Assembly (NCBI GenBank): GCA_009746045.1
Contig: RPFO01000034.1
Span: 4,150,078-4,214,077 of the forward strand
Direction: 5' to 3'
Source of the DNA: Mesostigma viride
Taxonomy: Eukaryota; Streptophyta; Mesostigmatophyceae; Mesostigmatales; Mesostigmataceae
Length of the DNA stretch: 64,000 nucleotides
A program made the position numbers and the translations under genes. Positions 1-64,000 of this stretch are shown in pieces; the stretch's first letter is position 1; the number at the start of each line of letters is the position of its first letter. The notes under the pieces are model-generated. The model ran no database searches and had not been told where the DNA came from. It worked only from the letters and a program-made list of their open reading frames with translations.

Positions 1-254
1 GCGGTTCCCCGCTTTCATGAAGACCTCGCACCAATATATATTCTTTTACAGTGTTCCTTGATAAGATGCTTTTTTGCTCATCCGTTATGCTTCTTAGCTC
101 CAAAACGCAGTTGGAATAAGTAAAAAACAGGATTGCGCTCCTTGGTTGTTATTGCTACAACGGCCTTGCCCAACAAGCCTTGGCAATCGGCTGCCTGCCC
201 TTGTGTTAATGTTATGCTGCCGCCTTCATCACCCCACCCCACCCCACGGCACAG

Positions 255-2802
255 GCAAGGCCTGCTGCATGGTGGACTTGGCCATATTCGAGCGCATGGG
301 CATGAGGCTCACACTGCACCAGCGACGGGATCCCCCCCCAATAGGCCTGCGGTTCAGCATCCTCGACAAGACGTCACGGTGGCCCGTGGGTGGGAGCAGC
401 CAGGTCAGCAGCCGTGTGCCACCTGTCCTTTTCGGTTCCATGGCACCTGTATCGTCGGTTGCGCAGGGGTTTGTACTAGTAGTACCAGTAATTGCAATAA
501 AGATGCATGACCCATGGGCCATAAAAAGCATGCATGGGCCATGTTGGCCAAGTATTCTGCTTGATTTGCCCGCTGCGTGGGGGTGGGGTGAAAGAGATGT
601 CTAGGGAAGACCGATGTCGTTTTTCATGCATGCCCTTGGCAGCCGGCGGTTCTCCAGTGGAGGCAGCTAGTGAACTGCGTCCTCCATCATTAGACTGCTG
701 TTGCAATTGTTCTCACATCATTCATGTTTTCCTAGTGTGTGTAGACCCTTTACCCTTTACCCGGGATTTAGAACCCCCTTGACCCTTTACCCGAAGTCTG
801 AGACCTGACACCTGATCCCATCCTCCCCACAAAATGCCTGCCCTATTCCGTCCTCCTGTCTCTCACGTCCCTTCCCCACGTGCAGGCGTTCAAGGCAGCG
901 AGCACCATCTGCTCTGAGGAGATGATGCTGTCTCCCGGCACCTACCGCGTGCGCGTGGAGGTGTACCCAGAGCACGCGGCGCGGCTGCCCCACGAGCTCG
1001 TCCTGTCGGCCTACTGCGAGAAGCCGGGCGAGGCTGTGCTAACCGACGTGGAGGAGGACGACGCCTTCCCCTTTTGCCTGCCGGGGTTTGAGGACCGGTG
1101 CGTGGGGCGTGGGATGTGTGGCACAGAGCAATAAAAGGTTTCAAGGACTGGGTGCAGTGCTGGGACGTGGGCAATAGCAAAGATTTCAGGGTGACGACCT
1201 GTGCGTCATCAGGCGCACATGTGATTGGGATGTCGTTAATGAACCTTGAACAGGTTTTTATGAGAGGTGCAGCGTGGGGCTGGGGGTACTGTCGGCTGTT
1301 GGGCTGTGACGTGGGCGATGCGGAATCATTAACAGGCCTGAGCACAGGTGTGACAATGTAGTGGACAACAGGTTTGAATTAGTGCATAACGCATGATTGG
1401 ATGGTGGGTAGCGATGACCGGGGGGCTACCCTAGGTTTCGTGAGGGCTACCCCTTCCGTAAGGGGTCGCTGCACCCTGCTCCATAAGTCAATACGGGGTG
1501 GCTCCATAAGGTAACCCATTTCCTAAATGGAGTTGGTTTATGGTCATGCTGGCCAGGGGTATGGGCTACGGTGGACCACAGACCTGTTTGGGAAGACTTG
1601 TGGCGTGAAGTCCTGAGACGATTCATACCGCTCCTGATCCCACTGTCATGCCGTAGATCGACTCAAGGGAAATATACACTCATGGACAAAATATAGAGGC
1701 ATATTTGTCGTAAGGGGGATATCCACCAGTGCCGCCTCTACTTGCGCCCTTGCCCATGCTCGCACCACCCTGCCGGGGCCCTCGGGCGTCGAGGGAATGT
1801 TCTGCTGCACGGTAAATGCCTTTTCGTGGGGCCTGCTCATCTCCCTCCCTGCAGGTACGGAATGATTCACTGCGCCCCGATGCCTTCGCACGTGCCTGCT
1901 TTACTAAACACCAAAAACAGCAAAAACGTTTTGTCGTTGTTTGCCTCCATAGTAACCACGTTTATAATCGCGCCTGCCGCCTGCTTGTCCGACCCTCTCC
2001 GCAGGTACGGCACTTGCGGTGCCTGTGCCGCCCCCCTTGCCGAGTCCCACGTGTCGGCGTTTGGCAAGCGCTTCCACGGCAGCTGCTGGGCGTGTGCCCG
2101 CTGCCGCCGGCGGTTCCCGCTGACCAACGCGCAGGTGTTTGTGACGGAGGACGGCATGCCACAGTGCGCCGCCTGCATGGCTGCCGCCGCGCCCCGGTGC
2201 TGCGGGTGTGACAAGGTGAGATTAAATCATGCCATAAAGTTATGCGGGTGTGACAAGGTGAAATGTGTGCGGGTGGGACAAGGCGCCAGGGCTCTGCAGC
2301 TACCGCTGCGGCGGCTGCACAAGGCAACCTCCTACAAAGCGGTTCTTTTCCGATCTTTTAGGGTTTTGACAAGGTGGGACTAATTGTGTCCGACAAGTGT
2401 GGCTCTGCTTTCCTTCTATGAGTTACTTCATGGAAGTCATTATGATTGTTTCACCGCAATTATTTCTTTTCGGTCCCAACAAGTTGCCATCTCTGTCTCG
2501 TCTAGTCCTTGGGCTGCAGTCCATGCCCTCTCACTTCCATTCCTGAACATCATACCCCGCCTGATGCTGTCCCTTGATGACGCGCCCATCTGCGCGCGCG
2601 CATGCCCCAACGCCACGTCGACCCCTGCCAGCCTATCCTGGGCCGCCACGTGGCGCTGCTGGGGAAGCAGTGGCATGCCGAGTGCCTGACCTGCTCACGC
2701 TGTGGGGGGCGCGTGGGCGCGTCCTTCTACACCGTAGACGAAGCCATGCTGTGCAGCGGCTGCAGCAAAGGGGCCACCGACAACCGGCCTGCACAGGGCT
2801 GA
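255..2802 (+). CDS. Calpain-like protein, 3' part: domain III followed by two LIM zinc fingers
   Basis: Four exons, 255-403, 886-1097, 2005-2215 and 2632-2802, join in frame across GT-AG introns and give the last 246 residues; the first visible exon begins inside a codon, so the gene continues off the left edge. Residues about 10-105 resemble calpain domain III: RLTLHQRRDPPPIGLRFSIL, then LSPGTYRVRVEVYP, the usual 'IGF...PGTY' pattern. LIM 1 has ligands C124, C127, H144, C147, C150, C153, C174 and C177. LIM 2 has C185, C188, H205, C208, C211, C214, C231 and C234, with 16-residue spacings. The stop (2800-2802) follows a short tail. LIM fingers are protein-binding modules, so they may anchor the protease to a partner, perhaps cytoskeletal (inference). 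The catalytic domain is not in the window, so protease activity cannot be judged. The domain III assignment is by pattern only; the LIM assignment is firm. Confidence 0.72.
1098..2004 (+). other. Intron of the calpain-LIM gene with a decoy acceptor
   Basis: Non-coding. At 1841-1870 there is a pyrimidine tract, CAG and GTACGGAATGATT. This closely resembles the true acceptor and exon start at 1991-2025 (CAG, then GTACGGCACTTGC), so the acceptor region looks duplicated about 150 bp upstream. Nothing else is recognisable. Confidence 0.4.
2216..2631 (+). repeat. Intron with three degenerate copies of its own 5' splice junction
   Basis: The exon ends TGCGGGTGTGACAAG before GTGAGA. The same junction recurs in the intron at 2243-2261 (TGCGGGTGTGACAAGGTGA, identical over 19 bases), at 2267-2285 (the GT changed to GC) and at 2361-2379 (GGGTTTTGACAAGGTGGGA). 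Confidence 0.75.
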
Positions 2803-5438
2803 GCCATTGCCACACACTGATACGGCTGAATTCATGCCGAATTGCCAGTGCATTCGCAGCAGAAAAAGCGGTTGCAGCAAATTGTTGTGCAAATTGCTTG
2901 TCAAGGGCGGTTGCGTGGCCTACACTATGTCATGTGACAACAGAGCGCCAGGGGCATTTGCCCAAGAGGCACAATTTCAAACATGTGTGCGAATGCGGTT
3001 CAGGGCCACAATTGTGTGGGGGTAAATTTGCAGGCACAGTATGACAGCTCGAAGACTTTGTGGCAAAAGGTCTTCGTTGTTTCTTGGCCAACGGCCGGTT
3101 TTATTTTATAAGGCCATTGAGCTTAGTCCATATTTCTTGTACTCGAGTCGTGTATCGGTTACAATTAGTGCTGCGCTGTGCCTGGGGCCGCATGTGACTT
3201 TATGATTAAATATGCACCCCGAGTTGTGGCCGGCCACAGACCATATATGTAACCCTTTTTTTTTTCTCTTCTTTTTTTTGCATGGTTTTTTTGCATTGCG
3301 TTTTTTTTTTTTTTTTTGCATTGTATATAAATCCATGCCTGTTTTCTCAAGTCGGTGGGGGTAATGTACGCGTGTGACCAAATTTGTTAAAAATTGTTAT
3401 TCGGCCCGTGGCCAGTGCCTGCAAGGCTGCAACCCTGCAACTAGCTAGAAGTTAGATTGCCTTCCCTCCCATTCCATTTTCATCCCACTGAGGACTTGTG
3501 CTCATGTGTGACGCAGTCTAGTCTACGTGCAAAAATTGATTGCATGATTAATTTGTAACGCACTTTGCTCATGCAAGCCCCACACACACCTGGCATGCAT
3601 GAGCAAAGCATGCATGAGAGCGGCAGGCTCAAGCCACGTACCATGATCGGCTGGATTCTCCAGATTTCTAGCCTGCCCTGGTCGTCTCGATCGATCATCG
3701 ATACGGTGCACATGGTTGTCTAGAGAGGCCTGCATGTGCATGCCCAATGTCAGAGGTCAGCTAGTTGCAGAATAGTGCAGTATACATATCAAGGAGACAG
3801 TATACATTCTGATTTTCTGATTTGGCACACCGCAAAGGTGAAAACCATTTGCGTTCAGTGCCGGTCCGCGGAAAACGCGATCTGCAAATGAATCCAGGCC
3901 GGAATCGAACTGGGGACCTCTCGCACCAATTTTGCTGACTATAGGACGGACGTCTCCGGATCCTAAGGCATCGCCAACTGACACCTACAGTCATCCGCAA
4001 AAGTTCTCTCCTAGTATACATATGCATTTGTTCTCTCGATCATTGATATGCATGTGCATGGCCACCTGGCTTGCATGGGCCTAGCGTTGGCAAGGTTAGG
4101 CAAGAATTTGGTGCCGGTCGGGCATCTGGTAGTAGGTTATATATGCTTTATGTTGGACACGGTCCAGTCGTGAACGAGTCGTTGGCGACCGCCACGCGTG
4201 CGGATGGGCATGCCGCCCATATGATTATTCACGCGGTCCTGTTCAGTCCGAGCAACCAAGCTCACGATGGTGATGCAAGCGGCATAGGTACCAATCTATA
4301 ATATCGTTACTATCTGCTGCTCCTACCGCCGAATCTGGTCTAGGGGGCGGGCCATTCGTTTGCACAATTGCGGCCATGGAGTGTGACGCCAATGAGGCCC
4401 ATGGGCTGGCTGCATGTCAGACACGTCATTGCCAGGCGCCGGCATAGAAAGCCGTGTCCGTCAGTGCCACGGATATACCGCTTGGACAAAGGTGCTTCGC
4501 CTACCGGGCGGGGAGGCGGCCGTCGATGAGAACTGCACTAATTTACCAGTGAATCGCACGATCGGATAACGGTCGGACAGAAGGTAAACTACGTTGATAA
4601 ACTTACTTGATGAGCGTCGGGCACGTGCATGTTAAAACTTAATTTTACAAAATAACATGACTGCAGCCTCACGGAGCAGAGTAAATTTTCGACTGATAGC
4701 GGAAATTGGCCTAGCAAGGGGTGAGGAGGGGAAAACTCAAACTAATCGGAGCACCGGGCACATCAATACAATAACTCCCAATTGTACTAAGTAGCCCACA
4801 TGAGGCAAACTGAAATGACACCGTTCATGCGATTAATAAAGGGAAATGCGCCCCTCTCGTTCATGATTGTCAGGCGGGAGCAAAACCATCCCAAGCAACT
4901 AGCCACTACAGTAGGGCCGTCAGCCGATAATTTCTAAATTTGATTCAAAAGCCGAGTGAGCCGGCCGGCAATGACAATCCCCATTCTAGGCTTCAAGGTA
5001 TCACCGGCCACCGCATCAGAGAATCGGGAGACGGCTGTGTTGATAAATCAAGTGTCTCTGTGTGTGTGAATAATCAAGGAATAATTACCATTTTCTCCCT
5101 CGATTCTTCCACGTGATACGGGGACGGGGGATGGTTTAATATCTGGTTAGATATTCCCCGATCTTTTTCTGGATGGGGTGACCGACGCGACCTCCACCCA
5201 GTACCCACGGACCTGTCGTGTCAGCAACCGGTGTCGTCACTGCTGCCACGTGGCGCCCCGTCAAGATTAAACCGGACTACGTACGTCCGCGAGCATGGTG
5301 CTCAATTTCGAAGGATCGTGATTGCCGTGTGCACTAGAATTGGTGGATCGCTGCATCTTGCTTACCAGGGCACGGAAATTCGGCACGCTTGTGGGAGCTA
5401 GCGTTATCAACTAGCGCACCGTAAGCCTGGAATTAAAA
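2803..5438. other. Intergenic spacer
   Basis: No gene recognised. It holds poly-T runs at 3258-3320, a copy of the ACCAGCGCAGG repeat family on the minus strand at about 3605-3705, and a tRNA-derived element at about 3785-3990. The stretch 4000-5438 shows no repeat or coding signal I can support. A promoter for the downstream dehydrogenase presumably lies near 5300-5438, but no TATA box is evident. Confidence 0.5.
3785..3990 (-). mobile_element. tRNA-derived SINE-like element, copy A
   Basis: Read on the minus strand, it has a tRNA-like head: an A-box-like TTGGCGATGCCTTAGGATC and a B-box-like GGTCCCCAGTTCGATTCC about 60 bases later. Beyond the head lies TCGCGTTTTCCGCG and a CGGCACTGAACGC tail. 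Copy B (21235-21385) shares both the head and this tail, so the shared part extends beyond a tRNA. That indicates a dispersed SINE-type family rather than a working tRNA gene. The exact ends are not determined. Confidence 0.55.
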
Positions 5439-8400
5439 ATGCTGAATACCAGCCTGAGAGCCCTTGCGCGCTTCAGAAGCTGCGCCGGCCTGGCGTTCGC
5501 GACGGGGGGGGTAGCACAGCCGGTGAATGCCTCGGGCGCGGCCGCGTTAGCGATGCTTCATACCGGGACAGCGGGGCACGCCCTAGAATCTCCTTCAATT
5601 CGGCACTATTCGGCGACATCCGACCGCAAATATCACGGGAAATTGCACGGCAAAGTTGCTCTGATCACTGGCGGTGGGAGGTGCGTCAGGCCGTCTTGAA
5701 AGGGCACCAATTAGGAAGCGAATTTCTATTTTGTATCGTACTCCTCTGTTATTCTTCCCGTGGTAATACAGGGAGTATGAGGCATATGTCTGTTGAGGAA
5801 GAGAACTATCAACTTCGTATAAACAATGTGATGAACCGGCCAATCCTTTTGGCAATGTGTAGTTAGAGACGTTTTCTCAGTGCCATTCTTTCTTCCGGCC
5901 ACACCGTCACGACGCCGTCTTTTACTTGCAAGCATGCAGTGTGTCTGGCACGCAGTGCACTCTTTTCGTTCTGCTGGTCCCCCGTCCTTGCGTGCCTGCT
6001 TGCTTACTTCTCGTGTCGGCTGGGCTTGGCCGTTCGCTGAACAGTCGCTGAACGAGTGGCTTAACGACATGCTTTTGGTACCCATCGCACTAAGCATGAC
6101 AGTCGTAATAAACGCAGTCTTACCAGACTTTCTACTGGTTGAGGCCCGGGCAACTTTCCCTGACTCTATGGAGCTCCCCAAGTACGTGTCCAATCCATAA
6201 ATAGGACATAACTAGGGGGCCAACAGCGCGCAGGTCCCCAAGCTACGCCGAATCCAGATGCACTACACTAAAACGCGAGCTGCGCGCCACTTGGCTGCTT
6301 GCTCAGACTGCTATTTGGGGCTGGGCGGAGCCATCGTGGGCAACCTACTTGTCATTTGTAATGCTGCAGCCCAAAGTTATATGCCATAGCCCATGCAGTT
6401 GCACGTGCCATGCTGCACTTTCCTGCGGTTTGTGTGGGCCACCAAGCATGCCAATGTTCTGAGTCACCAAGCATGCCAACGTTTCAAGATATCAACGGCC
6501 ACCCTTCCGCGGTGCAATGCGCACCCCGGATTGGCCTGTTTATGCCCTCTGTCGCCACCCACCCATTGTTGCCCGCCCAGCGTTGCCCCCCCCCCCTACC
6601 CACTGTTCAGGTGCCCACCTAAGGATACCCACCCATTAACTCCCACCCATCCTCAACCATGTCCAGGCCTCACCCGTGCGGCTTTCTAGTGGTAAAGCAC
6701 TGTTTCGGTGCATGCGCTCGTTCACATGCCTCTGTCGGGAGATTCTCAGGGTGCGAGCTGCGGCGCTAGTTCTTTCCTGCCCACGCGCCAGCATGCCCAC
6801 CCACGCTCACCCACCCACCCACATGCGCTACCAGTGACATCAGGCAACCGTGGGCTACCCATGGATCCCCCCCTCCTCCCATGGACGCCGCCCCCCTCCA
6901 CCATGGAACCTCACCCATCCATTCCTCCCCCACTCGTCCCCCACCCATTGCTGCCCACCCATGACACGCCTATATGCAATGGGCGGCTTCCTCCACTCCA
7001 CCCATCCAACCTGGAATATGTGCTACATGATCTCCCAACGGAGACATGTTATAATTTAATTTCATTTAATATGCAATGGCTGCGCACCCATGACACGCAC
7101 CTGTGTGACACATACTTACAAATGCAGCGGCATTGGGCGCGAGTCTGCGCTCCTGTTTGCGCACGAGGGCGCCACCGTGGTTATTGCCGACATGAACGAG
7201 CCAGCCGCCAAGAAGGTGGCCAAGGAGGTGACCAACGCTGGTGGATACGCGCGCGCGATCCGCGCGGACGTGTCCAGGGCGGAAGACTGCCTGGAAATGG
7301 TGCACGCCGCCGAGGTATGTGATCATTAATAATACAATGGTAATGATATAACATATGTCCATGCAATGTACATGGCATGGCATGCGTGGCCGCTGGGGTT
7401 TATCACTCATATTATAATGATACAGTGTACGTCCGTGGCTCCGTGCGATATAAAGGGCAAGGTGCCGAGCTGCATTGTGTACATCCATGCAATATATACG
7501 GCAATATGCCGGGGTGGCCAAACCGTCCCATAGAATGACAGGCGCTGTAAACGTACATGGTATGGTACGTGTGCGTACATATGCATGTTCAATACAGACA
7601 TAGTAGTTTGTGCCGGCCATAGGAGGCTGCCTGGAGACTGGTGTATCCCGGTACGGGCACGGTCAAATGCGGTACGGTGAGGGTCGGCAGTAATTACGCA
7701 GTAAATACGGTAAACATGAAAAAAAGCCCATTCTGTATTGTTTTGAAGGGAACTCCAATGTCCTTGCTATCTGTGTCATTCCTACTCATGCATAGCATCA
7801 CCTGCACCCATTTTGTTCACTGGCAGGGCAACTATATGCTCCTCGCGCAGTAGGGTGAGAGCACCCTTGTGGTCAGTCCACCTCAGCGGCTTATTCAGCT
7901 CTGTCGTATGCGTGTGTGCGTGTGTGCACGTGTGAGGACATATTTGTGTGTACATGCACATGCAACATGGATGCATATTTTGCGTAGCAGGCATATCATG
8001 ATAATTAACCATGCATGACACATGTCTATTGTCACCTATACAATCTGCGGTTTCAATCGGTTTTAATTCCTAGATTGAGACGTGGCCCCGTTGGGGAGCC
8101 ATGGAGCATTTAAGCCCTTGGATGGATGAGAAGCAATTACATTAGCAGATGAAAAAACTTGCACACCATGCGGTGCATTGCAGGCATGACATTATAATTA
8201 ATCCATGACACATGCCTACCGCATGTCAACTAGTTTCCACTGTCATTATGCATCAAGGAACAACGCCTCGGCTATCACAGGTGCAGAAGCCCACAAATAA
8301 TCGCGTGTTGCAAAAACAGGGGCAGGCACATTCTGATCAGATTGGGCTCTATCCATGATGCTGGTACCCGTAAAAATTAGAGGCACCACGGCTACACTCA

Positions 8401-11400
8401 CAACTACAGCCTGCCATGAACTGACCAGCTATCATTTGGCTAGGATTTGAAAGCTATCCCACTACTCCTGTCATCATCATGTACCATGTCCACAGTCAGA
8501 AAACCATGAAGCTATGCCTGCCTTGCACCACAGAGTATTACTGAGCTCCTTCCCCTTGCCGTCACATTTAGCTAAGGTAGGCCGACGCAGTGCCGGGCCG
8601 GCATCGTCGACAACCATCGGCGCGCTGGCAGAGCCGGGCCCTGATGCAGAACCCCTCCTTCTTGGCCTGGGCCATGGTTGCGTCCATCTCGTCTGCCATG
8701 CGCTTCTTTCCCTCCTTATCCCGGAGAGCCCCAACCAACTTTGCCTGTACCTCGTCGGGCACTTTCCTGCGCAGTCTTCTTGACGGTCCTCGCCCTACTT
8801 GGTTCAGGCATCTCGTCACCAATCAGGTGACCGACTACGCGGGAAATGGTTGATGATAACCCCTTCTTGCAAGCGTTGCACTTCACCAACTGGCTTCCCT
8901 TGTCTGTCCTTCTAATTTTCTGCACGTAGTTCCAGCCCGGATACCTACCCCCCTGCGTTTGCCTGTTGCCCATCCTCCCCGTCAGGATCAAAGTCGTCAA
9001 GCTCATCGTCTGCCATAGCTGTTGGCTAATAGCTGTCAAAACCAAACAAGAGAGCTTAGGCCTAAGAGCTGAGGCCTAAGAAGTCACGAAACTAGATACA
9101 TAGGCTGACCTGCAAAATAATGCATCATACGTCTTGCCGACTGCCGACTGCCAACAATTGCAGTCATTTTCAACAGCTTGCCTCTGCGTGGCCACTCAAT
9201 TTTCACAAGCTAGGCTGGTTACGACGTAGCTCTGTGAGCGCCACGTGGCTTCCCGTCACCTTCAATTTTCGCTGCTTACCACGTGCACGGCCGCGCACGC
9301 CGCACCTTTCCATGCACTGGGCGAAATTTGGCCGAAATTCGGCCAAGTCGGGCAAGTTTAGGACCGAAAGGACGGGTACGACGCCCACTTCACGTATCTC
9401 GTATTTTCGCCATATTTTCGCTGTATTTTCCCCGTATTTGTGCGTACTGGGATACACTACTGGCGACGGTGTGCGCTGCTGAGGTGGGCGAGTAACAACG
9501 ATGGCGGTAGCGACAACAAAGACAGTCTCGATATGCCGTACGTGCTGCAGACTTGGTAATGTATGCCCAGCCCCCCCCCCCTCCCGGTTTGCCAGCACAA
9601 GCCTGGCGTGCTTTACATCCACCATTACCACCACCTTATGCGACATATGCTGCATACGTGCTCTGTACCTGCCCCTTGCCCCTTGTACATCCCCCCTGAT
9701 CGCCCATCCAGCACGAGTTTGGCGCGCTCAACATTTTGTTCAACAACGCGGGCGTGATGCTCATGCAGGACAGCGATGCGGAGAACACGCCCGAGGCCAT
9801 CATCGACACGACGTTTGACATTAACGTCAAGGTGGGGGTGGGATGGAAACCGTGCACCATGGTAACGTGCGTGCAGGTGGGTGGCATCACGCAGCCCTCA
9901 TCGACGCAACCATGGACGTGAGCATCTAGCTGGCGGTGCAGATGTTAGAACCAAAGTGAACGTCAAGGTGGAGGAGTAGAAAGTGGCAGCAGGCTGTACT
10001 GGCCGTCATGGTTTGTTGAGAGCTAGAAACAGCACCCAGGGATGGACCTCGAGGTGTGCCGGTAAGCGGGGAAGGGAATGTAATCATTGGTGGGTGCATG
10101 GCCAAGAACACGGCTGGGTGAAAGGTCAGGTCAGCAACTCAGTACCATGAAAGTGGGTGGCCTTTCTGAAAAGCCCGTTTTATTTTGCCTTGCGTCGTGC
10201 ATGCCGGCCCCCACCAAGCACCCACATGCCCCCTCTCCCCCCCCTCTGTGCATACCCCCCCCCCTTCCCCCCCCTCCCTGTATCCATATCCCTCCCCCCC
10301 GCACACCCTGTGCACATACCCCCCCCCTCCCCGCCGCCTCCCATACCCACAGGGCGTGATCAACGGCTGCAAGTACGGCATCCCTGCCATGCGCCGCGCG
10401 GGCGGTGGCTCCATCATCAACACGGCGTCGTTTGTCGCGTTCATGGGGGCTGCCACGCCGCAGGTGACCGCGGCCAGCATACACAGTCACTTGCATAGTA
10501 CACTGTAGTTTGCTTGCACGGGCACTTACGAAAGGTGACCGCGGCCAGCATACACGTGCACGTGATTGTGGGTGCGTGTGCAGGAACCCTTTTTGGTACC
10601 CTTCATCTGCGTGCACGTACATACATCATGCATGGATTCTTGCGGCGTCGAGGCTGTACGTCATGGGCGTCTCATCGAAGCACGAGCATGCATGTACACA
10701 GTTCTTTACTAACCATTTCATTGCCACCCTTGTCCTTGTTCTCAGTGCGTGCGCCAGATCACACACATGTACACCCTTGCCTACTGACTGACCGCTGTTT
10801 ACCTTGCACGCGCGCTGACATCATCGCCTGCGGTGGCGTGCGCCAGATCGCGTACACGGCGAGCAAGGGTGCGGTGCTGGCAGCCACGCGCGAAATGGCG
10901 GTTACACATGCCAGGGAGAACATCCGCGTCAACGCGCTGTGCCCCGGACCGATCCACACCAACCTGCTCATGAAGGTGGGGCGTGATGATGTACCCCTTT
11001 ATTGTGGTATATCATAGGAGGGTGGGGGGCATTAAGTTTGTTCAGCACCGACCTGCGCATCAAGGCGGGGCAGGATCAGCCGGATGGACACATAGGGCAC
11101 AATGACCTCACATGCCACCGTCCAGCTCATGCAGGCGGGGGTATGATAGCTAGGGCATTATGACCTCACATACTACAGACCTGCTCGTGAAGATGGGCGT
11201 TGTGGTGTACAGTATGAAGGTGGGGGCTTGTGGTATATTGCGTGAAGGCGGGGCATGGGGCATGGCGACCCTATTGACCAGCAACCTGCTCGTGAAGGTG
11301 GGGCGGTGTAGCGAACCCCAGTATTTGCAGTATCTTGTATGAAACGCCGTGTTGGGTGAATTGGTGACCCTAGCTGCATCAGTGTGATGTGGACTTGGGT

Positions 11401-12621
11401 TCACCCCTAACCTCTGAACCCTTTTGGCTTGTTCTCATGGTTGTGCAAAGTGGCCCCCAACCTGAGCCAGATAGACCTCATCAGTCATCGTTGATAGGAT
11501 AACCATGCTACAATCATCATTTGCTTGCCATGGCAAATGGCTGGGCACAGTAAGAAGCTGGAAATTTTTCCTTTTGAACAGCACATTCACAGCATGTTCA
11601 CCCTCGCCACTAATTCCGTAGAATTAGAATCCAGACCGGTTTCTAAAACCCCCGAATCGCATTCACATCGAGAGTACTCCCACCTGAACAGCAAATCCGG
11701 CAAAATTTGTATAGTAACCCCCTGAGACCTCACTCCCGACCGAAATTGTGGCGATTTTGCAACTTCCCCTGAATTAGGGTGGGAGTGGCTGGAACGGACG
11801 ATTATAATTAGCCAGTCTCGTCCACTCCCACTCCAAAAGCCCCGATTTTGCCCTGAAAAATATTTCGCACCGTACATTTCCTTCTCGATTTCTGAACATT
11901 AGTACGGCATGAACAATGAATTTGTTGAATACCAGCGATGCGGTACGGTCTACTGTTGCCGCGCTGCGCCGATCCTTATCAGGGAAATTTGGCGACCCTA
12001 CATGGGCCGACGCGGGTCACTCCCGCGTCACTCCCAAAACGCACCAAGTATCCGGGCTTTTAGCCCGAACCCCAAAAAACAATTCAGCGGAATTAGTTGC
12101 TGGTGTGAACATGCTGCCATTCACGCGTTTTAGCGGCGCCGGTTTGGGAGAATATTAAGGCCTCTCCCGGAGCCTGAGGGGGTTTAGGGGCATATCCAGA
12201 CTTCACCCACAACAATGACACATGCTTTTTTTGTCTGTCTCGTTTGTCATGTGGCATGTGTGCGCTATGCATCATTTTTGTGGCTCCCTGGCTCCCTGGC
12301 TCCCTGGCTCCCTGGCTCCCTGGCTCCCTGGCTCCCTGGCTCCCTGGCTCCCTGGCTCCCTGGCTCCCTGGCTCCCTGGCTCCCTGGCTCCCTGGCTCCC
12401 TGGCTCCCTGGCTCCCTGGCTCCCTGGGTCCCTGGCAGTTCCTAGACACGGAAGCGAAACAGAAGCGGCGCCTGATCCATGTCCCCATGGGCCGGTTTGC
12501 GGAGGCAGCAGAGATGGCGCGAGCGGCGCTATTTCTGGCATCTGACGACTCGAGTTTCATGACAGGGGCCAGCCTGGTGATAGATGGCGGCATCACCGCT
12601 GCGTACGTCACCCCAGAATGA
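5439..12621 (+). CDS. Mitochondrial-type short-chain dehydrogenase/reductase (SDR)
   Basis: Complete six-exon gene, 323 aa: 5439-5680, 7128-7314, 9712-9831, 10353-10463, 10847-10975, 12439-12621. All junctions are GT-AG and in phase. Classical SDR features are present: the dinucleotide-binding TGGGSGIG at residues 77-84 (split by intron 1), NNAG at 154-157, a probable catalytic Ser in NTASF (209), YTASK with Tyr223 and Lys227, and a PGPIHTNL segment after it. NAD(P)-dependent oxidation or reduction of an alcohol or ketone is expected; the substrate cannot be told. The first ~65 residues are an extension rich in Arg, Ser and Ala with almost no acidic residues, ending near IRHYSAT, typical of a mitochondrial presequence with a matrix-protease site. 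The ATG at 5439 opens this extension. The introns carry transposon relics and repeated splice junctions. Confidence 0.93.
6540..7110 (+). repeat. C-rich degenerate CACCCAT repeats in SDR intron 1
   Basis: Many imperfect copies of CCCACCCAT and related C-rich words fill the 3' part of intron 1. The piece at about 7021-7065 (TGCTACATGATCTCCCAACG onwards) recurs at 56128-56185 and, inverted, at about 61130-61200, so it is a dispersed repeat. Confidence 0.5.
8568..9045 (-). pseudogene. hAT-type transposase relic with BED zinc finger
   Basis: Antisense inside SDR intron 2. The minus-strand frame starting at 9045 encodes W38, then KCNACKKG with C56 and C59, then SRVVGHLIG with H73. This is the BED-finger pattern found at the N terminus of hAT transposases. 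After the histidine the similarity jumps to another frame (8822-8568), which contains a cysteine followed by [15 protein letters not shown], as in the segment that follows BED fingers. A frameshift near 8815 therefore breaks the gene, and the catalytic region is absent. The fragment is dead and short. The family assignment rests on pattern only. Confidence 0.5.
9956..9973 (+). repeat. Copy of the exon 3 donor in SDR intron 3
   Basis: GAACGTCAAGGTGGAGG repeats the junction at 9823-9838 (TAACGTCAAG, then GTGGGGG) about 130 bp further on. Confidence 0.6.
10533..10555 (+). repeat. Copy of the exon 4 donor in SDR intron 4
   Basis: Twenty-three bases beginning AGGTGACCGCGGCCAGC are identical to the junction at 10462-10484. 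In the same intron the acceptor of exon 5 is pre-copied: GCGTGCGCCAGATC occurs at 10747-10760 and again at the true acceptor, 10836-10849. Confidence 0.8.
11041..11310 (+). repeat. Four degenerate copies of the exon 5 donor in SDR intron 5
   Basis: The true junction reads ACCTGCTCATGAAG, then GTGGGGCG (10961-10983). Related segments lie at 11046-11073, 11115-11141, 11175-11200 and 11278-11307. The last is nearly perfect (AACCTGCTCGTGAAGGTGGG). Confidence 0.75.
11590..12116. mobile_element. MITE with ~36-bp terminal inverted repeats
   Basis: The left end begins CAGCATGTTCACCCTCGCCA. The right end, reverse-complemented, begins CAGCATGTTCACACCAGCAA. Both continue through CTAATTCCG to GAATT. Flanks are CACATTCA on the left and CCATTCAC on the right, an approximate 8-bp target duplication. 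The 527-bp size, the CAG terminus and the 8-bp duplication fit a hAT-type non-autonomous element, and a hAT relic lies in the same gene. There is no coding potential inside. Confidence 0.65.
12281..12428 (+). repeat. 8-bp tandem array (CTGGCTCC)n beside the exon 6 acceptor
   Basis: About 18 nearly perfect copies. The array runs to within 10 bp of the acceptor, and the acceptor itself (CCCTGGCAG) looks like a one-step variant of the repeat unit. Confidence 0.95.
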
Positions 12622-13454
12622 CCAGCCTTGCTATCCACCGGGCATGCCTGCTGAACCATGGCCTGCTTGCTGTGTGTCAGGGTAGCCTGTGGCAAGCGTT
12701 GGCTTTTGCAAATGGCATTGGGAAGCCTGGTGTGCACCAGTGCTAGTGCGAAGTCACATTATTATTTCGCTGGCAACATTTGGCTGAGGCAGGTGTACTA
12801 TAGCAAGTTTTATGATCTTAGTAACAGGTTTCAGAGGAACGGTACTTTGTGTACAGAACTTATCAATTAGCTACATCAACAAGTGACATTACTGTGGTAC
12901 GAGAGCATCCATCTATGAAGAATGTAGACACGCAGTGATACTTCAGGTGATACTTCAGAGGTTAGGTCCTTGCAACAGACCGGCGCCTTCTAGGTATACA
13001 TGTATCAGGTACACATGTACAGTTGTGGATGTGTAAATTACTTATGGCATGGTTATTTCTGGCAATGTGACCCCAGACCCCCCGGGGGTCACCCTCGCGA
13101 AGCAGTGGTATCATGTACACTTTGTAATTATGTTGCAACCGTGTATAGGTACACATGCGTACAAACGATCCCTGCAATCTGTAGCTGAGGGTGTATCAAT
13201 CTGGGCCTCTGACGGCGTTTAGAAGGTACGGGTGGCTCTTGGTCATCTGGGGCTTCTGACCATAATAGTAGTTAACTCAGTATGGGCGTATCATCGCAGG
13301 CGTGCTAATAGAGGTATTTATTTCCATAGAGGGTGATTCATCGGGAATCACCCTGCAGGAGAGTGATCGCACAGCAGTGGTGGTTACAACTGGACACCCC
13401 TGGCCACACTATAGGAACACCTGCCCTGATCACGCGAGGTTGGTTTAGCTAAAC

Positions 13455-13625
13455 CGTGTAGGTCTCAATGAATGTCAGCCAGCCGTGATTTTCAATGTCC
13501 ACGGCTACACATGTCCACCTCACTTCATTTCCATAATCCTGAACGGCTTGACACATGCGGATAAGATAACAGCAGGCTCGAGCTAATTCTTCCAGCTAGA
13601 TTTCTGGCCTGCGCTCGTCTGCCCT
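13455..13625 (-). mobile_element. Dispersed repeat (ACCAGCGCAGG family), minus-strand copy
   Basis: The reverse complement reads GAGCGCAGGCCAGAAATC, then TTAGCTCGAGCCTGC, GTTATCTTATCCGC, CGTTCAGGAT, GTGTAGCCGTG and ACGGCTGGCTGAC. It matches the element at 53691-53850 block by block. Related copies lie at about 15575-15740 (plus) and about 3605-3705 (minus). Confidence 0.65.
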
Positions 13626-13805
13626 TACAGTAGAGGACAGCTCAGATGAGGATTATATCCACCTCTAGTACGTGACTATATGGTTGCAGGGGCGTGATCG
13701 ATGCAGACGATATTTGTAACTGGTTGTCTCCTTGATATTTGTAACTTTCGTGCAATCATTTTTCTAGTGAGATTAGCATAGTACTCGATCCGTGGCATGC
13801 CCATG

Positions 13806-13863
13806 TCAAGGAGACAACCAGCGCAAGTACTTACTTACTGGCCTGCGCTGGTTGTCTCTTTGA
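13806..13863. repeat. Inverted repeat, 20-bp arms, 18-nt spacer
   Basis: TCAAGGAGACAACCAGCGCA at 13806-13825 pairs with TGCGCTGGTTGTCTCTTTGA at 13844-13863, with one mismatch. The arm is the 5' end of the dispersed family also seen at 15575, 52678 and 53691, so two element ends face each other. Confidence 0.8.
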
Positions 13864-13974
13864 TATCAATTTGGGCCTGCCGATCGATGCAGTCTGCTTC
13901 CCGCATCAATTAGTATGCAACCCCAACAGTTGTCTCACTTGTTATGAATTGGATCGATTGATCAATTAATTATC

Positions 13975-14413
13975 ACGTAGACTGCGTCACGTGGGTATAT
14001 AAGAACAACACCATATTTTGCTGTGTGGGAAAGGAGACTGAATATCGGGGTAGCGTATAAAAGGAATTTGCTGATATTTAGGATCCTTGCGCTTATCATA
14101 GACAGCCGTACGCTGCAGCCCTTCTTGTTATGGGTAATGTTAAGATCGAGGTAATTGCAACTAGTATCCTCCGACGTGAGCTTTAATGTGAGGGACGCTT
14201 TATATGCTATGCGTCAGCTGCCTACTCAGTATGGTTGTATTGCACCCACTGTGTTGCGCCCCGGCACCCTGCTGTGGAGAGAGCGCTCTGTGGCCTGCCC
14301 ACTTAGTGAGAAAAGCTCGGGCGCGCCCCGGCCTCCCTACTTCTCAAATTGTGTTTAGCGGTTGAAGGTTCCTTTACTCTGTATTGGCACCCACGTGACG
14401 CAGTCACGTGCTA
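13975..14413. mobile_element. MITE with CACGTAGACTGCGTCACGTGGG terminal inverted repeats
   Basis: The left end (13975-13997) and the right end (about 14389-14413, inverted) share CTGCGTCACGTGGG and begin CACGT. Both flanks are TTAATTA-rich (left CAATTAATTA, right TAATTAATTAATTAA), as expected for a TTAATTAA-like target. A lone end of the same family, again beside TTAATTAA, lies at 47779-47803. A variant lies near 3503-3527. A TATATAAG box sits just inside the left end. Confidence 0.6.
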
Positions 14414-14849
14414 ATTAATTAATTAATAATAATGAACGCATACTTCAAGGAAATAGCAATTATTTTATGGTGGTCAAGCATCTGTCGGGAGCATTCCTAT
14501 CTGCTTTCTCCTTCACATCGAAGTTTTCTGATAGACAGGTGAAATATTTGAGATGCATGCATGGCAAATTTAGTTTGCTTGCTTCAAGCCTCTAAGGCAT
14601 GCAAGTCAAACCCGTAAGGCATGCGACGTAAAGAATCCAGAAAGGATCGTACCTGTGAGCCGCATATGGCTAAGAATAAAAAATACGTCCCGATCCCATA
14701 AGACTCAGGCAGTGCTGCATTCACAAAAGGAATGTCCTTTCTTTTACCTACCAACTGGTAACATGGATACTACCTACTGGTAACGTCCAGGTCTAAGGCA
14801 ACCTAAACAGCCCTGTACAAAAACATCATGCCCGCACCCAAAGCCGGCC

Positions 14850-17800
14850 TCAAGGCAGATCCGCAAGGCTCCTCTTTGGTGGTGGCGGCCCAGCAGCAAA
14901 GACTGTTTTCTTTTTATACGCGCCCTCGCTCGCGCTGTTGGCCTTTGTCTTCCACGTGACCTTGTACGCGGGCCGGATCTCGTTCTGCTTCGCAAGCGCC
15001 TCGAACTTGGCCGCGACGGCGAGCGCACCGCCGACGACGCGGATGTCCTCGCACAGCACGGGCCATTGCGTCTTGCGCACCTTAATCTCCGCGGCTGCGC
15101 AAAACCATGCAGGAAAAACCCAGTACCGGAGAGAGAAACGGGCAGAAACGTGAATTGGTATTGAGGAACGTATGATCCTCCACATAGATGTTCCTTGATC
15201 ACGAGGTTGGGTGGGGGTGGGGTGGGGGTAGGATTGGGACCTTGGGGGGGGGCAGCAAACTAATTCCTGCCTGGTGTGAACCTACAGAATCGGGCACTGC
15301 CATCGCACACGTGCAAGCCAAGCCAAGGGTCGATGTGTTGCGCAGGCAGTTCGCTCAAACTGCCTCAGTCTCAGTCCCAACACGGCAACACGAATCCTTT
15401 TTCATGCGCATATAAGAGCGCACCCGCAGGAATGCCCTGACTCTTTCTGTTGCTTTTCAGGGATTAGATTGCTTCCATTGACTTATTAGCACGTACCCAC
15501 AGCCGGCACGGGCACCTCACACTTGGCTGCCTGCTTCATTCCCAAATTTTATCCTGTTCAACGTACATCACATGAGACAACCTGCGCAGGCCAGAAATCT
15601 GGAGAATCTGGACCATGGTAGCTCGAGCCTGCCGTCACCTGACCCACGCTTGTCGCCTCATTCAGGATGGAGTGGAATACGTTAGCGTTGTATGTTAAAA
15701 TCATGGGTGGCTAACGTTCAGTGCCAGACCCAAGCGGTTCAGTGTAGTATATCAGAACGTACCCACAGGCCGCCAAAACTATTTACTACCATACTACTAT
15801 ATAAATATACGTATCGGCTAGTTGGAATACTAGTGTACTAGTATATGTACAAGAACATACCAAACGTCGGTATACATGTACAAGAACATACCAACCGTCG
15901 GCGCGGAGGCGTCGCGCACGTTCTCTGGCGTGCGCAACTTGCCGGCATCATGCTTCAAGATTTCGTTCATCGCCTCCTCGTGGCTGTTTTTGCGCAGCGC
16001 GGCGCCCGGCTCGATGATGGGCGCGCTGCGGTCGCCCACACGCTTGAGCGCCGCGGTCGGGTTGTGGGCGACACCCTCAAACTTGCTGGCCATCTCTTTT
16101 AGTGCCGAGCTCTGGGTGGGGGAGCAAAATAAAATGGTGGGGTGGGCAGGGAGGGCAGGCGGGCGGGCGGGCGGGCAGGCAGGGCGCCGTCAGGGATGAA
16201 TGCATGCGTCAGCTACACTAGGAGGAGCGGGGAAAGAAGCGGGAAGCAGGCGGAGAAGAGACGGGAAGGTGGTAGGCCACAGGCGAGAAGCAAAAAGTAA
16301 ACCAGAAGCAAACAGTAAACCAGACAGTGAAGGCACGAGCGAGTGTGGGCAAAAGCTGTCTTGTGAACGCGTGGTGCGCGCAAGTGGCGCATGGACTAAG
16401 TGCATTGTGCCGGATGCGTCCGCCGTCACGGTGCGTCGACGGTTGTTCGTGCAGACCTCGTTCCTGGGACATTGGTGGCAGAAACCAAACATGGGTGGCC
16501 ACAGGCATACGGCTTTGCAAAGCACCCCCGTATTAAATGCGGCTTTGGGGGTTGGCTTGCGACAATGTTGGCATGGTAAGCGAGAGGGTGACATGGCGGT
16601 GCAGTGGCACATGGGGCATCCCACGATTAGGCCAGGTACTGCTAACAAGCAGTCCCTATACCTGTTTTCTAAGTGGTCTGTTTAGGGTCCCCTCGCCTCT
16701 GGCCTGTGGCTAGCATCGCTTGTGTGCCGCGTCTCGTTACAGGAATACTGGGCTGGCAGGGATTTGGGAAGTGGAGGCGTGCTCAAACCGTGGGGACTAC
16801 ACTTACGGATAGTAGTATACAAGAAGAACGCAAGTGTGGGCAGGCACGGCCCGTTCCGTTCCATGGGGGATAAGGCGTGGGTGTGCGTGACGCGTCGGTA
16901 ACCCACTTGCCTGGATGCAGGGCAGCGTTACTGCCTCGGAGTGCCATGTTGCCGGATCGAGAGGTGGAAAAGGCAGGTCACAGTGCTGCCGGGATGAGAG
17001 TACTAGGAAAACTGCATAGCTAGTGCCTGCACTCTCATTAGCCTAAAGGAGGGGACTTGGATAAAGGATTAGCTAGTGTCAGCGCTCACCTTCGCCTGGA
17101 CTAAGGGCGAGGACACTGCCTCGGGTGACCCCACGACGATGACTGGCTTCGACTCCACCACAGGTTCGGGCGCCCGCTTCAACTCCACCCCTGCCCAGGT
17201 GCAATCCATGTCCCCACCCCACCCCACGCCCAACCCACCCACCCACCCACCCACCCACCCACCCACCCAGCCACCCAGCCACCCACCCACCCACCCACCC
17301 ACCCACCCACCCACCCACCCACCCAACCACCCAACCACCCACCACCCACCCACCCACCCACCCACCCACCCACCCACCCACCCACCCACCCACCCACCCA
17401 CCCACCCACCCACCCACCCACCCACCCACCCACCCACCCACCCACCCACCCACCCACCCACCCACCCACCCACCCACCCACCCACCCACCCACTCATCCA
17501 CCCACCCACCCGCAGACATGGAGATGAGCAAAGGCTGGGTGATGCCAGCAGCTGCAGGTACGCTGGGATATATATGCTAAAAAAGCGCGAAAAAAGAAGT
17601 GGACACCCGCTCAGATTCATCAACATCCTCTTTTTCCCACCCTCACTGACGCTGGTTGTGATCAGCAACGAGACTATGTGACCACGACAATAGTGATGAT
17701 AATATAATAATAATGATTACAATAAAAAATAATAACAGCATTGATATTGAAAATACAATTCATGATGACAGCTCGCAGAGGGCAGGGAGAAGACATAAGG

Positions 17801-19967
17801 CCACACAGCACGAGCACCACCCGTATTCCTCTGCCATTACAACAAGCGGAAGCGGTAAGTTGAGTTAAACCGTCATACGCACCATGAGGCAGCATTACTG
17901 CCCCAGCGCTCTTCCCCCCTTACAACACATGCCCCCCCCCCTGCGCATCCTTGGGCCGCCTTCCTCCCACTTCCCTTTGTCGCCACCACTCCGTTCTTCT
18001 CCCCGACCCCCCCCCCTCTGCCCGCCTAATCCACCCGTTCCCCTCCACACCTCATACAACCTCAGCGCTAATCCCCACCTTGCGCAAATCGCCCCCCTGG
18101 CCTCATCTGCCTCCCTTCTCCCTAAACCCCACCTTGCGCAACCTCCCCCTCCCCCCCCCTCTCCCCCACCGAACACCACACCCCCACCTTGCGTCATCCC
18201 TTCCCCTCCCCCACCTTGAGGCACCTCAGCGAAATCCCCCCCCGCCACCCCCTTCTCCCCCCCTGCCTTCCCACCTTGCGCCACCTCGGAGAGCAGCCCC
18301 TTGCGGTCAATCTTGTTGAGCTCGATCTTCTCATCTCCCACGATGGCCGCCAGCTGGCTCGTCTTGTCCACAGTGGTGACTGGCTTAAGCGGGACCGCTG
18401 CGGGGAAAAGCAGGGGGCGAAGCAGGGGGCAAGTAAGGAGGGCGTGAGGGGCAAGGTAGGGGCAAGGTGGGGGCAAGGTGGGGGCAAGGTGGGGGCAAGG
18501 TGGGGGCAAGGTAGGGGCAAGGTGGGGGCAAGGTGAGGGCAAGGTGGGGGCAAGGTGGGGGCAAGGTGGGGCCAAGGTGGGGGCAAGGTGGGGGCAAGGT
18601 AGGGGGCAAGGTGGGGGCAAGGTAGGGGGCAAGGTGGGAGCAAGGTGGGGGCAAGGTAGGGGGCAAGGTGGGGGCAAGGTGGGGGCTGGGCCATGGGAAC
18701 CGCGGGGGCTGGGCGAGCAGATGGAAATAGCGAGGAGGCGAGCAAGGGGGAAGTGAGGAGTGGGCCAGCCAGCATAAGGGGGTCGTGGGGAAGAGAAATG
18801 GAATAGGGATGGCAGTTACGGGCATGCACCGCTAGAAGTGTCGGCTACTAGTAAGACACAGGTCCCGCTAGAATCTCGACAACTAGTAAGACACAGGGCC
18901 CGCATGCCCATCATTCGCTCTCCGGCGCCTTGTCCACCTCCATCACAACACGTAGTCACTCTCTGTGCCCATATAGCATCAGAACGTGTAGTGACTACCA
19001 CCATCGTCACTAGTGCACCCATCCGTCCACCACTCACTCTCCGGCGCCTTGGCCACCTCCATCATGAGCGCGGGGAAGGGAGACTTTTGGATCGTCACGC
19101 CCGCCTCCACCATCGGCGCCGAGCGATCGCCCGTCTTCTTGAGGGCAGCCGCGGGAGATGTGCGCTGCAGCTCCATCAAAATGTTGGCCTGAGCGGGGGT
19201 CAAGTACGCACAATGTTCAGCACACGCACAGTAAGTATATGCACGGTGGTCGTTTCCATGAAAGGGAAGACATAAGGAAGGGGTCAGCGCTAACAGCATG
19301 TCGGCCTTATGGGAAAAGGCAAGCCTGGTGGCAAAGTACGCAGGCACATCTAAGCAAAAGGAAAAACTAGTAAAAAGGTCCACTCCGCAACGATGCTGGC
19401 CTGGGGCACATTGAGACCATGACGGGAATGGGACGAAGGTGGAAACGAATGGCACCATCCCCCTAATCCCTTTCTTTATCCTGCGCAGCATGTGCACAAG
19501 CCTGTTCCTGGCATGCCCCACTACCTTACGCCCCCTGTCCCTACAAACGGCTCCCACTGCGCCTGGTGGCATATGGGCGCACTGCCCGGGCACATGGTAG
19601 CGGCGGCGCCAGCCACATGGACACGCGCCGTTGCCTCCTCAGTCCAAACTCACAAACTGGCGCGTTGGCACACGCCTACCTTTCGGTCGCCCACATATGC
19701 TCGCTGCAGCCGCACAACCCGACCCTGTTAGTATCCAAACGTGTTGCCTTTTTATATCTACATTAGCACCCACCTCCCTTCCGGTCACCCACCCATGGAT
19801 CTCCTTCCTTAATAAACGTTGAAAACCATCCCAAATTTTGGCCCCCCACATGTGCCCCCTCCTGCAACCCCCCCCCTTTCCATTCACCTCATGTGCCCCC
19901 TGCTGCCATGCGCCCGTACCTTTCGGTCCGCCACCGACGCTCCCTCCGACCAAGCGATGCTCTCGTC
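14850..19967 (-). CDS. Actobindin-like protein with five WH2/beta-thymosin motifs
   Basis: Minus-strand exons: 19967-19920, 19188-19038, 18397-18275, 17190-17090, 16111-15892 and 15094-14850 (stop). All use GT-AG and keep phase, giving 295 residues; the first exon with the ATG was not found. Five repeats of the form 'L.xEhxx..hLK+..' are visible: ILMELQ with ALKKTGDRSAP, LMMEVAK with PLKPVTTVDKT, LLSEVAQGVELKRAPE, ALKEMASKF with AALKRVGDRSAP, and AMNEILKHDAGKLR with DASAP. This is the WH2/beta-thymosin actin-monomer-binding pattern, and the alternation of EVAK, LK and VDK resembles actobindin, which has two such repeats. The C-terminal exon is Lys-rich and ends GPPPPKRSLADLP. A cytoplasmic G-actin-binding or nucleation-modulating role is inferred. 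Exon 19967-19920 (48 bp) is the least certain; it is supported only by splice sites and phase. Confidence 0.75.
15575..15740 (+). mobile_element. Dispersed repeat (ACCAGCGCAGG family), plus-strand copy
   Basis: It contains GCGCAGGCCAGAAATCTGGA, ACCATGGTAGCTCGAGCCTG, TTCAGGATG and AAATCATGGGTGGCTAACG in the same order as the copy at 53691-53850. It lies in the last intron of the actobindin-like gene, in antisense. Confidence 0.65.
15844..15901 (-). repeat. Tandem copy of an actobindin donor site
   Basis: On the minus strand the junction CCGACGGTTG, then GTATGTTCTTGTACAT, is followed at once by a second copy, CCGACGTTTGGTATGTTC. Either could be used as a donor, although only the first keeps the phase with the next exon as I have joined it. 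Confidence 0.8.
17234..17513 (-). repeat. (CCCA)n array; (GGGU)n in the transcript
   Basis: About 280 bp of CCCA tetranucleotides with a few CCAG/CCAA variants. The array lies 44 bp upstream of the acceptor of exon 17190-17090. The gene is read on the minus strand, so the pre-mRNA carries about 70 GGGU units, a strong G-quadruplex former, where a pyrimidine tract would be expected. Confidence 0.95.
18066..18292 (-). repeat. Degenerate copies of the exon 18397-18275 donor
   Basis: The true junction on the minus strand is GGTGGCGCAAG, then GTGGGAAGG (at 18268-18285). Similar GCAAGGTGGGG or TCAAGGTGGGG segments recur downstream at 18207-18226, 18181-18195, 18127-18140 and 18071-18090. Confidence 0.65.
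18445..18690. repeat. 11-13-bp tandem array (GGGGGCAAGGT)n
   Basis: About 20 copies of GGGGCAAGGTG with length variants. The transcript of the actobindin-like gene reads the complement, CACCTTGCCCC, so the array gives a pyrimidine-rich stretch ending about 50 bp before the acceptor at 18398. Confidence 0.9.
18906..18944 (-). repeat. Copy of the exon 19188-19038 end and donor
   Basis: TGATGGAGGTGGACAAGGCG, then CCGGAGAGCGAATGATGGG on the minus strand, repeats the exon end and donor at 19018-19064 (GGAGGTGGCCAAGGCGCCGG, then AGAGTGAGTGG) about 110 bp downstream. The GT of the copy has changed to GC. Confidence 0.75.
19674..19796 (-). repeat. Copies of the exon 19967-19920 donor
   Basis: The true donor on the minus strand is GGCGGACCGAAAG, then GTACGG. 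At 19674-19695 the sequence reads GGGCGACCGAAAGGTAGGC, and at 19770-19796 GGGTGACCGGAAGGGAGG, both downstream in the same intron. Confidence 0.55.
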
Positions 19968-20105
19968 CTGCGGTGTATGGGTGGCGAGGTGGTCGTGAGT
20001 GGCCGCGGCAGTAGCGCATGGCAACCATGATGGCGTGGCGACATTGCATGATGCAGCGCGCAGCAAAGGTTACAATCAGCCAACTATTGCGTGCGCATGA
20101 AAGTG

Positions 20106-20170
20106 GCATGGCATGGTATGGCATGGTATGGCATGGCATGGCATGGCATGGTATGGCATGGCATGGTATA
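20106..20170. repeat. GGCAT pentanucleotide array
   Basis: About 12 copies of ATGGC/ATGGT pentamers. Confidence 0.9.
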
Positions 20171-21234
20171 GTGGCAGGGCGAGATGGTTTCCGCGACGAG
20201 AGAACGATAATTCAAGTGGCATTGCAGTAGTATTATAGTGGTGTTATGGTGGTATTACATAGTGGTGTGTTACATATCCTCCCCACCAGGGTTTTTATTA
20301 GTGGGGTTTTGCCGCCAATTGTGGCGGTGTGGCACCAAGTTTGGTGATTTGTGGTGGTGCCACACCCTTTGGCAAGGGGGTCCATATGCCGCAATTTGGC
20401 GGTGCTGTTCTACTTTCTCGTTTCCGTTCGCCACAGAGTGGCCGTGCATATAAGTCGACCCTACTACAGCTGACGCCACGATTGGCTGTGTCAGAACACT
20501 CCTCTGCCACCATTCCGCCACAAACCGCCCCAGTAGTACATACGCAGGTGGAGCTGAAGGCCACTCTGCAGTGAGCTGTGGGCACGGAGCAGGGGCTCAC
20601 TCGCTATAATATTGGCCCTTGTAGCGCCGCGCCGTTCTACTTGTAGTTTCTGCGCCGGGGAATCACTTCGCTGCACCAAGGAGGGTTAGAAGAAAGCCCC
20701 TTGGGTGCCCCGCCACACGTGGCCGTGCCCCGCTTAAGTATTATTGGCTAAAAGCCACACGGTGGCCGAGTCAACAAATGTTCGTGAAGTTGAAAACGCC
20801 ACACATGGCCGAGTGCAAAAACCTTAAAGGAAACCCTACTCCCCACGGAGGTATGTTCTTAATTAATTAATTAACGGTGGTATTAAAGTGGTATTAAAGT
20901 GGTATTTAAAGTGGTATTAAAGTGGTAATAACGTAGCATAGAACCAGGGAATAGCAACCGCAGGTAGCCGCGTCGCGTTATCGAGACTGGAGGGGGGAGA
21001 AAAGGATGCCATCGCCAGCTGACTATTTACTTTATCTATTGATTTCCTGAACTCGCTCGCTAGCTATCTGGCTAGCCGCTCGGCTTTTGCCAGGTCGTGG
21101 GGCACACAGATATCCTGCAGGGACTGGAAGAGAGACGTGGGCAGGGCGGGCTGGGAGATCAGACAGGCCAGGGGAGTAGCAAAATAATGCGTGTGCGTAA
21201 AACGCGCCTCACTTATATTCTCGAGGAAAGCAAC

Positions 21235-21385
21235 AATTAGTAAACTAAATGCTGCCGAGCGCCAGGACGCGAAAAACGCGAAAGTTCAAGTAGCTTCAAC
21301 ACGAATTCGAACTAGGACCTCTGGCATGATTTCACGGCTATGGGTCTCCTGATCCGAAGGCATCCCAAGCTACAGCCCAACTGCG
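21235..21385 (-). mobile_element. tRNA-derived SINE-like element, copy B
   Basis: Minus strand: GGCTGTAGCTTGGGATGCCT (A-box-like), then GGTCCTAGTTCGAATTCG (B-box-like), then TTTCGCGTTTTTCGCG and CTGGCGCTCGG. The same blocks in the same order as copy A at 3785-3990, with scattered differences. Confidence 0.55.
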
Positions 21386-23649
21386 AAAAAACTATTTTCC
21401 GGAGAGTGCTGCCAGTAATTCCGAAATTGTGCTAGATGCACTACATGAGCTCCTGGTGTGTAGGAGTCCTACAAACGAACCTCACTAACACACATATAGA
21501 AACATACCGTCAGATATAGATAGAGACATGCATTCAGGAGCGGATTCTCGTCGCTGATTTTGTGTTATTTGACTTATTTCTGTACTGGTGCCTTTGATGA
21601 CAACATCTACATCCAGTACATGGCACTTTTGCTGCGTCTCTCTCAGACGAGCAAAGGGGATAGAATACCACTTCGATACCACAAGAGCCGATGGCAATGG
21701 TGGGTCCATGCCCCCCCCCCCCAACCACCACCACCACACACTAACTATATGAAGCGTCAGACATGCAAAACGTGCATGCCCATCTTGATTCAGTGGATGA
21801 TATCGATAAGCATGAGAGCTGCATCATGCCAAACTTATAAAACGGATTATGAACAACGCAGAAGCCTATATAGCACCCTAAGGATAACAGCACGATGAGG
21901 AAAAGCACAATGAGTCTCGGTGCTAGCAGCAGTGACAATGACAAAAGCAGTGGCCGCTGCAAGCAGCAGAATGGTGGGGCATGAGCGCATCCTGGTTCCT
22001 TGAGTGCGGCACCTACCGGTGCCCCCATAGCGATGCTGTCCTTAGCAGTGTGATAGAGGACTCTGCAGCGAGCTCGAGATGAAATGCGACGTGTCTGGGC
22101 CGACGCAGGCCGTGTAATGGACGGCAGGCCGTGTAATGGACGTCCTTGATGACCTCCGCTGTGACGTTGTCGAGGAGACCTGCACAAGGACGACCTTGTT
22201 TCCAATGAGTAACGCCGGTATACTGAGGGCGGATTTGCTGAGAGGGAAAGAGGAAATCGGGTCCCTAACCAAGGCCTGGAGAAGGTGGACAACAACATTC
22301 GGGCGAGCGCTCTGCACAAAGGATCCGTGCGACAAAGGTGAGGGACGAATCATGAACGTGGGTACATGTCCATCAGACTGCAAGTGGTAACGAAAACAAG
22401 CTTGCAAGGCGTGACGAGGTAGTGTTGCCAGACAATTAAGTACGATCGTGCAACCATGACCGATGCTTGCAGCTCATTGGATGCTAACATCTCATCAAGA
22501 CGGCAAAATGTGTTACATGGGGAACAGGATCACGCTCCCAGCCCTGTAGATTAATGGCGAATTGGTCTATGCATTTCACGGTGAGTGCCATCAACTGCCC
22601 ATCCCGGGCATTTACCATATAATCACCGTTGCAATTATCAAGTCCCGGCTACGCTAAAATAAATCCCAAAGAGGATAATTAAGAATTCCATGCATACCTT
22701 GATAACTGGCGGTGAGATCTTCACTAGCACAGTCTCCGCATCGGCATGTGGTAAGGCCGATGTGCCGCTTGGTGAATTACGTAACCCTAGCAACGCAGGC
22801 AAATCTGGTGGATGCACAATCGTTTCCAGCGACACCCGCTACAACGCACCGTTTTGCAGCTCGTAAAAAGATCGATCACTATTTTTTGGCGTCACCTCCC
22901 GCGTCTTGCGCATTGCGATGGGAGTCCACCAGATCAGGAACCGTGCAGCAGCGTAGCTCGTGAGACTACCGGTTGCAGCTCACTACCACGCGTAAAGATA
23001 ATGGCCGGAATTACTGGATAGTAAGAACAGCACTTTGGGATCCGTACCGAATCTCTGCTTCACACTTGTCAGCAGTTCAACAACAAGCGCGACAGCATTA
23101 ACAGGGATGAGTGCCACATTGGCAGCCTCCGACGGGGCTGTTTTCCTTGTTGTAAACGTGGATGTTCTATCGGCGCAGGCCATTGACGAATCTCAAATCT
23201 GCCCCTCTCATCCATGCATAAAGACTTGCAAAGTTGACTGTCTTCACGGGGATTGCCTTGTATCTCGGTTCTTCATAAAGTCACAAATTTTTGTTTGTAA
23301 CATCGTGCTTATTCTCAAGGCGTTGGCGAGATGGAGCCAGACCTGCTTAGTTGGCTGTCTGGGCTCCTCGCCGGCACTTTCTATGGGGCGTTGTTGTTCA
23401 CGACGGCCATTTGGTGTTTTCTCTTCCGTGAGAACACTGGGTTGTGGTTTCGCGAGGCAGTCCTCGGTGAGATGCTGTTTAGATTGGCGTGTGAATCAAG
23501 TGGTTGTAGCTAGGCGAAGCAGCTATGAATTCATGCAAAGCAGTCAGTGTATTAGCGATGTTTGATCCCAGAGCAATTTGCCGCCTGTTCCATTCTTGAG
23601 ACATGAGCACGACGACTGGGCTGCCTTAGGGAGGCTGACGCCCCCTCGC

Positions 23650-26600
23650 ATGCTGCTTCTCAATTTCCGGTTTGCCTGGCCAAACGCAGGTTTTATCATC
23701 CTGACATCCACGTTCGAGACTTACCTTGATTTACGGCAATTCAACAAAATCGCGTCGAAGTTTCTCCCGAAGGCCCTGGAGGGAGTGGTGACAGAGGAGA
23801 AATTCAAGAGCGCTCGAGAGTATAACCTCGACAAATGGTTCGTACATTCCCAGCGTGCTTGTTCAGGAACAACGCGACAGCAAGCCTGTCAGAGGCATGT
23901 CATCTCATTGTGGCATCCAACCGCGATTACCAGGGATTAGATGACGTAGTGATGCGCCGTGCTTTGCAGCCGTTGTAATAAACGCAGATTGGACCACCGA
24001 GTGCACAGAGGACACCAGTAGCCTTTTTGGCAGAGCAGGCATGCCTCCTGCACAAGCATGCCGGGACGTGTCTCTTTATTAGTCTGATGTTTGGTCCGTC
24101 CTGGAGTACCACTTCCCTCACCTTTAATGCACCTTTGAGGACGCCAATAAAAACCCTGGAGTGGTTTGCACGGTGGTTGTGCCGTAGAGTCATCTGATGA
24201 TGCAAGGTGGTTGGGCAAGGCACCTCTGTTCTGACTGGGAGGGTCCATCGCCCCGGCCCACCCAACAGGAACACAAGACATGTCCATTCAAATCGCCCTT
24301 GCAGATGGCAGGCCAAGCCTTTCTGAGCATGTCCTTCATTTACCCCTTGGCCCTATTCATGCCTGCATGCTTCTTGCGGAGCATTTGCCCGTATGCACGC
24401 ACCCTTGGCTACATTATCATAACCGTTCTCGAGGCCCGGCTGCAATGTCTCCTAGGCTCCTGTCCTTGTCAGCCTTCCAGTGGCACCGGGCTGTGAACAT
24501 TGCAGCGCCATTGCATGGAAGCGAAACCAGATGCGTCCTGTGGGGACCCCGTGATTCTTTTTCTTGTGATGTTGTCCTGTGGGGACCCCGCGGTTCTTGT
24601 GGTGGCGGCACCATCCTGTGGGGACCCCGCGGTTCTTGTGGTGGCGGCACCATCCTGTGGGGGGTTCTTGTGGTGGCGGCACCATCCTGTGGGGACCCCG
24701 CGGTTCTTGTGGTGGCGGCACCATCCTGTGGGGACCCCGCGGTTCTTGTGGTGGCGGCACCATCCTGTGGGGGGTTCTTGTGGTGGCGGCACCATCCTGT
24801 GGGGACCCCGCGGTTCTTGTGGTGGCGGCACCATCCTGTGGGGACCCCGCGGTTCTTGTGGTGGCGGCACCATCCTGTGGGGGGTTCTTGTGGTGGCGGC
24901 ACCATCCTGTGGGGGGTTCTTGTGGTGGCGGCACCATCCTGTGGGGACCCCGCGGTTCTTGTGGTGGCGGCACCATCCTGTGGGGGGTTCTTGTGGTGGC
25001 GGCACCATCCTGTGGGGACCCCGCGGTTCTTGTGGTGGCGGCACCATCCTGTGGGGACCCCGCGGTTCTTGTGGTGGCGGCACCATCCTGTGGGGGGTTC
25101 TTGTGGTGGCGGCACCATCCTGTGGGGACCCCGCGGTTCTTGTGGTGGCGGCACCATCCTGTGGGGACCCCGCGGTTCTTGTGGTGGCGGCACCATCCTG
25201 TGGGGACCCCGCGGTTCTTGTGGTGGCGGCACCATCCTGTGGGGACCCCGCGGTTCTTGTGGTGGCGGCACCATCCTGTGGGGGGTTCTTGTGGTGGCGG
25301 CACCATCCTGTGGGGACCCCGCGGTTCTTGTGGTGGCGGCACCATCCTGTGGGGACCCCGCGGTTCTTGTGGTGGCGGCACCATCCTGTGGGGACCCCGC
25401 GGTTCTTGTGGTGGCGGCACCATCCTGTGGGCGGTTCTTGTGGTGGCGGCACCATCCTGTGGGGGGTTCTTGTGGTGGCGGCACCATCCTGTGGGGACCC
25501 CGCGGTTCTTGTGGTGGCGGCACCATCCTGTGGGGGGTTCTTGTGGTGGCGGCACCATCCTGTGGGGGTTCTTGTGGTGGCGGCACCATCCTGTGGGGAC
25601 CCCGCGGTTCTTGTGGTGGCGGCACCATCCTGTGGGGGGTTCTTGTGGTGGCGGCACCATCCTGTGGGGACCCCGCGGTTCTTGTGGTGGCGGCACCATC
25701 CTGTGGGGACCCCGCGGTTCTTGTGGTGGCGGCACCATCCTGTGGGGACCCCGCGGTTCTTGTGGTGGCGGCACCATCCTGTGGGGACCCCGCGGTTCTT
25801 GTGGTGGCGGCACCATCCTGTGGGGACCCCGCGGTTCTTGTGGTGGCGGCACCATCCTGTGGGGACCCCGCGGTTCTTGTGGTGGCGGCACCATCCTGTG
25901 GGGGGTTCTTGTGGTGGCGGCACCATCCTGTGGGGACCCCGCGGTTCTTGTGGTGGCGGCACCATCCTGTGGGGACCCCGCGGTTCTTGTGGTGGCGGCA
26001 CCATCCTGTGGGGGGTTCTTGTGGTGGCGGCACCATCCTGTGGGGACCCCGCGGTTCTTGTGGTGGCGGCACCATCCTGTGGGGGGTTCTTGTGGTGGCG
26101 GCACCATCCTGTGGGGACCCCGCGGTTCTTGTGGTGGCGGCACCATCCTGTGGGGACCCCGCGGTTCTTGTGGTGGCGGCACCATCCTGTGGGGGGTTCT
26201 TGTGGTGGCGGCACCATCCTGTGGGGGGTTCTTGTGGTGGCGGCACCATCCTGTGGGGACCCCGCGGTTCTTGTGGTGGCGGCACCATCCTGTGGGGACC
26301 CCGCGGTTCTTGTGGTGGCGGCACCATCCTGTGGGGACCCCGCGGTTCTTGTGGTGGCGGCACCATCCTGTGGGGACCCCGCGGTTCTTGTGGTGGCGGC
26401 ACCATCCTGTGGGGACCCCGCGGTTCTTGTGGTGGCGGCACCATCCTGTGGGGGGTTCTTGTGGTGGCGGCGCCATCCTGTGGGGACCCCGCGGTTCTTG
26501 TGGTGGCGGCACCATCCTGTGGGCGGTTCTTGTGGTGGCGGCACCATCCTGTGGGGACCCCGCGGTTCTTGTGGTGGCGGCACCATCCTGTGGGGGGTTC

Positions 26601-29600
26601 TTGTGGTGGCGGCACCATCCTGTGGGGACCCCGCGGTTCTTGTGGTGGCGGCACCATCCTGTGGGGACCCCGCGGTTCTTGTGGTGGCGGCACCATCCTG
26701 TGGGGACCCCGCGGTTCTTGTGGTGGCGGCACCATCCTGTGGGGGGTTCTTGTGGTGGCGGCACCATCCTGTGGGGACCCCGCGGTTCTTGTGGTGGCGG
26801 CACCATCCTGTGGGGACCCCGCGGTTCTTGTGGTGGCGGCACCATCCTGTGGGGGGTTCTTGTGGTGGCGGCACCATCCTGTGGGGACCCCGCGGTTCTT
26901 GTGGTGGCGGCACCATCCTGTGGGGACCCCGCGGTTCTTGTGGTGGCGGCACCATCCTGTGGGGGGTTCTTGTGGTGGCGGCACCATCCTGTGGGGACCC
27001 CGCGGTTCTTGTGGTGGCGGCACCATCCTGTGGGGACCCCGCGGTTCTTGTGGTGGCGGCACCATCCTGTGGGGGGTTCTTGTGGTGGCGGCACCATCCT
27101 GTGGGGACCCCGCGGTTCTTGTGGTGGCGGCACCATCCTGTGGGGGGTTCTTGTGGTGGCGGCACCATCCTGTGGGGACCCCGCGGTTCTTGTGGTGGCG
27201 GCACCATCCTGTGGGGACCCCGCGGTTCTTGTGGTGGCGGCACCATCCTGTGGGGACCCCGCGGTTCTTGTGGTGGCGGCACCATCCTGTGGGGACCCCG
27301 CGGTTCTTGTGGTGGCGGCACCATCCTGTGGGGACCCCGCGGTTCTTGTGGTGGCGGCACCATCCTGTGGGGGGTTCTTGTGGTGGCGGCACCATCCTGT
27401 GGGGACCCCGCGGTTCTTGTGGTGGCGGCACCATCCTGTGGGGACCCCGCGGTTCTTGTGGTGGCGGCACCATCCTGTGGGGACCCCGCGGTTCTTGTGG
27501 TGGCGGCACCATCCTGTGGGGACCCCGCGGTTCTTGTGGTGGCGGCACCATCCTGTGGGGGGTTCTTGTGGTGGCGGCACCATCCTGTGGGGGGTTCTTG
27601 TGGTGGCGGCACCATCCTGTGGGGGGTTCTTGTGGTGGCGGCACCATCCTGTGGGGACCCCGCGGTTCTTGTGGTGGCGGCACCATCCTGTGGGGACCCC
27701 GCGGTTCTTGTGGTGGCGGCACCATCCTGTGGGGACCCCGCGGTTCTTGTGGTGGCGGCACCATCCTGTGGGGACCCCGCGGTTCTTGTGGTGGCGGCAC
27801 CATCCTGTGGGGACCCCGCGGTTCTTGTGGTGGCGGCACCATCCTGTGGGGACCCCGCGGTTCTTGTGGTGGCGGCACCATCCTGTGGGGGGTTCTTGTG
27901 GTGGCGGCACCATCCTGTGGGGACCCCGCGGTTCTTGTGGTGGCGGCACCATCCTGTGGGGACCCCGCGGTTCTTGTGGTGGCGGCACCATCCTGTGGGG
28001 ACCCCGCGGTTCTTGTGGTGGCGGCACCATCCTGTGGGGCGGTTCTTGTGGTGGCGGCACCATCCTGTGGGGACCCCGCGGTTCTTGTGGTGGCGGCACC
28101 ATCCTGTGGGGACCCCGCGGTTCTTGTGGTGGCGGCACCATCCTGTGGGGACCCCGCGGTTCTTGTGGTGGCGGCACCATCCTGTGGGGACCCCGCGGTT
28201 CTTGTGGTGGCGGCACCATCCTGTGGGGACCCCGCGGTTCTTGTGGTGGCGGCACCATCCTGTGGGGACCCCGCGGTTCTTGTGGTGGCGGCACCATCCT
28301 GTGGGGACCCCGCGGTTCTTGTGGTGGCGGCACCATCCTGTGGGGGGTTCTTGTGGTGGCGGCACCATCCTGTGGGGACCCCGCGGTTCTTGTGGTGGCG
28401 GCACCATCCTGTGGGGGGGTTCTTGTGGTGGCGGCACCATCCTGTGGGGACCCCGCGGTTCTTGTGGTGGCGGCACCATCCTGTGGGGGCGGTTCTTGTG
28501 GTGGCGGCACCATCCTGTGGGGACCCCGCGGTTCTTGTGGTGGCGGCACCATCCTGTGGGGACCCCGCGGTTCTTGTGGTGGCGGCACCATCCTGTGGGG
28601 ACCCCGCGGTTCTTGTGGTGGCGGCACCATCCTGTGGGGACCCCGCGGTTCTTGTGGTGGCGGCACCATCCTGTGGGGGGGTTCTTGTGGTGGCGGCACC
28701 ATCCTGTGGGGACCCCGCGGTTCTTGTGGTGGCGGCACCATCCTGTGGGGACCCCGCGGTTCTTGTGGTGGCGGCACCATCCTGTGGGGGCGGTTCTTGT
28801 GGTGGCGGCACCATCCTGTGGGGACCCCGCGGTTCTTGTGGTGGCGGCACCATCCTGTGGGGACCCCGCGGTTCTTGTGGTGGCGGCACCATCCTGTGGG
28901 GGGGTTCTTGTGGTGGCGGCACCATCCTGTGGGGACCCCGCGGTTCTTGTGGTGGCGGCACCATCCTGTGGGGGGTTCTTGTGGTGGCGGCACCATCCTG
29001 TGGGGACCCCGCGGTTCTTGTGGTGGCGGCACCATCCTGTGGGGGGTTCTTGTGGTGGCGGCACCATCCTGTGGGGACCCCGCGGTTCTTGTGGTGGCGG
29101 CACCATCCTGTGGGGACCCCGCGGTTCTTGTGGTGGCGGCACCATCCTGTGGGGACCCCGCGGTTCTTGTGGTGGCGGCACCATCCTGTGGGGCGGTTCT
29201 TGTGGTGGCGGCACCATCCTGTGGGGACCCCGCGGTTCTTGTGGTGGCGGCACCATCCTGTGGGGACCCCGCGGTTCTTGTGGTGGCGGCACCATCCTGT
29301 GGGGGGTTCTTGTGGTGGCGGCACCATCCTGTGGGGACCCCGCGGTTCTTGTGGTGGCGGCACCATCCTGTGGGGACCCCGCGGTTCTTGTGGTGGCGGC
29401 ACCATCCTGTGGGGGGTTCTTGTGGTGGCGGCACCATCCTGTGGGGACCCCGCGGTTCTTGTGGTGGCGGCACCATCCTGTGGGGACCCCGCGGTTCTTG
29501 TGGTGGCGGCACCATCCTGTGGGGGGTTCTTGTGGTGGCGGCACCATCCTGTGGGGACCCCGCGGTTCTTGTGGTGGCGGCACCATCCTGTGGGGGGTTC

Positions 29601-32600
29601 TTGTGGTGGCGGCACCATCCTGTGGGGACCCCGCGGTTCTTGTGGTGGCGGCACCATCCTGTGGGGACCCCGCGGTTCTTGTGGTGGCGGCACCATCCTG
29701 TGGGGACCCGCGGTTCTTGTGGTGGCGGCACCATCCTGTGGGGACCCCGCGGTTCTTGTGGTGGCGGCACCATCCTGTGGGGACCCCGCGGTTCTTGTGG
29801 TGGCGGCACCATCCTGTGGGGGGTTCTTGTGGTGGCGGCACCATCCTGTGGGGACCCCGCGGTTCTTGTGGTGGCGGCACCATCCTGTGGGGACCCCGCG
29901 GTTCTTGTGGTGGCGGCACCATCCTGTGGGGACCCCGCGGTTCTTGTGGTGGCGGCACCATCCTGTGGGGACCCCGCGGTTCTTGTGGTGGCGGCACCAT
30001 CCTGTGGGGGGTTCTTGTGGTGGCGGCACCATCCTGTGGGGGCGGTTCTTGTGGTGGCGGCACCATCCTGTGGGGCGGTTCTTGTGGTGGCGGCACCATC
30101 CTGTGGGGACCCCGCGGTTCTTGTGGTGGCGGCACCATCCTGTGGGGACCCCGCGGTTCTTGTGGTGGCGGCACCATCCTGTGGGGACCCCGCGGTTCTT
30201 GTGGTGGCGGCACCATCCTGTGGGGCGGTTCTTGTGGTGGCGGCACCATCCTGTGGGGACCCCGCGGTTCTTGTGGTGGCGGCACCATCCTGTGGGGACC
30301 CCGCGGTTCTTGTGGTGGCGGCACCATCCTGTGGGGGGTTCTTGTGGTGGCGGCACCATCCTGTGGGGACCCCGCGGTTCTTGTGGTGGCGGCACCATCC
30401 TGTGGGGACCCCGCGGTTCTTGTGGTGGCGGCACCATCCTGTGGGGACCCCGCGGTTCTTGTGGTGGCGGCACCATCCTGTGGGGACCCCGCGGTTCTTG
30501 TGGTGGCGGCACCATCCTGTGGGGGGTTCTTGTGGTGGCGGCACCATCCTGTGGGGACCCCGCGGTTCTTGTGGTGGCGGCACCATCCTGTGGGGACCCG
30601 CGGTTCTTGTGGTGGCGGCACCATCCTGTGGGGACCCCGCGGTTCTTGTGGTGGCGGCACCATCCTGTGGGGACCCCGCGGTTCTTGTGGTGGCGGCACC
30701 ATCCTGTGGGGACCCCGCGGTTCTTGTGGTGGCGGCACCATCCTGTGGGGACCCCGCGGTTCTTGTGGTGGCGGCACCATCCTGTGGGGGGGTTCTTGTG
30801 GTGGCGGCACCATCCTGTGGGGACCCCGCGGTTCTTGTGGTGGCGGCACCATCCTGTGGGGACCCCGCGGTTCTTGTGGTGGCGGCACCATCCTGTGGGG
30901 ACCCCGCGGTTCTTGTGGTGGCGGCACCATCCTGTGGGGACCCCGCGGTTCTTGTGGTGGCGGCACCATCCTGTGGGGACCCCGCGGTTCTTGTGGTGGC
31001 GGCACCATCCTGTGGGGACCCCGCGGTTCTTGTGGTGGCGGCACCATCCTGTGGGGACCCCGCGGTTCTTGTGGTGGCGGCACCATCCTGTGGGGGGTTC
31101 TTGTGGTGGCGGCACCATCCTGTGGGGACCCCGCGGTTCTTGTGGTGGCGGCACCATCCTGTGGGGGGTTCTTGTGGTGGCGGCACCATCCTGTGGGGAC
31201 CCCGCGGTTCTTGTGGTGGCGGCACCATCCTGTGGGGACCCCGCGGTTCTTGTGGTGGCGGCACCATCCTGTGGGGACCCCGCGGTTCTTGTGGTGGCGG
31301 CACCATCCTGTGGGGACCCCGCGGTTCTTGTGGTGGCGGCACCATCCTGTGGGGGGTTCTTGTGGTGGCGGCACCATCCTGTGGGGGCGGTTCTTGTGGT
31401 GGCGGCACCATCCTGTGGGGGGTTCTTGTGGTGGCGGCACCATCCTGTGGGGACCCCGCGGTTCTTGTGGTGGCGGCACCATCCTGTGGGGACCCCGCGG
31501 TTCTTGTGGTGGCGGCACCATCCTGTGGGGACCCCGCGGTTCTTGTGGTGGCGGCACCATCCTGTGGGGACCCCGCGGTTCTTGTGGTGGCGGCACCATC
31601 CTGTGGGGACCCCGCGGTTCTTGTGGTGGCGGCACCATCCTGTGGGGACCCCGCGGTTCTTGTGGTGGCGGCACCATCCTGTGGGGACCCCGCGGTTCTT
31701 GTGGTGGCGGCACCATCCTGTGGGGACCCCGCGGTTCTTGTGGTGGCGGCACCATCCTGTGGGGGGTTCTTGTGGTGGCGGCACCATCCTGTGGGGACCC
31801 CGCGGTTCTTGTGGTGGCGGCACCATCCTGTGGGGACCCCGCGGTTCTTGTGGTGGCGGCACCATCCTGTGGGGACCCCGCGGTTCTTGTGGTGGCGGCA
31901 CCATCCTGTGGGGACCCCGCGGTTCTTGTGGTGGCGGCACCATCCTGTGGGGGGTTCTTGTGGTGGCGGCACCATCCTGTGGGGACCCCGCGGTTCTTGT
32001 GGTGGCGGCACCATCCTGTGGGGACCCCGCGGTTCTTGTGGTGGCGGCACCATCCTGTGGGGACCCCGCGGTTCTTGTGGTGGCGGCACCATCCTGTGGG
32101 GACCCCGCGGTTCTTGTGGTGGCGGCACCATCCTGTGGGGACCCCGCGGTTCTTGTGGTGGCGGCACCATCCTGTGGGGGGTTCTTGTGGTGGCGGCACC
32201 ATCCTGTGGGGACCCCGCGGTTCTTGTGGTGGCGGCACCATCCTGTGGGGACCCCGCGGTTCTTGTGGTGGCGGCACCATCCTGTGGGGACCCCGCGGTT
32301 CTTGTGGTGGCGGCACCATCCTGTGGGGGGTTCTTGTGGTGGCGGCACCATCCTGTGGGGACCCCGCGGTTCTTGTGGTGGCGGCACCATCCTGTGGGGA
32401 CCCCGCGGTTCTTGTGGTGGCGGCACCATCCTGTGGGGACCCCGCGGTTCTTGTGGTGGCGGCACCATCCTGTGGGGGGTTCTTGTGGTGGCGGCACCAT
32501 CCTGTGGGGGGTTCTTGTGGTGGCGGCACCATCCTGTGGGGGGTTCTTGTGGTGGCGGCACCATCCTGTGGGGACCCCGCGGTTCTTGTGGTGGCGGCAC

Positions 32601-35600
32601 CATCCTGTGGGGACCCCGCGGTTCTTGTGGTGGCGGCACCATCCTGTGGGGACCCCGCGGTTCTTGTGGTGGCGGCACCATCCTGTGGGGACCCCGCGGT
32701 TCTTGTGGTGGCGGCACCATCCTGTGGGGGGTTCTTGTGGTGGCGGCACCATCCTGTGGGGACCCCGCGGTTCTTGTGGTGGCGGCACCATCCTGTGGGG
32801 GGGTTCTTGTGGTGGCGGCACCATCCTGTGGGGACCCCGCGGTTCTTGTGGTGGCGGCACCATCCTGTGGGGACCCCGCGGTTCTTGTGGTGGCGGCACC
32901 ATCCTGTGGGGACCCCGCGGTTCTTGTGGTGGCGGCACCATCCTGTGGGGGGTTCTTGTGGTGGCGGCACCATCCTGTGGGGACCCCGCGGTTCTTGTGG
33001 TGGCGGCACCATCCTGTGGGGACCCCGCGGTTCTTGTGGTGGCGGCACCATCCTGTGGGGACCCCGCGGTTCTTGTGGTGGCGGCACCATCCTGTGGGGA
33101 CCCCGCGGTTCTTGTGGTGGCGGCACCATCCTGTGGGGACCCCGCGGTTCTTGTGGTGGCGGCACCATCCTGTGGGGACCCCGCGGTTCTTGTGGTGGCG
33201 GCACCATCCTGTGGGGACCCCGCGGTTCTTGTGGTGGCGGCACCATCCTGTGGGGGGTTCTTGTGGTGGCGGCACCATCCTGTGGGGACCCCGCGGTTCT
33301 TGTGGTGGCGGCACCATCCTGTGGGGGGTTCTTGTGGTGGCGGCACCATCCTGTGGGGACCCCGCGGTTCTTGTGGTGGCGGCACCATCCTGTGGGGCGG
33401 TTCTTGTGGTGGCGGCACCATCCTGTGGGGGCGGTTCTTGTGGTGGCGGCACCATCCTGTGGGGACCCCGCGGTTCTTGTGGTGGCGGCACCATCCTGTG
33501 GGGACCCCGCGGTTCTTGTGGTGGCGGCACCATCCTGTGGGGGGTTCTTGTGGTGGCGGCACCATCCTGTGGGGACCCCGCGGTTCTTGTGGTGGCGGCA
33601 CCATCCTGTGGGGGGTTCTTGTGGTGGCGGCACCATCCTGTGGGGACCCCGCGGTTCTTGTGGTGGCGGCACCATCCTGTGGGGACCCCGCGGTTCTTGT
33701 GGTGGCGGCACCATCCTGTGGGGGGTTCTTGTGGTGGCGGCACCATCCTGTGGGGACCCCGCGGTTCTTGTGGTGGCGGCGCCATCCTGTGGGGACCCCG
33801 CGGTTCTTGTGGTGGCGGCACCATCCTGTGGGGGGTTCTTGTGGTGGCGGCACCATCCTGTGGGGACCGGCACCATCCTGTGGGGACCCCGCGGTTCTTG
33901 TGGTGGCGGCACCATCCTGTGGGGACCCCGCGGTTCTTGTGGTGGCGGCACCATCCTGTGGGGACCCCGCGGTTCTTGTGGTGGCGGCACCATCCTGTGG
34001 GGACCCCGCGGTTCTTGTGGTGGCGGCACCATCCTGTGGGGACCCCGCGGTTCTTGTGGTGGCGGCACCATCCTGTGGGGGGTTCTTGTGGTGGCGGCAC
34101 CATCCTGTGGGGACCCCGCGGTTCTTGTGGTGGCGGCACCATCCTGTGGGGACCCCGCGGTTCTTGTGGTGGCGGCACCATCCTGTGGGGGGTTCTTGTG
34201 GTGGCGGCACCATCCTGTGGGGACCCCGCGGTTCTTGTGGTGGCGGCACCATCCTGTGGGGACCCCGCGGTTCTTGTGGTGGCGGCACCATCCTGTGGGG
34301 ACCCCGCGGTTCTTGTGGTGGCGGCACCATCCTGTGGGGACCCCGCGGTTCTTGTGGTGGCGGCACCATCCTGTGGGGACCCCGCGGTTCTTGTGGTGGC
34401 GGCACCATCCTGTGGGGGGTTCTTGTGGTGGCGGCACCATCCTGTGGGGACCCCGCGGTTCTTGTGGTGGCGGCACCATCCTGTGGGGGGTTCTTGTGGT
34501 GGCGGCACCATCCTGTGGGGACCCCGCGGTTCTTGTGGTGGCGGCACCATCCTGTGGGGACCCCGCGGTTCTTGTGGTGGCGGCACCATCCTGTGGGGGC
34601 GGTTCTTGTGGTGGCGGCACCATCCTGTGGGGCGGTTCTTGTGGTGGCGGCACCATCCTGTGGGGCGGTTCTTGTGGTGGCGGCACCATCCTGTGGGGGG
34701 TTCTTGTGGTGGCGGCACCATCCTGTGGGGACCCCGCGGTTCTTGTGGTGGCGGCACCATCCTGTGGGGACCCCGCGGTTCTTGTGGTGGCGGCACCATC
34801 CTGTGGGGACCCCGCGGTTCTTGTGGTGGCGGCACCATCCTGTGGGGGGTTCTTGTGGTGGCGGCACCATCCTGTGGGGACCCCGCGGTTCTTGTGGTGG
34901 CGGCACCATCCTGTGGGGCGGTTCTTGTGGTGGCGGCACCATCCTGTGGGGGCGGTTCTTGTGGTGGCGGCACCATCCTGTGGGGGCGGTTCTTGTGGTG
35001 GCGGCACCATCCTGTGGGGACCCCGCGGTTCTTGTGGTGGCGGCACCATCCTGTGGGGACCCCGCGGTTCTTGTGGTGGCGGCACCATCCTGTGGGGACC
35101 CCGCGGTTCTTGTGGTGGCGGCACCATCCTGTGGGGACCCCGCGGTTCTTGTGGTGGCGGCACCATCCTGTGGGGACCCCGCGGTTCTTGTGGTGGCGGC
35201 ACCATCCTGTGGGGACCCCGCGGTTCTTGTGGTGGCGGCACCATCCTGTGGGGGGTTCTTGTGGTGGCGGCACCATCCTGTGGGGACCCCGCGGTTCTTG
35301 TGGTGGCGGCACCATCCTGTGGGGACCCCGCGGTTCTTGTGGTGGCGGCACCATCCTGTGGGGACCCCGCGGTTCTTGTGGTGGCGGCACCATCCTGTGG
35401 GGGGTTCTTGTGGTGGCGGCACCATCCTGTGGGGACCCCGCGGTTCTTGTGGTGGCGGCACCATCCTGTGGGGACCCCGCGGTTCTTGTGGTGGCGGCAC
35501 CATCCTGTGGGGACCCCGCGGTTCTTGTGGTGGCGGCACCATCCTGTGGGGACCCCGCGGTTCTTGTGGTGGCGGCACCATCCTGTGGGGGGTTCTTGTG

Positions 35601-38600
35601 GTGGCGGCACCATCCTGTGGGGACCCCGCGGTTCTTGTGGTGGCGGCACCATCCTGTGGGGACCCCGCGGTTCTTGTGGTGGCGGCACCATCCTGTGGGG
35701 ACCCCGCGGTTCTTGTGGTGGCGGCACCATCCTGTGGGGACCCCGCGGTTCTTGTGGTGGCGGCACCATCCTGTGGGGGGTTCTTGTGGTGGCGGCACCA
35801 TCCTGTGGGGACCCCGCGGTTCTTGTGGTGGCGGCACCATCCTGTGGGGACCCCGCGGTTCTTGTGGTGGCGGCACCATCCTGTGGGGGCGGTTCTTGTG
35901 GTGGCGGCACCATCCTGTGGGGACCCCGCGGTTCTTGTGGTGGCGGCACCATCCTGTGGGGACCCCGCGGTTCTTGTGGTGGCGGCACCATCCTGTGGGG
36001 ACCCCGCGGTTCTTGTGGTGGCGGCACCATCCTGTGGGGACCCCGCGGTTCTTGTGGTGGCGGCACCATCCTGTGGGGACCCCGCGGTTCTTGTGGTGGC
36101 GGCACCATCCTGTGGGGACCCCGCGGTTCTTGTGGTGGCGGCACCATCCTGTGGGGACCCCGCGGTTCTTGTGGTGGCGGCACCATCCTGTGGGGACCCC
36201 GCGGTTCTTGTGGTGGCGGCACCATCCTGTGGGGACCCCGCGGTTCTTGTGGTGGCGGCACCATCCTGTGGGGGCGGTTCTTGTGGTGGCGGCACCATCC
36301 TGTGGGGACCCCGCGGTTCTTGTGGTGGCGGCACCATCCTGTGGGGGGTTCTTGTGGTGGCGGCACCATCCTGTGGGGACCCCGCGGTTCTTGTGGTGGC
36401 GGCACCATCCTGTGGGGACCCCGCGGTTCTTGTGGTGGCGGCACCATCCTGTGGGGACCCCGCGGTTCTTGTGGTGGCGGCACCATCCTGTGGGGACCCC
36501 GCGGTTCTTGTGGTGGCGGCACCATCCTGTGGGGGGTTCTTGTGGTGGCGGCACCATCCTGTGGGGGGTTCTTGTGGTGGCGGCACCATCCTGTGGGGGG
36601 GTTCTTGTGGTGGCGGCACCATCCTGTGGGGACCCCGCGGTTCTTGTGGTGGCGGCACCATCCTGTGGGGACCCCGCGGTTCTTGTGGTGGCGGCACCAT
36701 CCTGTGGGGACCCCGCGGTTCTTGTGGTGGCGGCACCATCCTGTGGGGACCCCGCGGTTCTTGTGGTGGCGGCACCATCCTGTGGGGACCCCGCGGTTCT
36801 TGTGGTGGCGGCACCATCCTGTGGGGACCCCGCGGTTCTTGTGGTGGCGGCACCATCCTGTGGGGACCCCGCGGTTCTTGTGGTGGCGGCACCATCCTGT
36901 GGGGACCCCGCGGTTCTTGTGGTGGCGGCACCATCCTGTGGGGGGTTCTTGTGGTGGCGGCACCATCCTGTGGGGACCCCGCGGTTCTTGTGGTGGCGGC
37001 ACCATCCTGTGGGGACCCCGCGGTTCTTGTGGTGGCGGCACCATCCTGTGGGGACCCCGCGGTTCTTGTGGTGGCGGCACCATCCTGTGGGGACCCCGCG
37101 GTTCTTGTGGTGGCGGCACCATCCTGTGGGGGGTTCTTGTGGTGGCGGCACCATCCTGTGGGGACCCCGCGGTTCTTGTGGTGGCGGCACCATCCTGTGG
37201 GGACCCCGCGGTTCTTGTGGTGGCGGCACCATCCTGTGGGGACCCCGCGGTTCTTGTGGTGGCGGCACCATCCTGTGGGGACCCCGCGGTTCTTGTGGTG
37301 GCGGCACCATCCTGTGGGGACCCCGCGGTTCTTGTGGTGGCGGCACCATCCTGTGGGGGGTTCTTGTGGTGGCGGCACCATCCTGTGGGGACCCCGCGGT
37401 TCTTGTGGTGGCGGCACCATCCTGTGGGGACCCCGCGGTTCTTGTGGTGGCGGCACCATCCTGTGGGGACCCCGCGGTTCTTGTGGTGGCGGCACCATCC
37501 TGTGGGGGGTTCTTGTGGTGGCGGCACCATCCTGTGGGGACCCCGCGGTTCTTGTGGTGGCGGCACCATCCTGTGGGGACCCCGCGGTTCTTGTGGTGGC
37601 GGCACCATCCTGTGGGGACCCCGCGGTTCTTGTGGTGGCGGCACCATCCTGTGGGGGCGGTTCTTGTGGTGGCGGCACCATCCTGTGGGGGCGGTTCTTG
37701 TGGTGGCGGCACCATCCTGTGGGGGCGGTTCTTGTGGTGGCGGCACCATCCTGTGGGGACCCCGCGGTTCTTGTGGTGGCGGCACCATCCTGTGGGGACC
37801 CCGCGGTTCTTGTGGTGGCGGCACCATCCTGTGGGGGCGGTTCTTGTGGTGGCGGCACCATCCTGTGGGGACCCCGCGGTTCTTGTGGTGGCGGCACCAT
37901 CCTGTGGGGGGTTCTTGTGGTGGCGGCACCATCCTGTGGGGACCCCGCGGTTCTTGTGGTGGCGGCACCATCCTGTGGGGGGTTCTTGTGGTGGCGGCAC
38001 CATCCTGTGGGGACCCCGCGGTTCTTGTGGTGGCGGCACCATCCTGTGGGGACCCCGCGGTTCTTGTGGTGGCGGCACCATCCTGTGGGGACCCCGCGGT
38101 TCTTGTGGTGGCGGCACCATCCTGTGGGGGGTTCTTGTGGTGGCGGCACCATCCTGTGGGGACCCCGCGGTTCTTGTGGTGGCGGCACCATCCTGTGGGG
38201 ACCCCGCGGTTCTTGTGGTGGCGGCACCATCCTGTGGGGACCCCGCGGTTCTTGTGGTGGCGGCACCATCCTGTGGGGACCCCGCGGTTCTTGTGGTGGC
38301 GGCACCATCCTGTGGGGGCGGTTCTTGTGGTGGCGGCACCATCCTGTGGGGACCCCGCGGTTCTTGTGGTGGCGGCACCATCCTGTGGGGACCCCGCGGT
38401 TCTTGTGGTGGCGGCACCATCCTGTGGGGGGTTCTTGTGGTGGCGGCACCATCCTGTGGGGACCCCGCGGTTCTTGTGGTGGCGGCACCATCCGCGGTTC
38501 TTGTGGTGGCGGCACCATCCTGTGGGGACCCCGCGGTTCTTGTGGTGGCGGCACCATCCTGTGGGGGCGGTTCTTGTGGTGGCGGCACCATCCTGTGGGG

Positions 38601-41600
38601 ACCCCGCGGTTCTTGTGGTGGCGGCACCATCCTGTGGGGACCCCGCGGTTCTTGTGGTGGCGGCACCATCCTGTGGGGGGGTTCTTGTGGTGGCGGCACC
38701 ATCCTGTGGGACCCCGCGGTTCTTGTGGTGGCGGCACCATCCTGTGGGGACCCCGCGGTTCTTGTGGTGGCGGCACCATCCTGTGGGGGGTTCTTGTGGT
38801 GGCGGCACCATCCTGTGGGGACCCCGCGGTTCTTGTGGTGGCGGCACCATCCTGTGGGGACCCCGCGGTTCTTGTGGTGGCGGCACCATCCTGTGGGGAC
38901 CCCGCGGTTCTTGTGGTGGCGGCACCATCCTGTGGGGACCCCGCGGTTCTTGTGGTGGCGGCACCATCCTGTGGGGACCCCGCGGTTCTTGTGGTGGCGG
39001 CACCATCCTGTGGGGGGTTCTTGTGGTGGCGGCACCATCCTGTGGGGACCCCGCGGTTCTTGTGGTGGCGGCACCATCCGGGGTTCTTGTGGTGGCGGCA
39101 CCATCCTGTGGGGACCCCGCGGTTCTTGTGGTGGCGGCACCATCCTGTGGGGACCCCGCGGTTCTTGTGGTGGCGGCACCATCCTGTGGGGGCGGTTCTT
39201 GTGGTGGCGGCACCATCCTGTGGGGGCGGTTCTTGTGGTGGCGGCACCATCCTGTGGGGGGTTCTTGTGGTGGCGGCACCATCCTGTGGGGGGGTTCTTG
39301 TGGTGGCGGCACCATCCTGTGGGGACCCCGCGGTTCTTGTGGTGGCGGCACCATCCTGTGGGGGCGGTTCTTGTGGTGGCGGCACCATCCTGTGGGGACC
39401 CCGCGGTTCTTGTGGTGGCGGCACCATCCTGTGGGGGGGTTCTTGTGGTGGCGGCACCATCCTGTGGGGACCCCGCGGTTCTTGTGGTGGCGGCACCATC
39501 CTGTGGGGGGTTCTTGTGGTGGCGGCACCATCCTGTGGGGGGGTTCTTGTGGTGGCGGCACCATCCTGTGGGGGGTTCTTGTGGTGGCGGCACCATCCTG
39601 TGGGGACCCCGCGGTTCTTGTGGTGGCGGCACCATCCTGTGGGGACCCCGCGGTTCTTGTGGTGGCGGCACCATCCTGTGGGGACCCCGCGGTTCTTGTG
39701 GTGGCGGCACCATCCTGTGGGGACCCCGCGGTTCTTGTGGTGGCGGCACCATCCTGTGGGGACCCCGCGGTTCTTGTGGTGGCGGCACCATCCTGTGGGG
39801 ACCCCGCGGTTCTTGTGGTGGCGGCACCATCCTGTGGGGGGTTCTTGTGGTGGCGGCACCATCCTGTGGGGACCCCGCGGTTCTTGTGGTGGCGGCACCA
39901 TCCTGTGGGGACCCCGCGGTTCTTGTGGTGGCGGCACCATCCTGTGGGGACCCCGCGGTTCTTGTGGTGGCGGCACCATCCTGTGGGGGGTTCTTGTGGT
40001 GGCGGCACCATCCTGTGGGGACCCCGCGGTTCTTGTGGTGGCGGCACCATCCTGTGGGGACCCCGCGGTTCTTGTGGTGGCGGCACCATCCTGTGGGGAC
40101 CCCGCGGTTCTTGTGGTGGCGGCACCATCCTGTGGGGACCCCGCGGTTCTTGTGGTGGCGGCACCATCCTGTGGGGGGTTCTTGTGGTGGCGGCACCATC
40201 CTGTGGGGACCCCGCGGTTCTTGTGGTGGCGGCACCATCCTGTGGGGACCCCGCGGTTCTTGTGGTGGCGGCACCATCCTGTGGGGACCCCGCGGTTCTT
40301 GTGGTGGCGGCACCATCCTGTGGGGACCCCGCGGTTCTTGTGGTGGCGGCACCATCCTGTGGGGGGTTCTTGTGGTGGCGGCACCATCCTGTGGGGACCC
40401 CGCGGTTCTTGTGGTGGCGGCACCATCCTGTGGGGACCCCGCGGTTCTTGTGGTGGCGGCACCATCCTGTGGGGGGTTCTTGTGGTGGCGGCACCATCCT
40501 GTGGGGACCCCGCGGTTCTTGTGGTGGCGGCACCATCCTGTGGGGGGTTCTTGTGGTGGCGGCACCATCCTGTGGGGACCCCGCGGTTCTTGTGGTGGCG
40601 GCACCATCCTGTGGGGACCCCGCGGTTCTTGTGGTGGCGGCACCATCCTGTGGGGGGTTCTTGTGGTGGCGGCACCATCCTGTGGGGGGTTCTTGTGGTG
40701 GCGGCACCATCCTGTGGGGACCCCGCGGTTCTTGTGGTGGCGGCACCATCCTGTGGGGGGTTCTTGTGGTGGCGGCACCATCCTGTGGGGGGTTCTTGTG
40801 GTGGCGGCACCATCCTGTGGGGACCCCGCGGTTCTTGTGGTGGCGGCACCATCCTGTGGGGACCCCGCGGTTCTTGTGGTGGCGGCACCATCCTGTGGGG
40901 ACCCCGCGGTTCTTGTGGTGGCGGCACCATCCTGTGGGGGGTTCTTGTGGTGGCGGCACCATCCTGTGGGGGGTTCTTGTGGTGGCGGCGCCATCCTGTG
41001 GGGACCCCGCGGTTCTTGTGGTGGCGGCACCATCCTGTGGGGACCCCGCGGTTCTTGTGGTGGCGGCACCATCCTGTGGGGGGTTCTTGTGGTGGCGGCG
41101 CCATCCTGTGGGGACCCCGCGGTTCTTGTGGTGGCGGCACCATCCTGTGGGGACCCCGCGGTTCTTGTGGTGGCGGCACCATCCTGTGGGGACCCCGCGG
41201 TTCTTGTGGTGGCGGCACCATCCTGTGGGGACCCCGCGGTTCTTGTGGTGGCGGCACCATCCTGTGGGGGGTTCTTGTGGTGGCGGCACCATCCTGTGGG
41301 GACCCCGCGGTTCTTGTGGTGGCGGCACCATCCTGTGGGGGGTTCTTGTGGTGGCGGCACCATCCTGTGGGGGGTTCTTGTGGTCGCGGCGCCATGACCC
41401 CGCGGTTCTTTTGTTCTTATGATGTTGTCATGCGCGGACCCCGCCAGCGTGCATCTTGGGAGTCCGTCGTTCATTGCAAGGGTTATTTGGGCGACAGGTC
41501 GTCATTTACTGGCATGTACTTGGACAGGAAGCATCATGTTGCTCACCGTGGGCTGATTAGGTGCTGACCGTCCATGCATTCATTCCCCTCCGCCCCTCCC

Positions 41601-44600
41601 GTTTTCCTTGTGGCGCCTGCCTCATGTCTGCCCCCCCCCCCCCCCCCCCCTTCTTCCCCCCCGGATGACGGCTGCCAGCCGCTACGGCCTGGTCCACTCG
41701 GCGTGGTCAACCTTGGAGCACGTCGCGGTGCTGGCGTTCGGCTTCATGCCCTGGCTTTGGGATGTGAGTGGTGGTGGGCCTGTGGGACGTGAGGGGTGGT
41801 GGGCCCGTTGGGGAGCGTACAGTGGAAGTCGTTTGGACATTTCCGCATGCCCTGTACACCGTCGAGATGTTTTGGCATGCCCTGGCTGTGGGGCGCGTGT
41901 GGTCTGTTCACTAGTGGCGCGCTCTACGCCACTGGGATGGAACATGCCCTGGCTGTGGACTGTGAGCGGTCCACTAGCAGATGCTGCGTTCTCACCACGT
42001 TCGAATCGATGACAATCGTCACTCATGGATGTACTGGCGGGGACCCTCGAATCACTATGTAGAAGGGTGAGTGAGGGTGCACAGGTGATCTGGTTGGGCG
42101 CATGTGATGGCATGGGCCGTGGAGGTGAGGCCGCGTTTGTCAGCGTAACTTGCTGGTAGTGCACAAGACCCCGACCGCGCCCCCACCCGGCACACCCCCC
42201 CCCCCCCCGCACCCCCCCAGTGAGGCTTGCGCACCAAACCAGCTGGGCCGTCTGCGAGGTTCAGCCTAGTTGTACCTTACCGCGGGGTGTCGTGCTGGCG
42301 GAGTGCCAAGTGAACGTGGCGCCGACTTAACGGCCATCGGTCTGCATTGGGCTGCGGCCTGTGCAATGTGCTTGTGTCCCCTGCATTGCTGCCTGCCTGT
42401 TCGTGCTTCTGCTGTCACACGTTGGTTGGTTGGTTTGTTGGTTGGTTGGTCCTGCACACTTGGCGTGGGCGGTCCCACAGCTGTCAGCGGCGGTGCTTGT
42501 GCGCTTCGGATTTGATGTGGCCAGCAACGAGATTCTGCAGACGATTATCTTCCTCGCTGTTTATAATACCATCGGCCAGGTGGGTGCTGCCGGGCTGTCT
42601 GATGCAGCAGGGAGATGTTCACGATGATCGATGCACACTTGCCGACACTCTTGTGCACACACATATGTGCTTATTTTTCACCGTCTTCCCCATGCTTAAG
42701 AATGGGGTCCGACCGACCCAGGGCCGTGATCAACCGGCCCAGGGCCGTGAAGTACAACAGCGAATCCAGGGCTGACAATCTTAAAGTGGAGACCTATGGG
42801 ATCTTAAACCTGGTGCATAATGTAGTCCTGGTCAGTCTGCACATCTATGTCGTGTAGCACTGACCAGGACGTAGCAGCCTTTTGTGCCTACTTTAAGATC
42901 TTTCTGCTTAAAACCAGCCCTGCGATCTTAATCCCAAAGTTCTAAAATCCAGGGTCTCAAGATCTGAAACCTGGGATTCTTGAACATCAAGGAGGCAGTG
43001 TACTAAAATGTTCAAATGTAAAAACACACACAGACATGCTATCTGCAATCATGCTTCTGCCGACATCAAATTTGCCAATATGACACCTTCTAGAGTAGGA
43101 AAGCAGTGCGGTCAAGGACTTACACCTTGATGAGTTGATCAAGTGGTGCCTTGGCCCAAGGACGTTAGCGGTTGGGGGGCTTTCCATACTATGTTACATT
43201 CTAGGACTATAGTAACCTACCCCCCTTGTGAACCCTAGCCATGGCCCTGGAGCTCTGGTGGCCCGTGCTGTGTGTTGTTTCCACAGCGACGCGCGCACGT
43301 GTTTCCACAGCAATGTGTGCGGGTGTTTCTGCAGCAACGCGTGTGGACTGCTTGAGTAGTGATTAAGCAAGGACAGGCAGTCAAAGGCCTCATTGTGACA
43401 CCCGAATAACGATCAAAAGAGGACAGGGAGCCAGAGGGCTGATTGATTGCAATGTGGAGCGTGGACGAGCAAAGTGAGAATGAAGGGGCAGTTTTTTAGC
43501 CTGAGTGGGTGCTCGAAAATCCTTTTTGTACCCAGCGGTATTGTGAGCGTGAATCGATCATCGTCGAAACCTCATTCCACCCCATTAAGTTCACTACAAT
43601 GTTCACGACATTCCGTTGAACTCATGCGTTGTGCCTTGCCTCGTGACACCTTGGTTTTTGCTACTGTCCCCAGGTCATGGGGCTCCCCTGGAGCATCTTC
43701 CACACGTTTGTGCTGGAGGAGAAGCATGGGTTCAACAAGGTGCGCAGACGGCTTGAATTCATCCACGGTTTTTGCCCCGGCTCAGTGGCTATTGTGTGCG
43801 CCCACTGTTTGCGCGCGCGTCAGCACTTTCTGCCCCGACCGTTGTGCATCACCTGTGTGTGTGTCGATGGCTTTTTCATCGGTCATGTGTGCGTCGGTTT
43901 TTGGAGCCTGGATGCGGCGTAACGTCTGCCCCATTACTAAGGAAGATGTAGCGTGAGTTTCGTCCAAGCGGCGCGTCTCTCCTCAGGCCGCTCTGCTCCT
44001 CCAGCACGCCCCCAGATTTTTCTGGGTAGGTAGCCAGGGCCTCCAATGCGATTGCCAGTCAGAAGGGTCATCGCTGCCTAGATTGACGGTGCTGTGGCGT
44101 CCGAGGGCGGGTTGGGATGGGGGGGACGCATCCATCCATCTTGGAGGGACCGTACGCGTGCAGTTAAAGGAAAACCATGTGTTTATTGTTTTCGTGTGTC
44201 CTTGTCACGGCTGAGTTTGTATGACATGACTAAACAACAGGATTTGTGCTGAACGCGGAGCAAGGCGGTAAAGGTCTGTTCAATCCACAATTGTATTCAT
44301 CTCCCTGTGCACAATTCGGTGGCGTGTGCTGCCTCTCCTTGATCACGAGGTCCACCCTCACGTCGCCACGCGTGCACGTAGCATTCATTCCTCACCATGC
44401 CCCTTGTCATCAAAATGATCGGAAGCCAACTTGGGGTTGACTGTGATGGCTGCAGTCATGTACCCCCCCCCTCCGGCCCATCTTACCCCCATCTCCCCCG
44501 TTTCCCTTTTGACCTCTTCTCCTATCCCCCCCCTGCCCCCCCACACCGCCCATTCCCCTCCCCTTCTTTTATCACCCCCCTCACCCCCCCCCAGCAAACC

Positions 44601-47600
44601 CCCTGGCTCTTCTTCATGGACATGGTCAAGAGCAACCTGCTCACGGCCATCATCGGACCGCCTGTCATCGCCGCCATCATCGCCATCGTGCAAGTGAGAG
44701 GGCGAGGGGACTGCCTTGTCTGGTTGTCTAGCCACGACCACGGATAGGAGGAACCGAGGGCCAGGCACAGGGCACTACCTTGACAAGCGGTGATCTCAGG
44801 CAGGATCGTCTTTATCAATCATTATACTTATTCTCATACTACTATGTATGCATGTGTTGGAGTAAGGCACTGCTCCTTTTGTCCTAGGTGACCACTGGTG
44901 GCCTTGATAACAAGGTGAAGGCACAGCTCCTTTTGTCCTAGGTGACCACTGGTGGCCTTGATAACAAGGTGAAGGCACAGCTCCTTTTGTCCTAGGTGAC
45001 CACTGGTGGCCTTGATAACAAGGTGAAGGCACAGCTCCTTTTGTCCTAGGTGACCACTGGTGGCCTTGATAACAAGGTGAAGGCACAGCTCCTTTTGTCC
45101 TAGGTGACCACTGGTGGCCTTGATAACAAGGTGAAGGCACAGCTCCTTTTGTCCTAGGTGACCACTGGTGGCCTTGATAACAAGGTGAAGGCACAGCTCC
45201 TTTTGTCCTAGGTGACCACTGGTGGCCTTGATAACAAGGTGAAGGCACAGCTCCTTTTGTCCTAGGTGACCACTGGTGGCCTTGATAACAAGGTGAAGGC
45301 ACAGCTCCTTTTGTCCTAGGTGACCACTGGTGGCCTTGATAACAAGGTGAAGGCACAGCTCCTTTTGTCCTAGGTGACCACTGGTGGCCATGATCACAGG
45401 GTGAAGCTTGTGAATTAGAGTGACCGTGCAGCTTCCCTGTGCGCGGTAGCAACTAGCCATGCATACGCCCCCCGGTGCGTTGCCCCTGTGGCCGTGCAGT
45501 GTCCGTGGCTCTGTATGTGGTTATTGCAGGGTGTTGCTGGAAGCTCTGCCGCTTCGCACAGCGATCCCTCTTGTGGGCCATCGTTATTGTAGGCACCGGG
45601 ACAGGGGCAGGGGGGAAATCGCTGAATGTGCTCGTAGGCATAGCCTGCTCAGTGCTCACTGACAGTACCATGTTGGGTTAAGGCATTACAAGGTTGGCTT
45701 GCCGTTGGGGGCCAGCAGTGGCATGGGATGGCTGGCCTGCATGGATGTGACGTAGGACCAACGAAGCGTTTTCTACAATCAGTCTTTCTAACAGAAAGCA
45801 TTTGGGGCATTGACAGCCAGGATACCTTGCATGTGGCTTTTCTCGGGGATTGTTGGGGCCTCCCCTTCCATGCCTCGTGCCTCTGGCCATTACTGTTTAT
45901 TGTTATGGCTCACCTTTATTATTATTATTATGATTATTATTATTACTACTACTATTATTGCTATGATTATGGCTCGCATTGAAGCTGTGCAGGGGCAGGG
46001 GGTCGGTTCCTGCCCGCTGTGCCAGTAGTGTGCACATGACAGCATGACACTCCCCATTATGCCTTTAATGGACTTACACCCTGGATTTTACATAATGCGT
46101 TGGATTTGATGCCATGCATTTTGCGCTTGTGCTTTTCCTAACCTGTGTTCACCCCCTCGCCAACCTGTTTGCGCTCGCTCCATTAGCTCTAGTCGGGTCC
46201 CTGTTCCTTTCCGCGCCCTCTTTTTCGTTCCCTGCATGCAATTCCACCTGGGCACTCCTTTCTGCCCCCCCACCCCTCTCTCTCCCTCTCCCTACGACCC
46301 CCACCCATCCCTCGCCTTCTCCCTCTGCCCCCCTGCTATCTCTCTCCCTCGCCCCCCCCCCCCACACACACACCGCTGCAGCGCACGGGCCCCCTCTTCC
46401 CGCTCTACCTGTGGCTCTTCCTCTTCATCTTTGCGTTGGTCATGATGACGGTCTACCCCACGCTCATCCAGCCGCTCTTCAACAAGTTCTCGCCGGTGAG
46501 GCATGGCATGATGTCGTGGCATGAGATGTGCCACAAGATGTGGCATGAGATGTGGCATGAGGCATGGCATGGCATGAGGCATGGCATGACATGTGGCATG
46601 AAGTATGGCACACGCTGTGGCCTTGTGCTGGACGTTTACTATGCTAAGCAGTGGCCAGACCCTCCGGCTGCACTCCCCCCATGCACCGCCACATGCAAAT
46701 ATTTCGTGTATTGCGTAGTCGACGTGTGTGTGGATTTCATGTTTTGGTAGCCTTTTTGTCCTTCGGATCTGCGCAAGTTATCGTTTTAAATGGTTGTGTG
46801 TGGTTTCGTACCTCCATTACCATACTTGACATGTAGTGTGTATTGCCCAGCTCCGGCAACTTCCATTTTGTAAATCCGCTCATGCCCTGCCCGCCCCGCC
46901 CCCCCCCACCTCCTACCCCCCACCCCACCCCTCTACCCCCGCCCGCACACCGCCGCCCCCCCCTGCACACCTCCATGCTTCCATAATAACACCACCGCTC
47001 TGCATTCTCAGAACCGGTGTTCCCCCAGCCCTCTCTCCCTATGCTCACCTCAAGCCCCCCTCAAACCTGTGCAAACCTGCCACCCTCCCCACCCTTCTCT
47101 GGTGCTGGTGCTGGTGCTGGTGCTGGTGCTGGTGCTGGTGCTGGTGCTGGTGCTGGTGCTGGTGCTGGTGCTGGTGCTGGTGCTGGTGCTGGTGCTGGTG
47201 CTGGTGCTGGTGCTGGTGCTGGTGCTGGTGCTGGTGCTGGTGCTGGTGCTGGTGCTGGTGCTGGTGCTGGTGCTGGTGCTGGTGCTGGTGCTGGTGCTGG
47301 TGCTGGTGCTGGTGCTGGTGCTGGCGCTGGCGCTGGCGCTGGCGCTGGTGCTGGTGCTGGTGCTGGTGCTGGTGCTGGTGCTGGTGCTGGTGCTGGTGCT
47401 TCTGCTGGTGCTGGTGCTGGTGCTGGTGCTGGTGCTGGTGCTGGTGCTGGTGCTGGTGCTGGTGCTGGTGCTGGTGCTGGTGCTGGTGCTGGTGCTGGTG
47501 CTGGTGCTGGTGCTGGTGCTGGTGCTGGTGCTGGTGCTGGTGCTGGTGCTGGTGTTGCTGATGCTGGTGGTGGTGTTTCTGCTGGTGTTATTGCTGCCTC

Positions 47601-50600
47601 CTGCAGCTCCCCGAGGGCAAGCTGCGGGAGGACATCGAAGCGCTCGCGGCACGCCTCAAGTTCCCCCTCAAGAAGCTGTTTGTCATCGACGGCAGCAAGA
47701 GGTCCAGCCACAGCAACGTGCGTGCCACTCTGTAGGGTGGGGGGGGGCTACCTTGCTGCTGAAGGGGGGAAGCCGGGGTTCCCACGTGACGCAGTCTACG
47801 TGCTTTTAATTAACTAATTAGTCAAGGGGGGGAACCAGGGGTACTCAGCCATATGTGGGGAGGGGGAAGCAGAGGCATTACGTTCTACGGGAGGGGCGTG
47901 TAGGGGAGGGGGCAGCTGCATGGTGCGGCAGGGGCGGTTGGCTGCAGGAGGGGATGGTGAAAGAGCCACACCAGAGGCGGTCTGGGCAGGCTTTGGCCAA
48001 AGGTTTCGTCTGTCCACGATGTGTTGGCCAGGATTGGGTGTGGACTTCTGGGCAACGACACGACTATATATCGCCAATAGGGCCGTTGAGGATCCAGCCA
48101 GGTGGCGCACAACCGGTGCAGGCGGCACAGAACGCGTATTATCACGCAAGCTGGAAATAGCAGCCGTGATGATTCCTGGAGGCCGCTCATCCCCTCGCTG
48201 TAGTCATCTCATGTCAAGGTGTGTGCCCCGTGGCTCGTCTAGCAGAAGCCCTTACTGGCCACAACAAGGGTTTTTTATGCCCAGAGCTACTTGTCGCATC
48301 TCTCTGTGATCTCACAGCTCACCCACCAGGTGCCTGCCGGTTGCTGGTTGCACGTCTCCTTCACTCCCCTCTTGTTGGGCGCCCCCCCCCCCCCTTGGGC
48401 TGGCGCAGGCCTACATGTTTGGCTTCTTCAAGAACAAGCGCATCGTCCTGTTTGACACGCTGGTCAACCAGGTAGGGACAGGCAGCGTTCACAACCATAG
48501 TTCGGAACATCTCACTCACGGCCATGCGGTGGGCACACAGCCAGGCCCAAGCAGGTCCACCAGGTACGCTCGATAATTCTTCACAATCGGGTGCAAGTAG
48601 GCACGCTCAAGAGGCATGCAACGCGCGGTCATGCAGGGACGAAACTAGTACATCTATCCACCTACACCAAGTCTTTGCCTACTTGTAAATCCATGTGTCG
48701 GCATGCTTCTTACCACGCACCAGGTGGGTGGGCCGCATGTACAAACATATGCGTCAAGAAACATGTATGTACCCACACGCTTGTCAACCAGGTAGGCACC
48801 CGGCGCTAGCAAAAGCAAACAAAACCGCAAGATGGCGCTGCAAGGCACGTGCACGCATGGGCCAGCGGGCTGCTGGTGCACGCAGTTCCCAATGTTGGCT
48901 GTGAAATTGTATACTAGATCTGATGCTTGAGAATTCATATATCAAATATAATGCCCGTGGCATCATATATCACATGTAATGCCTGTGAGATCTCAGCACA
49001 TACATCATGTGGTACAGTATCGTTTAACGGGGTAATATATATGTACTGTGGGCGCTATATGCATAGTAGTATACTGTGGGCGCTAGCCCTAACGAAACAG
49101 CATGCCATGCAATGCTATGTACCGGAGGAGAACGCGAAATCGTGACGCGATGGGAGTGGAACATGAGACCTTCTGAGTTCTGCCCGCACAATCAACCGTG
49201 TGACCAGCAGGACTGTTGTTTGCTGAGGATGTACAAATCACTTACTCCTTCTAACGCCCTGACCTCTCCTTGTAATCCAAAACACTTAAGCCAGGCTTTC
49301 TTGTTGCGAGGCAAATGTGTGCAGGTACTGCCGCATGGCAACGCAAGCCCTACCTCATATGCCGCCTCTGTGCGTGTGTGACGATCGTTAATTATGGTTC
49401 TAATGCTGCAACCTCTCCTGTGCCCCCCCCGCCCCCCCCCAAATACCCACCCGATACCCACTTACCCACAGAGCACTCCGGAGCAAGTGGTAGCGGTTAT
49501 CGCGCATGAGTTGGGCCACTGGAAGCTCAACCACACGCTGTTCAACTTTGTGACCATGCAGGTAAGGTCACGGTGGTAGAGTGACCATGCAGGTATGGTT
49601 ACTGTAATGGAGTGACCATGAGGTATGGCCACACGCCTTACCTTGTGCCATGCCATCCCTGCCAAACCGTATTCTTCCCTTTTTGCCCTAGGATGCGGCT
49701 GCGGGGGTGCTTGTATGCTAGCCACGTTCTCCCAACCGCACACTTCCCGCCACCTGCCCCATGCGCTGCTGCTGCCCCGCGTGGAACCGTGTACGCAACC
49801 ACACACACGGGCATGCTTGCGCTTCAACGCCCCTATCATGCACCTTCCCACACACAGACCCCAGGTGTTGCTGCTGCTCCACTGCTGCTGCTCCACTGCT
49901 GCTGCTCCACTGCTGCTGCTCCACTGCTGCTGCTCCACTGCTGCCGCTCCACTGCTGCTGCTCCACTGCTGCTGCTCCACTGCTGCTGCTCCACTGCTGC
50001 TGCTCCACTGCTGCTGCTCCACTGCTGCTGCTCCACTTGTGTGGTCATCCATGTTCGTGCTTGTTCATTTTCTTTCTCCCAACCCCACGGTTCCTTGCCC
50101 CAGGTCCTGCTGCTGGTCCAGCTGGGCGGCTACAGCCTCTTCCGCACCTACTCGGACGTGTTCACCAGCTTTGGCTTCTCCCTTGGTAACGGCGTGCAGC
50201 ACCCGGTGCTCATCGGCCTGCTGCTCTACAACTACATGCTGTCGCCAGTAGACCACCTGATCCACTTTGGGCAGAACCTGCTCTCGCGACGATTTGAGTT
50301 CCAGGTGAGGCCTCTTTCTGCTCTCACTTCCAGGTGAGGCCTCTGTCTGCTTTCACTCCAGGTGAGGGCTCTTTCTGCTCTCACTTCCAGGTGAGGCCTC
50401 TTTCTGCTTTCACTCCAGGTGAGGTCTCTTTCTGCTTTCACTCCAGGTGAGGCCTCTTTCTGCTCTCGCTTCCAGGTGGGTTCTCTTTCTGCTCTCACTC
50501 CAGGTGAGGGCTCTGTCTGCTCTCACTCCCAGGTGAGGGCTCTTTCTGCTCTCACTCCAGGTGAGGCCTCTTTCTGCTCTCACTCCCAGGTGAGTTCTCT

Positions 50601-53208
50601 TGCTGCTCTCACTTCCAGGTGAGGTCTCTTTCTGCTTTCACTCCAGGTGAGGGCTCTTTCTGCTCTCACTTCCAGGTGAGTTCTCTTTCTGCTCTCACTT
50701 CCAGGTGAGGCCTCTTTCTGCTTTCACTCCAGGTGAGGTCTCTTTCTGCTTTCACTCCAGGTGAGGCCTCTTTCTGCTATCGCTTCCAGGTGAGTTCTCT
50801 CTCTGCTCTCACTCCAGGTGAGGGCTCTTTCTGCTCTCACTTCCAGGTGAGGGCTCTTTCTGCTCTCACTTCCAGGTGAGGGCTCTTTCTGCTCTCACTC
50901 CAGGTGAGGGCTCTTTCTGCTCTCACTTCCAGGTGAGTTCTCTTGCTGCTCTCACTCCCAGGTGAGGCCTCTTTCTGCTCTCACTTCCAGGTGAGGTCTC
51001 TTTCTGCTTTCACTCCAGGTGAGGGCTCTTTCTGCTCTCACTTCCAGGTGAGTTCTCTTTCTGCTTTCACTTCCAGGTGAGGGCTCTTTCTGCTCTCACT
51101 TCCAGGTGAGGTCTCTTTCTGCTTTCACGTCCAGGTGATTTTCTTGCCCCTTCGAGTTGCAGGTGAGGGTCTTGCCCCTTTCGTGTGTAGGTGAGGCTCT
51201 TTTTGCATGATGCCAAGATGGGGTTCTTGGCTGCCTGTGGCAGTGTCGGCTTCCAGTACAGGCAAGCCCCCCAGTGCTGTGGTGGGTAGACGCGGTGAGT
51301 GTTGTGCAGCACCTGTCCTCACTTGGGGGGCCTTGGCGTGTGTTTGATTCGTGATATTTGGTATTGCAGAGCTGCGCATATTGCCAGCTGTACTGTAAAC
51401 AATAAAGAGTTCCTACGCTGTTGTGCTTAATGGACCATATGGCCCGCGCTTCAAAGTGCGATGATAAAACTAGAGCGCACGTAACTGGTAACATGTGCTT
51501 GGTCATATAGTTCCGTGGCTAGTCAGCAAGGCAGAATAAATAGTATAGTATTCAACGTTTGCATTGTCAGCCAGCCAATGAACTCACAGAAAAGGCTAGC
51601 GAGCATGATCGCTGGCCTCTGCATATTACGTATGGTGTCTGTCTAGGAAGGCAAGAGTGGGTGACGCGGGGTGGGGGAGTTACCCTGCCACGCCGGTTCC
51701 GCTGCATCTTGAACCCATCAGTACCTCTCTTCCAGCATATTTGCTGGTGATGCTTACGATTTCTGGAAGATTTTGCCCATCCACAAAAGGTAGATGGCGC
51801 TCATTTGTCCATATTTAGGCTTGCCCTCTCTAAGTGCGTAAGCCATCCCCTCCAGCCGTGGCCCTGGCCCTTCGTGTGAGAATTTTTCATGGCAGTTTTA
51901 TCCAGGCAGCCCTGGCTGCCTCCAACGTTTGCCCTGCATATGGCACGCATGCCGAGCAAATGACAATGACTCCCCGTGGTCTGGCTGAGTTCCAGTTTCC
52001 ATCGGCCATCTCACTGAGGAGTGAGGATGCCTGCCTGTTTTACGGCAATGGCACTAGGTTGCATCCACTTAATTTCTATAGCAGTATTTATCTTACACCG
52101 CTGGCTTCGCACTGGCCCTCTTCCCCCCTTCCCCCCTTCCCCCCTTCCCCAACTCGTCAACATGGCAGGCGGACGCCTTTGCCAAGGACCTGGGCTACTG
52201 CGAGTCCTTGTGCTCGGGTCTGGTCAAGCTACAGGTGAGATGCTTGCGTGAGCAGTGCCTTGGGGTGAGTAGTGCCTTGGGTGCTCTAATGTGCCTGCTC
52301 TTGGCCCGTGGTTTGCGTATGATTTGGTGGGTACACACAAGACCTTGCCATGCGGGTGCGCGCCCCACCCGTTCTTTGCTGTTTGCTGTTGTCCCCATGA
52401 CTCCTCCTCCTGTGTGGTGGCTAGTGCGCGCATAGGCTTTGCAAAAGGGGATCAAGAAAGGTGTTGTGGGTGACCTACGCTAGCAGGTGTTTAGGAACAG
52501 CAAATCCCAGGCAGTCGGATGCAAGCACTAGTTCTGGCAACACCCAGTTAGCCTGACAAGGAGGCCGGTTTATCAACGGGTAAGACTGTAGGAGTCTGTT
52601 GTTTTTGTACATGGGTCTGCCGCATGGTCTCTACTTGGCTTTGGTGGTCAACCCTTTTCTTCACCTTTCCAAAACATCAAAGAGATAACCAGCGCAGGCC
52701 AGAACTTACTATTAAGTTTTTTCTTTTACCAATGTCACATTACATCTATCGCGCACAGATGGGACCGTGAATTTCGACCAGGATCCAGATTCCAGGAGAA
52801 TTCGGCTACTTCTGTCTCATGCTTAGATCTTCTGCTATTCCTGATGGCTGCAAGCCCTGATGGTTAGTACAGATTATGAAAACTCTTTTTGCTGTTCTCA
52901 TCATGGCAGCCATGCTGAATGCATCATACTTTTACCGTGTGATGCTCAAAGGTGTTTCCCAGATTTTTGGTGCTCCGACCTGTTGAGTCCTAACCCAGAT
53001 TTTTAGTGCGCCAACCTAACTTTCTTTCGCTTCCCACTGACATATGTGGTTTGTGTTGTGGTCACAGGAGGAGAACCTATCCAGCATGGACAGCGACCCG
53101 CTCTATTCTGCGTACCACTACAGCCATCCGCCTCTGATAGAACGGCTGTCTGCGCTATGTGGGCCTGGGCAATCCATTGCGGACCTTGCAACCAAGAAGG
53201 ATCAGTGA
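23650..53208 (+). CDS. STE24: CAAX prenyl protease 1 (Ste24-type zinc metalloprotease, M48)
   Basis: Complete 12-exon gene, 440 aa (family about 420-475): 23650-23837, 41679-41763, 42481-42579, 43674-43739, 44595-44693, 46382-46495, 47607-47717, 48409-48471, 49472-49561, 50104-50304, 52169-52234, 53068-53208. Every junction is GT-AG with matching phase, including the one across the 17.8 kb first intron. Family blocks in order: [10 protein letters not shown] and [13 protein letters not shown] near the N terminus, [36 protein letters not shown], the zinc site HELGH (H287, E288, H291), third ligand Glu370 in [15 protein letters not shown], and [12 protein letters not shown] at the C terminus. 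It cleaves after the prenylated cysteine of CAAX proteins in the ER or inner nuclear membrane. The ATG at 23650 gives about 21 residues before FETYLDLRQ, as in the family; an in-frame ATG at 23578 is less likely. Confidence 0.95.
24536..41444. repeat. 16.9 kb minisatellite, 39-bp and 32-bp units, in STE24 intron 1
   Basis: The long unit (39 bp) is GGTTCTTGTGGTGGCGGCAC followed by CATCCTGTGGGGACCCCGC. The short unit (about 32 bp) lacks ACCCCGC; variants have one G or C more or less at the junction. There are roughly 450 units, nearly free of substitutions: the few seen include CACCATC to CGCCATC at 26471, 33780, 40989 and 41098, and small deletions near 33868, 38490, 38707 and 39078. The first unit (from 24536) and the last (41397-41444) are diverged and resemble each other. 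No stop codon occurs in any of six frames. Long and short units alternate irregularly. Confidence 0.98.
41763..41969 (+). repeat. Copies of the exon 2 donor in STE24 intron 2
   Basis: The junction is ATGCCCTGGCTTTGGGAT, then GTGAGTGG (41746-41771). GCATGCCCTGGCTGTGGGGC lies at 41874-41895, and ACATGCCCTGGCTGTGGACT, then GTGAGCGG, at 41942-41969. The intron start GTGAGTGGTGGTGGGCC is also repeated at 41789-41807. Confidence 0.75.
42766..42930. repeat. Imperfect palindrome in STE24 intron 3
   Basis: The core is GTCCTGGTCAGT and ACTGACCAGGAC, both exact over 12 bp. Outer arms are ATCTTAAAGTGGAG against CTACTTTAAGAT and CCAGGGCTG against CAGCCCTG. Two short tandem copies of CCAGGGCCGTGA precede it. 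A MITE-like fold-back element is possible. Confidence 0.6.
44870..45410 (+). repeat. 54-bp tandem array in STE24 intron 5
   Basis: Ten copies with exact 54-bp spacing (44886, 44940 and onwards to 45372), almost identical; the last is diverged at its 3' end. Each unit holds an acceptor-like CTCCTTTTGTCCTAG followed by GTGACC and, 27 nt on, a donor-like GATAACAAG followed by GTGAAG. Because 54 is 3x18, one frame stays open for long stretches on the minus strand; no gene is implied. Confidence 0.95.
45918..45965. repeat. ATT trinucleotide microsatellite
   Basis: Imperfect TTA/ATT repeats with CTA variants in STE24 intron 5. Confidence 0.9.
46496..46615 (+). repeat. Repeats of the intron start in STE24 intron 6
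   Basis: The intron begins GTGAGGCATGGCATGATG. ATGAGGCATGGCATGGC and ATGAGGCATGGCATGAC follow at about 46557-46590, with several GTGGCATGAG variants between. Confidence 0.6.
47100..47553 (+). repeat. (GGTGCT)n hexanucleotide array in STE24 intron 6
   Basis: About 75 copies with rare GGCGCT and TCTGCT variants, ending about 50 bp before the acceptor at 47606. It creates spurious Gly-Ala, Leu-Val and Cys-Trp open frames. Confidence 0.97.
47779..47803 (-). mobile_element. Lone end of the CACGTAGACTGCG MITE family
   Basis: CCCACGTGACGCAGTCTACG, then TGC, followed by TTTTAATTAA; it is the inverse of the left end at 13975-13997. Only one end is recognised here. Confidence 0.55.
48775..48796 (+). 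repeat. Copy of the exon 8 donor in STE24 intron 8
   Basis: ACACGCTTGTCAACCAGGTA, then GG, matches the junction at 48455-48476 (ACACGCTGGTCAACCAG, then GTAGG) with one mismatch, 320 bp downstream. Confidence 0.8.
49580..49630 (+). repeat. Two copies of the exon 9 donor in STE24 intron 9
   Basis: The junction is TTGTGACCATGCAG, then GTAAGG. AGTGACCATGCAGGTATGG occurs at 49580-49597 and AGTGACCATGAGGTATGG at 49611-49628. Confidence 0.8.
49866..50036 (+). repeat. 14-bp tandem array (CTCCACTGCTGCTG)n in STE24 intron 9
   Basis: About 12 copies with a single CTGCCG variant, ending 67 bp before the acceptor of exon 10. Confidence 0.95.
50299..51193 (+). repeat. 28/29-bp array of fused acceptor-donor sites in STE24 intron 10
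   Basis: From the true donor of exon 10 (TTCCAG, then GTGAGGCC) the segment CTCTTTCTGCTCTCACTTCC plus AG, then GTGAGG, repeats. I count 31 further AG-GTGAG-type junctions up to about 51193, the last ones decayed (GTGTAGGTGAGG). Each has a pyrimidine-rich tract, CAG and a good GTGAG donor with no exon between, which is the architecture of recursive splice sites. Confidence 0.95.
52244..52283 (+). repeat. 17-bp tandem duplication at the start of STE24 intron 11
   Basis: GTGAGCAGTGCCTTGGG is followed directly by GTGAGTAGTGCCTTGGG, just after the true donor GTGAGATGC. Confidence 0.7.
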
Positions 53209-54180
53209 TCGCAAGTTGTCTAATGTACAACCATGTTTGAGATTTCGTTTATGTGATGTTATTTTTTAAAAGAACATGACCTGTTGATGATATGGTTCGA
53301 TCGTCGTGCCCCTACTTTGATCCATGCATGTCCATGTCAATATCTACCTGCTAGTGGGTCAGTATAATCCTAGTCCTCACACGCGACGTTGGACCGCCAT
53401 GCGTCTGGAGGAATAGTTGTCTCACTTCATATAATGCTAGTAGCGAGGGCGGCATATATGCCACATGCATGTTGATAAAATATCCGATGTTCACGCTTTA
53501 CTTGCTTTTCCGATCCTCGCGCATGTGGATATCGATATGCTGGTAATTGCCTTGCACATCAAGGCCCGGATCGTATGCAATAACGGCTGAACATGCCTGA
53601 CAGCGGAGCTCAGAACTTTTGCGTCTGAGCCCCAAACTCAGTCAGATCACTTGCATTCGACGCGCCTTTTTAAGACGCACCCGCCAGTATCAAGGAGACA
53701 ACCAGCGCAGGCCAGAAATCGGGAGAATCCGGACCATGGTAGCTCGAGCCTGCCGTTATCTTGTCCGCGTGTTCGAGTCGTTCAGGATGATGAAGATGAA
53801 TGGTGATGGAAATGTGTAGCCGTGTGCATTGAAATTATGGCTGGCTTACGTGTAGAGCGACTAGATGACCTAGACGGTGGGGCCGGAAACAGCATGCTTG
53901 ATCAGGGCGTGTGTTTCGAGCCTAACTGGCCGGGAGTGACGCACCCGCCAGTATAATCGGCTGCATGAATGGCTGAAATGCGCAGTATTGACAAAGTTGC
54001 GCGCACGTGACACAATCTTCCGGCAATAATTCATGACCCCAAAAGCTAAACGAGGTCTGGACTTTAAAGGAGCTTTCCGGCTCCTGAGCCGAACCCACTC
54101 GCCCTTGCGCCTCTCGCTCTGCCGCCCGGCCCATCCATAGCCAATCCATAGCCAAGCGCCTCGCCCGAGCCCATGCAAGA
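53209..54180. other. Intergenic spacer
   Basis: No gene seen. It contains the retroelement-like insertion 53691-53937. No polyadenylation signal for STE24 could be identified with confidence. Confidence 0.5.
53674..53954 (+). mobile_element. 247-bp insertion flanked by a 17-bp direct repeat
   Basis: GACGCACCCGCCAGTAT occurs at 53674-53690 and again at 53938-53954, exactly flanking 53691-53937. The insert starts CAAGGAGACAACCAGCGCAG and ends in a tRNA B-box-like GTGTTTCGAGCC. A long exact duplication is typical of target-primed retrotransposition (SINE or LINE) and unlike the short duplications of cut-and-paste elements. It is the best-preserved member of the family also seen at 15575 and 13455. 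Confidence 0.75.
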
Positions 54181-54589
54181 AACCTTGCCGCGAACACAAA
54201 TGGAGTCGCGCCCCGGCAACGAAAGTGTATATCCTTCTTTGACTGGCAATGTCTGCCCAAGGCACAATGCATGTGCTCAGGTCATCAAGTACTTCACACA
54301 GGAGCGCAAGATTGTTTTGCTCACGCAGGGGATGCTTTCGACTACAACGAGCTTGCCACATGGAGTTGCTCTTCAATGCGTCAGAAATGCTCCAGCGCCT
54401 GATTATCCTGACCAACTTCCATTCAACCTCCGCAGTCGCCCATGCAGAAGAATCGCGCACAACAGAGCCGCGCTTTCGGCCCCAACATTTCAAGGTCGAC
54501 GATCACGACTGGACCAACATCAAGGAGACAACATGTCCCCGGCCAGCTAGTGCTCTGCACTGCATCTTCTACGGGGACTAGGCCTCGCT

Positions 54590-55700
54590 TTACGACCTGT
54601 GCATCCATCTCGACAGCATCCATCGCCCCATCACACCGGACGGCTCCTGGTTTAGCCCCAGGTCTCTGTTCGGTTGCCCCCGCCCCCAACTCCAGCACAC
54701 CGTTCTCAACTCTCTCCTCATGCGCTCTGATGGCGAGATCTGGTGGGCTCCATCCATCTCCGCATCCGCACTCCGTTCCATCCTTATGGACGCCCTCCAG
54801 CAGCACGTGACTCCCCTTGCCGCAGATGTGGCAGCAACGGGCAGCACGCTGGCTGCTGAGCTCCCTCACCTTTGATTCCACCACCGTCACCTCCACCGCC
54901 ACCCTCCTCGCCTCCTCCACCGCCACTGCCGCCTTCACTTCCACCGCCGAGATCAAAGCCCAGCTGACCTCGACATCGACCAGCACCTCAAGGACCACGC
55001 CATCGCCATCGAGTGCCTGCAACACACCGCAGACCTTACCACCCAGGCGGTGAAGGAAATCGCTGCCCAGCCGGCATCTGCTGGCCCGGCCACTGAGCGG
55101 TGCCCCTCTCACCCAGACCTGGGCGGACCTGCTTGAGCACCACACCACCGGCCTCCGGCTCCACCACCTCCACCATCGCGGCACAGCTCAAGCAACAAGC
55201 GCTCGGCCTCCGCGAGGAGGCCGACATCACCCAGCGCAGCCACAATGTCATCGTCAAGCACTTCGACCAGCCGGTAGATGAGACCTCGGAGACCCTTCTC
55301 ATGGCGTTTATGCGCGACATTCTTGCCCCCATGCACCTCACTGGTGAGCTGCGGATGTCGGCTGTCCGCCTTCCCGGCCCGCGCGCAAGGTAAGGCTGGC
55401 CCGGCTCCCGTGCTCCTCACCTTTAAGTACATGGCGGATAAGCTGTCGTTCCTTAAATGCCGCAAGAAGCTCTCGAGGACTCGCTACACGCTGGACGACG
55501 ACTTGATCCAGGGTCGACCCTGGCCCAGCAACAGCGACGCGAGCTATGGCCGACCTACCCTTCAGCTCCGGCAGAGCGCAGGGGCCGGGGAAACTGGTAT
55601 ACACTGCAGAGGGGCCCCCGGGGGCGGTCATCCACGTCGACCACAAGCCTTGGCAGGCGCCCCTCGGCCACCCCAGCAACCTCAGTCTAGCTAGGGAATG
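54590..55700 (+). pseudogene. Non-LTR retrotransposon ORF1-like fragment, copy 1
   Basis: Coding similarity moves between frames. A coiled-coil-like stretch (DIDQHLKDHAIAIECLQHTA) lies around 54980-55060, then APVLLTFKYMADKLSFLKCR with a following TRYTLDDDL at 55400-55500, then LAQQQRRELWPTY and KLVYTAEGPPGAVIHVDHKP. The order (coiled coil, then an RNA-binding-like 'VLLTF...D-R' domain) is that of LINE ORF1 proteins. Several frameshifts and stops show it is dead. The region 54180-54590 immediately upstream may be its 5' part but is not recognisable. Confidence 0.5.
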
Positions 55701-56127
55701 TATAACAGTAGTGTAGATTAGTCAGGCTTACGGCCCAGCACGTGGCCTCGATCAGTACGCGCATGTGCGCCCATCATGGCCCCATGGATAATGCCTTCAG
55801 AATTTAGCCAAGCTAGGCCTATAATAGGACTCCCCATGGATGATGCATTAAGAATTTAGCCCGGCTTAGCCTATCTATGCAGAGAGTCACGCTCTGATGA
55901 GAAGCCATGCCCTAGCCGTTTGTATAGCCATGATGATCTTCCCCCCGGCCTATGTCTGCGCCTTTAGGTAGCCGGGTGCTGGAATACATAGTGGTGTGCA
56001 GGTGCACTTTGTGCACCCGGAGCAGGTGTGGTTTACACCCTACCCGCTTGCAGGAAGTAGCCCACTAGCCCAGATTGTATTCAAAAGCCATATGCCCCTG
56101 CTGGCCCCCTTCTCAGGGATATGTGCT

Positions 56128-56185
56128 ACATATCATATAGTAGTACTCCCAACGGAGTTATGTTCCAATTCAATTTAGTAGTTCA
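56128..56185 (+). repeat. Dispersed ~55-bp repeat
   Basis: GTGCTACAT, then CTCCCAACGGAGTTATGTTC and AATTCAATTTAG; related to 7021-7075 and, inverted, to 61130-61200. Confidence 0.5.
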
Positions 56186-56206
56186 AGTCAACTTCCATTC
56201 AGCTCA

Positions 56207-57290
56207 ATGAACACGACCTTATCGCTAAGCTCCATGCAACCCCAGCTAGCCCCCGCACCCAGTGCAGCCACACCGATTCCCTCCCTCTGCAAGGATGACA
56301 TCCGCGCAGTGCTGGAGGAACACTTGACCTGGCCATCGGCCCAGAAGCTGACATGGCTGACCACGACCCTCAACACGGTGGAATTAAACCAAGGTCGCCA
56401 GCATTAATTGAAGCTCCAACGGCCCAGCTCACAGCGCTGCCAGTCCGCGGCGCAGGCTTCTGAAGCACATGGAAACCTACTTTCTCGCCGGCAGCTAGGT
56501 GCCGAGGGCAAGTACGACCTGCTCGGCATGAAGAAGCTCGAAGCCATTACCGCCCAAAACGAGCCGGACCCTCATCAGCCGCGCAGGTCCCGGATCGAGA
56601 TCGCGGCGCAGATCGACGGCCACCGGCCATGCATCGCTGCCCATGCAGCGGCCCAGCGGCCCGGCACTGGCAGCTGCATGGTGACGTACCTCTCACCGCA
56701 CTCAGGACTCGCTATGCCATGACCTGATGCGGACAGCGAGCACCTCGATCACGGACGCCATCCCGGCCGCGAGGCTCACAGGACTCAGATTGATGGACTG
56801 AGCCCACCGCCGAGCACTCTGGAAGAACGCGAGGACACTGACGTCGGCGCTCGCCGCCAATTAAGGCAGGGTGGTGCTGCGTTCGGCTTCCGGCCGGCCC
56901 AGCGGCGGCTGCCAGCTATAGGGGCAATGCAATGAGACAGCAACCCGTAGACTCTTGAGGCCAGCCCAGGAGGCAAGAGTCCTTCAAGCCCAACTGCATG
57001 GACTTTCAAGGTGCAGTAGAGCTGTGTGGGCACTACCTTCCCCATGCATTCACGGGACAAGGAGGACGACCCCCACCAGTCCTGCTCACCTTCAGCTCCA
57101 TGGAGGATGAGCGGCTGTTTCTCTATCGCCGCACAAGACTTAGTTACACGACCTCCCGTCCGCTGGTCCGACGCGGGATGACGACTAACCTCTGCTCGAA
57201 GCAGCTGGCAGCAGCTAGCGGCGTGGCCTGCACATCGGGCCGGCCATACATCCATAAGCCACAAGCAAGACCGGCTAATTAAGAAGCCCA
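56207..57290 (+). pseudogene. ORF1-like fragment, copy 2
   Basis: AATPIPSLCKDDIRAVLEEH at 56257-56316 is closely matched by copy 3 (62380-62460, PSLCKDD). Further on, PVLLTFSSMEDERLFLYRR (57078-57135) matches the PVLLTF block of copies 1 and 3. Frameshifts and stops interrupt the frame. Together with the reverse transcriptase remnant immediately downstream, this may be a single decayed element of about 2.8 kb. Confidence 0.5.
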
Positions 57291-57340
57291 TTCAAGGTCT
57301 TCTGGAGGGACGGGGACCTACTTGATTCATCAACAACCAG

Positions 57341-58640
57341 ATGTGGAAGCCCCCAACGGACCAGTGGCCGATGCATGAAGGGTCCACCATGCGCACTTCG
57401 GTGCGCACTTCCTATACTGTACGGGCCCATGCCACCATGCCCTTTACAGAGGGGTGCACGTGGCAGCCGGGCTGCGTGCTGTCGCCCTACCTGTTCATTA
57501 TTGTGGTCGAATACGTAATGATTCAGGCGCGCAAGCGGTTTGCCCGCATAATTGTGGGTACATTGGGAACCAGGGGTTGCAGGTCGACAACCGTTTCTGG
57601 CATGGCGGGGCGGAAACGGAGATTCGGCCGGCGGACATCATCTACGCAGACGACACCCACCCTCTTCGAGGGCACTGAGCACGTGCAGACGTGGATTGAC
57701 TGCCTCACGGGCAATCGACGCCCGTGCGGTGGGGCTTGAGGTCAGCAAGAAGTACACAGGCTCTGGCGATTGGGCTCGCTCAGCCGACCGCCCGACCTCA
57801 TTCTCCTTGACGGCTCTCGAGTCCTGTATATCGGGACCGCGTCAAAATGCTGGGCAGCCGACTCCCCTGATGAGCTGTGAGGCCGATGTGGACCACCGTA
57901 TCAGTCCCTCGCCTGGCACGCTTTACGCCAATATACCGGACACTGGGCACGTGCAGACATGGCTTGACTGCCTGGCTATCGAGGCCCGTGCAGTGGGGCT
58001 TGAGGTCAGCAGGAAGACAGAGGCCCTGGCGGTTGGGCTCACCCACTCACCGCCACCCCTCTATCTCCTCGACGGCTCTCGAGTCCTGTACCGGGACCGC
58101 GTCAAGCTGCTGGGCAGCCTGCTCCCCATGCAGCTGCGAGGTTGATGTGGACCATCGCATCTCCCTCGCCTGGCACGCTTTACGCCATGCAGTACCGGGC
58201 CCTGTGGCGCAAGCCGCTGGGCAAGATCGAGAAACAGGACCTGTTCAAGGTCCTCGTCCTTCCTGTTCTCACGACTCACGTATGGGGCCGAGACGTGGAC
58301 CCTCACCGCCGACCTGGCCCGCAAGCTGGACGGCGCGGTCACCAACATGCCGCTGCGTTCCATTTTCAGAGTAGGATACGCTGCTCATGTCCGCAATGAG
58401 GACCTGTACCAGGGCATGCCATATACATCACCAGCACCATTAAGCAGCGGCGCCTGCAGCTAGTAGGGCACCTAGCTCGCACCAACCAGGTACTGGACAC
58501 CTCACGTGGCCGCCCGGCCCCCCGCAGGACTGCGCCCAGCTCAGCCTGGTCGGCACCTCCTGACGTGGGCCGGGCCCAGTGATGTTAGACGCCGCAAGGC
58601 CCGCACCTTCAAAGAACAGCTAGTAGAGGACATATGGGGG
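57341..58640 (+). pseudogene. Non-LTR reverse transcriptase remnant
   Basis: Reverse transcriptase blocks appear in shifting frames: QPGCVLSPYLFIIVVEYVM at 57463-57519, the catalytic YADD within DIIYADDTHP at 57634-57663, then HVQTWLDCL with VGLEVS, and a C-terminal part reading KPLGKIEKQDLFKVLVL (58215-58265), ETWTLTADLARKLDGAVTNM, and RRLQLVGHLARTNQVLDTSR. The last is the post-RT region common to many LINEs. A tandem duplication of about 265 bp (57680-57930 and 57948-58190) sits just after YADD. Multiple frameshifts; non-functional. Confidence 0.75.
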
Positions 58641-58975
58641 GCCTAGGCCTCTCCGTGATTTGGAAGAAGATGATGGACAAGGCCAAGTGGGCCCATGCAG
58701 GTCATAGAGGACAACGAGCCCCCCCCTGTGGGGAAGCGCCCGCGTGTGCAAACCCACGGGAGGCATGCCAGACAGCTCCCCTAGGGCATCGTTAGGCTGT
58801 CTAGATAGACGTGGTAGTAATGCTGTTAGATAGTGGTTGTAGGTACTAAGCTGATATAGATATAGATTAGACCGGTAGGACTGTTTGCACCCATCCATCC
58901 ATCCATGCATCGGGGTTAATGCTCCGTGACTCCCCGACGGGAGCACGAGTCTAATTAATTAATTAATTAATTAAT
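58640..58975 (+). mobile_element. LINE 3' tail, copy with short CATC tract
   Basis: The tail following the RT remnant contains TAGATTAGACCGGTAGGA, four CATC units (58890-58908), CGGGGTTAATGCTCCGTG, ACGGGAGCACGAGTCTAATT, and ends in repeated TTAA. The same blocks recur in 59650-60665. Confidence 0.7.
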
Positions 58976-60670
58976 ATACCGGGCCCTGTGGCGCAAGCCC
59001 TTGGGCAAGATAGAGAAACAGGACCTGTTTAAGGTCCTGGTCCTCCAGGCCTGTTCTTACGGTACAGGGCCGCCAGAGACGTGGACCCTCACAGCCGACC
59101 TTGTTGCCGGCAGAAAGCTGGTGGACGGCGCGGTCACTGCAACATGCTGCGATCCATTTTTCGTGTAGGATACCGCGCGCTGCTCATCAGTTCACAATGC
59201 GGACCTGTACCTCGGCATGCCATATATCACAAGCACCATTTAAAAGCAGTGGCGCCTGCAGCTAGTAGGGCACTTATAGCTCACACCAACCAGGTAGACA
59301 CATCACGTGCCCCCCCCGCGGGACTGCGCCCAGCTTGAGCAGCCTGGCCGGCACTGACCTAGCTCCTTACGTGGCCTGGGCCCCGCAATGCTAGACGCGC
59401 CGCATTAGGCCCGCACCTTCAAAGAACAGCTAGTAGAGGAAATGGGGGGGCTAGGCCTGAGCTCCGTGATTTGGAACAAGATGATGGACAAGGCCAAGTA
59501 CTAAGGCCCAGGTCATAGAGGACAACGAACCCCCTCCCGTGGGGAAGCCGCGTGTTTGCCTTGAACGCGGGAAGCATGATAGACAGGACCCCTGAGGCTG
59601 GTAGAGAGCTTAGAATAATAGAGCTGGCTTGATGTTATAGTAGATAGATTAGACCGGTAGGATTGTGTGTCCCCAGGCCATCCATCCATCCATCCATCCA
59701 TCCATCCATCCATCCATCCATCCATCCATCCATCCATCCATCCATCCATCCATCCATCCATCCATCCATCCATCCATCCATCCATCCATCCATCCATCCA
59801 TCCATCCATCCATCCATCCATCCATCCATCCATCCATCCATCCATCCATCCATCCATCCATCCATCCATCCATCCATCCATCCATCCATCCATCCATCCA
59901 TCCATCCATCCATCCATCCATCCATCCATCCATCCATCCATCCATCCATCCATCCATCCATCCATCCAGGCCATCCATCCATCCATCCATCCATCCATCC
60001 ATCCATCCATCCATCCATCCATCCATCCATCCATCCATCCATCCATCCATCCATCCATCCATCCATCCATCCAATATCCATCCATCCATCCATCCATCCA
60101 TCCATCCATCCATCCATCCATCCATCCATCCATCCATCCATCCATCCATCCATCCATCCATCCATCCATCCATCCATCCATCCATCCATCCATCCATCCA
60201 TCCATCGATCCATCCATCCATCCATCCATCCATCCATCCATCCATCCATCCATCCATCCATCCATCCATCCCGATCCATCCATCCATCCATCCATCCATC
60301 CATCCATCCATCCATCCATCCATCCATCCATCCATCCATCCATCCATCCATCCATCCATCCATCCATCCATCCATCCATCCATCCATCCATCCATCCATC
60401 CATCCATCCATCCATCCATCCATCCATCCATCCATCCATCCATCCATCCATCCATCCATCCATCCATCCATCCATCCATCCATCCATCCATCCATCCATC
60501 CATCCATCCATCCATCCATCCATCCATCCATGCATCCATCCATCCATCCATCCATCCATCCATCCATCCATCCATCCATCCATCCATGCATCCATCCATC
60601 CATCCATCCATCGGGGTTAATGCTCCGTGGCTCCCCAACGGGAGCACGAGTCTAATTAATTAATATATGA
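58976..60670 (+). mobile_element. Second LINE copy, 5'-truncated, with expanded CATC array
   Basis: 58980-59480 repeats the end of the RT remnant (GGGCCCTGTGGCGCAAGCC at the start, matching 58199-58217) with scattered indels. 59500-59680 repeats the tail, and 60614-60660 the terminal GGGGTTAATGCTCCGTGGC and GGAGCACGAGTCTAATTAAT. Strong 5' truncation is typical of LINE copies. Confidence 0.75.
59682..60613. repeat. (CATC)n array, about 930 bp
   Basis: About 230 tetranucleotide units with rare interruptions (59968, 60074, 60206, 60272, 60532, 60587). The array sits exactly where the sister LINE tail has only four units. The open frames Ser-Ile-His-Pro and Trp-Met-Asp-Gly are artefacts of the repeat. 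Confidence 0.98.
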
Positions 60671-61414
60671 GGGGCCGTAAGATGGGTATCTCTGCTCCAT
60701 TCCCAGTGTGCAACATACAGGGATCGATCGATGTAAAGCACTCGTACACGTGCTCCGTGTGTCCCCAACGGGACCGCGCGTGGTGATTATTAAATTTAAA
60801 CAGGATCTTACTAATATTTGCACGGATCGACAGGCTCAGCCGGATATACCGCCCGGCCGGGCGAATTCTCCGTTCTGCTGGCTGGCATCATTCATGGCGC
60901 GCATGCCTACCCGCACACTTCAGTATTCAGTAATTTCAGTTGAATCATCATGCCGTGCAGACAATGCACCGGCCCCCGCCATGTTGAACCCGCACATTTC
61001 AGCATTAGTGGCGCACCCACATGCAGTCATATGCCAGACTCTCCTCGTGAGTAGCTTTCCAATTACAGCTGTGGCTTGCCTCCGGGCGTGAGGGAAGACG
61101 TACGGCTGGGTCAGTCCGGCTTTACCATTTAAATTAGATTAAACATTGTAACATGTATTAAACACTATAACATGACTCCGTTGGGAGATCATGTAGCAGC
61201 CGGTTACTATTCCATGGCTGATGCAGGGGTGGGTGCCTGGGTGGGAACTGAGCCGCGAAAAAGTAGCTAAGCTAACTCTAACCTACTAAGCTAGCTACAA
61301 AAATCCTAACTACTCTACTCACGGTACTACGGAGTAGAGTATAGTTAGGTTTTTTGTAGCTCTATCGAAGAGATGGCAGACGATTGTCCAGCTATAGCCC
61401 ACACGCCATCCCGG

Positions 61415-61472
61415 CCCTTTGGGCAAGCCCCCGCCTCCTGGGGCCGGCCGGGCCAGGGGCTTGCCCAAAGGG
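61415..61472. repeat. Perfect 17-bp inverted repeat, GC-rich hairpin
   Basis: CCCTTTGGGCAAGCCCC (61415-61431) and GGGGCTTGCCCAAAGGG (61456-61472) with a 24-nt GC-rich loop. It lies upstream of the third ORF1-like fragment and may belong to that element's leader. Confidence 0.8.
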
Positions 61473-62103
61473 GCTGGCGCCGGTGTGCAGGCCTCAAGGC
61501 CCCTTCCTCCTGCAGGGGGGGGGAGGGGGGGCTAAATTAAGTTGCACGAAGGCCGGGGCTGGCGACGTTAGACGTATGTGTGCGGGACCATGGTGGACAT
61601 TAATGGTCTGCATGCCGATCTCTTCTTGTCCTGCATGGCAGTCCAAGCTAGAGAGATAATTAATAGAAACGTGACTGCCGTGCTAGAGACTGATCAAGGA
61701 AATACGGTGTTAGAACTGAGCTGGGACTGCCATAAGGTCGATCGGCCGGCAAGGACTGAACTGATCTGTGTAGTTGATTGCGCATGGTCTACTGCAACCT
61801 TCCTGCATGGGTAGTTTGTCCTTAGGGCCAGACCACGTTGAAGGATATGCCGCCTGGCAGCTGGCTGGGCAAGCCGCTAGCTGATGGCCGCAAAGGGTGG
61901 TGTCTTTTAGTACCTGACTCCGCAGTGGTTCGGGCAAGATCTGTCCTACAAATGCTATTCTACGCTGCTTATCTCGTCGCCACAAACGCAAGGCATACCC
62001 TTATAATATACAAAGACTCGAGTGATCAGTCATGCGTGGAAAACCCTCCTTTCAGAACCTGCCAAAGCATAGTGGTTACCGCACGTGCCGTTCACCCATG
62101 TGG

Positions 62104-62320
62104 TCAATGGTCCGTGAGCCGAGCGTCCAGCAGGCCTCGGCCCCGGCCGTAAGTGAGCACCGTGAGGACCAAGACCTCGAAGAGCACTCGCTTGGAGTCC
62201 TCACCTAGCCAGTCCTTCGAGTGCCATGCAGTTGGTGTTGAGCGAGCGGAGCCTGGCCCAGGCCACGCCGATGCGGGTGTCCCGACATTGTCAGCCGTGT
62301 CAGGGAGCATGCTCCCCACT
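62104..62320 (-). pseudogene. LINE RT C-terminal fragment, antisense
   Basis: The minus strand encodes LGEDSKRVLFEVLVLTVLTY, similar to the IEKQDLFKVLVLPVLT block at 58215-58270. It is a short isolated piece with no intact frame. Confidence 0.5.
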
Positions 62321-62984
62321 GCTCACTATAACTGCCTTTAAGACATCGTTGCTACGTAGTAAGCTCCGCAGCCCAGCCCGGCCTGCGCAGCCAGCAGCCA
62401 CATCGGCTCCCTCCCTCTGCAAGGATGACATGATTCCGAGCAGTGCTGGAGGAGCACGTGACCTGCATGGCGCGCTGGCCGAGAAGATGACCGCATTGAT
62501 GACCACGGCGCTCAACACGGTACGTGGAGGCCAAGGTCTCCAATACGGAAACCAAGGTCACGCACAAGCTGCAACCTCTGAGCTCACGGCGCCGGCTGCA
62601 GACCATGGCGCAGGCCTCTGATGCACATGCCGCCCTAGCTCCTCTCCCGCCTCAACCAGGTGGAGGGAAAGTGCGGCGTGCTCATGCATGAAGAAGCTTG
62701 AAGCCATCACCGCCCACACCGAGGCCCTGGCCACACAGGTCCCAAGGATAGCAGAGCAGACGGCCCGACCATCGCATCCCAGCCCGCACCCCGGCAGGAT
62801 GCCATGGCGACCTCCCGCCGCTCTCCTGTGCGGACCTAGCTGGTGCGGTCAGCGACCGCCTCACTCATCAAGTTTCGTTTAAGTGGCCAGCCGGAGCGGC
62901 TGCTTAGGTTTTAGCGGACAAGTGTTCGAAGCGCGTCATTGGTGAATTACTAGGGAACTTGGGTTTCCCCGCGAAACTCCAACC

Positions 62985-63300
62985 GCACGTTCAGATTTCC
63001 AAATCTCAAGTTAAGTTCGGCGCAACTTTCTGAACAGGGGCAGTTGACGAGCAGCATTCCTCCGGACGAATGAATTGCGTTCCATACTTGCGCAAAATTT
63101 TGAAAGGTAGCTTGCGTGCAGCCCTACTAAAATTTGCGCGCACGTTCAGATTTCCAAATCTCAAGTAAATTTCGGCGGAACATTCTGAACGGGGGTAGTT
63201 GGCGGGCAGCGTTCCTCCAGACGAATGAAATGCGTTCCATACTAGCGCAAAATTTTGAAAGGTAGCTTGCGTGCAGCCCTACTAAAATTTGCGCGAAGTG
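62985..63300. repeat. ~153-bp tandem duplication
   Basis: Two copies, starting at about 62990 and 63143, share GTTCAGATTTCCAAATCTCA, GCGCAAAATTTTGAAAGGTA and GCTTGCGTGCAGCCCTACTA in the same order with about 10% differences. Confidence 0.9.
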
Positions 63301-63480
63301 TGGGACTGAAAATTCGTAACGGAAACTGTTTGGTAGTTGCCGTCACTTCCTCTTGTGCAAACGTGTGGGAGTGAAAATTCGTAACGGAAACTTTTTGGTA
63401 GTTGCCGTCACTTCATTTTGCGCGAGTGTTGGGCTGAAAATTCGTAACGGAAACTTTTTGGTAGTTGGCGTCACTTCCTT
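63300..63480. repeat. ~64-bp tandem repeat, three copies
   Basis: TGAAAATTCGTAACGGAAAC followed by TTTTTGGTAGTTG and CGTCACTTC occurs at about 63309, 63373 and 63435. Confidence 0.9.
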
Positions 63481-64000
63481 TGGTTCGACTGAAAATTCGC
63501 TGAAATTCGCTGAATTCGTACCGTAGCCTAATTTTTAGTACCTCGAAGTGACGGGGCACCTAAAAATTTGCCCACAAGTACACTTGGCAGCGCGCTCACT
63601 GGGAAAAATTGTACAGCCGCTCCGGCGGGCCACTTGAACGAATTGTAATGGACCACTGACACCATCGCCACAAAACTCCAGGATCGGTTGGAGGACCACG
63701 TACGGCCACTGAGGCCGAACAACGGGAGGCCACCGACCGCGCTCGCCGCGAATGCCGAGAGGTGCTGCGTCGCTTCCCCCAGAAGCCAGGTGAGACGTCA
63801 GCCACCCTAATTGCCGACAAGCTAGCAAAGACCAGCTAATCTTACCCTCATGGGCTTGGTAGGCCGGTGAGGTAGAACTGCGTGACCGGTGCCACCGCCT
63901 TCCCCACTGACTCACGGGACAAGGCGGCTCCCACACCAGTCCTGCTCACCTTCACTGACCCTCGATCCCCTGAGGACAATTGACCCATGCATGGGTTAAG

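Follow-up and report, generated by a model that had tools for sequence, protein, structure and literature searches.

Copies of exon edges inside their own introns in a genomic window of the streptophyte alga Mesostigma viride

The window analysed here is a stretch of 64,000 nucleotides (C1413:4150078-4214077) from the 440-Mb assembly of the streptophyte alga Mesostigma viride, in which 24 introns were delimited in four genes, all of them with GT-AG borders (24/24). The LIM gene has 3 exons and 2 introns, the SDR gene 6 and 5, the actobindin-like gene (ACT), on the minus strand, 7 and 6, and STE24 (STE) 12 and 11. The spliced STE24 protein is 100% identical to the public model P0001 (jgi/Mesvir1/18278) over 88% of the query, and P0001 matches 10 STE24 junctions exactly. 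The spliced actobindin-like protein is 100% identical to P0121 (jgi/Mesvir1/18275), with 100% of the query covered, and P0121 agrees with 6 junctions of this gene, in which the position of the 12-base exon 1 was taken from P0121. Public protein models back 16 of the 24 junctions; the other 8, which belong to SDR, LIM and the first STE24 intron, are based on Pfam, reading frame and homology. At all 16 junctions covered, the public models, which are gene predictions and not RNA reads, use the outermost donor, and wrong exon models could be ruled out as the source of the pattern described below for these 16 of the 24 junctions. The LIM protein query had no relatives at E<=0.001, and an Rfam scan of the window gave zero matches. 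According to its main text, the Mesostigma genome paper describes long introns, with a mean of 1142 bp, and 30.1% of the intron space as repetitive; the word start "splic" is absent from that main text (PMC6947507).

Further along the window, degenerate reading frames that by eye resemble remnants of non-LTR reverse transcriptases lie at 57400-59600 and are followed by a 0.9-kb (CCAT)n array (59678-60612). Outside the gene models, a 155-bp repeat is present twice and a 65-bp repeat three times at 62984-63481.

The first-pass annotation had claimed that about half of the 24 introns contain a re-copy of their own donor junction. We used the last 25 exon bases and the first 15 intron bases of each donor as a query, which was locally aligned to the rest of its own intron. 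The score cut-off of at least 26 was set after the first score table had been inspected, on the basis of donor shuffled 95th percentiles of 17-24 and a top antisense score of 23. With this cut-off, sense copies were identified in the own intron for 13 of 23 donors and antisense copies for none (0/23); adding the first intron of the actobindin-like gene (sense 16, antisense 16) gives 13/24 and 0/24, respectively. When the same 40-mer queries were aligned to all other introns, 2/506 comparisons reached the cut-off in sense and 4/506 in antisense, or 6/1012 together. Dinucleotide shuffling of each intron placed 12 introns at the floor (p = 0.005) and one at p = 0.010. In total, 53 ungapped junction-spanning copies were recovered, of which the STE10 intron accounts for 29, with a density of 2.28/kb in the own intron as compared to 0.012/kb in introns of other genes. 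The STE6 matches cover intron bases +2..+15 only, which leaves 12 junction-spanning introns. ACT4 scored 22 in the main test, below the cut-off, and a gapped extension revealed a copy of exon bases -38..-1. Tandem Repeats Finder, which is blind to exons, detected 19 intronic minisatellites with periods of 12-60, of which 5 begin at most 15 bp from a donor (0.52 expected, P = 1.3e-4). The antisense, other-intron and shuffle controls rule out chance as the source of the copies, and the exon-edge copies inside their own introns in the window are thus confirmed. The copies are as follows.

1843..1860, plus strand: LIM intron-1 acceptor copy, 16/18, 162 bp upstream (exon starts 2005)
2201..2222, plus strand: LIM donor junction, original (exon ends 2215)
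2243..2264, plus strand: LIM donor copy, -15..+7, 21/22 identical, offset +42
ending 2282 and 2373, plus strand: more decayed copies of the LIM donor
9959..9974, plus strand: SDR intron-3 donor copy, -9..+7, at +136 (exon ends 9831)
10505..10569, plus strand: SDR intron-4 donor-block copy, gapped, -37..+36, distance 71, exon half weak (exon ends 10463)
10532-10555, plus strand: core of the SDR intron-4 copy, -3..+21, nearly identical
10747..10760, plus strand: SDR intron-4 acceptor copy, 14/14, 100 bp upstream (exon starts 10847)
11046..11305, plus strand: five copies of the SDR intron-5 donor, at +89, +159, +217, +244 and +322 (exon ends 10975)
11279-11305, plus strand: top SDR intron-5 copy, 25/27
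19677..19702, minus strand: ACT1 donor copy, at +240 (exon 19920-19967)
18908..18943, minus strand: ACT2 donor copy, -25..+11, 32/36, at +119, GT lost (exon 19038-19188)
18074..18227, minus strand: four copies of the ACT3 donor, at +60, +87, +142 and +196 (exon 18275-18397)
16906..16943, minus strand: ACT4 exon-end copy, decayed, -38..-1, sub-threshold (exon 17090-17190)
15842..15870, minus strand: ACT5 donor tandem copy, period 31 (exon 15892-16111)
41780..41811, plus strand: STE2 donor tandem copy, period 25 (exon ends 41763)
41876-41903 and 41943-41970, plus strand: additional copies of the STE2 donor
46504..46601, plus strand: STE6 12/17-bp array from 9 bp inside the intron, intron-only similarity (donor after 46495)
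48775..48799, plus strand: STE8 donor copy, -17..+8, 23/25, at +320 (exon ends 48471)
ending 48563, plus strand: weaker copy of the STE8 donor
49550..49632, plus strand: STE9 31-bp tandem array across the donor (exon ends 49561)
50299..51138, plus strand: STE10 29-bp array across the donor (exon ends 50304)

For STE10, 29 donor copies were listed, with GT kept in all of them and the last one at +858, just past the array. The cases named in the annotation (the LIM intron at 2216, SDR introns 3, 4 and 5, and, in our numbering, ACT1/2/3/5 and STE2/8/9/10) are all borne out, as are the occurrence on both strands, given the minus-strand actobindin-like gene, and the enrichment of own introns over shuffled and unrelated introns that it had proposed to check. 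The copies range from a 29-copy, 29-bp array at the donor to lone decayed relics about 320 bp away.

Arrays of other kinds were also observed in these introns. A 54-bp unit that holds two AGGTGA motifs, one of them after a pyrimidine stretch, is repeated 10 times in near-identical form (44864-45406) in STE24 intron 5; for the donor of this intron there is no copy (score 16). The intron before actobindin-like exon 18275-18397 contains an 11-bp array at 18448-18686 (GGGGCAAGGTG on the plus strand), and the GCAAGGTGGGG motif of this array recurs inverted after that exon.

Donor copies lie downstream in their own intron in direct orientation, and acceptor copies lie upstream in their own intron. 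In the tandem type, the period equals the exon part plus the intron part and both sides match. Local duplication, as suggested by the annotation, is most clearly supported by these cases (STE2 25, STE10 29, STE9 31 and ACT5 31 bp), together with SDR4, which is a 71-bp tandem case by gapped extension only and has a weak exon half. A unit made of exon end plus intron start, in adjacent copies and with a period equal to the block length, as in a minisatellite, was found in STE2, STE9, STE10 and ACT5. Among the 18 copies located at least 60 bp away, SDR4 included, the exon-side extension had p<0.05 in 17, SDR4 being the exception, and the intron side beyond +6 was significant in 3/18 (SDR4, SDR5 +322, ACT2). 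The exon parts of these displaced copies measure only about 7-43 bp, and just 14-26 bp in the copies at distances of 217-322 bp. Such a shape does not fit one large tandem duplication, and the short exon parts of the distant copies mean that subsequent insertions or another round of copying would have to be assumed.

The proposal that introns are enlarged in this way holds where arrays exist, but not for the longest intron, that of STE24 at 23838-41678 (17.8 kb), since its array is unrelated to its donor, which scores 12 against the first 3 kb of the intron. This intron consists almost entirely of a 39-bp minisatellite with shortened variants, for which Tandem Repeats Finder reports an array of about 454 copies at 24575-41372. 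P0001 starts downstream of it and hence is without the upstream coding exon 23690-23837.

Within the window, copying is centred on donors. Copies were found for 13/24 donors as compared to 2/24 acceptors (P = 0.0013), those of LIM1 and SDR4, and to 2/25 unused AGGTR sites (P = 0.0006) when the array introns STE5 and STE10 are excluded from the AGGTR count; with STE5 included this count is 20/44, and 6 of the 8 matches listed come from the single 54-bp STE5 array. In windows centred on the donor, a downstream copy was present in 14/23 introns. No copies were found for exon segments with their centre 50-100 bp from the edge, either in the window (0/96) or outside it (0/105), and those 30-40 bp inside the exon gave 1/44 and 3/58 copies, respectively. 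Interior positions of the window's introns, from +40 to +400, were copied at 7-16%. From the interior rate of the own intron, 3.17 donor copies would be expected in the window, as compared to 14/24 found (P = 6e-6), and 3.35 acceptor copies as compared to 3/23. Detection bias as the sole cause of this donor excess was rejected as too small: it amounts to only about 1.5-fold in a simulation in which ages are uniform and blocks measure 25-45 bp (older ages alone would give a larger bias), and a uniform process thus fails to account for the window.

We also analysed 290 kb of the same contig, from which 32 introns in 8 genes were picked by eye for a clear multi-exon coding signal. The exon boundaries are gene-finder predictions, and some predicted small exons were skipped. 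For NAP1, LamG and TPT, the donor scores stood in the same table as the exons when the genes were chosen; for the flank genes, the exons were listed first and the donor scores followed. Pfam confirms NAP, LamG, alpha/beta hydrolase, P5CR and chlorophyll-binding among these genes, GENEB has a weak DUF4097 match only, the name of TPT (sugar-phosphate-translocator-like) was assigned by eye, and the alpha/beta hydrolase gene is presumably CGI-58. The LamG/EF-hand gene (L025-L027, C1413:2037175-2054585) has acceptor-edge copies in introns 4 and 9 and no donor copies. Two divergent chlorophyll-binding-type genes, one of them confirmed by Pfam, lie about 1.3 kb apart (L008:9653 to L009:2580), each with a single short intron (154 and 158 bp) that has no junction copies.

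Outside the window, copies were found for 5/32 donors and 5/32 acceptors (5/31 acceptors in the interior-rate test), as compared to interior expectations of 4.76 and 4.60, and no antisense copies were found for either (0/32 and 0/32). As a group, these independently chosen genes therefore showed no donor preference. All five donor copies are in NAP1, 2 Mb from the window (5/9 as compared to 1.11 expected, P = 0.006; antisense 0/9), where donor 9 lies in an acidic low-complexity exon and its removal gives 4/8. Donor copies were absent from LamG (0/9), GENEB (0/6), CGI-58 (0/4) and the four one-intron tests (0/4). The recurrence "gene after gene" of the first-pass annotation accordingly holds for the four genes of the window and for NAP1, but not for GENEB, LamG, CGI-58 and the four one-intron genes. 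The acceptor copies (NAP1-8, LamG-4, LamG-9, CGI-58-2 and CGI-58-3) mirror those of the donors, in that the intron tail and the exon head are repeated upstream, as in LamG intron 9 (27/28 identical) and CGI-58 intron 3. CGI-58-2 is doubtful: no AG precedes the CGI-58 exon at left 81084, which was taken to begin with an ATG start, and the match (30) may therefore not be an acceptor; without it the count is 4/31.

Across the 12 genes donor copying is uneven (permutation P = 0.007), and the pooled 56 introns have 18 donor and 8 acceptor copies (P = 0.043). The window was singled out since the pattern was visible there, and its rate is therefore biased upward. When local repeats were searched for donor motifs in a model-free way, there was no clear enrichment in the left flank, the right flank or the window, with the donor motif in 1/27, 2/24 and 6/25 clusters and random means of 2.4, 1.8 and 3.5, respectively. 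With a home-made gene finder and all of its predicted donors, the counts in the window were 11/26 for donors, 1/26 for antisense and 3/19 for acceptors; those for the left flank (0/25, 1/25 and 1/15) and the right flank (1/22, 0/22 and 2/12) are judged to be uninformative because many of the predictions resemble transposon reading frames.

These data do not support the suggestion that the AG-GT sequence itself seeds the duplication. In the window, unused AGGTR sites are seldom copied (2/25 without STE5 and STE10) and acceptors are copied too, and outside it donors equal acceptors (5/32 each, with an interior expectation of 4.8). With outside donors no hotter than acceptors or intron interiors, seeding by AG-GT is unsupported as a general rule.

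As to splicing, the GT was kept in 17/23 copies examined besides STE10, by a listing method that favours GT-intact copies, and in 29/29 STE10 copies, so that potential cryptic donors, as proposed in the annotation, are predicted from the sequence. For 19/23 copies, splicing at the copy would shift the frame or bring in an in-frame stop; the LIM copy at +42, which keeps its GT, would be in frame and open if used. The STE10 copies score as high as the true donor, and the mean pyrimidine fraction in front of them is 0.87 as compared to 0.66 for true acceptors. A recursive splice site motif consists of a pyrimidine tract followed by AG/GT. Such a motif is present at the copies of STE10, the intron examined for it.

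Selection could have retained the copies for a role as decoy donors or as recursive splice sites, with STE10 as a ladder of 29 zero-length-exon sites. The retained GT, donor-like scores and pyrimidine fractions of the STE10 copies agree with this, but no selection is needed for a motif to be kept in a repeated 29-bp unit, only 17/23 of the other copies have the GT even in a listing that favours it, and 19/23 would disrupt the frame, which makes the explanation very improbable. Insertion of a mobile element or filler DNA at donors, with the copies as target-site duplications, would account for the several copies that are displaced by 70-320 bp with unrelated-looking DNA in between (STE8, NAP1). 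However, the youngest cases have no insert, their period being equal to the block length, and filler from nearby DNA should also give antisense copies, of which there are none (0/23); we consider this route improbable. In the Rogers model, an intron is born when an exon segment with AGGT is duplicated in tandem, and the copies would be remains of the founding repeat. The direct repeats with AG/GT at the junction are as expected from it, and multi-copy arrays such as that of STE10 resemble the fission-yeast case outlined in PMC4974935. The flanks of donor and acceptor of the same intron are nevertheless unlike each other, with a mean score in 23 introns of 10.7 as compared to 11.6 for permuted pairs; the top own pair is ACT3 with 21, followed by scores of at most 13, where the permuted 95th percentile is 16. 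Moreover, the copies sit inside the intron and not at the acceptor. The dissimilarity of the flanks contradicts birth by AGGT duplication as a general explanation, and we hold it to be extremely improbable.

More weight can be given to a donor hotspot, in which a transcription- or splicing-linked process (R-loop nicks or stalled-polymerase repair at the 5' end of the intron) would duplicate the donors of some genes. The excess of window donors, but not acceptors, over the interior rate (14/24 as compared to 3.17, and 3/23 as compared to 3.35), the similar excess in NAP1 (5/9 as compared to 1.11, P = 0.006), the contrast with unused AGGTR sites (13/24 as compared to 2/25, P = 0.0006, STE5 and STE10 excluded from the latter) and the fact that the effect follows the strand of the gene, as in the minus-strand actobindin-like gene, all speak for it. 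Against it stand the eight outside genes taken together (5/32 as compared to 4.76), with none in LamG, GENEB and CGI-58 (0/9, 0/6 and 0/4), the upward bias from the choice of the window, and the pooled counts of 18/56 and 8/56, which reach only P = 0.043. We regard such a hotspot as possible but doubtful. With slightly greater reservation still, it may be speculated that, in a subset of genes, active transcription or splicing turns the 5' splice site itself into a hotspot of mutation, from which copies are placed downstream in the same intron again and again. Introns would then grow from the donor end and keep dated fossils of the exon edge.

The best explanation, to which we assign a probability of roughly two in three, is general local direct duplication in introns, by which exon edges are caught from both sides. 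Our best reading is that local direct duplications abound in the introns of M. viride and that those crossing an edge leave an intronic relic of it. The copies are in direct orientation and on the corresponding side of the intron, the young periods equal the block length, and exon-interior copies are absent. The order of events would be as follows. Direct duplications of about 20-70 bp would arise locally and build up in introns, with some expanding to minisatellites, and a duplicated block that lies across an exon edge would place one copy of the edge inside the intron. The molecular step may be strand slippage, or staggered nicks or breaks may be filled in and joined. The spliceosome would stay with the exon-proximal original, and with the protein intact through use of the outer splice site the duplication could persist. 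Selection would fix the exon end and 5' splice site of the original as the intronic copy and its flanks decay, which would explain why old copies show just the exon end and about 6-8 intron bases. The donor excess in SDR, the actobindin-like gene, STE24 and NAP1, which is strong statistically and clustered by gene, is not explained by general duplication.

Because exon edges are fixed by coding selection, an edge copy in the intron preserves a duplication as a fossil that can be dated. With such copies, local duplication and the growth of introns can be measured in an alga that has long introns and diverged early among streptophytes. They also offer a natural test of which of two near-identical donors a spliceosome chooses. 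A splicing- or transcription-linked duplication would be indicated if other genes also had the donor excess.

Among the titles and abstract beginnings listed by searches of the open-licence literature, there were no reports of donor-edge copies as such. In the green algae Chlamydomonas reinhardtii and Volvox carteri, intronic tandem repeats are denser towards the intron ends (PMC3887541). The concentration of intronic tandem repeats near intron ends is shared with Mesostigma; that account, as far as its text was available, concerns algae other than Mesostigma and does not report an exon edge within the repeat unit. In human segmental duplications, tandem repeats across exon-intron boundaries, the feature in common with our cases, can alter splicing, and according to that source their copy number varies between paralogues and new introns form there (PMC2812944). 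In Mesostigma, by contrast, the copies stay in existing introns and the public protein models are unchanged. The model of intron birth by duplication shares local direct duplication of a segment holding AG/GT but predicts identity of the donor and acceptor flanks, which is absent from the Mesostigma introns. The work of Zhuo et al. from 2007 is reportedly tied to local direct duplication of an AG/GT segment as well. In plants, the repair of adjacent single-strand breaks gives direct duplications that are short and may or may not have filler between them; these were experimentally induced, whereas for Mesostigma the mechanism can only be inferred. Among the exon-edge copies, it is the donor-biased subset that merits an analysis across the whole genome.
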